Shown: one piece after another, positions 1 through 64,000 of the stretch
Numbering within the stretch: the first letter of the stretch is position 1
How the letters are laid out: each line of letters begins with the position of its first letter
Assembly: GCA_001972305.1 (NCBI GenBank)
Contig: BDDD01001962.1
Span: 62,001 to 126,000 of the forward strand
Origin: Cephalotus follicularis
Taxonomy: Eukaryota; Streptophyta; Magnoliopsida; Oxalidales; Cephalotaceae
Direction of reading: 5' to 3'
Length of the DNA stretch: 64,000 bases
Notes under the pieces: generated by a model
What the model was told of the DNA's origin: nothing
What the model saw: the letters and a program-made list of their open reading frames with translations, nothing else
The model's database searches: none
Translations under genes and position numbers: made by a program

Positions 1-608
1 CATTCTCGTGTTCTCTCCCTCTTCCCCATTCAAGTCCTGCATTCTAACTTGTTTCGTTCTCTTCTTTTGCAGGTTGCATGCATGCTAACACTTGTTACAT
101 TCTCCACCCTTCTTTAGTCATGCAGGTCAGGGGGGCCATTATGCATGCCCAACACGTCCCACTTAGTGTCCCAAGAAGCATGCAACAAGTCCAGAATTGC
201 CCCCCTTTTGCACATTATTCTGTCAGTTCATAACGTGACTGATATCCTTTTTAAAGGTGTCGACGTCTTCTTTAGACGTCGATGTCTTTTCCTCTTTCGT
301 ACAAGGGCGTCGATGCCTTCGTCTACATCGATGTGCATGTGCATGAATTTATGTGCGCCCCTAGTTCCTGTAGGAGTCGACGTCTTTACAAAGACGTCGA
401 TGCGCTTAGCCCAAAACTGCACCGTTTTACCTCTAATTGCATCCTTTTGAATTTCTTTAACATCTCCATCATTCCTTCTTCCAAAATCTAACCTTTTAAA
501 TTTTAAAAAGCTTCATTTAAGTCAAAATTTATGCCATTCTCATTAACTCGATAATAATATTTCAATAAAATTGAAATATTACATCGTGCAAAAATCTCGA
601 GCGTTACA
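1..608 (-). mobile_element. LTR fragment of a Ty3/gypsy-like element, cut by window edge
   Basis: Read on the minus strand, an LTR appears to start at 608 with TGTAACGCTCGAG, the TGTAAC start common to the chromovirus LTRs in this window, and runs off the left edge. It interrupts the copia gag that reads up to 609, so it inserted after that copia. No coding sequence is seen. It holds a cluster of six GTCGAC-type motifs near 256-402. The far end and target duplication lie outside the window, so family assignment rests only on the LTR start. Confidence 0.5.
256..402. repeat. Type I GTCGAC motif cluster, about 6 copies
   Basis: About six copies of a motif near AAAGACGTCGATGTCTTT lie in 150 bp (around 257, 275, 305, 323, 372 and 390). 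The best copies are palindromic. The same motif recurs in other, unrelated LTRs of this window. Confidence 0.85.
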
Positions 609-880
609 TTATCAATGGTCATTTTCTTGAAATCTTCCTCATCTCATTCATCTTTGATTTTAAGCAAGAGTTCGTTTTTATCATTTGTTTTCATAGGGAT
701 GTGAGGACCATTTTTAACGCTAAGCCAATTTTTGAAGTCTCTAGATTTAAGGTAAATTTCCATGCGATTGTTCCAATAAGGAAAATCATCACCATTAAAG
801 AATGGTACCTTAAATTCAGAAACATCATCATAGTTTATAGTTTGATTTATAGTTTGATTATTAATGCTAGTAGATGCCAT
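609..880 (-). pseudogene. gag: copia gag, N-terminal fragment
   Basis: Reading begins at the Met at 880. The stretch FNGDDFPYWNNRMEIYLKSR is the N-terminal block of plant copia capsid proteins (DUF4219/UBN2 type). The frame meets a stop at about 641-643 where relatives have Trp in the W-x-EED-F-K-K block, then continues with EEDFKK before it is cut at 609. About 90 of the usual 300 or more gag residues remain. Gag would form the virus-like particle. This copy is dead through truncation and the stop. Confidence 0.75.
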
Positions 881-925
881 GATCTTTAACTCAAGATGTT
901 AATCTTAGAAAAATATGAGCAACCC

Positions 926-937
926 TCTCTGATACCA
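926..937 (-). promoter_or_regulatory. Primer binding site, initiator Met-tRNA type
   Basis: The minus strand reads TGGTATCAGAGA, complementary to the 3' end of plant initiator Met tRNA, two bases inside the LTR end at 940. It fixes element orientation and the LTR inner boundary. Confidence 0.8.
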
Positions 938-1536
938 ATTGTAGGAAGTATACAGGGGGGGTTGAATGGTCTTATAAAAAATATACTAGCAAATAATCTA
1001 AACAAAACAATATCAATCACACAAATGTAGAATTTAAAGAGTGTACGGTTAAGAGAAGTACAAACAAATGTATAGTGGTTCGGCAAATCGCCTACGTCCA
1101 CTCCCTAAGGCCTCCCCTTGAGTATTTCACTAGAAAGCCCCAACCGGGCTTGAAACTCCAACCGAGCTTCAACAACTCTTGCTCCAACCAAGAAATTAAA
1201 ATTTTTCTCCCTCTGAGCTATACAAGAGACCACCTCTCTTGTTTACAAGTAATAGAAAGTGTTTAAGGGTTTACAAATTCACAATGAATTTGATTACAAT
1301 TTAGTTCAACATACACAAAGCTCTAATGATATGAGTGGTGAGAACAAGGGCTTTGTAATGTATGGAATTGCTTGAATTTGACCTATTTTGGTATTTGAAG
1401 TGTTGTGTAAGTAGCTTGAGTTGCCTTGAAAGAATTGAGTACTCTCTTGCTTGATTGCTGAGTAAGATACCTCACTTTTGCTTATAAAGTCATGCTCCAA
1501 CAGATCTATTTTTAAAAGGCAGACATAATCCAATCG

Positions 1537-2036
1537 GCTGGATTTCCTTGGTAGTCAGGTGGAGCTCATGGTGTGTATTTCAAAATATAGACGTTGGTTA
1601 AGGCAGTCGGCTGCTTGATATGGACAATCGGCTGTTTTTGAAAAACAATCGGCTGGTGCTCTGTTTCACTTGATTGGTGGAGGTGGAGAGGACTTCAAAA
1701 AAGCTATTGGTCTAATTTGACATTTCTTGACAGTCGGCTGATGGGTTTGGACAATCGGCTGGCTTGCCTTGGCAGTCGGTTGTTCCCCTGTTCCAGTCAA
1801 CTGGTTGAAGGATAGAGAATTTCCACAAAGCTACTGGTCTAACTGGACAGTCGGCTGGAAATTCTAGGCAGTCGGCTGGAAATTCTGGGCAATCGGCTGG
1901 ACCCCTGTTACAGTCGGCTAGATGGAGTGCAATTGCAGTTGATGGGATTCTTTGTAATTCCAGTCGGATGCATATCCTTAGTAGTAGGCTACTCAACCCA
2001 AACAGTCGGCTGTTCATCATGGGCAGTCGGCTGTTT
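1537..2036. repeat. Type II CAGTCGGCTG motif cluster, about 15 copies
   Basis: About fifteen copies of CAGTCGGCTG and close variants (CAATCGGCTG, CAGTCAACTG) are spaced mostly 20-30 bp apart within a copia LTR. On the element's own strand the motif is CAGCCGACTG. Similar clusters occur in gypsy LTRs at 36552, 44075, 51182 and 62723. Confidence 0.85.
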
Positions 2037-2255
2037 TTTCTCGAACCTGAATTTTGAACTTTTGCAACACTTTGGACATTAAATCAAGTACGTATATAAA
2101 TTTGTAAGTTATAAAAATATGCATACATGTATTCCATGTTTGTTAATCATGGAAATAATAAACGTTAAAACATTTAACAGGGTGGCAAAGGCCAACAACA
2201 AGCATTTCATGTAGTATATTTGTTAGTAATACCCTAACCTTGCATGTGAAGGTAG

Positions 2256-2928
2256 ATGGTGCTTCAACGTCAAACCAGAGGACGCGGTCAGGGTAGAGGA
2301 AGAGAGGTCTCCCCACCACATGTGGATCAAGAACTGCCTCCTATTGAGCCTGGTGTGCAGGCAAACCCTAGGGTGGTTGGACCAGAGACTGGACCGGCGG
2401 TGGCAGCCGAGGTCCCAGCAGCGTAGTCAGTAGTGTAGGTACATCCTCCCGTTGGAATGGGTAATCAAGCATAGTGGATGTAGTTTGCTATGATGATAGC
2501 TCAAACGTTGAGTGGTTCTCAACCTCAAGCTTTACCAGTTGAACTTTTGCAGCGTTTAGGCACTATGACCTTTGGGAATTGATGATCCAGTGGATGCGGA
2601 GCCATGGCTGAATCATCTTGAGCTAATCTTTGGACAGATGGGAGTTTCTGATGACTAATGTGTTGGTCTTGCATCCTTCTTGGTAAGGAGGAATACTCTT
2701 CGTTGGTGGGAAGCTCTCCAAGCTAGGATCACCGACGTTACAGTGATATCTTGGGACTTGTTTCGACGAGAGTTTCATCAGTATTTCTTTCCTGCTACTT
2801 ATGTAAAGCAGAAGATGAGAGAGTTCCTACAGTTGTGTCAGGGGAGCATGACTGTGATGCAGTATGAATACCGTTTTATGGAATTGTCTCACTTTTCTCC
2901 GGCGTTGGTTGCTGACCAAGAGGAGAGG
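2256..2928 (+). pseudogene. gag: G1 gag, 5' part
   Basis: The start at 2256 gives MVLQRQTRGRGQGRGR, a basic opening, followed by stops near 2425 and a frame change near 2580. The capsid block then reads through AEPWLNHLE and, in the open stretch 2680-2928, LRWWEALQ, WDLFRREF and GSMTVMQYEYRF, hallmarks of Ty3/gypsy gag. The reading stops at the 5' end of the inserted solo LTR. The residues that follow (ENFLDGLRPEV) are found again from 7005, which shows the two halves were once joined. Confidence 0.8.
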
Positions 2929-5900
2929 TGTCAAGCCCCGAACCGCGAGGGCAAACCCCCACAATCCGACGTGTGAGATACCTTCCATTCAGTCATTTCA
3001 TATCTATTAATCAAAAGTGCTATAAGTTTATAACTTTAAACAGTCATATATATACTAGCGGAATAATCAATCCATATAAAAACTAACTCTTAAAATCTCC
3101 CGAAATTTCGGCATGAAGTATTTGTTTATTGGACTAAACTCCCTGTAAATAAAAACACATTTTATATCTTGGGATCAGCCCTCAACAACCCAACTCCCGA
3201 AGGAGGAAACATCAGTTTATCATAGTAGTAGGTCCCATCCATATCCTTTTCATCAACACTCATATAAATCAAGCACTGCCACAAGTCAGCAGGTCAAATA
3301 CAGAGATAAAACATATCTTTATTTCATCTTTAGATTTGTTTCTTATACAATAACCATAAATACATCCATATTCAATATATGTCCCTTTACAATATCATAT
3401 TTATACAAAGTAGGTCGGAGGAGATGTAGATCCTTACCCTGCAATTTAACCTGGCTTGTCACTGATGCGCGTCACCTGGACCTGAACCTGACCCATTACA
3501 TTACAATACAATGCAATGGGTCAGCAACCCAAAGGTTGTGTAGGATATACGTATGCAAGAAACGTATAAAAGTGTAGCAGATATGTGTACAATATGAGAT
3601 ATGTATGCATAACAAGAGATACATGAATGCCAATTCATAGAAATGTAGCTCATAATATAAAGGTCATGCACCATAACCTAGAGACCACTAGAACATGTGA
3701 TCTACCGTTCGTATACGACCGTCCTGTACCGGTGTATAGGAATGGGATCAAATCAATCATCACTCTTTAACAAGCCAATGTCAGGCCCTAAAGGTTCTAG
3801 CCCATTAACCATTCCCCTAGATTCACACATGCTAGTGATCTACCATTTGTATACAACCGTCCCATACCGGCGTATAAGAATGGGATCAACAACAACCATC
3901 TAGGGATACAAACCATACTATGAAAACTAGCATTTAGAAAAATGCCATTTTCCATAGGCACCATTCACTAACCATATCCATACGATTCCAATACAATGCC
4001 ATTACCATTCAGCGTCCATATCATTCCAAAATCCTTTCAAAGCATATTTAAGTTCTTCTCGGCCTCCCTTGCCGAGGTAACAGACTAGGCGCTCATGGCG
4101 TCCTAGGTAGAGGTCCTCATTTTACTGGCAGACTAGAGTAGCGTTTGTACGTAGAGCAGAGAAGAGAAGATGGACATTCTCTAACAATGGTCTCTCTAGT
4201 TACAGCCACCCTCCATATCCATATATCATCACAATCCGGCCATTACGACATGTAACGACACGATTCATAACCATATTGTATCCGTCCCATGACGTATCAT
4301 AACCATTTGGTATCCGTTCCATAATCGTACGATCCATCATCATACGAACCAAAGCTGTACGATTCATAACGTACAATCCATAGTCGTACGATCCGTACAG
4401 CGAAACCATACTATATGCCATAATGCAACAATATAAAGATATGCCATGCATTCCATAGGGTAGTAAGGTGTTGTGCATGCATCAAGTGAAATCATAAGTC
4501 ATGTGGTGAATAATATACATATATGTGTATCAGTATGCCAAGTGATGTCATGTGTATAAATGACAATCGTGGACAGCTTCAATATACCAGCCATCCCTAA
4601 GTGAGGTATATTTAGCTAGTCCTAATCATGTCAAGGCCATAGGCCTGTCGATAATCCATATAATAATTCATATCGAGCATAGGGACAATCAGTCCATTGG
4701 GTCCATCCCACCCTCGATGCACTTTTGGTGTCGTGGAGGAGTAAGGAATGAGATAACGCTGACTACGTCATTTATTTCATGATTTGTATGGGTCCTCCCA
4801 ACATGTGGGGTCCACACAATGTATATGGGTCCTCCCAACATGTGGGGTCCACGCAATATATATGGGTCCTCCCAACATGTGGGGTCCACACATTGTATCA
4901 GTCCTCCCACAATAGTGGGGTCCAAATATCGTATCGGTCCTCCCACAATAGTGGGGTCCACGTATCGTATCGGTCCTCCCACAATAGTGGGGTAAGCTCT
5001 TTTGTATGGTCCACAATCACAATGTGGTGTAAACTATGGTCTAACATTCATGACGTTCATGACGGAAATGAAAGTCAGGAATGGGTTATCTCTACAGCCT
5101 CATACAGTACAATCAATAATCCATCCCATAGTTGTGACCTAAAATCATGTATGCTTTTAAGTAATAGGGACCATTTGTAAAGGATCTCATGGATCCACAT
5201 CCGTCAAACCATTTAAAATCATTTCCCTAGTCATAAGTCATATTTCATATCCATGAAACATTTCTGTAGCCATAAGCTAATTTCCATATCCATAAGCCAT
5301 TTCCATAGTAATCTGTAACCATAGCCATAGCCATCTGTAACCATATCCATGTCCATCCGTTATCATATTCATGACCATCCATAATCATATCCACGACCAT
5401 CTGTAATCATATCCACGGCCTTCTGTAATCATATTCATCCATGATCGTATGATCCATTCCATAGCGATCCATATCTATGTCGGTCCTTAACTATACCATT
5501 CATCTAATAACAATCAAGAGGTTAGCTAGATATATACACCGTCCCATACCAGCATATATAAGTAGTTAACCACATACCACTTTCAATTCATAACCTTGAA
5601 AATGATTCCAAGACATATATGAGTTACCCTCGGCCGCTTGGGCTCGAGGTAGAAGAGAAACATACCTCAGCCTCTTGGGCATGAGGTAGCATAGAAACAT
5701 TGCATAACAATACTATTCCGTATACTCGTATATATATATATACAATCATGCATCCATACAATTACAACTCGTACACATATCAATTCATATAACCATTTAG
5801 AAAGCATGAATGCAATACAAGTAGTATAACCTACTCTAGTGAGCTACCAATTGTATATTACTATCTCATACCGGCGTATACGAATGGGATCAAGTCCCTA

Positions 5901-6999
5901 TTCATCTGGCACGTACCATCGGAGTAAATGTATACCCTACCTGTTAACAATTGAGCTTGCGAGTTGGGAGGACTTGCAGCAGAATCCATGAATTGCTACC
6001 TCCTCTAAGCTTCACTCGTTGTCACAAGCACGGCTCCATCTTTTGTCAACGGAGTTCTCTTTCTCTCCTCGTATCACTGCAATAACCATCACACATTCTG
6101 TTATGACTTACACAAAAGTAGCAATTACACATTGTCATCACCGGAGTTCCGACCAATTTCCGGCCAACACATCGAAACTCCAGCCACGCCGTACAAAGGC
6201 TCCAAATTGGCCAATCTATGCACTGGTAGTCGTGTCTCACCGTGAATCGCACAGTCACAGCCGGCAGTGAGTCAACTCACTGAGTCAGCTCGCCGTTCAA
6301 CCATAACTTCGGTCACCACCCGAATTAGCCACACAACCATCAATTCTATGCGTCACTGCCAGAGAATCACCGTAGAACGCGCTATCACAGCCGGCCAGTG
6401 AGTTCAACTCACTGAGTTGACTCATCGGTCGTCAACAGCTCTGGCCACCACCATAAAATTCATCACAACCACCAGACAAACACATCTATGCCCCTAACTC
6501 ACTGAGACTCGGCGCTAAACGCGCGGTCAAAGGTGGCAGCGAGTTGGTTTGCTGAGTCAACTCGGCAGTAGGAATCCAGCCGTTTCTGGCCAAATGGTGC
6601 CAAACTAGTCACCGAAATAGGTGTAGCCGGCCTCCTAGGTGAAGACTGGACCTTCCCGTGATTCTAACCGGCGGTGGAACGCACGGCAGCGGCGTGACAG
6701 TGGCATCTGGTGAAGAAGAAGGAAAGAGAAAGGAGGAAGAGAGAGAGTTACCGTCGATCGAGGTGAGCACCGCACGTCCTCCAGCCGTCGCCGCTTTTCC
6801 CGGTGCCGTTCCTTCTCTCCAGAGCCATCTCTCCCGCTCTCTCTCGCTTTCTCTCCCACACTCTGACTTCCTTTCTTTCTTAGCGCAAGTGATGCACCTG
6901 GCGCATAACACACTTGTGTTATGCGCTTGATGGCTTCCTCTTTTTTTTTTTTTAAATATGCAAATATATATATATATTTATATATATTGGGGGCTTACA
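2929..6999 (-). mobile_element. 4.07-kb solo LTR inside G1 gag
   Basis: The insert starts TGTCAAGCCCCG and ends GGGGCTTACA, and is flanked by the 5-bp duplication AGAGG at 2924-2928 and 7000-7004, as expected for LTR-retrotransposon integration. No internal region or primer site is present, so it is a solo LTR left by LTR-LTR recombination. The minus strand is homologous to the LTRs of element B: the terminus at 2929-2985 matches 60705-60761 and the block at 6540-6660 matches 57530-57680. It contains a 37-bp tandem repeat (4788-4995). No convincing gene is seen; open frames here are short and unlike known proteins. Confidence 0.85.
4788..4995. repeat. 37-bp tandem repeat in the solo LTR
   Basis: Six units of about 37 bp with the core GGTCCTCCCA-ACATGTGGGG or -CAATAGTGGGG followed by TCCAC occur head to tail. 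The first three units carry ACATGTG and the last three ACAATAG, so the array grew in two steps. Each unit can form a short CCCAC/GTGGGG hairpin. I did not find it in the homologous LTRs of element B. Confidence 0.8.
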
Positions 7000-7561
7000 A
7001 GAGGTGTGAAAATTTCTTGGATGGGTTGAGACCCGAGGTAAGACATACTGTGGCAGCAACGAACTGGACCATCTTTGGCAATTTCTGGAATCTGCCAAGA
7101 GGGTTGAGTAGAGCATCACGGAGCAGAGGAACCGACAGGATAGAGGTCAGAAGAGATATGGACAACATGATGTCCAGGGGAAGAGTTCTTCCTGAGGACA
7201 GGAGAAGTGGAAGAAGCGTTTCTCTCCTAGAGCAGTTGATGGTGGGAACCGTGAGCAGACCTGGTCTGATGGGCAGAGAACCTTTTCTCCACAGCCAACA
7301 TATGCTCCTATGGCCAGTGGTACACAGCAGAGCATGGATTACAGTTCATCAGCTTCTCAACAACCTCCAAAATGCCATAGGTGTACCAAGTTTCACTTTG
7401 GCAGTTGCGGAGCAGAGACCAGAGCATGTTTCCAGTGTGGCCAGGTTGGACATATCAAGTTGAATTGTCCACAGATTCAACAGATCCCGACGACACCTGG
7501 ACCGTTGCTTCGAGCAGGCAATCCACAGGAACCAGAGGTGGATCGCCGTCTTCACATATAG
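7000..7561 (+). pseudogene. gag: G1 gag, 3' part with zinc knuckle
   Basis: The sequence resumes after the solo LTR with ENFLDGLRPEVRHTV, the end of the capsid region, shifts frame at least once, then shows CHRCTKFHFGSCG and the knuckle CFQCGQVGHIKLNC (C-x2-C-x4-H-x4-C) near 7430-7475. Zinc knuckles bind the genomic RNA during packaging. The pair of Cys/His clusters is typical of plant chromovirus gag. The stretch leads into the protease. Confidence 0.75.
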
Positions 7562-7672
7562 GAACATCCAAGGCAAGTGGAAGCCGACAGCAAGGCAGAC
7601 CTACAACGATTGCCAGACTTTATGCTCTGAACAGAGAGGATGCTCTCGGATCCACGAATGTGGCAAAAGGTA

Positions 7673-7974
7673 AGGCTCGTATCTTTGGTAGAGATGCCAC
7701 GGTTCTGTTTGACACAGGAGCCCTTTTATCTTTTGTTGCCCATGCTTTTTGCATTCATGCTTGTGGTCAGTTGAGTTCCTTGGATGAAAGGATCGCGGTA
7801 TCTGTTCCTACAGGCTAGAGCTACCAGGTAGAGCGAGTCTACAAGGGTTGTGAGGTGGTGATTGAGGGGCTGAGCCTTTCGGGTGACCTTATTCCCTTCC
7901 ACGCTGAGGATTTTGATGCCATCCTGGGCATGGATTGGCTGGTGAAGCACCGAGCAGTGGTGGACTGCTCATGA
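7673..7974 (+). pseudogene. G1 aspartic protease region
   Basis: The active-site block reads VLFDTGALLSF, with the catalytic D-T-G, near 7705-7740. A stop follows at 7816-7818. The same frame continues with the C-terminal protease signature AILGMDWLVKH near 7918-7950 and another stop at 7972-7974. In intact relatives this enzyme cuts the gag-pol polyprotein. It shares frame with the downstream reverse transcriptase, as in gypsy polyproteins. Confidence 0.75.
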
Positions 7975-8010
7975 AAGATAGTTTCCTTTTGCTTTCCCTA
8001 CGAGCCAGAA

Positions 8011-8922
8011 ATGGAGTTAGTCTGCGAGAAGCACTTGACGCCATTGAAGATTGTCTCGGCTATGGTCGCACACAAGATTTTGGGGAAAGGTGGACAAGGA
8101 TTCGTGAATCATGTGGTAAACACTTGGATGTCTGAGCCAGAGCTGAGGAACATATATGTGGTTCGTGAGTTTCTCGACGTCTTTCCCGAGGAGTTACCAG
8201 GTCCTTCGCCAGACAGAGAGATAGACTTTGTGATATATTTGATCCCTGGTATAGCTCCTATATCCCTTACTCCTTACCGTGTGGCGCCGATAGAGCTGAA
8301 GGAGTTGAAGATGCAGTTGCAAGATTTGCTGGATAAAGGATTTATCCGACCTAGTAGTTCTCCATGGGGTGCTCCAGTCTTGTTTGTGAAGAGGAAGGAT
8401 GGAACGATATATCTATGTATCGACTATAGGCAGCTCAACAAGGTCAATGTGCATAACAAGTATCCGTTGTCGAGGATCGATGACTTGTTTGACCAGTTGC
8501 GTGGTGCATGTGTGTTTTCTAAGATAGACCTTCAATCAGGATATCACAAGTTGAAGGTGAGGGAAGAGGACATTCCAAAGACGGCTTTCAGATCTCGATG
8601 TGGTCTCTATGAGTTCTCGATTATGCCGTTTGTACTAACCAATGCACTGGCCGCTTTCATGTATTTGATTAATAGAGTTTTTCAACATTTTCTTAACGCT
8701 TTTGTGGTGATGTTCATAGACGATGTGATGGTCTACTCTCAGTGTTTGGCCGAGCATGATGAGCATATGAGGATTGTTTTGCAGGCCTTGAGGAACCATG
8801 AGTTGTATGCTAAGCTTAGTAAGTGTGAGTTTTTGTTGGACAAGGTTGTGTTCTTAGGCCATGTGATCTCGGGGCAAGGTGTTGAGGTTGACCCGAGAAA
8901 GATCGAAGTAGTGTTAGCTTAG
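8011..8922 (+). pseudogene. G1 reverse transcriptase
   Basis: This 303-residue open stretch holds DVFPEELPG, the RT entry [40 protein letters not shown] and the catalytic FIDDVMVYS (Y/F-x-DD box), ending in [10 protein letters not shown]. All fit Ty3/gypsy reverse transcriptase. The usual PFGLTNAPA block reads PFVLTNALA, with two altered residues. A stop at 8920-8922 cuts it from RNase H in the same frame. The real polyprotein start lies upstream in gag or protease; the Met at 8011 is internal. Confidence 0.85.
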
Positions 8923-8931
8923 GAGCGACCC

Positions 8932-9480
8932 ATGAACGTTCTTGAGTTACCCAGTTTCCGTAGACTTGCTGGCTATTATCGAAGGTTCATTGAGGGATTT
9001 TCAGTGATAGCGGCACCTCTATCAAGGTTGACGAGGAAGGATGTGAAATTCGCATGGTCAGAGGGCCGTGAGAAGAGCTTCCAAGTGTTGAAGGATAAGT
9101 TAACGTTAGCTCTAGTATTGACTCTTCCTTCTCCGAATGTTGGTTTCATTGTGTGCAGTGATGCTTCTCATCAAGGCCTTTGCTGTGTGTTGATGCAAGA
9201 AGGGAAGGTTATTGCCTATGCATCTCGATAGTTGAAGATTCATGAGCTCAATAACCCCACCCATGACTTATTGTTAGGTACGATGGTGTTTGCTTTGAAG
9301 ATATGGCGTCATTATCTCTATGGCGAGGTTTGCCAGATCTTTACCGACCACCAGAGCTTAAGGTATTTGTCTTCCCAACCGCCTTTGAACTTGAGGCAGA
9401 GGAGATGGATCGAGCTCATCAAGGATTATGATTGTACCATCGAGTAAGGCCAACGTGGTTGCTGATGCTTTGAGTAGAAA
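8932..9480 (+). pseudogene. G1 RT thumb and RNase H
   Basis: The block [16 protein letters not shown] is the RT thumb and connection. RNase H follows with the acidic CSDASHQGLCCVL, a stop at 9229-9231, and then WRHYLYG and [11 protein letters not shown]. Just after the linker that precedes the integrase, a short deletion near 9447 shifts the frame: KANVVADALS is read in another frame. The RNase H would degrade RNA in the hybrid. It is inactive here through the stop. Confidence 0.8.
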
Positions 9481-9641
9481 ATCTTCTGTTTCCCTGGCTC
9501 ACGTTTAGTTGGTTTACTTACCGATGTTGGAACAGTTAAGATCTTTGGGTGCAGAGCTGTCAGCTAAGGACAGTGGCTTCTCTGTGGGTGAGGTTTGTTT
9601 GGGTAGAGTAGATCCGAGGTGCGCAAGAGAAGGACTGGAGG

Positions 9642-10490
9642 TTGACTAAGTTTATGAAGCAAGTTAGAGAAGGCTCTCGGACTGACTTCCACATCAGAGA
9701 TGATGGTGCTATGATGTTTGGACAAAGGATATGTGTGCCACATGTTGAAACGATCAAGCAAGAGATTTTGGAGGAAGCACATCATTCTCCTTGGTTGATA
9801 TATCCTGCAAGTACCAAGATGTATCATGGCCTAAGGAAATCATTTTGGTGGCGTGGCATGAAGCGTGAGATTTCTAGGTTTGTGGCAAAATGCTTGACGT
9901 GCCAGCAGGTGAAGGCCGAGCATCAGAAGCCTTCAGGTCTTCTCCAACCGCTTCCTATCCCAGAGTGGAAATGGGATAACATATCGATGGACTTTGTCAT
10001 GGGTTTTCCTCTGACGAGGATGAAGCACGATGCTAGATCCGTGATAGTGGATCGTCTAACCAAGTCAGCTCACTTCTTTCCTATCAAAAAGGACTTCGGT
10101 TGGGACAAGTTAGCTCGAATGTGTGTGGACGGCGTGGTAAAGTTATATGGGATTCCCAGCAGCATTGTTTCTGACAGAGATCCCAGGTTCACTTCGAGAT
10201 TCTTGAGGAGATTACAGAGAGCATTGCGTACGGAGTTGCGACTCAGTACAACGTATCATCCTCAAACCGATGGGCAGTCTGAGCGTGCTATCCAGATCCT
10301 TGAGGACATGTTTAGAGCCTCTGTTATGGATTTCAAGGGAAGTTGGGATTACCACCTGACTTTGATCGAGTTCGCCTACAACAATAGCTATCAAGAAATC
10401 ATTGGTATGGCTCCTTACGAAGCCTTGTATGGCAGACATTGTAGAGCCCCTTTGTGTTGGAATGAAGTGGGAGATGAGAGGTTGTTATGA
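9642..10490 (+). pseudogene. G1 integrase, zinc finger and catalytic core
   Basis: The H-H-C-C finger is seen in HHSPWLIYPASTKMYHG and CLTCQQVKAEH. The core has WDNISMDFVMGFP (first Asp), SIVSDRDPRFTSRF (second Asp) and the third acidic residue in TDGQSERAIQ, the D,D-35-E triad. It ends with MAPYEALYGRHCRAPLCW, a plant gypsy hallmark. A stop at 10488-10490 separates it from the C-terminal part in the same frame. All three catalytic residues remain, so decay is moderate. Confidence 0.85.
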
Positions 10491-10520
10491 ACGGATTTAG
10501 TCCGAGATGCAGCCGAGAAG

Positions 10521-11040
10521 GTGAAGATCATCCGAGATCATTTGCGTGCAGCTCAGAGCACGTATAAGAGTTATGGCGACAAGAACCGCAAGGATTTGGA
10601 GTTCTCTATAGGTGACAAGGTCTTCCTCCGTGTGTCACCTTATACAGGAATAGTTCATTTTGGCAAGCATGGGAAGCTTAGCCCGAGGTACATGGGTTCC
10701 TTTGAGATTTTGAAAAGGATTAGACCAATTCCTTATCATCTGGCGTTACCTCCAGAGTTAGCCAGAGTTCATGACATTTTTCATGTATCTATACTGAGGA
10801 AGTACATTGCTGATCCTTCCCATGTTTTGATTGATCCAATCATGCTATCCGAGGAGGATTTGCCAGTGTTGGCTTACGAGGAAGCTCCAATGCAGATTTT
10901 GGATCGCCGAGATCAAGTTCTGTGGAACAAGACCATCCCTTTGGTAAAGGTTTTGTGGAGGAACCATGTAGCAGAGGAATTTACGTAGGAGTCTGAGGAT
11001 CAGATGAAGGAGCGTTATCCAGACCTTTTCCTCAGATCAA
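10521..11040 (+). pseudogene. G1 integrase C-terminus with chromodomain-like tail
   Basis: The block FSIGDKVFLRVSP and GKLSPRYMGSFEILKRI is the C-terminal integrase domain, followed by HDIFHVSILRKY. The tail ILDRRDQVLWNKTIPLVKVL with WRNHVAEEFT, a stop at 10986-10988 and then MKERYPDLF resembles the divergent chromodomain of plant Tekay/Del chromoviruses, thought to guide insertion to heterochromatin. The polypurine tract lies 30 bp further on. Confidence 0.8.
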
Positions 11041-11067
11041 AGCTCAAATTTTGAGGACAAAATTTCT

Positions 11068-11080
11068 TTAAGGGGGAGAG
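11068..11080 (+). promoter_or_regulatory. G1 polypurine tract
   Basis: TTAAGGGGGAGAG lies directly before the TGTAACGACCCG start of the 3' LTR at 11083, the expected priming site for plus-strand DNA synthesis. Confidence 0.8.
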
Positions 11081-11082
11081 GA

Positions 11083-13096
11083 TGTAACGACCCGTGTTAA
11101 TTTTGGACAAATTAGCATTTGAGCCTAGGGGAAATTTTTCTTTTCCTTGGTTCGGTTTAATATGGGCTTGCATTGGGGTAAGGCCCAATGTGGTATGTTG
11201 AGTAAAAGAGATATTTTGTTGATAAGTGGCCTTGGGATATGGGAAGTGTGTTGAGGAAGTTTGGTAGTTGGTAACTTTCGGCTGTGGTAGGTGAGGTTGC
11301 TCACTTATATCTTTTCACGCTAGAGAGAGAGTTGCTGGTGAGTTTTCTTCCTTTCTTCATCGTTTTCCCTAAAGCGTTGTTCGTTGTTGGAGGATCGAAC
11401 ATTCTCATCGCCTACATGTTAGCAAGGTGAATGTTCTCCTCGGTAGTTAGTGTTACGACGTTCTCGTGGTAGAGTAATGGATTGTGAGGCCGAGGAAGGG
11501 CTTGATTGTGGTTCTTATGCATGTGAGTGTTCATGCATGTTCCTCGGGTATGTGTTGATGGATGTAGCTAAGTTGTTGTTGTGTGTTGATCTTGTAGCAA
11601 AAGATCCAGGCTTGGAGTCCACATAGCAAGGAAGCTAGTCAGAGGTCTTACAGTTTTCTGAGTGGGATCTTCCTTTCTATCAATTGATACTGAGAGTTTT
11701 GATGTTTAATATGCCTTTACCATGATATTACCTTTGACCAGGATTCTTTCTCTTGTTATCTTGTTGATTATTGCATGATGATACTATTTTCTGAGTAGAG
11801 ATGCTCTGTATCTGGGTTGATGTGTTTTCCCCTATTGTGGTAGTATTCATGCTTTGTTGATATCATGTGTTGTTCTCGGATACTGGTTACTGGTGTGCTT
11901 GGATACAGATATATATGAGACTTATTATGGCTGATGGAGGAGTGGGCGTTCGATCCTAATTCCATTAAGAAGTTTCATTGTCTATGATGCGTTGTTGGGT
12001 GTGACTATGCCTGGGTTCCATACCCGGATCTGCTCATTTCGTTGGTCTATGGCGAAATGTTGTGTGAGGGCAGCCGATGAATCCACTACTTCTTTGCTCT
12101 GGCCATGACTAAGTTCTCAGATAGAAGATTGCCGGCCTGAGATGGTCTGAGTGGTGATTCGCTCACCTCTGGGTCGAAGTTTTCCTTTGTCATTTCAAAA
12201 ACGGTGGAGTTGACCAGTGATTCGCGGGCCTCTTGATTGATGATGCATTACATGATTGCCGAGGAGGGAGCCCCCCCTCGATCGAAGTTCATATGATGTA
12301 GTACTTGGAATTACGTGATTGCCGATGAGGGTGGGCTTGCATAGCCCCTCGATGGAGGTTCATATAGTTGGTACACCCAACGTGTGATTGCCGACGAAGG
12401 AGTGCTTGTATAGCCCTTCCATCGATGTTCATATGGTGGTCTGGAAGTGGGTATCTATATGCATATATGAGGGATGTGTACAGTCCTGTAGCCCATGACC
12501 TCGCTGATGTGGTTCCAGCGGAGCTATTACTTGTGTTTGCCATGTGGTTCCGGCAGTGGAAATGTGTGAGTATGATGTGTGCATGAATGTGTGGAATTGT
12601 GCATGTGATTGATACAGTACCAATAGTCCTCCGGTCATTTGTTGATCCCTGGCGTATTTATTTATAACTATTGTTATTGTTTTCCTTGAGATCAGTCATT
12701 GAGTTTGGTAGCTTTGACGTCTCCACGGACTCTTTATTTTATTTATATTTATGTACATATTCGCCCCTTGTTTTATCCTTGTTGAACCGGGGATATGTGG
12801 TGTCCTCAGCCATGTTAGGGCAGGGCACGAGTTGTTTGTTGGCACCCGTGGTCTTGGTGTGCTCGGGAAGTTTTCTTGCTCTCACTCACTAGTCAGTTGG
12901 ACTAATCCCCTCTCAGTTTTTATGCAGAGGAAGCAGGGGTTCATAGTTGTTGAGATCCACTAAGTGAAAGCATGGTTTTGGAAGAGGTAGACGTTGATGC
13001 CAGCACATCAGGATGGCTCCCCGGCTATGACCAAACTTCATGCATTTTGGGGCATTGTGGGGGTTTTTTATAGATTCTTTTGTTATTGTTAGGGAT
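11083..13096 (+). mobile_element. G1 3' LTR, first part
   Basis: The LTR starts TGTAACGACCCG after the polypurine tract. It has no gene-like open frame. A possible promoter region lies near 11300 (ACTTATATC followed by GAGAGAGAG). It contains a 65-bp tandem repeat at 12253-12438. It is interrupted at 13096 by the Sirevirus-like element; GGGAT at 13092-13096 recurs at 17116-17120, after which the LTR seems to resume. Confidence 0.7.
12253..12438. repeat. About 65-bp tandem repeat, three units
   Basis: Three units begin TGATTGCCGA at 12253, 12316 and 12383 and contain GTTCATATG-type ends. Each has a CGAGG...CCTCG or similar inverted pair able to form a hairpin. The array lies in the G1 LTR. 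Confidence 0.75.
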
Positions 13097-13204
13097 TAAA
13101 ATAAAACATTCTTGCAATATACAAGAGGGGGGGTGAATTGAATATTGAAGTAAATGCGAAAATTTAAAAACTTTAAATGTAATTAGACAAGGAAAGACAA
13201 CAAT

Positions 13205-13217
13205 CTCCCCCTTTTTG
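13205..13217 (-). promoter_or_regulatory. Sirevirus-type polypurine tract
   Basis: The minus strand reads CATCAAAAAGGGGGAGATTG, the stereotyped Sirevirus sequence before the 3' LTR, which starts TGTTG at 13202. Further G-run tracts on the minus strand lie near 13405, 13425, 13472 and 13523, the multiple polypurine-like tracts typical of Sireviruses. Confidence 0.8.
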
Positions 13218-13842
13218 ATGATGACAAAAATTTGCTCAAAAGGCATGAATTATAAGTAATGTCAATTGAAAGGATTATAAGTGAATGTCAAAAGAGATGC
13301 AATATCAGTTAGCATTGTAAACAAGTTGCAATAAACATAAACATCTGCGTTGTGCAGAAGCAAAGAGTTGAGCCTTTTTCTCAACATGCATAAGTAACAT
13401 ATCTCCCCATTTGCATAGCATTTCTCCCCATTTGTAATACATAAATCTTTTGAGCCATATGCACTTCTCCCCCTTTTTTGTTTAGCATCAAAAAGATTCT
13501 ACAGAGGCAGAAAAAATATTAGCTCCCCCTTAATAACAGCAAGGGTTAAAAAATGTGAATAAGGCAAAAACGCATAAAGGCTTATAATATCGACAATGAC
13601 GAAAATTTAAAAAAAAAATCGAGAAGACATAATCATTTAATGCAATTACATCAGAAAATCATTCATATAATAGTAAACACAATTCATAAAACACAATCAT
13701 AAACACAATTGCATAAACATTTCATTAATATCATTAAATTCAAACTTTGTTCATTACAAAAAAATGAACTCAAAGGTTCATAACAACATCAAAACAGCAA
13801 AACAGCAACACAAATTAAAGGTAGAAACAACAACAAAAAACA

Positions 13843-15186
13843 TCAAGACTCAGCAGGAGGAGGGTGAACGGAATCGGAGGATGGATCGCCGTCATCGCCC
13901 GAAGTGTCTGTGCAATGATCGAAAATGTTAGCGACGACAAGCTTGCATTCCATTCGTTTAAGTCGTCTCTTAACGACCCTTAGGTCGTAGTAAACGCCTT
14001 CATCAACATCTTCGTAGTCTTTATGAAGAACTTGATGATCTCTCGTCAAACGACCGAGATGCGACCTGATTTCCTTGAATTGATCATCAAAGGAAGCTCT
14101 CATGGAAGCAAACTGGGATAGCATAACCTCCATCATCCTGTCAAAGTCAGTAGTGGATGATGAGCCTTGAGCTTGAGCAGGGGCTGTTTGTGCAGGGGCA
14201 GTTGGTGCAGGGGCAGTTTGTTCCCAAGGAGGGTTGTCCTCTTGCTCCTCAATGCCAATCCTTGGTCCTTGATCGACTTTGGGCACATATGTCCATATTC
14301 CTTGTTGTTTCTTCCACCCCATTCTGTTTAATGTGCTTTTGTTGTACGTATCTTCCTTCTTCAACTTCGTAGAAATCTCTCCTTCAAGTGGAATATGATA
14401 ATGTAGGAAGACTAGGGTGAGAATGGATCCGTAAGGAAGTACGGATTTCTTCTGAGAAAATGCTCTTACCATCGTCTTGAGCATTAAGAGAGGGAAACAA
14501 AACTCGATTTTCGATAGGATGCACCACATAATGAAAACTTGCATCCGAGACAATTTGGCATACCATCCACCGGTGGGTAGAAATTGATGAACGATAAGAT
14601 GGTGGAGAAGCCTATGGTCTACAGACAATCGATTAGTTGTCAGAGCCATGTTTGGATGAATGTTTGGATCATTGGGATACAAAATCGATAGAATTTGGTT
14701 AGGGTGAAAACCCTCAACCTCCGGCCATTTTTTATGTTCAAAGACATAAATACCGGTATGTGGAATGTGAAGGATAGAAGCTAGAATCCTAGCATCTAGA
14801 TATATCCGTTGGCCTTTAACAACCGAGGTGATTGCAAATTCCTCATTTTGAGCCGAAACCAATTTTAGGTTAGAGTAAAAATCTTTAACCAATTTTATGT
14901 AAAAAGGGTTAGAGATTTGGACAAGGGGAAGTAGATGTAGGTCATCTAACCAGGAAACAAAGGAGAATTCGGAAGAACAGAAATCGAAATCGATGTTTTT
15001 GCCTCCCATGACTCGTTTTTCAACAAAACTCACACTTCTAATAGGGACAGGCTCTTCTGATGAGGAATCAGAATGAGAAGACTCAGAGGAAGATTCCCTA
15101 AGCTCTAATCTCTGCTTCTTAGCAGATTTCTTGGGTTGAGAAGACGAGGCAGCCTTCTTTTTGGCAGCTTGCTTTGTCCTCGGCAT
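13843..15186 (-). CDS. Accessory ORF with putative plant transposon protein domain
   Basis: An uninterrupted 447-residue frame runs from the Met at 15186; an in-frame Met at 15306 would add 40 Cys/Pro-rich residues and looks less likely. The N-terminus is basic (MPRTKQAAKKKAAS), then Ser/Glu-rich. Residues about 85-320 resemble the 'putative plant transposon protein' domain found in accessory ORFs of plant retroelements: FVSWLDDLHLLPLV, FYIKLVKDFYSNL, QFLPTGGWYAKLSR and VLPYGSILTLVF. A Pro/Ala/Gln-rich linker (TAPAPTAPAQ) and a charged, probably coiled-coil end follow. No enzymatic motif is seen. It lies between gag and the polypurine tract, where Sireviruses may keep an envelope-like ORF, but I see no membrane segment. 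Its intactness among decayed neighbours stands out. Confidence 0.7.
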   Translation of the reverse strand: MPRTKQAAKKKAASSSQPKKSAKKQRLELRESSSESSHSDSSSEEPVPIRSVSFVEKRVMGGKNIDFDFCSSEFSFVSWLDDLHLLPLVQISNPFYIKLVKDFYSNLKLVSAQNEEFAITSVVKGQRIYLDARILASILHIPHTGIYVFEHKKWPEVEGFHPNQILSILYPNDPNIHPNMALTTNRLSVDHRLLHHLIVHQFLPTGGWYAKLSRMQVFIMWCILSKIEFCFPLLMLKTMVRAFSQKKSVLPYGSILTLVFLHYHIPLEGEISTKLKKEDTYNKSTLNRMGWKKQQGIWTYVPKVDQGPRIGIEEQEDNPPWEQTAPAPTAPAQTAPAQAQGSSSTTDFDRMMEVMLSQFASMRASFDDQFKEIRSHLGRLTRDHQVLHKDYEDVDEGVYYDLRVVKRRLKRMECKLVVANIFDHCTDTSGDDGDPSSDSVHPPPAES

Positions 15187-15384
15187 TTCTACAAACAGGT
15201 TGTGAGCACAAGGTGGAAAACACACAGATTGACACACACAGAGAATTGGACAGACGAAAAACGGTGTTGGAGGTAGAGAAGAGATACAAGAGTGATTTAC
15301 GATCAACTAGAAAGGTTTTTTGAAGAAAAAATAAAAAGAGTAGGAAATTTTGAAAAACACACAGAGAGAGGGAAAGTGAAGAAT

Positions 15385-15666
15385 GAACAAAAGATCGACT
15401 TTTTATGAAGAAGTCGAGTTTCTGAGGAAAAGACGTCGACGTGATTCTAAAAGGAGTCGATGCGATCTTAAAATTTGGCTGTAAAAACGGTGCGTTTAAA
15501 AAAGCATCGACGTATTTTGAAAAGAAGTCGACGTGTTTTAGAGAAACACATGGGGATCGACGTTTTTCAAAAGAAGTTGACGTGATTTTCATATGTTTTC
15601 CAGAAAAGGAGTCGACTCTATTTTATAAAGCATAAAAAATTCCAGAAAAGGAGTCGACGTTTTTCA
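15385..15666. repeat. Type I GTCGAC motif cluster, about 8-10 copies
   Basis: Copies such as AAGACGTCGACGTGATT, AAGAAGTCGACGTG and GGAGTCGACGTTTTT fill the gap between gag and the accessory ORF, in the region that would be the 5' leader of the accessory ORF. Confidence 0.85.
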
Positions 15667-16305
15667 ATGCAGAACAGTTTTTGAGAGAAGCATTTTCAAA
15701 ACTAAAATTTTCAAGTAGTTCTAGAAGTTCACTTACATCGTTTTCATCTTCATCTTCATCTTCATCTTTGTCACTATCATTAATTGCCATCAATGCTATT
15801 TGTGCAATTTCTTGGTCTTCTTCTTCTTCGGAACTTGATTCATCACTATCCGACCAAGTGGCAAGCATGGCTTTCTTCTTTTTGATAGTTCCTTTGCTTT
15901 CTTTAATCTTGGACACTCACTCTTGTAATGTCCGGCCTTGTTGCATTCGAAACAAACAATTTCTTCTTTCTTTGTTTCGGATTTTGATGGGAATGTCTTC
16001 TTGAATTGTTTGTTCCCAAACTTTTTCTTTGCAAGGTACTTCTTGAATCTCCTTGTGATTAGGGCCATTTCATCGTCACTTTCTTCTTCACTTGAGTCCG
16101 GTGTGGAGGACTTGAATGCAATGACCTTTTTCTTCTTTTTATCTTGTTCTTCTTCATCCTCATGATTTTTGATGGTCATCTCATGCGTCATGAGTGATCC
16201 AAGGAGTTCTTCAAGAGGCAAGGTGTTGAGGTCTTTAGCTTCCTCTATGGCCGTAACTTTAGGCAACCAAATTTTTGGTAGACACCTAAGAATCTTTCTC
16301 ACCAT
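15623..16305 (-). pseudogene. gag: Sirevirus-like gag, C-terminal half with zinc knuckle
   Basis: The frame reading from 16305 contains LPLEELLGSLMTHEM, an acidic/basic linker (DSSEEESDDEMALI) and the knuckle CFECNKAGHYKSEC (C-x2-C-x4-H-x4-C) near 15950. A frame change near 15900 leads into KKKKAMLATWSDSDESSSEE, the conserved Sirevirus gag tail, with an acidic end at 15623. It joins the N-terminal half (16299-16790) by a further frame change. Gag packages RNA; the acidic tail function is unknown. Confidence 0.8.
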
Positions 16306-16790
16306 TTCGTATTAGTGTAGCATTTATTCAATGATTGTAAGGAGTTAATGATATTTGTAAATCTAACAAACATACCAGAAATATTTTCGTTTTCTTTCAT
16401 AGAGAACATTTTGTATTCTCTTAGAAGCATGTTTATTTTTGCATCCTTGACTTGGTTTGTACCTTCATAGGTAACTTCTAATCTATCCCACATTTCTTTT
16501 GCGGCAGCGCAAGAAGATACTCTATTGAATTCATTAGAATTTAAAGCACATATTATAACATGTTTTGCTTTAGCGTTTAGTTGTACCTTTTTGCGATCAT
16601 CATCCGTGTAGGAGCTTCTCGGTTTGAGAGTTTTTATACCTTCTTGTGAGATGATGTGAGGGAGTTCCGGTCCGTCAATAATGATGTCCCAAAGGTTGAA
16701 GTCAAGAGCTTGAATAAAGATTGTCATCTTTGCCTTCCAATGACTATAGTTGTTTCCATCGAAGGTCGATGTCTTTGATTGCAATTTCAT
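16299..16790 (-). pseudogene. gag: Sirevirus-like gag, N-terminal half
   Basis: From the Met at 16790 the frame holds FDGNNYSHWKAKMTIFIQAL, LNAKAKHVIICAL, AAKEMWDRLEVTYEGT and VKDAKINMLLREYKMF, the plant copia gag (UBN2) core. It ends in a stop at 16299, where the next frame (starting 16305) continues the protein with MVRKILRCLPKIW. One indel therefore separates the halves. The start lies only about 25 bp from the 16826-17000 motif cluster, with no primer site between. Confidence 0.85.
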
Positions 16791-16825
16791 ACAGTAGCTT
16801 CTGGTTTAGAAAAAGACTAAAAACG

Positions 16826-17000
16826 TCGATGTTATCTCGGAAATAGTCGATGTCATCTTGAAAGTAGTCGACGTCTTTTGGAAGTAGTCGATGTCTTTTG
16901 GTACGGACGTCGATGCCATTTCTGGGAGGACGATGTCTTCTTTGTAGTTAATCCTGCACTGAAGACGTCGATGCTATTTTGAAGGAGTCGACTTCTTTTT
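16826..17000. repeat. Type I GTCGAC motif cluster, about 8 copies
   Basis: About eight copies (AGTAGTCGACGTCTTTT, GGACGTCGATGCC and others) sit between the LTR start of the Sirevirus-like element and its gag, the second cluster in the same element. Confidence 0.85.
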
Positions 17001-17120
17001 CTGCAGATAGGTTTTAGGCTTTGATATTCAACTTGTAATTCCTTGCACATCAAGTAAATTAGTTAAATGCAAATATGTTATCATCAAAACAAGGATTGAG
17101 ACTAAATCGTCAACAGGGAT

Positions 17121-18380
17121 CGTTGAGCCCTGTAAACATTGATAACTTTTAATGTATTTCACCTATGGTTTTCGTATGTTTTCATCTGCTTAGGGATGCT
17201 CGGCATTTTTTGATGTTTATGCCCTGTGATGTTATGAGATCCTTAGAATGTGTTTTGATGTCGTTTATGTTCCCTGTAGTGGAAATCCCGTGGTGCTAGG
17301 TTAGACGTGATGCCAGATACCCGGTAGGCCCTCCTCTGCATAGGCTAGATATCCTCGGCCCCTTAGCAAACCAAGTTCCTAGGTGAAGGTAATGTTGTTA
17401 TGCGGGAACCTTGTCCTTGGACATAAGGTGTCCTCGGATGTAAGACGTCCTCGAACATAGGTCGCAAACGTTAAGTGATATTTATCTTTACTTAGTTTTG
17501 CTCGACCTCCTAACCCCTGACCAGCAATCTTCCTTGAGATGTTTTGATGCCTGATTCTACGCCGACCTCTTGAGTTCTCAGGCGTAGTGTGATCCTATCC
17601 CCTTAGTGTGCTTTGGGCGTTTGGGAGAAACCGGGGTGTTGTCCCCTGCAAGGCACTTGTCCTCGGGCCTTAGAGTTTATCTCAGGCTTAGGGCTTACTT
17701 ATACGTTATCATTTTCTATGCTCGGGCGTTCTTTTGTTTTAATGACTTAGAAAGCGTGGTCGTCTGGAGAGCTTGGATAGTTGTCCCCTGCGACGTGCTT
17801 CCGCGTCTGACCTCTTAGCTTAGATGGTCTGAACCTTAGTGTTGGTATTTCATCTTTGAGGTTGACGATCTAGGTGGTGGATCCTTCCTCCTGTCACGGT
17901 CATCTCTCCGGGTGTGTTTCGGGAATGGGGGGTGTCATGAGAAGCATGGCATTGACACCTTGACAGGCTAATGCGCGGGTTTGTTGGAGAGAGAAAGTCA
18001 ACACTATAAATAGCTTGAGAGAAACTTGTTGAACACACTTGAGACTTCCTCTTTCCCTCTCTTCTCTGCCGTGCTTTCTCTTCTTCCTGCTTGCGTACGC
18101 ATCGACACCTATTACCTACATGTTGACGCCTACGTCGCCTGGTGCGATTTGCAGCCATTTTTAAGTCTTCTTTCACCACTCAAAGGTCATTATAGGTGGA
18201 AATACTTTGTACACTGCATCATATCTACACCTAGACTGATTTAGTGTAGGATAAACACTTAGCCTTGCATCCTTGGTTCTCCGATCTGTGGCTTGTGGAG
18301 GAGCTTGGAGCTTTTGGGGATAAAGCGTAGGGGAGCTTGTCTTGAAGGAAGGAGTCTTTACCATTGGTAAGAATCTTTTC
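17121..18380 (+). other. Non-coding LTR-derived stretch, likely G1 LTR continuation
   Basis: After the second GGGAT copy the sequence reads on as the continuation of the G1 LTR (left text ...TTGTTA-GGGAT joins CGTTGAGCCC). No gene is seen. A good TATA-like box, CTATAAATAG, lies at 18002-18012, followed about 35 bp later by a pyrimidine-rich leader (18050-18100), so an LTR promoter may lie here. I cannot place the border between the G1 LTR and the copia LTR that is clear from about 18380. Confidence 0.45.
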
Positions 18381-18810
18381 ATCCCCTCTCTTGTTGTGCC
18401 GTGGCAGTGGGTTGGTGCTAGTGTGTGTGTACCCTAGCCGAACCTCCATGGTTTTCTTTTGGTGATTTGTTTGCCATCCCTTAGGGTTAGGGATGCTTGG
18501 GTGTGGGTTGTTTGGACTTTAGGCTAGGGTTTTGTGTGTTTCATTGTGAGCCTATGATTGGAGTCCATTTCTAGGGTTTATGGCAACCCTAGCTTTTCGA
18601 CCCGTTTCGCCCTATGCTTGGTTTTGGGTTTTGGTTTGATTAAATGTTGATTAGAGTTCCTTGGCATTTATTGGGACAATTTGAACTTAGATTAGGGCAT
18701 TCCCATTGCTTGGGGATTAATCTATTGGTAGAAAATTAAAGCTAATCGGCCCTAAACCCTAATGTCCGAATTGATAAGTCTTCCGCTGCGCGTGGGCCAC
18801 GCATTACCAA
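18380..18810 (+). mobile_element. copia LTR end, opposite orientation to C1
   Basis: This stretch is homologous to the reverse complement of 31890-32300, the C1 5' LTR: shared blocks include CCATCCCTTAGGGTTAGGGA and CATTGCTTGGGGATTAAT. It is on the plus strand, while C1 is on the minus strand. It ends near CGTGGGCCACGCA at about 18810 and abuts the C1 integrase, with no primer site. It may be a solo LTR or the result of an inversion. Confidence 0.6.
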
Positions 18811-18829
18811 GAATTCCTTCTCTAGGAAT

Positions 18830-19731
18830 TTTGTAGTTCATGAAACAAAAGTCTTTCATTCGCCGGAATCGTAAAAGTAATTTCCTATGCTCTCCTTAGG
18901 ATATCACATGAACTAGCAACGATCCGTTTATGCCTCCAACTTTGAAGGCTCCTACCTCCTAATATAAGCTGGACAAGCCCAAACCCTCAAATGGTTTAGA
19001 CTGGGTTTCCTCCCTTTAAAAACCTACTAAGGAGTGGAGGGGATGGATTTAGAAGGAATGCGGTTTAGGATGTACACCGCCGCATGCAGTGCATAACCCC
19101 AGAATGATATAGGAAGATCCGCAAAAGACATCATGGACCGGACCATATTCATCAAGGTCCGATTCCTCCTTTCGGATACACCATTATGCTGTGGTGTTCC
19201 AGGAGGTGTCCACTGAGAGAGAATTATGTTATCCCTAAGATAACCCTAGAATTCAGTAGATAGGTATTCACCACCTCGATCCGACTGAAGGATCTTAATG
19301 GGTTTACCCATTTGCTTTTCTACTGCTAGTCTGAATTCCTTGAATCCCTCAAAGGTTTCAGACTTGTGATTCATCAGAAACACATACCCATACCGTAACA
19401 AGTCATCGGTGAATGTATTGAAGTAGGGAAAACCTCCAATAGCATTGACCAACATAGGTCTGCAGACGTTGGTGTGGACAAGTCCCAATATGTCCACTGC
19501 CCTTTTTCCTACCTCGGAGAAGGGAGATTTGGTCATCTTGCCAATAAAACATGGCTCACACGTAGAAAAGGACTCCACGTCCTGGATGTCCAAAAGACCA
19601 TCCATAACCATACGTGTTAGTCTAGCCTCGCTAGGATGACCTAATCTACAATGCCATATGTATGAAGGGTTTACATCGCATATCTCTCTCTGTCTGTTAG
19701 TGCTTGTTCCAGTTTGAATAGTTACAGCCAT
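18830..19731 (-). pseudogene. C1 copia integrase
   Basis: Reading from 19731, the finger has WHCRLGHPSEARL and CEPCFIGKMTKSPF. The core shows FNTFTDDLLRYGYVF (first Asp) and LQSDRGGEYLS (second Asp), a stop at about 19246, and then, in the same direction, PPGTPQHNGVSERRNRTL with the third acidic residue (about 19170-19215). The C-terminal GKR-type block HLRVWACPAY follows near 18980. Stops appear repeatedly beyond that. It would have joined copia cDNA to host DNA; it is now dead. Confidence 0.8.
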
Positions 19732-19739
19732 TTGTTCAA

Positions 19740-20040
19740 TTGTATTTAAAACATAGATCCCATTGTCAATGTATCCATCACATAAAAGAACATTGTTATG
19801 TATAAGTCAACAGCCATAAGCAGAAAAAGTGAGCTCCATGCCCATCTTATACAAATATGAAATTGAAATAACGTTTCTTACAAGGTTCTTGACAATATAA
19901 TAAGGATAAAGTTTAATTACGTGGCCATTACACAAAAACAATTCAAAAACACCTATTGTCGTGGAGTGAATCCTCGATCCACCACCTGAGCGCAAGTCTA
20001 AAGCTTCAGTCTCTCTCATCTATCTAGCACCTTTTATCCC
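19740..20040 (-). pseudogene. C1 protease-integrase linker
   Basis: The frame starting near 20019 gives LYPYYIVKNLVRNVISISYL, like the segment after the copia protease (L..V..VP...KNL.SVS.L), then a stop at 19807 and continued reading towards the integrase. I do not see a clean D-S/T-G active site, so the protease itself is eroded or lies in the frame-shifted 20040-20170 stretch. Confidence 0.5.
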
Positions 20041-20169
20041 CTACAAAGAGTTACAAATATTAGTTACAAAACCTGAATCCAAAACCCAAGTTGAACTAAC
20101 ATTAGTAACTAGAAAAAGCTCAATCATGAAAGTACCTGACCCTGAGGCACCTCCTTATTTGGACTTTTG

Positions 20170-20970
20170 GAACTCACTGCACTGCGATCTCCAATGTCCG
20201 TGCTTTCCATAATAAAAGCAACAATCATCATCCTGAAGCTGCGGGATTGTATCTAGGATGAATCCCCCAACAATTGACCCATCGACACAACTGCTTTTCT
20301 CCTTTTCTTCTTCTTCCCTTTAGGTTTCATGGGCACCTTGCCCTTGGACGTGGATCCTCTCGATCCACTCCTACGAGGAACTGTCCGAGAATATGTAGAA
20401 GGAAGAAACATCACATTCGACTTGGACCTGCCTTGGTCCTTGTCGGCTTCAGTCGTATGAAGTATTTCCACATGTTCAGGTAGATTAGTATCCACCTTGT
20501 CCATGTGGAAATTTGTGATGAACTAGGAGTATGATCGAGGGAGAGATGAAAGTACCAGGTCAATGTAGAAATCATTGTCCATGGTAAGATTTAGTTGAAC
20601 CAACTGCTCAATAAGATCAATCATCTTCAGTCCACGGGCATAGACTGAACATCCCTCAGCCATCTTCGCACAGAAGAGCTGACGGGACAAGTTAAACCGC
20701 TCGGTCCTCGACCGGGATCCATACAACTCGTGAAGACGGAGAAGTATGTCTCCTAGGGTTGCAAGTTTCTCGTGCTGTCTTTGCAATTCCGGGACCATAC
20801 CTGAAATTGATAGGCAACAAGCTTGCTCTTCCTCATCTAACCATTTGGCCCTCTTGGCCTTTTTCTCTTCCGTCAGGTTGGCTCCCAATTTAGGGGGGCT
20901 CTCAGTCATGGCATGAGATAGTTTCATGGTCGTGAGTGCTAAGCGTAGGTTGCGCTACCAATCCAAGAAA
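20170..20970 (-). pseudogene. gag: C1 copia gag
   Basis: Gag enters with DPNFLDW, a stop, then RNLRLALT just upstream of the Met at 20927. The capsid region includes EKKAKRAKWLDEEEQACCL, LRLHELYGSRSRTERFNLSR and QLVQLNLTMDNDFYIDLVLS, the UBN2 family. A stop at 20523 splits it from a Lys-rich part (20504-20253) and from CCFYYGKHGHWRSQC near 20170-20225, a zinc knuckle whose second Cys is replaced by Tyr. Several stops show it is inactive. Confidence 0.8.
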
Positions 20971-21306
20971 TTTGGATCCATAAGCTTGTTTGTTTCCAAT
21001 AATCATGAAAGTGTTGTGCCAATTGACATTATAGCATAATATGGTGATAACTAGCAACCTGTAAAAGAGGAAACAAAAGAGAGTTTAATTAGCAAATCAT
21101 TCCATTTATATTATTACCATAATACTTTGTCTTTTGTAATTATGGCTCCTCCCACTATTCCAATTGTATCCCACGCCTCCATGTTGAATTTAGGAAGCCT
21201 CTGGCTTCCTAGTGGGGACCAGAATCTATCCAGAATACTATGGTCCCGACTATCACCGTTAGAACCATAATAACTAAATAGGTATGTATGTATACCAATT
21301 TACATT

Positions 21307-21311
21307 AGGAC
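21307..21311. repeat. G2 target-site duplication, left copy
   Basis: AGGAC here matches AGGAC at 30716-30720 and brackets G2. Removing G2 and one copy joins the two parts of the C1 leader. Confidence 0.85.
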
Positions 21312-23652
21312 AGTAACACCCCGCGCCCGCAGGGCGGACACGTGGCACTACTCTCAATCCAAAAAATACAATACAATGGTCGGGACTAGAAATATAAAAA
21401 TGCGGAAAACTTTAAAACTTTACAATATATCACCTGCGGAATGTACAACACACTGATCCATACATAAGATGCAATACAATACAAATCCTTTACAATACAA
21501 GTCTTTTACAATACATTATCAATCTTTCAATACAGTATTACAATGCAATACATTTCCATCCTTTACTACAATATCTTTATCAGCTTCGAGATACCCAAGA
21601 AGTCGTGCAGTCAACGGGTCTTCAGTCCTTCTGTCCACTGCTACCTGCTGCCCTATCAATGCCGCACACAAAGGTACAACATAGCCCCACCCTGAAGGAT
21701 GGGGTTAGCCACACTGGCTAAGTAGAAACCCCATGCAGCATGTATGCATGTACAATGTGCAATATCGGTGACAATCTATACAATATCAATGTGCGGTGTA
21801 CAATATCAATGCATGACATGGCAAATGTACATGTACAATTGGTGATCAGACTACCCGTATGACAGTGGCCCATAACAGAGCATACGGATAGGATCTATAA
21901 CAATCAATCAACGGTAGAAACTCAATGGTGGTGTATGAAACACCCAATCAATCAATCAATATCCTATAGAGCATGTGACCGGGTCAATACAATGTCAATC
22001 AGTCAGCGGTAATCAATCCCACGGAAGGTAGTCCTTCGAAAAAGGTGGGAGATCTATCTACGGTTCTCAGATTGATCAGGTCTGGGACTCATAGATCTTC
22101 CAGCCTATGGCTGGGTCAATACAGTCTCGATGAGCCACAACCGAGGGAGCTACTGATACCTTTAGGGAGCTACGGCCTCAAGGGAGCATCAATCGACAAT
22201 CAATCGGTACCACTCGTCAGCGGGTTAATACAATACAATAAATGAAACGATTGGCAGAATAGGTGGACAGAGTCAACGACCTAACATGCCGACACGAATC
22301 ATAAGGTCGCTCTATAGGATCCATACAATACAATTAATCAATCAATCGAGTCAATACAGTATTGGGTAAAGTCAATAAGTGGTGGTATCTAATGGAGAAA
22401 TGGGAACGTGCGTCAATCGTACTGACTTAGGCTCGCAACAACACTCACGACTCAAGCAATCGATCATTGTATCAATACAATGTCAAAGCAAAAACCAATA
22501 AGTGGTGGTGCCTAATGGAGGGATGGGAACGTGCATCCATTTTACCGACTTAGACTCACAGCAAAACCTATGACCCAAGAAAACAATCAATCAGTACAAT
22601 CAGTAGCCGCTAGGCGGTGACAATCGAATCGACGGAATAGGAATGAACATCTATTTGGTCAATGAAAGTCACTGAGTCGTCACCTATGGGTCAAGCTGTC
22701 ACTCTATGAATCTATCATTTCGATCTTTGAAAACCATTGAAAACTGTGTTTGAAAACTCTTGAATACCTCAAGTGAGGTTCCGGTCAAGCGGCAATGTGA
22801 AAAGGGTTGAAAAACCAGCTTTCACAGTTAAAAACTCCACTCAGCCCGAAAGGCATCGATGTCCTTGGCCAAAGACGTCGATGCGTATCAGGGCATGCCT
22901 TTAAAAATGGTAGAAAGACGTCAATGTCTTTCAAAGACATCGATGTCTTTCTCAATTTGGCCGAAGACGTCGATGTCCTTGGACAAAGACGTCGACGTGT
23001 TTCAATGAAAAGGGCCTGGGAATGCGCATCGATGTCTCGCATCGACGCCTTCTATGGGGAAAGGCATCTCAAGCAAAAGACGTCGACGCCTTTCAAAGAC
23101 GTCGATGCCTTTGCCACGAAAATAAGGAGGCTGCATCCCAAAGTGAAAGACATCGATGCCCATGGGCAAAGGGATCGACGTCTTTGCTGGGAATGGCCGA
23201 ATTTTTTTTGCAGAAAACCATCAATTTTCAAGCCAAAATCTAATCAAATCCATTCTTTAAGAAACCAAGGGTTCAAAATCATTCTTTAAGGTTAGTAACA
23301 CTAGTTACAACCTTGAATTTAACATTTCAATCTTTCTATTAACAATTAGGTCAAGGATTTACTTAAAAACCCTAAAAACCCCAATTTCACTCACTACATT
23401 CAATTCAATCATTCAATCAGTCATTCAATCATGCGATTCAGTCAATCATTCAATAAAGCAGTAGGAAATTCAGTAAAGAAGTCCTACCTTTCACTGAAGC
23501 TTCAAAAGTTGATCTAACGATCGATCAATCGGCTGAAATTGCCCAATAATCCGCTACTTTCTTGTTCAATCGGTAAGCCACCACTTGTAATCATTGTCCT
23601 TGTCGATGGAGATACAATTCGGGCTGCAAGGGATGAGGATGGAGGCTCCAGC

Positions 23653-23685
<33 letters not shown>

Positions 23686-23925
23686 TGATAGAGAAAGGGA
23701 GAAGAATGAAGAATGATGAGATAAGAGTGAGAAATTGACTTAAATATTCAATTCGACCAACTCTCCGAAACTCAGCCCAGAATCCCGACTATACATGCAT
23801 ATGATCAATACAATATCAATAGGTATAAGAATACCTCAATTCAATACAGTTCAGTACGGTCCAAAACGGTACAATACGGTATGATGTATGCATGAATAGT
23901 ACAAAAGGGAATTCGGGTCGTCACA
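21312..23925 (-). repeat. G2 3' LTR
   Basis: This copy pairs with 28132-30715 over its whole length. It contains a CAATC/AATAC-rich low-complexity part (21470-22650), the GTCGAC cluster at 22850-23190 and a (GA)n run near 23650-23690 that is shorter in the other LTR. The promoter TATA seen in the 5' LTR reads ATATTTAAGT here, so it is mutated. No gene is seen. Confidence 0.9.
22850..23190. repeat. Type I GTCGAC motif cluster, about 12 copies
   Basis: About twelve copies lie in 340 bp, including AAAGACGTCGACGTGTTT and CAAAGACGTCGATGCCTTTG, the latter nearly a perfect palindrome. The cluster is collinear with 29673-29990 in the other LTR. Confidence 0.9.
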
Positions 23926-23942
23926 TTCTCCCCTCTTTAAAA
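23926..23942 (-). promoter_or_regulatory. G2 polypurine tract
   Basis: The minus strand reads TTTTAAAGAGGGGAGAA directly before the TGTGACGACC start of the 3' LTR at 23925. Confidence 0.8.
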
Positions 23943-23989
23943 GAATATGATCCCCAAATTCATCGGTCAAACGATCAATCAATCAAAAA

Positions 23990-24644
23990 GGAAAGGATAT
24001 GTCTCTCTCATATCGTCCTCGCGATCCTAGGTGCGCTCCATAGAACCATGATACTGCCATAGAACACTGACCAAAGGGATGGTCTTGTTCCTCAATACTC
24101 TGATCTGTCGGTCAACAATCTATATAGGAGTCTCTGTAAATGATAAGTCAGGTTCCAACTGAATCTGACCAGACTCAATGATGCGTGAAGGATCTCGAAC
24201 ATATCTTCTTAACTGAGAAACATGGAACACATCGTGCACTCCCAACAATGCTGGAGGCAAGCCAAGCCCGTAAGCAAGTCGGCCAATCTGATCCAACACC
24301 TCGAAAGGTTCAATAAAACGAGGAGAAAGCTTATCTTTCTTCCCGACTCTCATGACTCCTTTAGTGGGCGACACTTTGAGGAAAACATGGTCACCAACAC
24401 TAAACTCCAAGCCTCTGCGATGAACATCAGCATAGCTTTTCTATCTACTCTGTGCAACAATCAATCGGTCTCTAATCAATTTCAGTTCCTCTGCGGTAAT
24501 CTGTACAAACTCTGGCCCAAAAATACTCTTTTCACCGACCTGATCCCAACAAACTGGTGATCGGCACTTCCTACCATATAGGGCTTCATAGGGAGCCATC
24601 TGTTGGGGATGAAAAGCAGTGCTGAAACTCAACTCTGTACCCAT
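23990..24644 (-). pseudogene. G2 integrase C-terminus with chromodomain-like tail
   Basis: The frame from 24644 begins with the end of the integrase core (MAPYEALYGRKCRSPVCWDQ), then after a stop MEFSVGDHVFLKVSP, GKKDKLSPRFIEPFEVL and HDVFHVSQLRRYVRDP (24410-24120). Past a stop at 24120 the same frame gives IVDRQIRVLRNKTIPLVSVL, a chromodomain-like tail of the Tekay type. At about 24600 the text jumps from STAFHPQ to MAPYEALYG: about 45 residues, including the third catalytic acidic residue, are deleted in frame. Confidence 0.8.
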
Positions 24645-24812
24645 AGCTACCTGTAACTTCCTCCAAAACCCGAAAGTGAAGCAAGAGTCTCAGTCCTAAA
24701 CAATGCTGACAGGAGCTCCATGTGCTTTAACAATCTCTTTCCTGAACAATTTGGATAACTTCTCTCTAGAATAAGTCATCCGAATCGGTAGAAAGTGGGC
24801 CGACTTCGTGAG

Positions 24813-25601
24813 TCAATCGACCACAACCCATATACCAACATGTCTGTCACGAGTCAGAGGTAACCCAGACACGAAATCCATGGTAATGTGCTCCCATTTC
24901 CACTCGGGAATGAGCAAAGGCTGAAGCAAGCCTGCCGGTCTCTGGTGCTCTGCCTTAACTTGCTGACGAGTGAGGCATCTCGATACAAACTCTGCGATTT
25001 CTCTCTTCATGCCAATCCCCCAATAGCTAAGTTTTAGGTCACGATACATCTTCGTACTCCTTAGGTGGACAGAGAGACGAGATTTATGAGCTTGAGAAAG
25101 AAGCTCTTCCTTCAACTCGCTATCGGCGGGAATGCAAATTATGTTCCTGTATCTCAATAACCCATCCGTAAAGAGAGAGAAATCGGGTTTCAATCCTTCA
25201 TCAATAGCAGTAGCCACTTTCTGTAATTCAATATCCACTATCTGTGGATCTCTAATCCGGTCAAGCAATGCAGGTTGCACCTGAATATGGGAAAGAGTCA
25301 GACAAGATAGCTTGCGACTCAATGCATCTGCAACGACATTTGCTTTTCCAGGATGGTATTCAATGTCACAAACACAATCAAGCCCCTTTCCAGAAGCATC
25401 GGTGTATACAACAAAGTCTTTGTTCCCGTCTGGAAAGGCTAGGATAGGAGCGGAAATCAATCTGTCTTTCAACTCTTGAAAACTTCTTTCACAATCACTA
25501 TCCCATACAAAGGCAGCGTTCTTCTGTGTCAATCTGGTTAACAGTGTTGCAATACGGGAAAAATCCCTCAACAACAGACGATAATACCCTGCTAAACCCA
25601 A
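24813..25601 (-). pseudogene. G2 RT thumb, RNase H remnant and integrase core
   Basis: A 262-residue open frame reads LAGYYRLLLRDFS (RT thumb), FVVYTDASGKGLDCV (first RNase H block), then directly IEYHPGKANVVADALSRKLS (linker before integrase). The middle of RNase H, about 100 residues with WRHYLYG and TDHKSL, is missing without loss of frame; the junction is near 25368-25374. The integrase finger (HKSRLSVHLRSTKMYRDL, CLTRQQVKAEH, with one Cys now Arg) and first catalytic Asp (ITMDFVSGLPL) follow. Stops begin at 24813. Confidence 0.85.
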
Positions 25602-25631
25602 GAAGCTGTGAACTTCGGAAGCATTCGTCAG

Positions 25632-26315
25632 TCATTTCCAATCTTTCACTGCCTCTACTTTCAATGGATCCATTGATAAACCGTCACCAGAAACAATATG
25701 CCCTAGAAAAGCAACCTCCGATAACCAAAACTCGCACTTGTCAAATTTGGCATACAGTAGATGATCCCTCAATGTTTGCAATACAATATAGAGGTGCTGG
25801 GCATGCTCCTCATCGGTCTTGGAATAGACCAAGAGGTCATCAAAGAACACTACAATGAACTAATCCAATTACTGTCATAATACTCAGTTCATCAGGTCCA
25901 TGAAAGCCGCAGGAGCATTAGTCACACCAAAAGGCATAACCAAGAACTCATAATGGCCATATCTCGTTCTGAAAGCCGTCTTCGGAATACCCTCAGGCCT
26001 GACTTTCAACTGGTGATAGCCCGATCTCAAGTCGAGCTTAGAAAACACTGTCGCTCCTCTAAGCTGATCAAACAGCTCATCAATGTGCGGTAGAGGGCAC
26101 TTATCCTTCACTGTAACTTTATTGAGCTGTCGGTAGTCAATACACATGCAGAGCGATCCATCTCTCTTCTTGACAAAAAGGATAGGTGCTCCCCAGGGTG
26201 AAGCACTAGGTCTTATAAAACCTTTGTCGAGAAGATTCTGTAACTGTATCTTTAACTTTTTCAATTCTATCAGTGCTCGAGAAATCGGTACAATTTCTGG
26301 TATCAAATCAATCAC
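25632..26315 (-). pseudogene. G2 reverse transcriptase
   Basis: From 26315 the frame holds [55 protein letters not shown] and [18 protein letters not shown] short stretch of stops (25884-25850) follows, then the catalytic [15 protein letters not shown] and [15 protein letters not shown] down to a stop at 25632. All fit Ty3/gypsy RT; the DD box is preserved. Confidence 0.85.
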
Positions 26316-26327
26316 AAACTCTATCTC

Positions 26328-27533
26328 TCAGTCTGGCGACAATGACGTCAAACCCCGAGGAAAAACATCTCCGAACTCGTAAACCACTGGAATATCATCC
26401 AATTTCGACTGCCATCTGTCAGTATCGAGCACATGTGCCAAAAACCCCTGGCATCCCTGTCGTAACAATCTGTCTGCATGCAAAGCCGAAATCATCGAAA
26501 CAAACAATGGCTCTAAGGTGCCAAGAAACCGAACAAGTGGTCGTCCCGGAGGACTAAGAACCACTACTTTCCAATGACGATCCACCTGAGCAAAGCTAGC
26601 AGACAACCAATCCATGCCAAGAATCACATCTAGGCAATCCATCGGTAAAACAATAAGATCGGCTAATAAGCAACGATCATCAATCTCAACAATACAATCT
26701 CTACACACTCGATCAGTGGTCGCTGACTCACCGAGAGGTGTGGATACCTCCATAAAGAAAGGAAGGTACTCGGGTCTCAACCCAACATGGGAGACAAAAT
26801 GCAATGCAATGAATGAATGGGATGAACCCGGATCAATAAGAACCCGTGCTGGAAGCTGAAAAAGTCGAATGGTACCTCCAATCACAACATCGGACCCTGC
26901 TGCAGCACTCGGTCCCATAGCAAACACTCTAGCCTGAACTATCAGAGCAAAACTCATAGGCTGCTTCCCCTTGGACTGCGAAGTCCCACGGGAAGAAGAC
27001 GGTACACTAGCTGTCGGTCCTGGTTGAGGCGGTGCCCGCTGTGTCTGATCAAATCCTCTAGGACGAGAACTCCGAGGACAGTCTCTAGCAATATGGTCGG
27101 GACCACCACAAACCAAGCAATGGCCCAAGAACCATCTACAATTCTCAGAAGTATGGTTGGTCTTCTGACAATGCACACAAGGGACCGTAGCACTCTGATT
27201 ACCACTCCCAGAAAATATGGAGGGTGTACCCTGACTAGGTGCTGAAGATCGGTCTCCTTGGCGTGCGTTCCTCGATCTGCCTCTCCTCCGAGAATGGGAC
27301 GGATTACCGCTACCCTGATTGCTACCCTGAGAACCAAGTGAGGGGCTACTATCAGACTTCTGTGTTTTAGCACTACCACTGTCACTACCACTCTGCCAAG
27401 AACAAGGAGTAGGCCTGGTACGGGCTATATTTCTCATCTGTTTAGCCTCAGCTGCAATATCCTCAAGCTGTATAGCTCGGGAAGAAATATCCGATATGGA
27501 GGTCAACCCCAAGGGATTCAATTGCCTCCTCAA
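26328..27533 (-). pseudogene. G2 gag C-terminus and aspartic protease
   Basis: A 401-residue open frame. The first 200 residues are Ser/Gly/Arg-rich gag with two zinc knuckles, CVHCQKTNHTSENC and CLVCGGPDHIARDC, both C-x2-C-x4-H-x4-C. The protease follows: ARVLIDPGSSHSFIA with D-P-G replacing the usual D-S/T-G at the active site, and VILGMDWLSASFAQVD. The end, SALHADRLLRQGCQGFLAHV and DVFPRGLTSLSPD, leads into RT. D-P-G is frequent in plant chromoviruses of this kind and need not mean inactivity. Confidence 0.85.
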
Positions 27534-27572
27534 ATCTAATCTTAGTCCCCGAAGGAACTTCTTTGCTCTACG

Positions 27573-27980
27573 CTATTGGCTATCCACTAAGTACAGGGTG
27601 GATCGGGCTAGCTGCGTGAACCTCGCCTCATACTCAACAACTGTCATGCTTCCTTGTACCGAGTTAGCAAATTCAATCTCTCTTCTGTCTATCTCTACCT
27701 GAGGGTAGTACCTTGCATAGCATTCTCTTTTGAAGGCAACCCAAGAGCGGACTGTACCATTCCTTGTCCAATCTGTATTGACCATAGCCCACTAGTGCTC
27801 AACTTCTCCTTGGAGCATATACACTGCCAATACCAATCTCTGTTCATCATCACATCCCATGACCTCACAGGTCTTCTCTAAATGAATTAGCCAAGACTCA
27901 GCAAGGGTAGGATTAGGGAGTCCTACAAATGCTGGAGGTTGTAACTTTAAGAAGCGGCTCAATAATGGGGATGATCAGAT
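27573..27980 (-). pseudogene. gag: G2 gag capsid region
   Basis: The frame 27785-27573 reads WVAFKRECYARYYPQVEIDR and GSMTVVEYEARFTQLAR, the gypsy capsid core. Upstream (27980-27790) FVGLPNPTLAESWLIHLEKT and MGCDDEQRLVLAVYML precede it, broken by a stop at about 27795. A further stop at 27573 separates it from the knuckle part. No clean initiation codon is evident, though the region begins about 140 bp after the primer site. Confidence 0.75.
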
Positions 27981-28116
27981 TCAATCACTTTCAATTCCAA
28001 TATCAATATCTTTTCCAATAACAATAGCATGAATAAGCAAAAACATATATCATGCAAATCCATTCAGTCAATCTCAATCAACGCATTAATATACTTAGCT
28101 TGCAGGCCGACCAATG

Positions 28117-28128
28117 TCTCTGATACCA
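28117..28128 (-). promoter_or_regulatory. G2 primer binding site
   Basis: The minus strand reads TGGTATCAGAGA three bases inside the LTR end at 28132; complementary to the initiator Met tRNA. Confidence 0.85.
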
Positions 28129-29672
28129 TACTGTAACACCCCGCGCCCGCAGGGCGGACATGTGGCACTACTCTCAATCCAAAAAATACAATACAATGGT
28201 CGGGACTAGCAATATAAAAATGCGGAAAACTTTAAAACATTTCAATATATCACCTGCGGAAGGTACAATACACTAATCCATACATACGATGCAATACAAT
28301 ACAAATCCTTTACAATACAAGCCTTTTACAATACATTATCAATCTTTCAATACAGTATTGCAATGCAATACATTTCCATCCTTTACTACAATATCTTTAT
28401 CAGCTTCAAGATACCCAAGAAGTCGTGCAGTCAATGGGTCTTCAGTCCTTCTGTCCACTGCTACCTGCTGCCCTACCTATGACGCACACAAAGGTACAAC
28501 ACAGCCCCACCCCGAAGGATGGGGTTAGCCACACTGGCCAAGCATAAACCCTATGCAGCATGTATGCATGTACAATGTGCAATATCGGTGACAATCTATA
28601 CAATATCAATGTGCGGTGTACAATATCAATGCATGACATGGCAAATGTACATGTACAATTGGAGATCAGACTACCCGTATGACAGTGGCCCATAACAGAG
28701 CATACGGATAGGATCTATAACAATCAATCAATGGCAGACACTCAATGGTGGTGTATGACACACCCAATCAATCAATCAATATCCTATAGAGCATGCGATC
28801 GGGTCAATACAATGTCAATCAATCAGCGGTGATCAATCCCACAGAAGGTAGTCCTTCAAAAAAGGTGGGAGATCTATCTACGGTTCTCAGATTGATCAGG
28901 TCTGGGACTCATAGATCTTGCAGCCTATGGCTGGGTCAATACAGTCTCGATGAGCTACAACCGAGGGAGGTACTGATATCGTTAGGGAGCTAAGACCTCA
29001 AGGGAGCATCAATCGATAATCAATTGGTACCGCTCGTCAGCGGGTCAGTACAATACAATAAATGAAACGATCGGCAGAATAGGTGGACAGAGTCAACGAC
29101 CTAACATGCCGATACGAATCATAAAGTCGTCTTATAGGATCGATACAATACAATCAATCAATCAATCAATCTAGTCAATACAGTATTGGGTAAAGTCAAT
29201 AAGTGGTGGTATCTAAGGGAGAAATGGGAACGTGCGTCCATCATACCGACTTAGGCTCGCAGTAACACTCACGACTCAAGCAATCGATCATTGTATCAAT
29301 ACAACGTCGAAGCAAAAACCAATAAGTGGTGGTGCCTAATGGAGGGATGGGAACGTGCATCCATTTTACCTACTTAGACTCACAGAAACACCTACGACCC
29401 AAGCAAACAATCAATCAGTACAATCAATAGCCGCTAGGCGGTGACAATCGAATCGACGGAATAGGAATGAACATCTATTTGGTCAATGAAAGTCACTGAA
29501 TCATCACCTATGGCTCAAGCTATCACTCTATCAATCTATCATTTTGATCTTTGAAAACCATTGAAAACTATGTCTTAAAACGCTTGAATACCTCAAGTGA
29601 GGTTCCGGTCAAGCGGCAATGTGAAAAGGGTTGGAAAACCAGCTTTAACAGTTAAAAACTCCACTCAGCCCG

Positions 29673-29990
29673 AAAGGCGTCGATGTCCTTGGCCAAAGAC
29701 GTCGATGCGTATCAGGGCATGCCTTTAAAAACGGTCGAAAGACGTCGATGTCTCTCAAAGACATCGATGTCTTTCTCAATTTGGCCGAAGACGTCAATGT
29801 CCTTGGACAAAGACGTCGACGTGTTTCAATGAAAAGGGCCTGGGAATGCGCATCGATGTCTCGCGTCGACGCCTTCTCTGGGAAAAGGCATCTCAAGCAA
29901 AAGAAGTCGATGTCTTTGCCACGAAAACAAGGAGGCTGCATCCCAAAGTGAAAGACATCGATGCCCATGGGCAAAGGGATCGACGTCTTT
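29673..29990. repeat. Type I GTCGAC motif cluster, about 11 copies
   Basis: Eleven copies by eye, at about 29677, 29698, 29741, 29760, 29789, 29812, 29850, 29862, 29905, 29954 and 29978. Variants differ mainly at CpG positions (GTCGATG, GTCAATG, CATCGATG). The order matches the 22850-23190 cluster. Confidence 0.9.
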
Positions 29991-30529
29991 GCTGGGAATG
30001 GCCGATTGTTTTTGCAGAAAACCATCAATTTTCAAGGCAAAATCCAATCAAATGCATTCTTTAAGAAACCAAGGGTTAAAAATCATTCTTTAAGGTTAGT
30101 AACACTAGTTACAACTTTCAATTTAACATTTCAATCTTTCTATTAACAATTAGGTCAAGGATTTAATTAAAAACCCTAAAACCCCCAATTTCACTCACTA
30201 CATTCAATTCAATCATTCAATCAGTCATTCAATCATGCAGTTCAACAATCAATCAATAAAGCAATAGGCAATTCAGTAAGGAAGTCCTACCTTTCACTGA
30301 AGCTTCAAAAGTTGAGCTAACGATCGATCAATCAGCTGAAATCGCCCAATAATCTGCTACTTTCTTGTTCAATCGGTAAGCCACCACTTGTAATCACTGT
30401 CCTTGTCGATGGAGATACAATTCCAACTGCAAGGGATGAAGATGGTGGCTCCAGCTCGAGAGAGACAGAGAGAGAATGATAGAGAGAGGGGGAAGAGTGA
30501 AGAATGAAGAGATAAGAGTGAGAAATTGA

Positions 30530-30542
30530 CTTATATAGTCAA
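30530..30542 (-). promoter_or_regulatory. Putative G2 LTR TATA box
   Basis: The minus strand reads GACTATATAAGTC, about 175 bp from the LTR start, with a CT-rich leader downstream. It is altered in the other LTR, so that copy is probably not promoter-competent. Confidence 0.45.
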
Positions 30543-30720
30543 TTCGACCAACTCTCCGAAACTCAGCCCAGAATCCCGACTATACATGCATATGATCAAT
30601 ACAATATCAATAGGTATAAGAATACCTCAATTCAATACAGTTTGGTACGGTCCAAAATGGTACAATACGGTACGATGTATGCATAACAGTACAAAAGGGA
30701 ATTCGGGTCGTCACAAGGAC

Positions 30721-31805
30721 CTATCGCCCCAGATGTAAGATCTGATACTAGATTCAGCCTCTTGGCCCATATGGTCGCAACTGTCGCTATGCAAACCATA
30801 TGATCTCGGTATAAGTCAAAAACATAATCATCAAAGAAATTAACTTGTTTTGAAACATCCACACGTATCGATGTCCTGATGCCAAAACAAAGTCATTTCC
30901 TTCTAGTGTACCTCACATTGAAATTGAACAGAAATAGTCATACAGGGGACCTCTGCTATCACAGTGCCATCCCCAATATGTCTATACCATTCAACGATGA
31001 TTGTGGAAGGCCAACGACAGGGCAGCCATATGCCCCACCACTTATGGACTTATTATTTACAATTTGAAGGGATTTGGTCTCATCAAATTTATGAAAATTA
31101 CCAAAGCCGTTTTAGATTAATTTTGATCTTCCAATCCAATTGGATGGCTTAACATGCTTGGACGTGTTTGGATTGTTCGTACAAGGAAAAACCATCCATC
31201 TCATGCACCCTAAAAGTGGCCTGACATGGCACTTAACCTATAAGTGATCACGCGAGCCAACGTGATCATTTGTTCTCCTAGGTGTACTATTTAATTTAAC
31301 TCTATTACAATTGCTACCATGCATACATGGCTTCAAATGGTCTTGTAATAATCTTGTTCTTCTCTTCAATCTCCATTGATCTCCTTTCTTCAACTTACAG
31401 CCATATGTACACAAATAAAGAATAAGAAATATAATTGAGGAAGAAGAGAATTCTACTATAAGAAAAAGAACAAGAATAAACTACGGTGCATGCAGGCAGC
31501 CTTATTATAGATCGATTGAATTCCATAAATGTAATAAAGCAATTAAATCATCCACACAAAGAAAACACAAAGCTAGGCCGAGTCCCAAGCCTACTGGTAT
31601 GCATAAGAAATTCAAAAATATAACCAATATATAATTGAATTAACAAGTAACAATTTGGCATTCAATGGTTCGTCGATTTCATTAGTGTGACCAACAAAGA
31701 TGAAACTCTCACTAAACGTAGGACTACATAAATTTGGCCAAGACACATATGCATTCAAAAATCCACTAAACATCAAATTGAGGTCTGATTGTAGTAAATT
31801 AGGTC
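30721..31805 (-). other. C1 untranslated leader
   Basis: This stretch continues the C1 leader from 21306 once G2 is removed and leads to the C1 primer site. Short open frames only; no protein family or RNA gene is recognised. The leader totals about 1.5 kb, long for a copia element, and could hold a further unrecognised insertion. Confidence 0.5.
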
Positions 31806-31818
31806 GCTCTGATACCAC
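31806..31818 (-). promoter_or_regulatory. C1 primer binding site
   Basis: The minus strand reads GTGGTATCAGAGC directly after the LTR end (CCCAACA at 31820), complementary to initiator Met tRNA. Confidence 0.85.
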
Positions 31819-31819
31819 T

Positions 31820-32552
31820 TGTTGGGAACGGGCTCAACGTGCAGCGAAAAAGAAAACAATCAATTCGGACTTTACAGTTAGGGCCTATTAATTTTAAATT
31901 TCACCAATTGATTAATCCCCAAGCAATGGGATGCCCTAATCTGAGTCCAAATAGTCCCAATAAATGTCCAAGGAACATTAATTAACATACAATCAAACCG
32001 AAACCCAAAACTCAAGCATAAGGGAAGATCGGGTTGAACATTAGGGTTGCCATAAACCCTAGAAATGTACACTAACAATCTGCTCACAAGGATACACACA
32101 AACCCTAGCCAATAGTCCATGCAACCCGAACCCCAACATCCCTAACCCTAAGGGATGGCAAGAAAACAACCAAGGAGACATAGGAGTTCGGCTAGGTTCA
32201 CCAACCCTAGCCACGAGCCATATCACGGCATACAAGGACACCCCTAACCTAACACTAGCACCGCACCAATCGTGCACCATGTCGCACAACATGTTGCTTC
32301 CTCTTAGGAAACCACTTCCCACTTACCAACGCGCTCCCTCTTTTCTCTCTGAGAAGGAAAATCGGCTGGGAGTGGGAGAAGAGCATGCCCACATCGTGTG
32401 CCCACGTTAAGGCACTAAGCGTTGATGCTTTCTTCAAAGGCGTCGACGCTTAGACAAGCTAAGCGTCAACGCCTTCTCCAAAGGCATCGATGCTTAGACA
32501 TAATGGCCTTTACATGTGTCAAAAATGAGTCCAACTCATTCTTTGTATGACA
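31820..32552 (-). repeat. C1 5' LTR
   Basis: The LTR ends CGTTCCCAACA at 31820 next to the primer site. Its start is placed at TGTCATAC, 32552, by the TG rule only. It carries four type I motifs (32410-32495). Its 31890-32300 part is homologous, in reverse, to 18380-18810. No gene. Confidence 0.7.
32410..32495. repeat. Type I GTCGAC motif cluster, four copies in C1 LTR
   Basis: AAGCGTTGATGCTTTC, AAGGCGTCGACGCTTAG, TAAGCGTCAACGCC and AAGGCATCGATGCTTAG alternate at about 20-25 bp spacing. The variants fit C-to-T loss at CpG in GCGTCGACGC. Confidence 0.8.
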
Positions 32553-32553
32553 C

Positions 32554-33652
32554 TGTAATAATCGCAATTTAAATTTTAATGTATATTGTATAAATGATGA
32601 ATAAAATATACATTGAATTGAAATTTATGCTTAATTGTTGATTGATTAAGCAAATGATTATTATTGGGCTAAGTTAAGGCCTTAGTTGAATGACATTAAG
32701 ATGAATGAAGGATGAAATTGAAGTAAATTGAAGTTATTTGAAAGAAACTTCAGAAAACTAAATTCTGGCGCCAAACCGTCAACGCCAAATGAGAAGCATC
32801 GAGACTTTGAATAGGTGACAATCCCTTGACACCAAGGATAAACCGTTGACGCTTTGAGCCTAGACAGGTGTCTGATGCATGTCGATTAAAATAGAACAAT
32901 GGCATGGTCGACGTTTAAACTGGACGGGTGTTACAGAGACGTGTCAAGCAATGCAAAATGTGGCACCAGCTTCCAACTAAAGGAGAGATTAGTGTCCTAA
33001 GTCACCTGTAACCTGCAAAAACAAAAAAGGGAAAAAACAAAATAGGGAGATGATGGCGAGAGAGAGAAGAGAAAGGTTAAAGATTTGAGTTAATAGGATT
33101 TCTCAATCACTGAAGGGAAAACTCCTTTATTTTGGATGTTAGAGTGAGTTGAAATAAAGTTTGAAACATTGAAAGGAGAGGAATCTATCTGCTGTAATAA
33201 GTTGCATGCTGAAAATGGAGTTTCAAAGTTGAAATAGATGGTGGAATTGAATTGGTAAGCTTCTGAATTGAATTCAGTTGTTGTTATGGTTAATCAGTTT
33301 ATCTATACACACTGATTTTATTGTGTATCTACTGTTAACATGCAAATTGGATTGAATTCTGGAAATTTTGAAGATTGACTGGAGTTGAAGGAGTATTGGA
33401 GTGTAAAGACCAGAATCAACCAAATTGATTATGGGATAGCATTTTGAGGCAGGATTATGACATGGTTATGAAGATATAACATGTACTTTGTGTTAGGATA
33501 GTTTATATACATATATATATTGATATTTGACTGAATTGAAAAGTGTAAATGCATGCTCTATTTTGTCTGGTTTCACTGTGAATTGCCTGGATGAAGCATA
33601 CCGTCGACGCTTAATAAGGAACCGTCGAAGCTTAAAGAGTAAATTGTTGTCT
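32554..33652 (+). mobile_element. LTR fragment of an unassigned gypsy-like element
   Basis: The stretch begins TGTAATAATCGC beside the C1 LTR and runs to the CACTA end at 33653. It has a GA-rich leader-like part (33050-33085) and degenerate type I motifs at 32775-32920 and 33599-33632. No coding sequence. The sequence beyond the CACTA element (48437 on) is not its continuation, so its other end is lost. Confidence 0.5.
32775..33632. repeat. Scattered type I GTCGAC motifs
   Basis: ACCGTCAACGCC, ACCGTTGACGCTTTG and TGGTCGACGTTTAAAC lie at 32775-32920, and ACCGTCGACGCTTAAT with ACCGTCGAAGCTTAAA at 33599-33632. About six copies, looser than in other LTRs. Confidence 0.65.
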
Positions 33653-33669
33653 CACTATAAGAAAATAGC

Positions 33670-33925
33670 GTTTTTGAAACGCACCTTTTTGAAACGAACC
33701 ATGCGGTCATTTCAAAAAGGTATCATTTGAAACGGCCACGTGGTCCGTTTCAAAAAGGTACAGCTTTTTGAAACAGTAACTATGTACAATTTCAAATAGG
33801 TATACCTTTTTGAAACGGTAACTATTCACCATTTCAAAAAGGTATACCTATTTGAAATGGTAACGATGCACCAATTCCAAAAGGTACACCTATTTGAAAC
33901 GGTACATAGTTACCATTTCAAGAAG
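33670..33925. repeat. CACTA left subterminal repeats
   Basis: About ten copies of a 12-15 bp unit, CCTTTTTGAAACGG or its reverse CCGTTTCAAAAAGG, packed in 250 bp. In En/Spm elements such repeats bind the TnpA-type protein. Confidence 0.85.
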
Positions 33926-34477
33926 CTAATGCCCCAATATGTAATCATTCGACTCTTCTCTAACTCTCATTTTTTCTGAAGAAAGAAAAGGGAGAAGTGA
34001 AAGAAGAGAGGGAGAAAAAAGTCATTGAAGAGGAGACAGTGAGAGAGGTAGAGGAAAGAGAGAGGCAACAGGAGAAAGAAGATAAGAAAGAGTGAGAGTT
34101 CAGCAGAGAAAGAAAAGGAAAAGGGAAATCGAAGAAGAGAGAAATGCGCGCGAGAAAGGGGGATAGTGGCGAGCTGTGGCAATTTCTGCCAATGTCACCA
34201 TCACTGTCGGCAGTTCAAAGAGAGAAGACGAGCTAGCCTTGACCGAATACCCCGCAAGAGGTTGTGAAGGCAATCAAGGATAGCTTCAACGGGCTTGATA
34301 CCAAAACAGTCGTTGATGTTGAAACCCTTAAGAAGGTGTTTCTTTAGCTCAGTTTTTGCTGAATTTTGGTCCTGATTTTCATTGTTTTGTTTCAATTTTT
34401 TATTTTGGCTAACTGGGTGTGCCTCAAATTGCTTCTAATATCGAAATTATGATGTGAGTATCAGGGATTATATTGTG
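33926..34477 (+). other. CACTA interior, purine-rich leader-like stretch
   Basis: A GA-rich stretch (33970-34165) is followed by a short frame whose text EVVKAIKDSFNGLDTKTVVD (34255-34315) looks protein-like and may be another captured exon, but I do not recognise it. The rest to 34477 appears non-coding. Confidence 0.35.
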
Positions 34478-35109
34478 AGAACAAGAAGCCGAAGGGATGA
34501 CCTTGAGTCATTGGCTTATACCCTAATATTCCTCCTTAAAGAAAAGCTTCCTTGGCAAGGTTATATGGTAAGTTTGTCTTATGGGACTGTGCAGCCAAAA
34601 ATAATTCTGTAGCTTTGATTATTGATACTCTATATTAATATATATATTCTACTTATATGTCTTCTTCTGCTACAGGGAGAGAATAAAGGCTTTCTTGTTT
34701 GTAAGAAGAAGATGGCCGCTTCACCACAGATGCTTTGTGGCTTGTGTCCTCCCAATTTTTGTACAGTTTCTTGATATGTGAGATTTTATGAAGAACCCAA
34801 TTACTCAAAGCTAATTTCCCTTTTCGGAAACTACATTAGCACCAATGCGTCATTGTGACCTATCCTGACTGATGGAGCTACTAAGGTTGTTGCTGGTGTT
34901 ATAAGTTGGATTATTTATCCTTAATGTTTTTAGATTTTTCATTAGCTAATGTATAAGAAAACCTTGTGTGCATTCCAGGTGGGTCAGAAAAGGGGAAGAC
35001 AGCTTGTTGAGTTGGAAGATGGAGCACAGCTAAGGAAGAAAGTTCGATTAGGTATTCCAGCATCTCAGTGGATCTCAGTCTATAATTAAAGATCATCAAT
35101 GAAGCAAAG
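34478..35109 (+). pseudogene. Captured MUT9-like / casein kinase 1 exons, middle part
   Basis: Three exons with plant splice sites. Exon 34478-34567 ends at GTAAGT and reads [20 protein letters not shown] and LPWQGY. Exon 34676-34885 begins after TTCTGCTACAG with [14 protein letters not shown] and, after a stop, EEPNYSKLISLF. Exon 34979-35109 begins after CATTCCAG with VGQKRGRQL and [17 protein letters not shown]. The order and text follow the C-lobe of the casein-kinase-1-type domain and the downstream region of the plant MUT9-like (EL1-like) kinases. The N-lobe and catalytic loop are absent, and stops occur. Retained introns mean genomic, not mRNA, capture. Confidence 0.8.
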
Positions 35110-35386
35110 GTAGATAATGTAATAATTATATTGTATATTTCGGGTAAAGATTGACATTTTAGTCAGAAGCACCTAGGTTCAGGAGGTATTTTGGCTAACA
35201 CTATTCATTACAATATGTGCTATCCCTGCGCTTGCTATGTCCAAATTCCTATAACAATCAACTATAACGATGATGCCATTAATGTTGCCAAAATTGATTG
35301 TAGCTATTTTAAAACTACCCATGCCAAAAATGAACGATATTTTACTGAAGTAAGGTATTTTCTTCCATTTTGCTATATGTTTGTTT

Positions 35387-35391
35387 GCGTA
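35387..35391. repeat. G3 target-site duplication, left copy
   Basis: GCGTA here against GCGTG at 45689-45693, one mismatch, brackets G3. Confidence 0.65.
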
Positions 35392-38150
35392 TGTAATACC
35401 CTGCTTCTTCGTATATGTGTTTTACAGACTTCTTATATGTTTGTTTTCGGACTTTTTAATTTGTTTTGTTATAAAGTCCGTTTGCCCTATGATTGGGCCT
35501 ATGTGTTTTGGACTGACTGATACCAGCCCGGACTTTTGGGTATGATGATATGTGGGATTGTATGTTTATGGATTATGTTTTTATCTACTCACTTTATTTT
35601 ATATTTCTTTTTATTAATACTTAAACTAATTATCAAAATAAAATCCTTATTTTTTTTAATACATTTAAAAAACCATTACCATTACATTTTTTTTTTTACC
35701 CTTTTTCCCTCTTTTTCTTTTCTCTCTTCTACCTCACCAGAAACTCTCTCTTCCTACCTATCTCCTCACACGGTTTTATCCCATTTCCTTATCAATCTCC
35801 TAAAAATCCTCCTGCTTTCCCTTATCTATCAGATTTTGGTCTCCTGTTTCCGTTTTAAGAGTGCCTTTGCCTTTGTGTTATGCCATTCTCTCTTCTTTTG
35901 CTTGGTCAGCTGAAAATTACAAGCTAGGAAATTGTTGTGTTTTTGTTATTTCGATCATCACCAGTCAGGTTTGTGCTAATATTTCAATCCTTGATTATCC
36001 TGTTTTAGTTATAATATCCTTTGACAGGATTTGAGGTTATATGTTCTTTTCTTCCCTTTTACTTTCTGTTGATCAGTGAATTGAATCGGGGAATCATTGT
36101 GTTAATACAACAGTCTTGTGTCACCATTGCAGGTTAGTTGTTCAATTTGCTGTGATGGTTTATTCTACATTGTCAAGAATCTGATTTTATGCCCATTTTG
36201 GCTATGAGAGATTGGTTTTGCCTCCAGTCAACGTGTACAATATTGTTGTTCTGAGTCAGATGATAAGCCTTTAGGCAGTATATATATGTTGTAATTCTGT
36301 CTTAGAACTGAAAGTAACTTTTGACAGCAAATTGAATTGTTATGTGTAGACATGTGTTTAGATATCACTTTATCTTTCCCTTTGAGTTTAGCCACTGGTC
36401 CTATGATCTTGTCATTTCTGTGTTTTCTTACTGTCTAAATGCCATATAATGTCATGTGTATATGTGTATAAGCCTTTGGTATAGTGTTATTCGATTTTTG
36501 GACCAGTTTCTGCATAGAATTGTTAAGTTTTTACTTTCTTGTCGACCAGAACAGTCAGCTATCCTTATGATTAGTCGACTGGTTTGGTTGAGCAGTCGGT
36601 TGTTTTATGAAAAAAATAGACTGTTTTGTGTTGAGTAGTCGACTGGACCTCGGTCACAGTCGACTGCTTGCAGTCCAGTTTGTGTTGTCGACAGGTCCTG
36701 TTGCATAGTCGGCTGCCAAGCTTCCTCAGTCGACTGGAGCTATGTAACAGTCGGCTATTTTGCCCAGAAAATTCCTGTTTTCAACTGTTTTGATTCGTTT
36801 GTTCATCGAATAGATCTGGGTCTATTCTAAACACTGTAATGAATCTATTTTATATCTCTAAAGATTCTTAGACCCTTGTATGCATTGTTTTGTGTCTTTT
36901 AGATGGTTGTGCTTCAAGGAGAGTTTGAATTAACAATTTTTCGTAAGTATTTTCTATAAGCGCATAAGGTACGAATATTCTGCTCTTTGATACTCTCTTC
37001 GATTTTATCGAACGAAAACCAGTTTTGTTTTATGCTATGTTCCTTCGTTTTAAGAACTTGGTTATGAAATTGATAAGTTATGGAAGATAAAGTCGGTTTC
37101 ACATTTTATGAATTTAATAGTCCTGACTTTATATGTGTGTAATGATATGTTATCAAATGTATGTTATGAAAATTATATCGTTTGTTAACGATTCCCGAAT
37201 ATGTTTCAAAAAAACATATTTTTTGTGTTTCTAAAATTGATTTTGATAAATCAATGTTTTGAAAATGATTAATACTAAGTATTTTTGCCCACCTATGGGG
37301 CGTACCATAGGCATGTCGTAGGCTTGGCACAGGGACATGACACTTCCATAGCGGTGTGATTACTCTACGGCATCTCTGTATGTTATGAATAAATCCCATG
37401 AGGTGGATTTTTGGATCCGCTATGTATAATAGAGGCGTATGAATCGATTCTACTTTATGGCATATGTGATAAGATATGCAATGTGTGATATGATATGTTA
37501 TGAGAATTGACTTGTGTAGTGCCGTACACCTCAATTCTAATGGGCATGTGGAATTAGCGCCTCCCTTGCCATATATGTTTATGATATATGATAAGTTATG
37601 TAGCTCAGTATGGATTATGGAATTATGTTTTTAAAACGTTTTATATATGTCTCGAAAGATATGAATTGGGTTTTATGAAGTTCAGAAATGAACATATAAA
37701 TGTTTACTGCTTAAGATTTATGATAAGAGTTTTATTGAAATATTACTGCTTTTAAATTAAAATTTACTGTTTTATATTCTTTATCTGTACTGAGGTTTTC
37801 TCAGCCTCATTTTTGCTTCAATGCAGAAGGTTATCAGGAGCAGCGGGGGAAAGTGTGAAAGAGAGAAGACCAACTTTAAGTCATGGATCCCTAGGAGTGT
37901 GATCCCGATGTGTTTTCTGTTAGAGTTGGTCATGAACAATACGATACATTTGGTTTATGTTTTTAATAATTTACCCTTGAAACGTATGTTTTAAGTTTTC
38001 TTTTATGATCAGTTTTCAGTATGTTATGATTTGACCGCCACATTTTTTGCTAATAAAGTTATGCCTATGTTTTGTTCAGTTAAGTTATGTTTGTTAAGTT
38101 ATGATATGTATTATGACCTGTAACGACTCCAGCTGTCTGGAGGTGTTACA
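35392..38150 (+). repeat. G3 5' LTR
   Basis: The LTR is 2.76 kb. A pyrimidine-rich, leader-like stretch lies at 35695-35770, the type II motif cluster at 36552-36762, and an A/T-rich part with many ATGATATG words at 37090-37560. It ends at GGTGTTACA before the primer site. It has no gene; open frames inside are short. Confidence 0.9.
36552..36762. repeat. Type II CAGTCGACTG motif cluster, about 9 copies
   Basis: Nine copies of CAGTCGACTG/CAGTCGGCTG and variants at roughly 20-30 bp spacing, in the G3 5' LTR. The 3' LTR and the G4 LTR carry the matching clusters. Confidence 0.9.
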
Positions 38151-38155
38151 GATTG

Positions 38156-38167
38156 TGGTATCAGAGA
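38156..38167 (+). promoter_or_regulatory. G3 primer binding site
   Basis: TGGTATCAGAGA lies five bases after the 5' LTR end, complementary to the initiator Met tRNA. Confidence 0.85.
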
Positions 38168-38322
38168 AATAGGTTTTGTTTCCTTAGAAGACCTAAATAG
38201 GTTTCACCTGTGAGACTTAGTAGACACTGGGTTAGGCTTCTTCGTTACGATATTATGATATGTTTTCTGTTTCGGTTTCTATTTTCCTCGTGATGTTTCA
38301 TGTTTTGAGTGTCTTTTCGTAG

Positions 38323-39600
38323 ATGGTACGTACAAGGAACGCTGCTCAGAGGAATGTAACCGCTGAGGCTCGGCAAGTCAGAAATGAGCCTTCTATAGAA
38401 GAGTTGGTATGTCAGGCAGTCGCTCAGGAGGTACATCGTGTGATGGGACAGCAGAATCAGGATCAAGGCCGTAGGGAGCCAGTTGCTGAGGAGAATGCTC
38501 CAGTTGATTTTCAGTTGGGAAAGGAAACTGGGGACAAGACTGACACACCTGTTTATATCTGACTTGAGCAATTCCAGAAACAGAGGCCGCAGTCTTTTAG
38601 CTCAGTCGGGACTCCTGTGGAAGTGGAGCATTGGATTGCTCATATGAACAAGATCTTCGATGTACTTGGTTGTGGTGACGAGCTGAAGGTTAGGTTAGCT
38701 GCTTACAAGTTTGAGGGTGATGCTCAGAAATGGTGGAAGACTCTGGGTTTGGCTAAAGGTGGTAACTATGTTGATGCTTTGACTTGGTCAGAGTTTTGCG
38801 AAGTCTTCTATCAAAAGTATTTTCTCGCGGCTGATAAGGAGGATAATGCCAGGGAGTTCATAAATACAAGGCAGAAGGATGGGGAATCGGTCACAAAGTT
38901 TCAGACTCATTTCACTAGGCTTGCTGGGTGTGCTGGGTCCGTAGCGGGGACAACACTGGAGCAGGATGAGAAGTTCAAGTGGAAGCTGCACTATCATCTT
39001 AGGGGTAAGCTGATGAATACCAAGTTTGCAGATGTTTCTGAAGTGGCTACTGCAGCAAAGAATATTGAACTGGAAAGGCTTAACTTCCAGGCAGCTCGGC
39101 AGGAAAATGATAAGAAGAGAAACAGGGGAGATTCTCAGGGGCAACGTTCGGGACAACATGGCAAGAACAGAAATGGTAAATGAGGAAGGAGGAAACATAA
39201 CCGAGGACAGCAACAGCCGAGTAATGATCAGAAATAGACACAGGAAGTTGGGGATGTTCAGATTGCCAAGTGTGATACCTGTGGTAGACCGCATCCAGTG
39301 GGAGTGTGCTATAAGGCCATCATGGCCTGTTTTGTATGTGGACAGAAAGGGCATTTTGTGAAAGATTGTCCTGATCCTCGAGCGAAGGTTAGGAGGGGAA
39401 ACAATGCAGAATCTGGACAGCGCAATGTGGGAGGCCGTGTCTTTGCTATCATGACACAGCGGGCTGCTATTGCACCAGGTACAATTTCAGGTTTTGTTTC
39501 TGTTGGTAACCGTAGGGCTTATTTTTGTATGATACTGGACGACCCACTCGGTTTTAGCGAGGTCTTTTGTTCGGCGTCTCGGGATGTCTTCATAGTTGCT
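38323..39600 (+). pseudogene. gag: G3 gag and start of protease
   Basis: Gag starts at the Met at 38323 (MVRTRNAAQRNV). A stop at 38560 precedes the capsid core: VEHWIAHMNKIFDVLGCGD, YKFEGDAQKWWKTLG, FYQKYFLAADKE and FINTRQKDGESVTKFQTHF. After a stop at 39181 and a frame change, the Cys-rich block CDTCGRPHPVGVC and the knuckle CFVCGQKGHFVKDC appear (39270-39370). The protease active site that should follow near 39520 is unreadable (FCMILDDPLGF), with a frame change there. Confidence 0.85.
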
Positions 39601-41182
39601 TGATCCAGCTTTGGTTCTTTCGACCCCTACGGGTACATCTGTTGGGATATCTGAGTATTTTTATGCTTGCCCTCTTGTTTTTGATGATCGAATTCATGAT
39701 GCGGATCTTCTGCCTATCGATATGTATGACTTTGATATGATCCTAGGTATCAATTGGTTGGTTCACAATGGAGCTACGATTGACTGTCACGCTCAGAGGA
39801 TTCTATTTGGGGATGTGGATAGACCTAATTTTATATATCAGGGTTCACAACTGAGAAAAGAACTGAAGGTTATTTCTGCTTTGAAGGCTTGAAAGTTGTT
39901 GACTAAGGGCACTGAGGGTTTCTTCGCTGTTGTGAAAGACGTCTCTAAGGTTGAGCCTCGCCTTGAAAACTATAATGTGGTTCAAGAGTTTGCAGATGTG
40001 TTTCCGGAGGAGTTACCGGGTTTGCCCATTGCAACGGGAAGTGGAGTTTACCATCGAGCTCATTCTTGGGACGACACCTATATCTAAGGCACCTTACAGG
40101 ATGGCACCACTCGAGTTACAAGAGCTGAAGGAACTGTTAAAAAAGCTGTTGGATTGGGGTTTTATCCGACCTAGTGTTTCACCTTGCGGTGTCCGGTTCT
40201 TTTTGTGAAGAAGAAAGATGAGTCTATGAGGCTGTGCATAGACTACAGAGAGTTGAATCATATTATTGTTCGGAATAAATACCCTTTGCCTAGGATTGAT
40301 GACTTGTTTGATCAACTCCAAGGTGCTCGGTATTTCTCTAAGATCGATTTGAGATCGAGATATCATCAGCTTCGGATAAAGGATAAAGATGTGCCTAAAA
40401 TTGCTTTCCGTACTCGGCATGGGCATTATGAGTTTCTGGTGATGCCATTCGGACTTACTAATGCACCGGCAGTTCTCATGGATCTGATGAATCGGGTATT
40501 TCAAGAGTACTTGGATCAGTTTGTGATTGTGTTCATAGATGACATCCTTGTGTATTCCAAGTCGAAGGAAGAACATGAAGAACAGCTTCGTATAGTGCTG
40601 GGTATTCTGAGGAAGAATCAGCTATACGCGAAGTTTTCAAAATGTGAGTTCTGGCTGGAACAGGTGGCATTTTTGGGTCATGTGGTTACAGCTGAAGGTA
40701 TCTGTGTGGATCCTGCGAAAGTTGAGGCTATTACTAAATGGCCGAGACCTACCACAGTGACAAAGGTTAGAAGCTTCTTGGGTTTGGCTGGATACTATAG
40801 GCGGTTTGCGGAAGGTTTTTCCTTTATATCCTTACCACTAACTCAGCTTATGACAAAGGGAGCTAAGTTTGAATGGAATGAAGAGCAAGAAGCAAGCTTC
40901 AAGAAACTGAAGAATGGTCTTGTGTCGGCACCGATCCTTCGTCTACCATCTGGGTTGGGTGGATATCATATTTACAGTGATGCTTCTAAGAAGGGTTTAG
41001 GGTGTGTGTTAATGCAGCATGGTCATGTGATAGCTTATGCTTTGAGACAGTTGAAGCCTTATGAAGTGAACTATCCTACACATGATCTTGAGTTAGCAGC
41101 AGTGGTGTTTGCAGTGAAGATCTGGAGGCACTATTTGTACGGAGAGACTTGTGTCGTCTTTACCGATCATAAGAATCTCTAG
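39596..41182 (+). pseudogene. G3 protease C-terminus, reverse transcriptase and RNase H start
   Basis: Protease end MILGINWLVHNGATIDC is at 39735-39785. After a stop at 39891, [17 protein letters not shown] precedes a frameshift near 40030 and another near 40190. RT then runs openly from 40184: [52 protein letters not shown], the catalytic [15 protein letters not shown] and [15 protein letters not shown]. RNase H follows with [19 protein letters not shown] and [19 protein letters not shown] to a stop at 41180. Catalytic residues are largely kept. Confidence 0.85.
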
Positions 41183-41203
41183 TACATCTTTACCTAGAAA
41201 GAG

Positions 41204-41760
41204 TTGAACATGCGTCAGAGAAGGTGGTTAGAGCTTCTGAAGTACTACGATCTGAATATTCAGTACCACCTTGGTAAAGTAAACGTGGTAGCTGATGCTC
41301 TTAGTCGGAAGAATTATGGGAGTGTAGCGGCTTTGCTTACTCAGCCGAAGTTGATAGCCGATATGGAGCGCTTGGACTTGAATCTGTTTGTTCGGGGTTC
41401 TGAAGGTTTTGTTGCTGTGATGAATGTTGAGCCTACTCTTATATCTCGGATTAAGATAGCTCAGAGTGATGATGGTGAGCTTTGGGCCTTAGTCCAGAAT
41501 GTTGAAAAGGGTAAACAGTCAGAGTTTCATGAGGATGAGCATGGTGTGATATGGTTGGGCAATCGGTTGTGTGTTATGGCAGATACTTCCATTAGAGATG
41601 CTGTTTTGTTAGAGGCACACAGTTCTCCATTTTCTATACATCCAGGTTCTACAAAAATGTATAGAGACATGAAGAAGAACTTCTAGTGGAATGGAATGAA
41701 AAAGGATGTAGTAGAGTATGTTGGGAGGTGTTTGATCTATCAGACAGGTAAAGATTGAGC
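41204..41760 (+). pseudogene. G3 RNase H end and integrase finger
   Basis: NMRQRRWLELLKYYDLNIQY and KVNVVADALSRKNYG close RNase H. A family-specific stretch (GFVAVMNVEPTLISRIKIAQ) leads to the integrase finger AHSSPFSIHPGSTKMYRDM, a stop at 41684, and VGRCLIY..KIEHQRASG in shifted frame. The same stretch recurs in G4 at 48450. Confidence 0.8.
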
Positions 41761-41777
41761 ACCAGCGTGCTAGTGGT

Positions 41778-42870
41778 TTGTTACAGCCCTTGGAAGTTCC
41801 AGTTTGGAAATGGGAGAGCATTTCCATGGACTTTGTTACGGGTTTGCCAAGGACTTTTAGAAGAAAAGATACTATCTGGGTAGTAATGGATCGATTGACT
41901 AAATCGGCTCACTTTTTGGCTATCCGAGAGGACTTTTCGATGGATCGTTTGGCTGAGGTGTTTCAGCAGGAGATAGTGAGACTCCATGGGACTCTGGTAT
42001 CCATTGTTTCGGATAGGGATCCTCGTTTCACTTCGCGGTTTTCAAAAGGGTTCCCCAAAGCTTGGGGTATGAGGCTCAGTTACAGTACAGCTTTCCATCC
42101 AAGACAGATGGGCAGACTGAGATGACCATCCAGACTTTAGAGGATATGTTGAGGTCTTGTGGTTTGGAGTGGACTGGGAACTGGGACGAGTTTTTGAGCT
42201 TGGTGGAGTTTGCATACAATGACAGTTGGCATGCTAGCATCCGTATGGCTCCTTTTGAATCTCTTTATGGGAGGAAGTGCCGAGCTCTGACATGCTGGGA
42301 TGAGGTTGGAGAGCGAGTTATCAAGGGACCCAAACTAGTGCAGATCACTACGGAGAAAGTGGCAATAGCGAGGGAGAGATTGAAGGCAGCTCAATCTCGA
42401 CAGAAAAGTTATGCGGACAAACATAAGAGGGACTTGGAGTTCAAAGTAGGTGAACATGTGTTCTTCAAAGTTTCACCTTGGAAAAGGGTCCGATGTTTCA
42501 GGCTGAAGAGGAAGTTAAGTCCACGGTATGGACTTTTTTAAGTTCTGGAAAAGGTGGGCGCAGTTGCTTATCGGTTAGTTTTACCTCCGCAGTTACCACA
42601 CGTCCAAAACGTGTTCCACGTGTCTCTGTTGAGGGGTTATCAGTATCATCCCCTGCATGTGGTTCACTATCCTCTGGACAGCATTCAGGAGGACCTATCT
42701 TGTGACGATGAGGTAGAGGCTATTGTGGGTCAATAGGAACGGGTGACACGTAGCAAGACCGTTCCTTTTGTGAAAGTTTTATGGAGGAACCATCCCGAGT
42801 GCGAAGCTACTAGGGAGTTGGAGGAGCACGTTCGGGAGCGACATCCACGTTTGTTTGCTTAAGCTATGTG
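41778..42870 (+). pseudogene. G3 integrase core, C-terminus and chromodomain-like tail
   Basis: The core has WESISMDFVTGLPRTF (first Asp) and SIVSDRDPRFTSRF (second Asp). The text then shifts frame at 42100 with the third acidic residue in TDGQTEMTIQ. MAPFESLYGRKCRALTCWDE, FKVGEHVFFKVSPWK and HVQNVFHVSLLRGY follow, with another frame change near 42540. After a stop at 42734 the tail ERVTRSKTVPFVKVLWRNHP and HVRERHPRLFA is chromodomain-like. The polypurine tract follows. Confidence 0.85.
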
Positions 42871-42895
42871 TATGTTTATGATTTTGGGACGAAAT

Positions 42896-42914
42896 CCTTT
42901 TAAGGGGGATTGGA
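42896..42914 (+). promoter_or_regulatory. G3 polypurine tract
   Basis: CCTTTTAAGGGGGATTGGA lies immediately before the 3' LTR start TGTAATACCC at 42915. Confidence 0.8.
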
Positions 42915-45688
42915 TGTAATACCCTTCTTGTCCGTATATGTGTTTTGCAGACTTCTTATATGTTTGTTTTCGGACTTTTTAATTTGTTTTGTTATAAAGT
43001 CTGTTTGCCCTATGATTGGGCCTATCTGTTTTGGGCTGACTGATACCAGCCCGGACTTTGGGTATGATGATATGTGGGATTGTATGTTTATGGATTATGT
43101 TTTTATCTACCTAATTTATTTTATATTTCTTTTTATTAATACTTAAACTAATTATTAAAATAAAATCCTTATTTTTTTATTCCTTTTGAAATCCCTTTCC
43201 TTTTCCTTTTTTTTCCTTTTTTCCTTTTTCCCTCTTTTTCTTTTCTCTCTTCTACCTCACCCGAAACTCTCTCTTCCTCCCTATCTCTTCACATGGTTTT
43301 ATCCATTTTCCTTATCAATCTCCTGAAAATCCTTTTGCTTTCTCATATCTATGAGATTTTGGTCTCCTGTTTCCATTTTAAGAGTGCCTTTGCCTTTATG
43401 TTATGCCATTCTCTCTTCTTTTGCCTGCTCAGTCAAAAATTGCAAGCTAGGAAATTGCTGTGTTTTTGTTATTTCAATCATCACCAGTCAAGTTTGTGCT
43501 AATATTTCAATCATTGATTGTCCTGTTTTAGTTATAATATCCTTTGACAGGCTTTGAGGTTATATGTTCTTTTCTTCTCTTTTGCTTTCTGTTGATCAGT
43601 GAATTGAGTCAGGGAATCGTTGTGTTAATACAACAGTCTTGTGTCACCATTACAGGTTAGTTGTTCATTTTGTTGTGATGGTTTATTCTACATTGTTAAG
43701 AATCTAATTTTATGTCCATTTTGGCTATGAGAGATTGGTTTTGCCTCATGTCAATGCGTACAATGTTGTTGTTCTGAGTCAATTGATCAACCTTTAGGCA
43801 TTATATATATGTTGTAATTTCGTCTTGGAACTGAAAGTAACTTTTGACAGCAACTTGAATTGTTCTGTGTAGACATGTGTTTAGATATCACTTTGTCTTT
43901 TCCTTTGAGTTTAGCCACTGGTCCTATGATCTTTTCAAGTCTGTGTTTTCTTACTGTCTAAATGCCATATAATGTCATGTGTATATGTGTATAAGCCTCT
44001 GGTATAGTATTATTCGATTTTTGGACCAGTTTCTGCATAGAATTGTTAAGTTTCTGCTGTTCTATAAACCAGAACAGTCGGCTGTTCTTATGATCAGTCG
44101 ACTGGTTTGGTTGAGCAGTCGGTTGTTTTATGAATACAGTCGACTGTTTTGTGTTGAGTAATCGACTGGACCTCTGTCAAAGTCGACTGCTTGTAGTCCT
44201 GTTTTGTAGTCGACTGGCCCTGTTTCATAGTCGGCTGCCAAGCTTCCTCAGTCGACTGGAGCTCTGTAACAGTCGGCTGTTTTGCCCAAAAAATTCCTTT
44301 TTTCAACTGTTTTGATTCGTTTGCTCGTCGATTCGATCTGGGTCTATTCTAAACGCTATAATGAATCTGTTTTATGTCTCTAATGATTCTTAGACCCTTA
44401 TATGCATGGTTTTGTGTCTTTTAGATTGTTGTGCTTCAAGGGGAGTTTGAATTAACAATTTTTCGTAAGTCTTTTCTGTAAGCGCATAAGGTACGGATAT
44501 TCTGCTATTTGATACTCTCTTCGATTTTATCGAACGAAAACCAGTTTTGTTTTATGCTATGTTCCTTCGTTTTAAGAACTTGGTTATGAAATTGATATGT
44601 TCTGGAAAATAAACTCGGTTTGACATTTTATGAATTTATTATTCCTCACTTTATACGTATGTTATGATATGTTATGAAATGTATGTTACGAAAATTATAT
44701 CGTTTGATAACGATTCCCAAATATGTTTTGAAAAAGCATATTTTATGTGTTTCTAAAATTGATTTTGATAATTCAATGAATTGACAATGATTAAATACTG
44801 AGTATTTGTACCCACCTATGGGGCGTACCATAGGCATGTCGTAGACCTGGCACAAGGACATGACACTTCCATAGCGGTGTGATTAGTCTACGGCGTCTCT
44901 GTATGTTATAAATAAATCCCATGAGGTGGATTTATGAATCCGCTATGTATGATAGAGCCGTATGAATCGATTCTACTTTATGGCATATGTGATAAGATAT
45001 GCAATGTGTGATATGATATGTTATAAGAATTGGCTTGTGTAGTGCCGTACACCTCAATTCTAATGGGCATGTGGAATTAGCGCCTCCCCTGCCATATATG
45101 TTTCTGATATATGATATGTGGCTCAGTATGGATTATGGAATTATATTTTTAAAACGTTCTGTATATGTCTCGAAATATATGAATTGGGTTTTATGAAGTT
45201 CAGAAATGAACATTTAAATGTTTACTTCTTAAGATTTCTGATACGAGTTTTATTGAAATCTTACTGCTTTTAAATTACCGTTTACTGTTTTATATTATTT
45301 ATCTGTACTGAGGTTTGCTCAGCCGCGTTTTTGTTTCAATGCGGTAGGTTATCAGTTACAGCGGGGGAAAGTGTAAATGAGAGATGACCACCTTTATGTC
45401 ATGGATCCTTCGGAGTGTGAGCCCGATGTGTTTTCAATTACAGTTGGTCATGAACAATAAGATACATTTGGCTTATGTTTTTAATAATTGACCCTTGGAA
45501 CGTATGTTTTAAGTTTTCTGAACATGTTAAGTTATTCAGTTTATGATCAGTTTTCAGCATGTTATGTTTTGACCGCCACGTTTTGGGCTAATAAAGTTAT
45601 GCCTTTGTTATGTTCAGTTAAGTTATGTTTGTTAAGTTGTGATCTGTATTATGACCTGTGACGACTCCCGCCGTCCAGGGGTGTTACA
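42915..45688 (+). repeat. G3 3' LTR
   Basis: Pairs along its length with 35392-38150; the two differ at many scattered sites and small indels, so the insertion is not recent. It includes the type II motif cluster at 44075-44282. Ends GGTGTTACA, then GCGTG. Confidence 0.9.
44075..44282. repeat. Type II CAGTCGACTG motif cluster, about 10 copies
   Basis: Ten copies; the first four are spaced 20-22 bp. Four read CAGTCGACTG or AGTCGACTGG exactly in positions where the 5' LTR copy is altered, so this is the better-kept cluster. Confidence 0.9.
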
Positions 45689-45892
45689 GCGTGTATACTG
45701 CTTTTGAGATCATCACCAGTTCAGTTGGAAGAGCCTTGCAGGGATGGAAATCTTAGTCGGGAAACGTGTAGAAAACAATTCTTCATTAGCAATAGGTTTT
45801 ATCACCAATACTCTAGATGCTCAGTTTTGTTATTATAATCATGCTTTCACTTGTTTTTTAATCAACAAATCTCTAATCTAGTTCTAGCTTCT
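45689..45892 (+). other. CACTA interior after G3, no clear gene
   Basis: The CACTA sequence resumes after the GCGTG duplication. No recognised exon until 45893; a short stretch near 45700-45760 could be eroded coding sequence but matches nothing I know. Confidence 0.35.
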
Positions 45893-46830
45893 AGATCACT
45901 AAAACTGTGGATGGTTTTAAGACTCTATGGTTTGGAAAATCTACAATGCTACATAAGAAATCATATCAAGTTGGCCAAATTGTTTGAAGAGCTTGTTGCT
46001 GAAGACCCAAGATTTCAGGTAAGTGTAGTCTTCATGAAGTTGATATCCTTATAAACTTAGTATTGTCTTTCATTTCCTTTTTCATCCAGAATTGCTGGCA
46101 AACTTATCCACTTGAACTTCTAGAGAATAAGTTAGCTGGAATTTATCCATTGGGACATGAAGGAGTGAATAATAACTGATTAATAGAAACTCGAGTTATA
46201 ATGAACTGTCATTTAGCTCAATGCTATAAACCCATATGTTTGAATCATTCTCAGTTGGCCCTGACTAATAGAATCGTAGCTCAAAGCCCTTGTTGGTAGA
46301 TTAATATTTCTGTAGGTGCAGACTTTCCATTGAATTTCCTGAATGAGAAAGTAGCTTCCCTAGCATAAGAGCATATTCAAACTGTACATTTTTTGATACC
46401 AGGTCCCATGTAAATTTAGCTTGTTCATTATCCAAAATCTCGTAAGTTGACTCGCAAAAGCATAAGTTTTCTTTCTTGGAAAATTTTCTGTAATTTACAT
46501 GCCTGTGGCATGATATGTAAGCTAAAAATTAAGAATTAAAGAGAGTGAAAGTGGGTGTCGTTCTCGGTGATAGTATAGATTCTAGGGGCTATGGTTTTAT
46601 TATATTTTGTATTTGAAACGTTACAGTTTTTTTTACACATCTTCGTTTTATTCAAGCAAGTTATGCAGTTAGTAAGTCATTATCTAGAAATCTTTATTGT
46701 AATTACTCTGTGCAGGTTGTTAACCCTCGAATATTTTTGTTAGTTTGTTTCCGGCTTTTTCCTCCTAACGACAAGGAAGATAAGGGAAATAAACTGAACC
46801 GTGACCTCTTAGACATTGTAAATTCAACTG
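45893..46830 (+). pseudogene. Captured aromatic-amino-acid (tyrosine/tryptophan) decarboxylase exons
   Basis: Exon 45893-46018 reads RSLKLWMVLRLYGLENLQCY, IRNHIKLAKLFEELV and EDPRFQ, and ends at CAG|GTAAGT. After an intron of about 700 bp, exon 46716-46830 begins past CTGTGCAG with VVNPRIFLLVCFRLFPPND and ends NRDLLDIVNSTG. This is the C-terminal part of plant PLP-dependent aromatic amino acid decarboxylases (TYDC/TDC family), after the cofactor lysine, so no activity could remain. The text stops abruptly at 46830 and kinase sequence follows at once in another frame. Confidence 0.85.
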
Positions 46831-46837
46831 GATGACA

Positions 46838-47490
46838 AGTGAAGGGATCCATAGAAGATGTGAGAATGGATACCGGATTACCTCTACTACAGCAGATCAA
46901 GCTGCATTCATACTTAGTACACCTAAGAAGAAATCACAAGATATGGCGCAAGAAACTCTGAGGACTTCTGTTTTTCCTAGTACCCAAGTAAAGGTACATC
47001 TACATTGCACAAACACTTATTCCCTAGGTAGTGTTTTAACATATGTTTAGGCTCTATGTTTGAGATCTTATTTGGGATGCCAATATTGTAAATGCTTTTA
47101 ATCCAATGGCTAAGGTTTAATCTACTCTATCTCTGCAATTTGTATAATTGTAGAGAATTTTGATTCCCATGGTGTAAGGGGTTAGTAATTTCAATTTATT
47201 TGAGCTCAATATCCCATTATGGGAAGTCCACTGAATGGTTGACACTTTCCCTTGTCCAAAAATCTCATCAATACGTATCATTGTTTCTGCTCTATCTGTA
47301 GTTGTTATGTTCCACATTTTCAAACTGTTATGGCGACTTCGTAAATTAAATACTTAAGATTTTTCATTTTAATTGTTGTTTATATGTCAGACCATGTGTT
47401 GATTCTTTTTTTTTTCCCTATATATGGCAGGATAAATGGTCAAATAATCTGTATATTGCGTCAATATGCTATGGCAGAACAATTTCTTAA
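46838..47490 (+). pseudogene. Captured MUT9-like kinase exons, C-terminal end
   Basis: Exon 46838-46993 reads SEGIHRRCENGYRITSTTAD, QAAFILSTPKKK and AQETLRTSVFPSTQVK, ending at a GT donor. After an intron and TATATGGCAG, exon 47431-47490 reads DKWSNNLYIASICYGRTIS and then a stop at the natural C-terminus of the family. With 34478-35109 it represents the same kinase gene; the middle exons are missing and decarboxylase exons sit in their place. The frame within these two exons is intact. Confidence 0.85.
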
Positions 47491-48337
47491 GATTTGCTTT
47501 AGCAGATAAAAATTTCAAGCATAAGCTAAAGGCGAGTACATTGTACAGTCTAAGCTACATTTTGTGCATTAAGTTTCCATCTGTTATAGGCCTCCACATG
47601 AGGATTAATATTTTCTCCTTCTCACTTTCTTTCTTCGGATGCGGAACTTCAGGGCATGAATCAGTTAATAAAGGAATAGAGAAAGCTTTTATTATGTGTC
47701 TGATATGAATCCCTGAACTGGAATGAAAGAATTGAAGAGTTTTTATATCTTAGAATAGATTAATCACTCTTATCAGGCAATATATGAAAATATGCATCTC
47801 ATTTCCATATAAAAATATATATATTAAAGATATATATTTGAACTTATATTTTATTTTATAAATTCATAACTTTTACAGGATGATGATACACCTGGAGCAT
47901 AGAAGCAGAGATGAAATCTCATACATGGATATTTGTAGTTTTTGTTTTAGGAAGTTATTATATTGACTACATTATATACAGACGATAAATTAATTGTATT
48001 GTATTTTGATTTTTGATACTTTTATGCTCACAATGTTTATTTACATTTAAGCCAAATAATTTGTTGGTTACAATATTGTACAATTTTATATATATATATA
48101 TATATGTATGTATATATATATATTGTATTAAATTCAAGATTTAGCGTTTGTAGCTCAGTCGATGCAATGTCTGCTTCCTAATCATAATATTGGATTCATA
48201 GATCTATTCATAGATTTTGGGAATATATGATATTGGATTCAATAAAGATCTGATTGGCCTGAAGACGTGGAGATTAAAAAAACATTTGATTATAAAAGAT
48301 TTAAATGAATTCTATATTATTTTTTTATTTTTTTAAA
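47491..48337 (+). other. CACTA interior, A/T-rich, no gene
   Basis: This likely contains 3' flank of the captured kinase gene. It is A/T-rich with a (TA)n run at 48085-48125 and a tRNA-like remnant at 48143-48215. No coding sequence is recognised. Confidence 0.45.
48143..48215 (+). tRNA. Degenerate tRNA-like remnant, perhaps SINE-derived
   Basis: GCGTTTGTAGCTCAGTCGAT resembles a tRNA acceptor start plus D arm with an A-box (TAGCTCAGT), followed at anticodon distance by CTTCCTAATCATAA. A weak B-box (GGATTCATAGATC) is at the expected place, but the T arm does not pair. Not a working tRNA; possibly a tRNA-headed SINE remnant. Weak. Confidence 0.3.
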
Positions 48338-48436
48338 AAAACCTTTTGAAACGGATGGTTATCGTTTCAAAAGGGTTGTTTTTCCGTTTCAGAAGGCCTT
48401 TTGAAACGGAAAAATGGAATTTCAAAAAACTGGCGT
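48338..48436. repeat. CACTA right subterminal repeats
   Basis: Four or five copies of CCTTTTGAAACGG in both orientations, like the left end but with a four-T core. The expected TATAGTG terminus is absent: after TTTCAAAAAACTGGCG the text passes into gypsy integrase sequence. Confidence 0.75.
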
Positions 48437-49900
48437 GTCAAAGTTCTGAAGGTTGTGTTGCTGCGATGAATGTGGAGCCTACTCTTATATCTCGGATTAA
48501 GACAGCTCAGAGTGATGATGGTGAGCTTTGGGCCTTAGTCCAGAATGTGGGAAACGGTAAGCAATCAGATTTTCGTATGGATGAGCATGGTGTGATATGG
48601 CTTGGTAATCGGTTGTGTGTTCTGGCAGATACTTCTATCAGAAATGTTGTTTTGTCAGAGACACATAGTTCTCCATTTTTTATACATCTGGGTTCTACGA
48701 AAATGTATAGAGACTTGAAGAAGAATTTCTAATGGAATGGAATGCAAAGGGATGTAGCGGAGTATGTTGGGAGGTGTTTGATCTATCAGCAGGTAAAGAT
48801 TGAGCATCAGCGTGCTAGTGGTTTGTTACAGCCCTTGGAAGTTCCAGTATGGAAATAAGAGAGTATTTCAATGGACTTTGTTACAGGTTTGCCGAGTACT
48901 TTCCGAAGGAACGATGCTATCTGGGTAGTAGTGGGTCGATTGAATAAATCGGCTCACTTCTTGGCTATCCGAGAGGATTTCTATGTGCATCGTTTGGCTG
49001 AGGTGTTTCAGCAGGAGATAGTGAGACTACATGGGACTCTGGTATCTATTGTTTCGAATAGGGATCCTCATTTCACTTCGCGGTTTTGGAAAGGGTTTCA
49101 GAAAGCTTGGGGTACTAGGCTCAATTACAGTACAGCTTTCCATGCACAGACAGATGGGCAGACTGAGAGGACCATCCAGACCTTAGAGGATATGTTGAGG
49201 TCTTGTGTGTTGGAGTGGACTGGGAACCGGGACGAGTATTTGAGCTTGGTGGAGTTTGCATACAATAACAGTTGGCGCGCTGGCATCCGTATGGCTCCGT
49301 TTGAAGCTCTTCAAGGGAGGAAGTCTCGAGCTCCGACATGGTGGGATGAGGTTGGAGAGTGAGTTATCGAGGGACCCGAGCTAGTGCAGATCACTACAGA
49401 AAAAGTGGCAATAGCAAGGGAGAGATTGAAAGCAGCTCAATCTCGACAGAAAAGTTATGCGAACAGACATCGGAGAGACTTGGAGTTCAAAGTGGGTGAA
49501 CATGTGTTCTTCAAATTTTCACCTTGGAAAGGAGTCCGACGTTTTGGGCTGAAGGGAAAGTTGAGTCTGCGGTTTATTGGGCCTTTCAAAGTTCTGGAAA
49601 AGGTAGGTGCAGTTGCTTGGCTTTGCCTCTGCAGTTAGCACACGTCCATAACGTATTCCGCGTGTCTTTGTTGAGGGGTTATTAGTATCATCCCCTGCAT
49701 GTGGTTCACTATCCGTTGGACAGTATTCGGGTGGACCTATCTTGTTATGAGGAGGCCGAGGCTATTCTGGATCGATAGGAGCGGGTGACACGTAGCAAGA
49801 CCGTTCCATTTATGAAAGTTCTGTGGAGGAATCATCTCGAACGTGAGGCCACTTGGGAGGTTGAGGAGCACATTCGGGAGCGATATCCGCACTTGTTTGC
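48437..49900 (+). pseudogene. G4 integrase, truncated
   Basis: The frame reads the finger HSSPFFIHLGSTKMYRDL, a stop at 48730, then MDFVTGLPSTFRRNDAIWVV, SIVSNRDPHFTSRF (second Asp in an altered context, SDRD now SNRD), and TDGQTERTIQTLEDM with the third acidic residue. FKVGEHVFFKFSPWK, then after stops and a frame change ERVTRSKTVPFMKVLWRNHL and HIRERYPHLF, complete a chromodomain-like tail. Everything upstream of RNase H is lost at the CACTA border. Confidence 0.8.
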
Positions 49901-50225
49901 TTGCGGTATGTGTATGTTGTGATTTCGGGACGAAATCCTTTTTTAGGGGGGATGGGGTGGATGTAATGCCCTACTTGTTCGTATATGTGTTTTACGGACC
50001 TTTTATATGTTTGTTTTTGGGTTTTTAATTTTTTTTGTTATAAAGTTCGGTGGCCCTTGTTTTGGGCCTATATGTTTTTGGCTGACTAATACCAGCCTGA
50101 ACTTTGGATATGCTGGTATGTTAATGCAATGTTGGGTTGGGCCTATGTTTGTGACTTTTAAATTTTATCAAACCTTATTTTACAATTTTGAAATTTATTA
50201 AAACAATTCTTTTTATTTTAAAATC

Positions 50226-50350
50226 CTTTTCTTTTCTTTTCTTTTCTTTTCTTTTCTTTTCTTTTCTTTTCTTTTTCTTTTTCTTTTTCTTTTTCTTTTT
50301 CTTTTTCTTTATTTTTTTTTTCTTTTTCCTTTTTCCTTTTTCCTTTTTCT
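50226..50350. repeat. (CTTTT)n microsatellite
   Basis: About 120 bp of TTTTC and TTTTTC repeats in the pyrimidine-rich leader-like part of the G4 LTR. It creates long spurious open frames of Phe or Lys. Confidence 0.9.
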
Positions 50351-51181
50351 TTCTTCTTTCCTTCTTTCTCCTCTCCCTCTCCTGTAACTCTCTCTTTCCC
50401 TCATCAATCCCACACGTTTTCAATCTTTTCTTTCCTTATCAATCTGATTATGTCCCCTTTATTCCTTATCTCTCCCTCAATTCTCTCTTCTTTTTCCCGT
50501 TTAAGAATGTTTTTGTCATTGTGATATGTCCTCCGAATTCCTCTAGCCTGTCACTGTCGAAATTGCAAACTGGGATTGCTGTGTTCTTGTGTTGTTTCGT
50601 TCTTCATCAATATCAGGTTTGTTTGATGTCTTTTGGTTATACTTTCCATGGCAAGCCTCGAGTTGTGTATTTGTTCTCTTCTCTTTTGTCCCTGTGTACA
50701 GTCGTTTGACATTGTTTAGTGGTATTCTTTCTGTTGTTTTCTGGGTTCTTAATACCATTACAGGTTAGTGAATCCTACTGTGATGGTTTATTTCACTTTG
50801 TTATGTTGTATTCATGTCGAATAGGTTGTTAAAGATTATTTGGTTTCCTGTCGATTCATGCCATGTTGTCATTGTTGTTCTAAGTCAGTTGGTCAGCATT
50901 TAGACACCTCACATAAACTGTAATCTGGTTTTTATAAGTAATGACAGATAACTTTACAAGAAAATCTGATTTGTACGTATGCATATGTTTGAAGGTTCTT
51001 TCTTTCTTTTGAAGTTAAGTCACTGCTTATGTATTCCCATGTCAATTATGTGTTTTTGTGTCATCTAAACATCATACAATGTCATATGTATATGAGTGTA
51101 GGCCTCTGGTATGATGTCATTCATGTTTAGGCAGTTTCTGTATTGAAATATGTCAAGTTCTGTTGTTCTGTCGTCCACAAC

Positions 51182-51432
51182 AGTCGGCTGTTTTTATGGA
51201 CAGTCGGCTGGTTTGGTGGTGTAGTCGACTGCCTATTGAAAACAGTTGACTATCTTTTGTTGTGGAGTCGCTGTTTGTATGAATCAGTCGACTGCCTTAC
51301 TATGCACAGTCGGTTGGACCTCTGTCACAATCGACTGTCTGTAGTCTTGTTTGTACAATCGACTGGCCCTTATGATTAGTCTACTGCCAAGCTTCCCCAG
51401 TCGGCTGGTGCTCTGTGACAGTTGGTTGTTTT
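51182..51432. repeat. Type II CAGTCGACTG motif cluster, about 12 copies
   Basis: About twelve copies in the G4 LTR, two or three more than in G3 (for example extra units near 51265-51300), so unit number changes within a family while the core is kept. Confidence 0.9.
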
Positions 51433-53521
51433 GCCCAGAAAATTTCTGTTTTCAACTGTTTTGATTCGTTTGTTCTTCGAATCAATCTGGGTCTTTTTCT
51501 AAGCACTGTTATGAGTCTATTTTTGTCTCTAATGATTCGCAGACCCTTGTATGAATAGTTTTGGTGTCTTTTAGATTGTTGTGCTTCAAAAGGGGGGTTG
51601 ATTTAACAATCTTTCCGTAAGTGCTGTTGTGAACGCATAAGGTATGGATATTATGCTCTTTGATACTCTCTTCGACTTTATCGAGGCAAAATCAGTTTTG
51701 TTTATATTTACGGATTTCTATCGCTCTTTGGTCATCTGGTTTTATCGAATGAAAATTAGTTTTGCTTTTATGGTATGTTCTTCGTTTTATGAACTCGGTT
51801 ACAAAATTGATATGTTCTAGAAAATAAAGTTGGTTTTGACATTTTATGAATTTAATATTCCTAACTTTATTCTTATGGTTTGATACGGTACGATATGTTA
51901 TGAAATGATCATCTCTTTACAGCGGAAATGTAATACCCCGGATATTAAAATCCACACTCATCTTGTCGGTGAAGCTGAATGTTGGTGAATAAATGGAGCT
52001 TAATTCAACGGAGTCTACTCATACGATTTGTCGCTACGAACACACTTCGTATAGACCTAGCATGACTACTCATAGGTCTTGTCTGATTAAAATCCACACT
52101 TCGTATAGACCTAGCATGGCTACTCATACGTCTTGTCAGCAATGCCGCACTCCGTATAGACCTAGCTGTCGTTGTTTACCAAGGTATGATCGTTCAACTT
52201 CATGGAATTGTTTAATACAATCTATGGCGAGTTTCTATACCCTAAAACCAATTTTCTATTATATATTTTCTTTGGTTTTATTTATTGTTTTAATTAGTTT
52301 TAATTTGCACGTGTTATTTTCAATTATTTTATTTTAGTCCGTTATTTTATTTTATTTATTTCTTTCCTGTTTTCAATTATTTTATTATTTTTGCATAATT
52401 AGGAGTAGTTTTTAATAGTTTATCTCAAATTTGGTATACTTCGCCCAGGTTGGATAAATTACAACTAGCTTACGTTTCCCTGTGTTCGACCCGTTACTGC
52501 ATGATCCGTGCACTTGCGGCTATAAATTTTAAAACATTCTAAATCAGTGAACACACCTATTTCAGTGGCTGATTTGGCGTCATTCGGCCGGAAACGGCCG
52601 GATTGGAACTGACGAGTTGACTCAGTGGAGCCAACTCGCTGCCGCCTTTGACCGCGCGTTTAGCGCCGAGTCTCAGCGAGTTAAGGGCGTTGATGTGTTT
52701 GTCTGGTGGTTGTGATGGGTTTTATGGTGGTGGCCGGAGCTGTGGTTGACCGGCGAGTCAACTCAGTGAGTTGAACTCACTGGCCGGCCGTGACAGCGCA
52801 TTCTGCGGCGAGTCACGGCGAGTCTCAGTCGCCAACGGACTGATTGAAGGATTTCGATGTCGGTTATGGCATTTTTTAGTGTTGACCGGAACTGTTGAAA
52901 TCCGGCGAGTTGACTCAGTGAGTCGAACTCACTGCATGCCATTGACTGCTAGTTTCACGACGAGTCACGGCAGTTACTCGGTAGATATGAATTGATCGAC
53001 CAATGTGGAGTTTGTTTATGGGTGTCGCTGGAGCTAAGTGAGTTGGCTGAAAACTGGCCGAAGCTCCGATGACGGCTGTGCTTGGTTTCCGTGCGTAGAG
53101 TGTAACGGAATTGTGTTGTATATGCAGGGTGAATTAAGTGATCAAGGATAGGAGGTTCCCAAGCGATGGCGATTCGATAGCCGGTTCAAGCTTGGAGGAG
53201 CTAACGGTTCGTCGGCTCTGCTACAAAATCCCTGGAATAGCAAGCGCAACTGTTGTTACTGCTTCAACTGGTAGGTTATACTATATGCACTGCATTCATG
53301 CATTTCAATGAATTGTGTGGATTGTTACTGTACTACTGTCACCGAGTGTTGATTGACTGCTGTAGTTGCTGTGTGAACTGTTACTGTTTTACTGCGATTA
53401 CTGGTTGTTGCACCGATTGGGAACTGGGTATTGATTTACAAACTGTTTACACTAAACTGAAACTGATTTCATGGATTTCGGTCATAGTTCCTTTGATTTG
53501 TGAACTGTTGTTTCTAATAAA

Positions 53522-53690
53522 ACCGTCGACACTTTACTGCTTTCAAAACTGACCCGTCGACGCTTTCATGCTTTTAAACTGAGTAGTCGATGTTTCATAC
53601 TATACTTTCTAAAACCGTCGACTCTTTTGTGTGTTAAACTGAATAGTCTACACTTTACGCTTTTAAACTAAACTAGTCGACACTTAGCGC
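53522..53690. repeat. Type I GTCGAC motif cluster, about 6 copies
   Basis: ACCGTCGACACTTTACT, CCCGTCGACGCTTTCAT, AGTCGATGTTTCAT, ACCGTCGACTCTTTTG and AGTCGACACTTAGC at about 30-bp spacing. Repeated at 58582-58745 in the other LTR. Confidence 0.85.
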
Positions 53691-54093
53691 CCTGTTCTGC
53701 GAAATGACACCGTTTCTCGCTGTTTTCAAATTCAAACTGTTTCTCTTTTAAATTGATTCCATAAGAAGCCTCCCTAAGGCCTTGTATCCTATGTGAATCA
53801 TCTTCTAACACTGTCAGAGCTTTGAATCAAGTTTTCAAGGTGATTCTTGAAGAAAGGCAACAAAAGAGTTTTTATACAAACGATTTTCCAGAATGGTTAG
53901 GATAGCTCCTTTGGGACATTTGGACGCAGATGATCTCATTGGACTTCCTCTCCATTGTTTTACGAACTCGATAGGGACCAACCAACTGTTACTGAATTGT
54001 TACTGATACTGTATTGAAAACTGTTTTACAACTGTATTGACGGATGTGGATCACATTGGTCCTTTAGGTCCCTATCATTTCTGCTGTTTACTA

Positions 54094-54850
54094 TTACTGT
54101 TACCGTTACTGGGTGCGACTACTGTATGATTACTGTTTACTGTTATTGTTGTGACTGTACGGGATAACCCATTCATAATCTTCGTTTCCGTCATGAAGTA
54201 TTATGGGTGTTTGGCCTCACATCACTGTCAATCCTCCTTTTTTTGTGACCTACGGGAATCACCGCCTGACGGATGGATACGATTACTGTTACTGATACTG
54301 TTACTGTTACTGAGAGCTCCACTGTTACTGTTACTGGCTAGTACCCTTCGGGTCTAGCACTACTGTTACTGTTATTGGCTAGTACCCTTCGGGTCTAGCA
54401 CCACTGTACTGTTTTCGTGGCCAGTTTTATCCTATGCTCCTTGCGACTATAACACGGGAGGGTTGTGTTTAGTCGATGGGGGTACTATCTCGGGCCGGAG
54501 TGGCAGAGAAGTACTTGACCCTACAACTTTTTGTTTCCATGTACTGTTACTGACTGTTTACTGAGTGTCTGCAGGCCTATGGCCTTGGATGTGATTAGGA
54601 CTAGCTAGATATACCCCGCTTAGGGACGGTTGGTATATCGAAGCTGTCCACAACTGTATAATGATATACTGCACTGCACTGTTACTGCCACTATTATTGT
54701 ACACCGTTATTGTTCACTAAGCACTGTACGGTACTGTTACTGTATTGTTACTGTCACTGTATTGTACTGTCACAGTACCGTTACACGGCAAACCGTTATA
54801 CGGCAAACCGTTACACTGTCACACTACTGTATTGATGCATACATTGCATA
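54094..54850. repeat. CTGTTA short tandem repeats and duplicated hairpin
   Basis: Runs of ACTGTTACTG-type units fill much of this stretch. Within it, TAGTACCCTTCGGGTCTAGC occurs twice (54337 and 54379) and can fold as a hairpin with a TTC-type loop. The same layout is at 59135-59880. Confidence 0.8.
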
Positions 54851-55195
54851 TTGTTATAACTGTTGCGTACATGGCACATAGTATATCCTACACGACATTA
54901 TGTTGCTGGCCCATTTCCCCTGTGTGCGGAATGGGTCAGGCTCAGACACAGGTGATGGGTCACAGTAAAATGGATCAAGATAGATGGATACCTAAGCTGG
55001 ATCTTGAATAGTAGTGGTGTTGGGATTGTATTGTTATTGTGTATGGCTTCGTTATGATCATATTATGGATTTACTTATATGGATTGTATTAAATGAGACA
55101 GGCTAAGATAAATGGGTTCTCTGTAGCATATTTTTATTTTCCCTGTTGAATATGATCTTACTTATGGTAATGTTTATGGTTTACTTATATGAGAC

Positions 55196-55204
55196 GTATA
55201 AAAG
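55196..55204 (+). promoter_or_regulatory. Putative TATA box of the element B LTR
   Basis: CGTATAAAAGGCC, kept in the 3' LTR at 60238. If used, transcription starts about 480 bp before the LTR end, and the repeats and GTCGAC motifs lie upstream of it. Confidence 0.4.
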
Positions 55205-55719
55205 GCCTTGTAATTATATCTGATTATACGGATGTATAAGACTTGTAATGTACAAGAGACGCTCAAAAGACACAGTAGAGATATGTTTTATTCAGCTGTC
55301 GACCTGCCGACATGTGGCAGTGCTTATGATATATGTGTTGATATATTAAACAGGGACATGCCCATCATTTGAGGCATTAGAATGATGTTATAATAAGTTA
55401 GGTTGTGATTGCTGAGGGCTGAGCCCCATATATATATAAACTGTTGATTCCTCCTTCAGGAGTGTGAATATATTAAAATTGAGTTTTTCTTTACAGGGGG
55501 TTAAGTCCGATAAACGAATACATCATGCCCGATTTTTGGGAGATTTTAAGAGTTAGTTTTTATTTGAATTGAGTATTTTGCTGATGTTGTTTGATTGTTT
55601 AAAGGTTGTTATATATAGCACTTATGGAGTATGACGAATATAATGATGAATGACTGAACGGATGGTATCTCACGCGTCGGATCGTGGGGGTTCGCCTTCG
55701 CAGTTCGGGGCGTGATAGC

Positions 55720-55732
55720 TTGGTATCAGAGA
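55720..55732 (+). promoter_or_regulatory. Element B primer binding site
   Basis: TTGGTATCAGAGA lies two bases after the LTR end GGGGCGTGATA, complementary to initiator Met tRNA. Confidence 0.85.
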
Positions 55733-57219
55733 TGGTCTATCATAGATACATCAGGATAGGATCGTAGGCTATTGGAAGTTGAAAGTGATTAATTGTATAA
55801 AGTGCTATTTGGAGTTAATTGGAGTCGCGGAATGATGATAAGTGTTATTTTGACTTCTTAGAGATTAAGTGATATGGACAAGTTACCCTTAATAGAGTTG
55901 AGTGATACTGATGAATTGTGGTTCTATAATTGTTTTGGATTATGATAATGGAAATCGATAGCTGATTCTTTTGTCTCTTATACAACTTGGATATGGAAGG
56001 TAAAAGGAGGGGAGCCCTACCCCCTTGGTTTATGAAATGGACTGGTGGTACGGTTACGGGATGGTACGGTTAAGGAACGGTACAGTTACGGAATTGTACG
56101 GTGGTTACGGAATGGTATAGTTAAATGATGTTATATGGCCAACTACTTATATATGTTGGTATGGACAGTATGTATATTTAGTTAACCTTTCTATGGTTAT
56201 GAAAGGGATGGATATGGGATGGATTGGTTAGCGACACATGATGCTCACGTGGACTGTTACGGGAAGGTCATAATTTTCAGTATTCCAGGACGGTCTCCAT
56301 TTGAGTTATTGAGACCTTAGATCATCAGCCAATTCCGATGATGGCAGCCTTGCATGCAGATAGGCTTATGAGACAAGGTTGCAGTGGTTTCCTGGCGCAT
56401 GTAACGGATTGTGGGAAATGGATACTGAGATTGGAGGATGGCAGCTCTGGGAGGTCACTTCGGACTTGCCAGTAGTGGTAGTCAAGTTTCCTTTGACATG
56501 TCCTTGTATTGTCAACGCACAAATTGTACATTTGATGACTGTTGATGGAAAGTTGGCTAGTGTATGGATCATGGAATTTCGGATCACATGGTTAGAGAGT
56601 GCCATCATGAACGGTATGGTTTTGGAGTCACCAAAGACAGAGTATGGTCAATTTCAAAGAGATCTTCATCAAGACCAAAGTATTGACTATCAGCTAAACT
56701 GTGATTTCGGACAGTTGTATCCGGTTCGCCCTGGTACTAACTCACCTTCTCGTGCGAGAAGAGATCAAGGCAAACGGTCTGTGGGATCGACGCCTCCAGA
56801 AGAGTAGAGTTGTATCCTTTACAATGAGGAGCCGAAGGACGAGCTGTGGTCGCAGTCCTATCGCTCCAGTTTCTCAGTGCATCCGGCTATTAGCAAAGAT
56901 GTGCCGAGATCTGATGCTCGATTTGGTGGAATGACATAAAGAGAGTGGGCGCAGTTGCCTGTAGGCTTGCCTTACCACCCAACCTATGGGAACGGAACCT
57001 ACCCTGTAACATGGAGTGTAGACCATGAATCAGAGTAGCACAGCAAAAGTGGGATTGATTGAGGTGGCAGTTGGGATGAACATCTGCCGTTAGTAAAATT
57101 CCCAGTGAAAGGTCATGTGTTACACAATGTGTCCATGTCTTAATGCTCAGAAAATATCCTCCAGATCCTTCTCACGTGCTACTATGAGCCGTTAGAGTTA
57201 AGGACGGATACGAGCTAAG
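55733..57219 (+). pseudogene. Element B internal remnant, gypsy gag-pol scraps
   Basis: The first 480 bp are non-coding, with GGTACGGTTACGG-type repeats at 56040-56110. Protease text is seen at 56217-56300 (MDWLATHDAHVDC), followed by ALHADRLMRQGCSGFLAHVT (56345-56405), the segment that precedes RT in G2. At 56880-56960 there is a scrap like the integrase finger (VHPAISKDVPRS) and VGAVA, like the integrase C-terminal part. No RT or RNase H is seen. The order matches a gypsy pol after large deletions. No polypurine tract is clear before 57220. Confidence 0.65.
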
Positions 57220-60200
57220 TGACACCCACTATTTCTACTTTTGATAGAACTATCTATATCTTCTATAAGACTTACCATTGCAATATATATACATATATTT
57301 TTTAAAAAAAAAAGAGACACCAGGCGTTTTAACGCCTAGTGCGTCAAAAGAAAGAATGGGCAGAGTGTGGGAGAGAACGCGAGAGAGAGCGGGAGAGAGA
57401 TGGCGCCAGAGGAAGGGAGAGACGCCGGCGACCGGGAAAAAGGACGGCGGGCTCCCCAGCTGCATCTCCATGGCTGGTAACCTCCTTCCCCTTTCTTCTC
57501 TTCTCTTTTCCTTCTTCTCCCCGTCATTGTCGCCACTGTCACGCCGCTGCCGTGCGTTCCACCACCGGTTAGCGTCACGGGAAGGGCCGGTCTTCACCTA
57601 GGAGGCTGGCTACACCTATTTTTGTGGCTGATTTGGCGTCATTAGGCCGGAAATGGCCGGATTGGAACTGACGAGTTGACTCAGTGGAGCCAACTCGCTG
57701 CCGCCTTTGACCACGAGTTTAGCGCCGAGTCTCAGCGAGTTAAAGGCGTTGATGTGTTTGTCTTGTGGTTGGGATGCGTTTTATGGTGGTGGCCGGAGCT
57801 GTGGTTGACCGACGAGTCAACTCAGTGAGTTGAACTCACTAGCCGGATGTGACAGCGCATTCTGTAGCGAGTCACGACGAGTCTCTATCGCCAACGGACT
57901 GATTGAAGGATTTTGATCACGGTTATGGCATTTTTGAGTGTTGACCGGAACTGTTGAAATCTGGCGAGTTGACTCAATGAGTCGAACTCACTGCCGGCCA
58001 TTGACAGCTCGTTTCACAACGAGTCACGACGGTTCCTCGGCAGATATGAATTGATCGACCAATGTGGAGTCTGTTTATGGGTGTCGCTGGAGCTAAGTGA
58101 GTTGGCCGAAAACTGGCCGAAGCTCCGATGGCGGCTGTGCTTGGTTTCCGTGCGTAGAGTGTAACGGAAACGTGTTGTATATGCAAAGTGAATGAAGTGA
58201 TCAAGGATAGGAGGTTCCCAAGCGATGGGGATTCGATAGCCGGTTCAAGCTTGGAGGAGCTGACGGTTCGTCGGCTCTGCTACAAAATCCCTGGAATAGC
58301 AAGCGCAACTGTTGTTACTGCTTCAACTGGTAGGTTATACTATTTGCACTGCATTCATGCATTTCAATGAATTGTGTGGACTGTTACTGTACTACTGTCA
58401 CTGAGTGTTGATTGAATGCTATAGTTACTGTGTGAACTGATACTGTTTTACTACGATTACTGGTTGTTGCACCGATTGGGAACTCGGTATTGATTTACAA
58501 ACTGTTTATACTAAACTGAAACTGATTTCATGGATTTCGGTCATAGTTCCTTTGATTTACGAACTGTTGTTTCTAATAAAACCGTCGACACTTTACTGCT
58601 TTCAAAACTGACCCGTCGACGCTTTCATGATTTTAAACTGAGTAGTCGATGTTTCATACTATACTTTCTAAAACCGTCGACTCTTTTGTGTGTTAAACTG
58701 AATAGTCGACACTTTACGCTTTTAAACTAAACTAGTCGACACTTAGTGCCCTGTTTTGCGAAATGACACTGTTTCTCGCTGTTTTCAAATTCAAACTGTT
58801 TCTCTTTTAAATTGATTCCATAGGAAGCCTCCCTAAGACCTTGTATCCTATGTGAATCATCTTCTAACACTGTTAGAGCTTTGAATCAAGTTTTCAAGGT
58901 GATTCTTGAAGAAAGTGCAACAAAAGAGTTTTTATACAAACGATTTTCCAGAATGGTTAGGATAGCTCCTTTGGGACATTTGGACGCAGATGATCTCATT
59001 GGACTTCCTCTCCATTGTTTTACGAACTCGATAGGGACCAACCAACTGTTACTGAATTGTTACTGATACTGTATTGAAAACTGTTTTACAACTGTATTGA
59101 CGGATGTGGATCACATTGGTCCTTTAGGTTCCTATCATTTCTGCTGTTTACTATTACTGTTACCGTTACTGGGTACGACTACTGTATGATTACTGTTTAC
59201 TGTTATTGTTGTGATTGTACGGGATAACCCATTCATAATCTTCATTTCCGTCATAAAGTATTATGGGTGTTTGGCCTCACATCACTGTCAATCCTCCTTT
59301 TTTTGTGACCTACGGGAATCACCGCCTGACGGATGGATACGATTACTGTTACTGATACTGTTACTGTTACTGAGAGCTCCACTGTTACTGTTACTGGCTA
59401 GTACCCTTCGGGTCTAGCACTACTGTTACTGTTATTGGCTAGTACCCTTCGGGTCTAGCACCACTGTACTGTTTTCGTGGCCAGTGTTATCCTATGCTCC
59501 TTGCGACTATAACACGGGAGGGTTGTGTTTAGTCGATGGGGGTACTATCTCGGGCCGGAGTGGCAGAGAAGTACTTGACCCTACAACTATTTGTTACCAT
59601 GTACTGTTACTGACTGTTTACTGAGTGTCTGCAGGCCTATGGCCTTGGATGTGATTAGGACTAGCTAGATATACCCCGCTTAGGGACGGTTGGTATATCG
59701 AAGATGTCCACAACTGTACACTGATATACTGCACTGTACTATTACTGCCACTATTATTGTACACCGTTACTGTTCACTAAGCACTGTACGGTACTGTTAC
59801 TGTATTGTTACTGTCACTGTATTGTACTATCACAATACCGTTACACGGCAAACCGTTACACTGTCACACTACTGTATTGATGCATACATTGCATATTGTT
59901 ATAACTGTTACGTACATGGCACATAGTATAACCTACACGACATTATGTCGCTGACCCATTTCCCCTGTGTGCGGAATGGGTCAGGCTCAGACAAAGGTGA
60001 TGGATCACAGTAAAATGGATCGAGATGGATGGATACCTAAGTGGATCTTGAATACTAGTGGTGTTGGGATTGTATTGTTATTGTGTATGGCTTCGTTATG
60101 ATCATATTATGGAATTACTTATATGGATTGTATTAAATGAGACAGGCTAAGATAAATGGGTTCTCTGTAGGATATTTTTATTTGCCCTGTTGAATATGAT

Positions 60201-60761
60201 CTTACTTATGGTAATGTTTATGGTTTACTTATATGAGACGTATAAAAGGCCTTGTAATTATATCTGATTGTACGGATGTATAAGACTTGTAATGTACAAG
60301 AGACGCTCAAAAGGCACAGTAGAGATATGTTTTATTCAGCTGTCGACCTGCCGACATGTGGCAGTGCTTATGATATATGTGTTGATGTATTAAACAGGGA
60401 CAGGCCCATCAATTGAGGCATTAGAATGATGTTATAATAAGTTAGGTTGTGATTGCTGAGGGCTTAGCCCCATATGTATATAAACTGTTGATTCCTCCTT
60501 CGGGAGTGTGAATATATAAAAATTGAGTTTTTCTTTACAGGGGGTTAAGTCCGATAAACGAATACATCATGCCCGATTTTTGGGAGATTTTAAGAGTTAG
60601 TTTTTATTTGAATTGAGTATTCCGCTGATGTTGTTTGATTGCTTAAAGGCTGTTATATATAGCACTTATGGAGTATGACGAATATAATGATGAATGACTG
60701 AACGGATGGTATCTCACGCGTTGGATCGTGGGGGTTCGCCTTCGCGGTTCGGGGCGTGACA
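57220..60761 (+). repeat. Element B 3' LTR
   Basis: The start is uncertain, about 57220-57270; the TA-rich and A-run text at 57278-57320 aligns with the reversed terminus of the solo LTR near 6930-6990. From 57530 it matches both the solo LTR and, from 57612, the 5' LTR. It carries the type I motifs, CTGTTA repeats, hairpins and the TATA-like box at 60238. It ends GGGGCGTGACA. Confidence 0.85.
58582..58745. repeat. Type I GTCGAC motif cluster, about 6 copies
   Basis: Collinear with 53522-53690. One unit that reads AGTCTACAC in the 5' LTR reads AGTCGACAC here, so the 3' copy is nearer the ancestral motif. Confidence 0.85.
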
Positions 60762-61132
60762 GGAAAATAAATGAGTTGGTGTTTTGACTATGAAATGTAT
60801 GTTATGATATCGTTGGTGAACGATTTTTAAATATGTTTTGAGAAAGCATATTTATGTGTTTTTAAAAGTGATGTTTTCGAAATGATTGAATACTGAGTAT
60901 TGTACCCACCTATGGGGTGTACCATAGGCAAGTCGTAGGCCTGGCACTGGGACATGACACTTCCGTAGCGGTGTGATTAGTCTACGACGTCTCTCAAAGT
61001 TATGAATAAATCCCATGAGGTGGATTTATGGATCCGTTATGTGTGATAGAGATGTATGAATCGATTCTAGTATATGGATATGTGATATGAAATGATATGT
61101 GAGAATTGACTTGTGTAGTGCCGTACACTTCA
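60762..61132 (+). repeat. G4 3' LTR, continuation
   Basis: After the second GGAAA the text follows the G3 LTR 37080-37530 (GGGGTGTACCATAGGCAAGT, TGTAGTGCCGTACAC) until a new LTR starts at 61133. It confirms that B sits in the G4 LTR. Confidence 0.8.
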
Positions 61133-62540
61133 TGTAACGCCCCGAATTTCATAAATAATTATTATGAAATTGGTGCGTGTACAGTCGTGATAAAACCGTT
61201 AGAGGCCCGGAGTAATAAAAAGGCATTGCGCATTTAAGTCGTAATCGTGTTAGCTAGGACGGCTAATAAAATCTATTTTTAATGAGCGACAATAAAGCCC
61301 GAATGTTCGCATTTTTATTGGGATTATTTTGGCGGTTGTTTGGATAATTTATGTCACGATTTGTGGAAAAATCGCGACCCAGACCTTAGTATTTTACCAG
61401 AAAATACTAAGGGGGAAGCAAAATAAAGGAAGGGAGAGGGAGAGACACGGGCGCGTGCCCGTGCAAGAAAAGGCAGCAGGCGCTCTGTGCGCCCGCGCCA
61501 GAGAGAGAGAGAGAGAGATTGGGAGAGAGTGCTGTAGAGAGATCGGGAGAGGACGCCGGAGCCAGCTACCGGACCAGGAGAGCACGCCGGTCAACCCAGG
61601 CACGCCAACGGATGGTAGCTCCTCCTTCCCCCTTCTCTTTTCTCTTCTTTTTCTCCTTCTTCCCCCCCACTGTCGCGCCTTCACCGTGCGTTTTCCGGAG
61701 CCGTTGGCGTCGTGGATGGAGGTCATCTAGAAGGCCCGCTCTTCCCATTTTGACCACCAGTGAGGCGTGATTTGGTCAGAATTGGCCGGAATGGCTTGAC
61801 TGAGTCGACTCAGCAAGTCGACTCACTGCCGCCTTGGACCGCATGTTTAGCACCGAGTCTTGGCGAGTCACGGGCATGGGTGTGTATAACTGGTGAATGT
61901 GCGGCGTTATTGGGTGGTGATCGGACCTGTGGAGGTCCGGCGAGTTGACTCAGTGAGTCGAACTCACTGCCGACCGTGGCGCGGCATTCGGGGCCGATTC
62001 CCGGCGAGTCTTGACCGGTTTTGAGTAGACCGTTCAATGTGGAACCCGTTGATGGGTGTTTCACCGCCTGGTTGCGTCGGTCGGAATCCGGCCGGCGTTT
62101 CGGCGACGGAAATGTTTTGTGTGTCGAACATAACAGAAATGTGTGGTATGTGCAGTGTGTGAGTGGCCATTGGATTTGGCATTGAGGAACTGATCAATTG
62201 ACAAGAACCGGATTCGGTTCAACGGTTATCGAAAAGGTTCGGCAAATGAACGTGCAGCTCGACTGTACGGTTGTTACTGCTGTAACAGGTAGGGGACTTT
62301 ATAAATGTGGTTTGAGTTCAATTATAATAAATGTTCCTTGATGAAATGCGTGCATATCGTATCTTGGAATGATTGTGGGCTGTGGATTATGAAATATGTG
62401 ACTGTGTGAGGGTTGCTATGAATAGTTAATCCGTTATGCATATTGTGTTTTACGATGATTGTAGATCGGATTTCATGTGTTGTATGCCTTGAACTACATC
62501 GGTTTGAGACGTGTTGAAGAACCATGCTTTGGTTTGCTTA

Positions 62541-62655
62541 ACCGTCGACGCTTAGGAAAGAAGCGTCGACGCTATAGATTATTATACGGAGAATGAGTCC
62601 TGATTCGCGATAAACGTCGACGCTTATAGATAACTTCGACGCTATGATTCATTGT
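62541..62655. repeat. Type I GTCGAC motif cluster, four copies
   Basis: ACCGTCGACGCTTAGG, AGCGTCGACGCTATAG, AACGTCGACGCTTATA and ACTTCGACGCTATG, directly upstream of a type II cluster in the same LTR. Confidence 0.85.
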
Positions 62656-62722
62656 GTGTTAGAATGGATCGTTGTGAGTTGTGGCTTTGTTTTGCTGCTG
62701 TTTTTCTGCACTGTCTGCAGAA

Positions 62723-63035
62723 TCCAGCCGACTGTCCAAGAGGAAAGCCGACTGCTCGAGTGCGCCAGTCGACTGTTCAGTATGAACAGCCGACTACTCA
62801 ATGGATCCAGCCGACTATGCGTGGGAGCCAGTCAACTGTCCATGTGTGTTACTGAGAAATGCCTGCAAAGGCTTGAGTAGCCGACTGCTGTAGGCCAGCG
62901 TCCGACTGTTGGGTATAAACAGCCGACTGTCAAGGATGACAGCCGACTGTCGAGTGTGGGCAGCCAACTGCCAGTTTAGGACAGCTGACTGTTGAAGGAA
63001 AACAACCGACTGTCAGTGAGGGAAAACCGATTGTT
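62723..63035. repeat. Type II CAGCCGACTG motif cluster, about 14 copies
   Basis: About fourteen copies of CAGCCGACTG, CAGTCGACTG and variants at about 20-25 bp spacing. On this strand the form is the reverse complement of the CAGTCGGCTG that dominates in G3 and G4. Confidence 0.9.
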
Positions 63036-63254
63036 TATGTCTGTCTTGCATTGTGGGCATGTGTATGCATCTTGAATTGTGATTGTGACTGCGTATTGTT
63101 GATTGTGAACTGTGGTGAACTGATTGTGCATCGTGATAACTGATTGTGAACTATTGTATCATCCTTTTGGAAGTGCATTCATGATCATTATAAATCATTA
63201 TTTTACACGAAAATGTATGTTCAAGCAAATATATATTTTCGAAGGACTGTGAAA

Positions 63255-63400
63255 ATGGCTTCCAAACATCGTGAGCTGAGTTTTGTAAACATTGTGAACT
63301 GAGTTTTGTAAACATCATGAATTGGGTTTTGCAAACATCGTGAACTGAGTTTTGCAAACATCGTGAACTGAGTTTTGTAACATCGTGAATCGAGAACCGT
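63255..63400. repeat. 23-bp tandem repeat
   Basis: About six units of AAACATCGTGAACTGAGTTTTG, head to tail, with point changes. It lies in the 61133-64000 LTR. Confidence 0.8.
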
Positions 63401-63825
63401 GACATCATGAAAATGAGTTTGTTTTCAAGTATCTTTGTTTTATAAATTTACTTGGAAAACTGATTGAGCATCGAGATGATTGTGATTGTGATGATTGACT
63501 ATGATATTGATTGTGATTGTGTTTGTGGCCGCACTAGTTGCGTGGAGGAGATGCCAGCGATGGCTAGTGGCAGGGTCGAACCCAGGGGCCAGGAGATGGC
63601 TGGGTGACTCACTGTACCGTGACCTGCTCATGCTTCCAGGAGTTGGGGGCCGATGTCGGGATGTACAACATCGGGGCTAGGAGTTGGCGACGCTCTCCGT
63701 ACCCATCGAGATCTGTGTGATCCCTTTGTGGACCGTGAAATGTGATATTGTGTTATTGTGATATTGTGAACCGTGAAATGTGATAATGTGTTATTGTGAC
63801 ATCGTGAGCTGTGACATTGTGGTTG

Positions 63826-63826
<1 letters not shown>

Positions 63827-63862
<36 letters not shown>
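63827..63862. repeat. (TA)n microsatellite
   Basis: About 34 bp of alternating TA in the terminal LTR. Confidence 0.95.
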
Positions 63863-63863
<1 letters not shown>

Positions 63864-64000
63864 TATGCATGCATCGGGATATAGTATGTATTGCATCATG
63901 TTGCATTCATCACATAGCATTCTTTATCGTTGACCCCAAATCATGTTTATAACTTAGCCGAGTGAGGACAAAGGCTAACCCCCCTACAGTTTCAGATTGA

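Follow-up and report, generated by a model that had tools for sequence, protein, structure and literature searches.

The 64-kb stretch of DNA analysed here (the window) contains clusters of short CpG-containing palindromic sites, and our analysis confirms this observation. Comparison of the clusters distinguishes three motif dialects, all with a TCGA centre: dialect A, CAGTCGRCTG, which recurs with a period of 21 bp; dialect B, AAAGACGTCGAYGTCTTT; and dialect C, AAGCGTCGACGCTT. An earlier note on this DNA had described a single palindromic motif, which holds for the common centre but not for the dialects. All 15 intervals listed there were read, and 14 contain dense sites; the exception is a weak cluster of eight loose dialect C-like sites within 858 bp (F4b, 32775-33632, minus strand).

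Two hosts are gypsy elements with paired LTRs. The F1 element (35392-45690, plus strand) has LTRs at about 35392-38152 and 42915-45690, which carry dialect A arrays of eight units (F1a, 36552-36762, plus) and 10 units (F1b, 44075-44282, plus). Between them lie gag, RT-RNaseH and then a weak integrase zinc match (E 4e-4, below the cut-off). An older, diverged LTR of the same family carries a further dialect A array of 10-11 units by the count used (F1c, 51182-51432, plus). The F2 element (21309-30713, minus), with LTRs at about 21309-23923 and 28130-30713 and a PBS at 28117, encodes protease, RT, RNaseH and an integrase zinc domain, in this order; its dialect B arrays comprise 11 units in the 3' LTR (F2a, 22850-23190, minus) and 10 in the 5' LTR (F2b, 29673-29990, minus). 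According to Pfam, the Ty3/gypsy order of RT followed by integrase is found between the paired LTRs of both elements. A short element with gypsy-like remnants bears dialect C arrays, spaced at 30-31 bp, in its two LTRs (F3a, 53522-53690, and F3b, 58582-58745, both plus). In F1, F2 and F3, the two LTRs of each pair carry their arrays at matching positions, and insertion of a DNA transposon is therefore ruled out as their source. Near or after these arrays, no TATA-like word recurs at a constant position.

A Sirevirus-type copia LTR holds array F5 (1537-2036, minus), with 15 dialect A units at two mismatches or fewer, mostly 21 bp apart; a TATA-like TTTATAAG follows the last unit at a distance of about 45 bp. 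The LTR end and PBS (930-965, minus) display a C-run, CA, ATTGG and TATCAGAG: the junction reads CTACA ATTGG TATCAGAG, with a C-rich CAACCCCCCC about 20 bp upstream. A CA/ATTGG/PBS junction and a C-rich signal near the LTR end are given as Sirevirus features in the consulted part of PMC2829016. The F5 element also has a dialect B array of five units (F6, 256-402, minus) in its internal part, following an N-terminus that resembles copia gag. This N-terminus matches Pfam DUF4219 at E 0.15 only, and the F7 copia gag at 29% over 41 aa (E 1.9e-6); copia integrase and gag, identified by Pfam in the left flank on the F5 strand, are putatively linked to the same element. The F7 copia gag (PF14223, two overlapping frames, 15796-16805, minus) has a dialect B array of six units directly upstream (F7b, 16826-17000, minus), and a dialect B-like array of seven units (F7a, 15385-15666, minus) separates it from a downstream PF20167 ORF (13843-15306, minus). 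A dialect C array of four units (F4a, 32410-32495, minus) is associated with an LTR end near 31820 (CA, AGTGG, TATCAGAGC), a junction compatible with a Sirevirus host. Finally, three dialect C units (F8, 62541-62655, plus) lie in an F3-like LTR starting near 61134, and 13 dialect A units (F9, 62723-63035, plus) appear, from their position, to lie in the same LTR, where dialects C and A stand side by side. The first part of this LTR aligns to F3 at 64-69%.

By counting eight or more unrelated families, the earlier note overstated the number of hosts: F1a, F1b and F1c represent one family, F2a and F2b another, F3a and F3b a third, and F8 and F9 apparently share one LTR. Fewer than eight hosts remain, some of them related to each other; among them are the gypsy LTR pairs of F1 and F2 and the Sirevirus-type copia LTR of F5, so that a site type common to both superfamilies, as had been proposed, is upheld. 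F6 and F7a fall outside LTRs: F6 is internal to the F5 element, and F7a sits in the gap between copia gag and the PF20167 ORF. Since the F8/F9 LTR aligns with F3, the statement that no other sequence is shared fails for these two hosts; alignments of array spacers give no robust homology from one array to another.

Against 300 dinucleotide shuffles of the window, GTCGAC occurs 45 times versus 7.1 (shuffle maximum 15), perfect 10-bp palindromes with a TCGA centre 23 times versus 3.5 (maximum 10), and CAGTCGRCTG/CAGCCGACTG 21 times versus 0.12 (maximum 2). Motif pairs spaced 21 bp number seven versus none, and chains of at least four sites 10 versus 0.04 (maximum 2). Among the 64 palindromic hexamers, GTCGAC is the most over-represented in the window (6.3-fold relative to 60 shuffles). 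Array spacing is most often 21 bp; this period was retained, as was the 30-31 bp spacing in F3, whereas helical phasing beyond 24 bp was dropped (23 distances, p = 0.23). RYCGAC is the CBF/DREB site, and 129 of its 199 matches in the window lie inside the 3,280 bp of clusters. This excess does not discriminate such a site, because the RYCGAC core belongs to the motif itself.

The site type extends well beyond the window. CAGTCGACTG has 197,377 exact copies in the 1.58-Gb assembly versus 939 for the reversed control, and GCGTCGACGC has 73,186 versus 121 for its control. In an unsupervised k-mer analysis of 20 spaced 10-kb genome pieces, CGTCGA and GTCGAC rank first among all hexamers; under a strict array rule, eight of the 20 pieces have no array. 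A motif density no higher than in shuffled sequence, which would have spoken against the original proposal, is seen neither in the window nor in the sampled pieces, both of which lie far above shuffles. In viral contigs, the nine and four matching loci had only the one pair or word that matched and formed no array, and a translated array used as protein query retrieved none of 41 candidates at E ≤ 10.

The nearest precedent is the repeated-motif (RM) box of Sirevirus LTRs, described in the consulted part of PMC2829016 as palindromic and Sirevirus-specific, with a CGG-CCG core in 12 of 13 elements; the RM boxes of Vitis (CGGTCGACCG) and Tnd-1 (ACAATCGATTGT) have TCGA centres. As portrayed there, RM boxes share with our arrays many short CpG-containing palindromes in LTRs and divergent flanks, and are located shortly before a TATA box (compare F5) or before an env-like ORF region (compare F7a). 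A high copy number (at least eight) is reached by F5, F1a, F1b, F1c, F2a, F2b and F9, with 8-18 sites per cluster, but not by F3, F8, F4a, F6, F7a and F7b, with 3-7. The two systems differ in several respects. The arrays have a TCGA centre rather than a CGG-CCG core, GGTCGACC occurs 0 times in the window, and dialect A of F5 and F9 includes GCCGAC or GTCGGC with no CGG-CCG dyad. Furthermore, dialect A follows a strict 21-bp period, unlike RM boxes as described in that source. RM boxes are presented there as confined to Sireviruses and absent from other copia elements, whereas here both LTRs of gypsy F1 and F2 bear arrays. Among the best three of 150 scored RVT_2 matches (42,844 candidates), no copia RT locus had array words within 4 kb downstream, which fits an absence from part of copia.

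The analogy to VANDAL elements and their VANC proteins suggested in the earlier note proves more distant than the RM box. In the consulted part of PMC5735166, VANDAL motifs are likewise dense, short, located in non-coding transposon DNA and changing by tandem duplication, but they are part of DNA transposons that encode their own reader, while our sites are palindromic CpG sites in LTR elements; no element-coded reader was detected among 49 Pfam-scanned proteins, a part of the ORFs. Maize copia LTRs show palindrome clustering and RNA-folding potential, as here, and maize Ty3 elements no comparable palindrome peak, according to the consulted part of PMC10760457; in our case arrays are present in gypsy LTRs, and folding is lacking in F5 and F9, which have the most units. 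Among the literature matches listed, we recognised no earlier report of gypsy LTRs with such arrays. At least one motif word occurs in 173 papers, and of the 40 listed, none appeared from its title and abstract start to deal with plant LTRs. Tnt1-type activator boxes are repeated, partly symmetric LTR sites that activate transcription. They occur in few copies in one family, whereas the present sites occur in many copies in several families.

We lean towards the view that the clusters are cis-regulatory binding-site arrays of the Sirevirus RM-box kind, found here in gypsy elements as well, with a putative dimeric host reader and an origin by convergence. The arrays comprise several to many TCGA-centred dyads, placed in LTR-retrotransposon DNA that does not code for protein (the LTR, the leader, or upstream of a third ORF). 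Their reader would most likely be a family of dimeric, sequence-specific host DNA-binding proteins which, once bound, may raise LTR transcription or keep the LTR open. Tandem duplication would enlarge the arrays and spacers would drift, with selection retaining the dyad in active lineages; different superfamilies may have reached the same site type because both live under the same host factors. The arrays probably dock a regulatory protein, and their distribution suggests that different kinds of retrotransposon adopted one control switch. The earlier note had offered binding sites for one protein as an example; given three dialects, a single protein does not follow. That in one plant lineage a TCGA-centred dyad every two helical turns forms a single code, which Ty3/gypsy and Sirevirus-type copia elements each acquired on their own and one host protein family reads, with a large part of the retrotransposons of a 1.6-Gb genome on one switch, is a tentative and rather unlikely extension. 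With these results, a feature described as Sirevirus-specific is seen in gypsy elements too. Should a single site type govern several retrotransposon superfamilies of a host, LTR regulation would be convergent on host factors, and whether many elements are activated or silenced could be tested via one protein; the exact copies of a single 10-mer give an entry point for mapping protein binding, methylation and small RNAs.

Selection on the dyad is addressed by comparing motif and spacer. Between F1b and a gypsy LTR, L022, identical bases amount to 86/100 in motifs (86%), 97/136 in spacers (71%) and 1,670/2,440 in the remainder (68%); CpGs are kept at 9/10 motif positions versus 25/80. In F1b-F1c, kept CpGs are 7/10 in motifs versus 7/41. 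Motif retention is not significantly better in the F1a-F1b, F2 and F3 pairs; in F1a-F1b, motif divergence is slightly higher (11.0% versus 7.9%), and F1a-L022 gives P = 0.07 for motif versus spacer. These pairs count against the cis-regulatory reading, as do the genome-wide CpG protection of only about twofold, the three copia RT loci and the eight of 20 genome pieces that lack arrays, the lack of helical phase beyond 24 bp, and the lack of a TATA-like word at a constant position in F1-F3.

Functionless minisatellites, produced by tandem duplication of 20-31-bp units around a chance palindrome, might instead account for the clusters: TRF calls parts of several clusters tandem repeats of 19-22, 31 or 42-44 bp, adjacent F5 spacers are near-identical, and ordinary tandem repeats abound in the LTRs concerned. 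We judge this improbable, since a shared TCGA-centred dyad recurs across arrays with different spacers, the F1b-L022 motif is retained above spacers, and one word tops the hexamers of separate genome pieces. It is still less probable that the palindromes serve as RNA structures that feed or resist small-RNA silencing, a role that has been discussed for Sirevirus LTRs of maize. RNA folding is strong in 10 of 14 clusters (z -2.75 to -9.3, versus a mean of -0.53 and an sd of 1.7 over 40 control windows, 15% of which fall below -2), and small RNAs are tied to palindrome clusters of maize copia LTRs in the consulted part of PMC10760457. However, the arrays with most units, F5 (z -0.04) and F9 (-1.24), do not fold beyond shuffles, nor do F3a (-0.33) and F8 (-1.61), and folding was discarded as a property common to all arrays.

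Alternatively, recombination or template switching may have carried one ancestral array from family to family, its spacers diverging since. Spacer similarity between F1 and F5 exceeds column shuffles (p = 0.005, best pair 9/11) and letter shuffles (reached by 0 of 2,000), so exchange may have occurred; masked alignments of F2b-F7a and F7a-L034 give p = 0.01 uncorrected, and dialects C and A are adjacent in the F8/F9 LTR. Yet only 6 of 51 masked array pairs reach p ≤ 0.05 (smallest 0.01), none surviving correction; column shuffles yield p = 0.27 for F1-F9 and 0.92 for F5-F9, and the asymmetric dialect A form has one sense with respect to the F1 LTR and the reverse sense with respect to the F5 LTR. 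We regard such exchange as quite doubtful. One homologous segment around all clusters, the other finding that would have contradicted the earlier note, is absent from the 51 pairs. Overall, the interpretation given in that note is partly supported: the lack of alignable spacers after correction speaks for it, and the F1-F5 similarity leaves room for exchange. There is a similarly slim chance that the arrays recruit a host or element-coded protein that removes or blocks methylation, as VANC does on VANDAL. Dense short motifs changing by tandem duplication in non-coding transposon DNA (compare the consulted part of PMC5735166) would suit this mechanism, as would one-sided CpG decay, which genome-wide is 5.0% for the motif versus 9.6% for one baseline LTR word; this twofold difference is based on that single word, for which one decay form out of two was counted, and the 49 Pfam-scanned proteins, part of the ORFs, provide no candidate.

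Of 147 word families with a central CpG, CAGTCGACTG is kept most intact (0.92 versus a median of 0.17). Strong CpG protection was nevertheless rejected, as AT-rich chance words lower this 147-family baseline and the genome-wide difference is only about twofold against one word. In the ranking of central-CpG words, with both strands entered, array words fill the top 32 places.

A ranking of hexamers in the window, made without a hypothesis, places CGTCGA and GTCGAC on top, and shuffles uphold this excess. Viewed in context, the CpGs fall into three variants, or dialects, of a palindromic motif with a common TCGA centre, repeated in arrays of several units: dialect A (CAGTCGRCTG) in clusters F1, F5 and F9, dialect B (AAAGACGTCGAYGTCTTT) in F2, F6 and F7, and dialect C (AAGCGTCGACGCTT or CCGTCGACRCTTT) in F3, F4 and F8. 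Palindromic arm match around CpGs at offsets 1-8 runs from 0.56 down to 0.33 in clusters, against 0.24-0.28 outside. Dialect A has a 21-bp period with 11-bp spacers that vary (F1, F5, F9), and the F3 array a period of 30-31 bp; no helical phase is found among motif distances above 24 bp in the window clusters. With a loose caller (score of at least 0.80), DNA that we ourselves assigned to LTRs (29,927 of 64,000 bp) holds 109 of 131 sites. The words CAGTAACA and ACTGTTAC are also strongly enriched in window counts (32 versus 2.3 and 27 versus 1.7); their excess, at 54283-54336, 59343-59396 and elsewhere, is partly the (TTACTG)n of the F3 LTRs.

The gypsy elements F1 and F2 have paired LTRs, each with an array. 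F5 is classed as a Sirevirus-type copia LTR on three features, the junction, the C-run and the TATA spacing; the gag evidence is weak. In F7, two arrays flank a copia gag and are followed by a PF20167 ORF (13843-15306) with 322 relatives at E<=0.001; among the 120 matches listed, all are from Cephalotus follicularis, the best being 89% identical. Each of these two dialects is therefore found in both superfamilies: A in F1 (gypsy) and F5 (copia), B in F2 (gypsy) and F7 (copia). The F4 junction, CA/AGTGG/TATCAGAGC, is a variant listed for Sireviruses in PMC2829016; we leave the host class of F4 undecided. F3 is an LTR pair whose short interior carries gypsy-like remnants. Its LTRs (51929-52553 versus 57005-57612) cannot be aligned over the first 620 bp or so and are 96% identical in the remainder; the 3' LTR start is like other F3-like copies, so that the 5' LTR looks recombinant. 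F8 and F9 lie downstream of a single LTR start at 61134, the first part of which aligns to F3 at 64-69%, and the right flank beyond them contains a gag of gypsy type (72%) and an RT with 85% identity to F1. We saw no PBS joining this LTR to the right-flank gag and RT, and a gypsy host for F8/F9 is therefore graded as probable only.

Such arrays are not confined to this window. The assembly (1,577,397,061 bases) contains 197,377 copies of CAGTCGACTG and 73,186 of GCGTCGACGC, versus 939 and 121 for reversed controls, which are unmatched to the motif words in CpG content because their CpG is lost or moved. We also sampled 10-kb pieces (positions 20001-30000; 9,586 N) from 20 contigs chosen systematically, not at random, between C50 and C1950. 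There, CGTCGA (146 versus 22) and GTCGAC (105 versus 17) again rank highest, and among 10-bp palindromes only (TA)n ranks ahead of CAGTCGACTG (20 versus 0.05) and GCGTCGACGC (16 versus 0.009). Arrays of at least three units number 23, spread over 12 of the 20 pieces, with none in each of 50 shuffles; a looser rule makes 15 of 20 positive. Two arrays (L034, 4283-4813; L033, 2159-2480) lie just inside the PBS, that is, in the leader and not the LTR. One piece, L030, has a Sirevirus-like junction and F7-like gag, yet no array, and none of three copia RT loci inspected has one. The pieces also contain a second, minor palindrome, CCTTGGCCAAGG (5 versus 0.02), and a repeated AAGTGTTTGA/ACACTTCACC family.

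Motifs tend to be better conserved than their surroundings between F1 copies and an LTR from the sampled piece L022. These and the following comparisons are tilted somewhat toward conservation, as columns motif-like in either aligned sequence count as motif, and F1b enters them twice. For F1b, identity with L022 is 86/100 in motifs, 97/136 in spacers and 1,670/2,440 (68%) in the rest of the LTR (motif versus rest, P 9.5e-5; motif versus spacer, P 0.008); for F1a, it is 80/100, 94/136 and 1,665/2,425 (P 0.015 and 0.07). CpGs are retained at 9/10 motif versus 25/80 other positions for F1b-L022 (P 5e-4), 7/10 versus 19/74 for F1a-L022, 7/10 versus 7/41 for F1b-F1c (P 0.002) and 6/9 versus 10/34 for F1a-F1c (P 0.06). 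Differences are not significant for F1a-F1b (8/10 versus 32/59) or for the LTR pairs of F2 (18/23 versus 52/85) and F3 (8/9 versus 98/125). Genome-wide, on both strands, CAGTTGACTG occurs 21,361 times (control, 4,173), giving a one-sided motif CpG decay of 5.0%. For TTTTGATTCGTTTG, a baseline word of the F1 LTR, 3,283 intact and 349 G-to-A copies give 9.6% for the G-to-A form only.

The units are symmetric dyads, regularly spaced and close to promoters, and are thus suggestive of sites for a dimeric protein. As RNA, 10 of 14 clusters fold strongly; F5, F9, F3a and F8 do not, and for this reason we treat folding as a by-product. No candidate reader was found among 49 proteins scanned. The motif itself contains RYCGAC, the CBF/DREB site core, and this is only a lead.

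The sharing of dialects might reflect one ancestral array passed between families, or independent uptake of the same type of site. Passage by exchange draws on the spacers of F1 and F5, which resemble each other in a finer test (p 0.005); F1-F9 (p 0.27) and F5-F9 (p 0.92) do not, and of 51 motif-masked array pairs six reach p<=0.05, none surviving correction (100 shuffles per pair, lowest attainable p 0.01). We consider exchange as the main explanation improbable, though the F1-F5 spacers make it slightly less so. In an older F3-like LTR (minus strand, 2929-6881), the blocks flanking the F3 array enclose a different, 22-bp tandem repeat (5303-5438, 5.8 copies, without GTCGAC). Another LTR, in L039 (4601-7402), combines an F1-like end (61%) with a dialect C array and is F8/F9-like just before the array (63%), which suggests a dialect switch or a mosaic. 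From these two LTRs and the spacer tests, our reading is that arrays turn over within LTRs under a common site preference, with some exchange possible. That gypsy and Sirevirus-type copia elements independently took up a TCGA dyad code read by one host protein family is a tentative and still rather doubtful proposal, rated slightly lower because the host assignment of F8/F9 is weaker.

According to PMC2829016, palindromic boxes occur in 13 Sireviruses and are absent from classic copia elements; its list includes a Vitis box with GTCGAC. Maize copia LTRs show palindrome peaks and Ty3 elements none obvious according to PMC10760457, and VANC motifs are described in PMC5735166. Compared with these systems, the Cephalotus arrays have another centre and period, and gypsy hosts in addition. 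We recognized no earlier description of gypsy LTRs with such arrays in a search covering few subscription papers.

Two further features lie in the window: an AT-rich imperfect inverted and tandem repeat with 38-84-bp units (33683-33928), possibly a small inverted-repeat element, and a DUF7477 ORF (46805-47047; Pfam, E 1.2e-20), a gene fragment amid retrotransposons.
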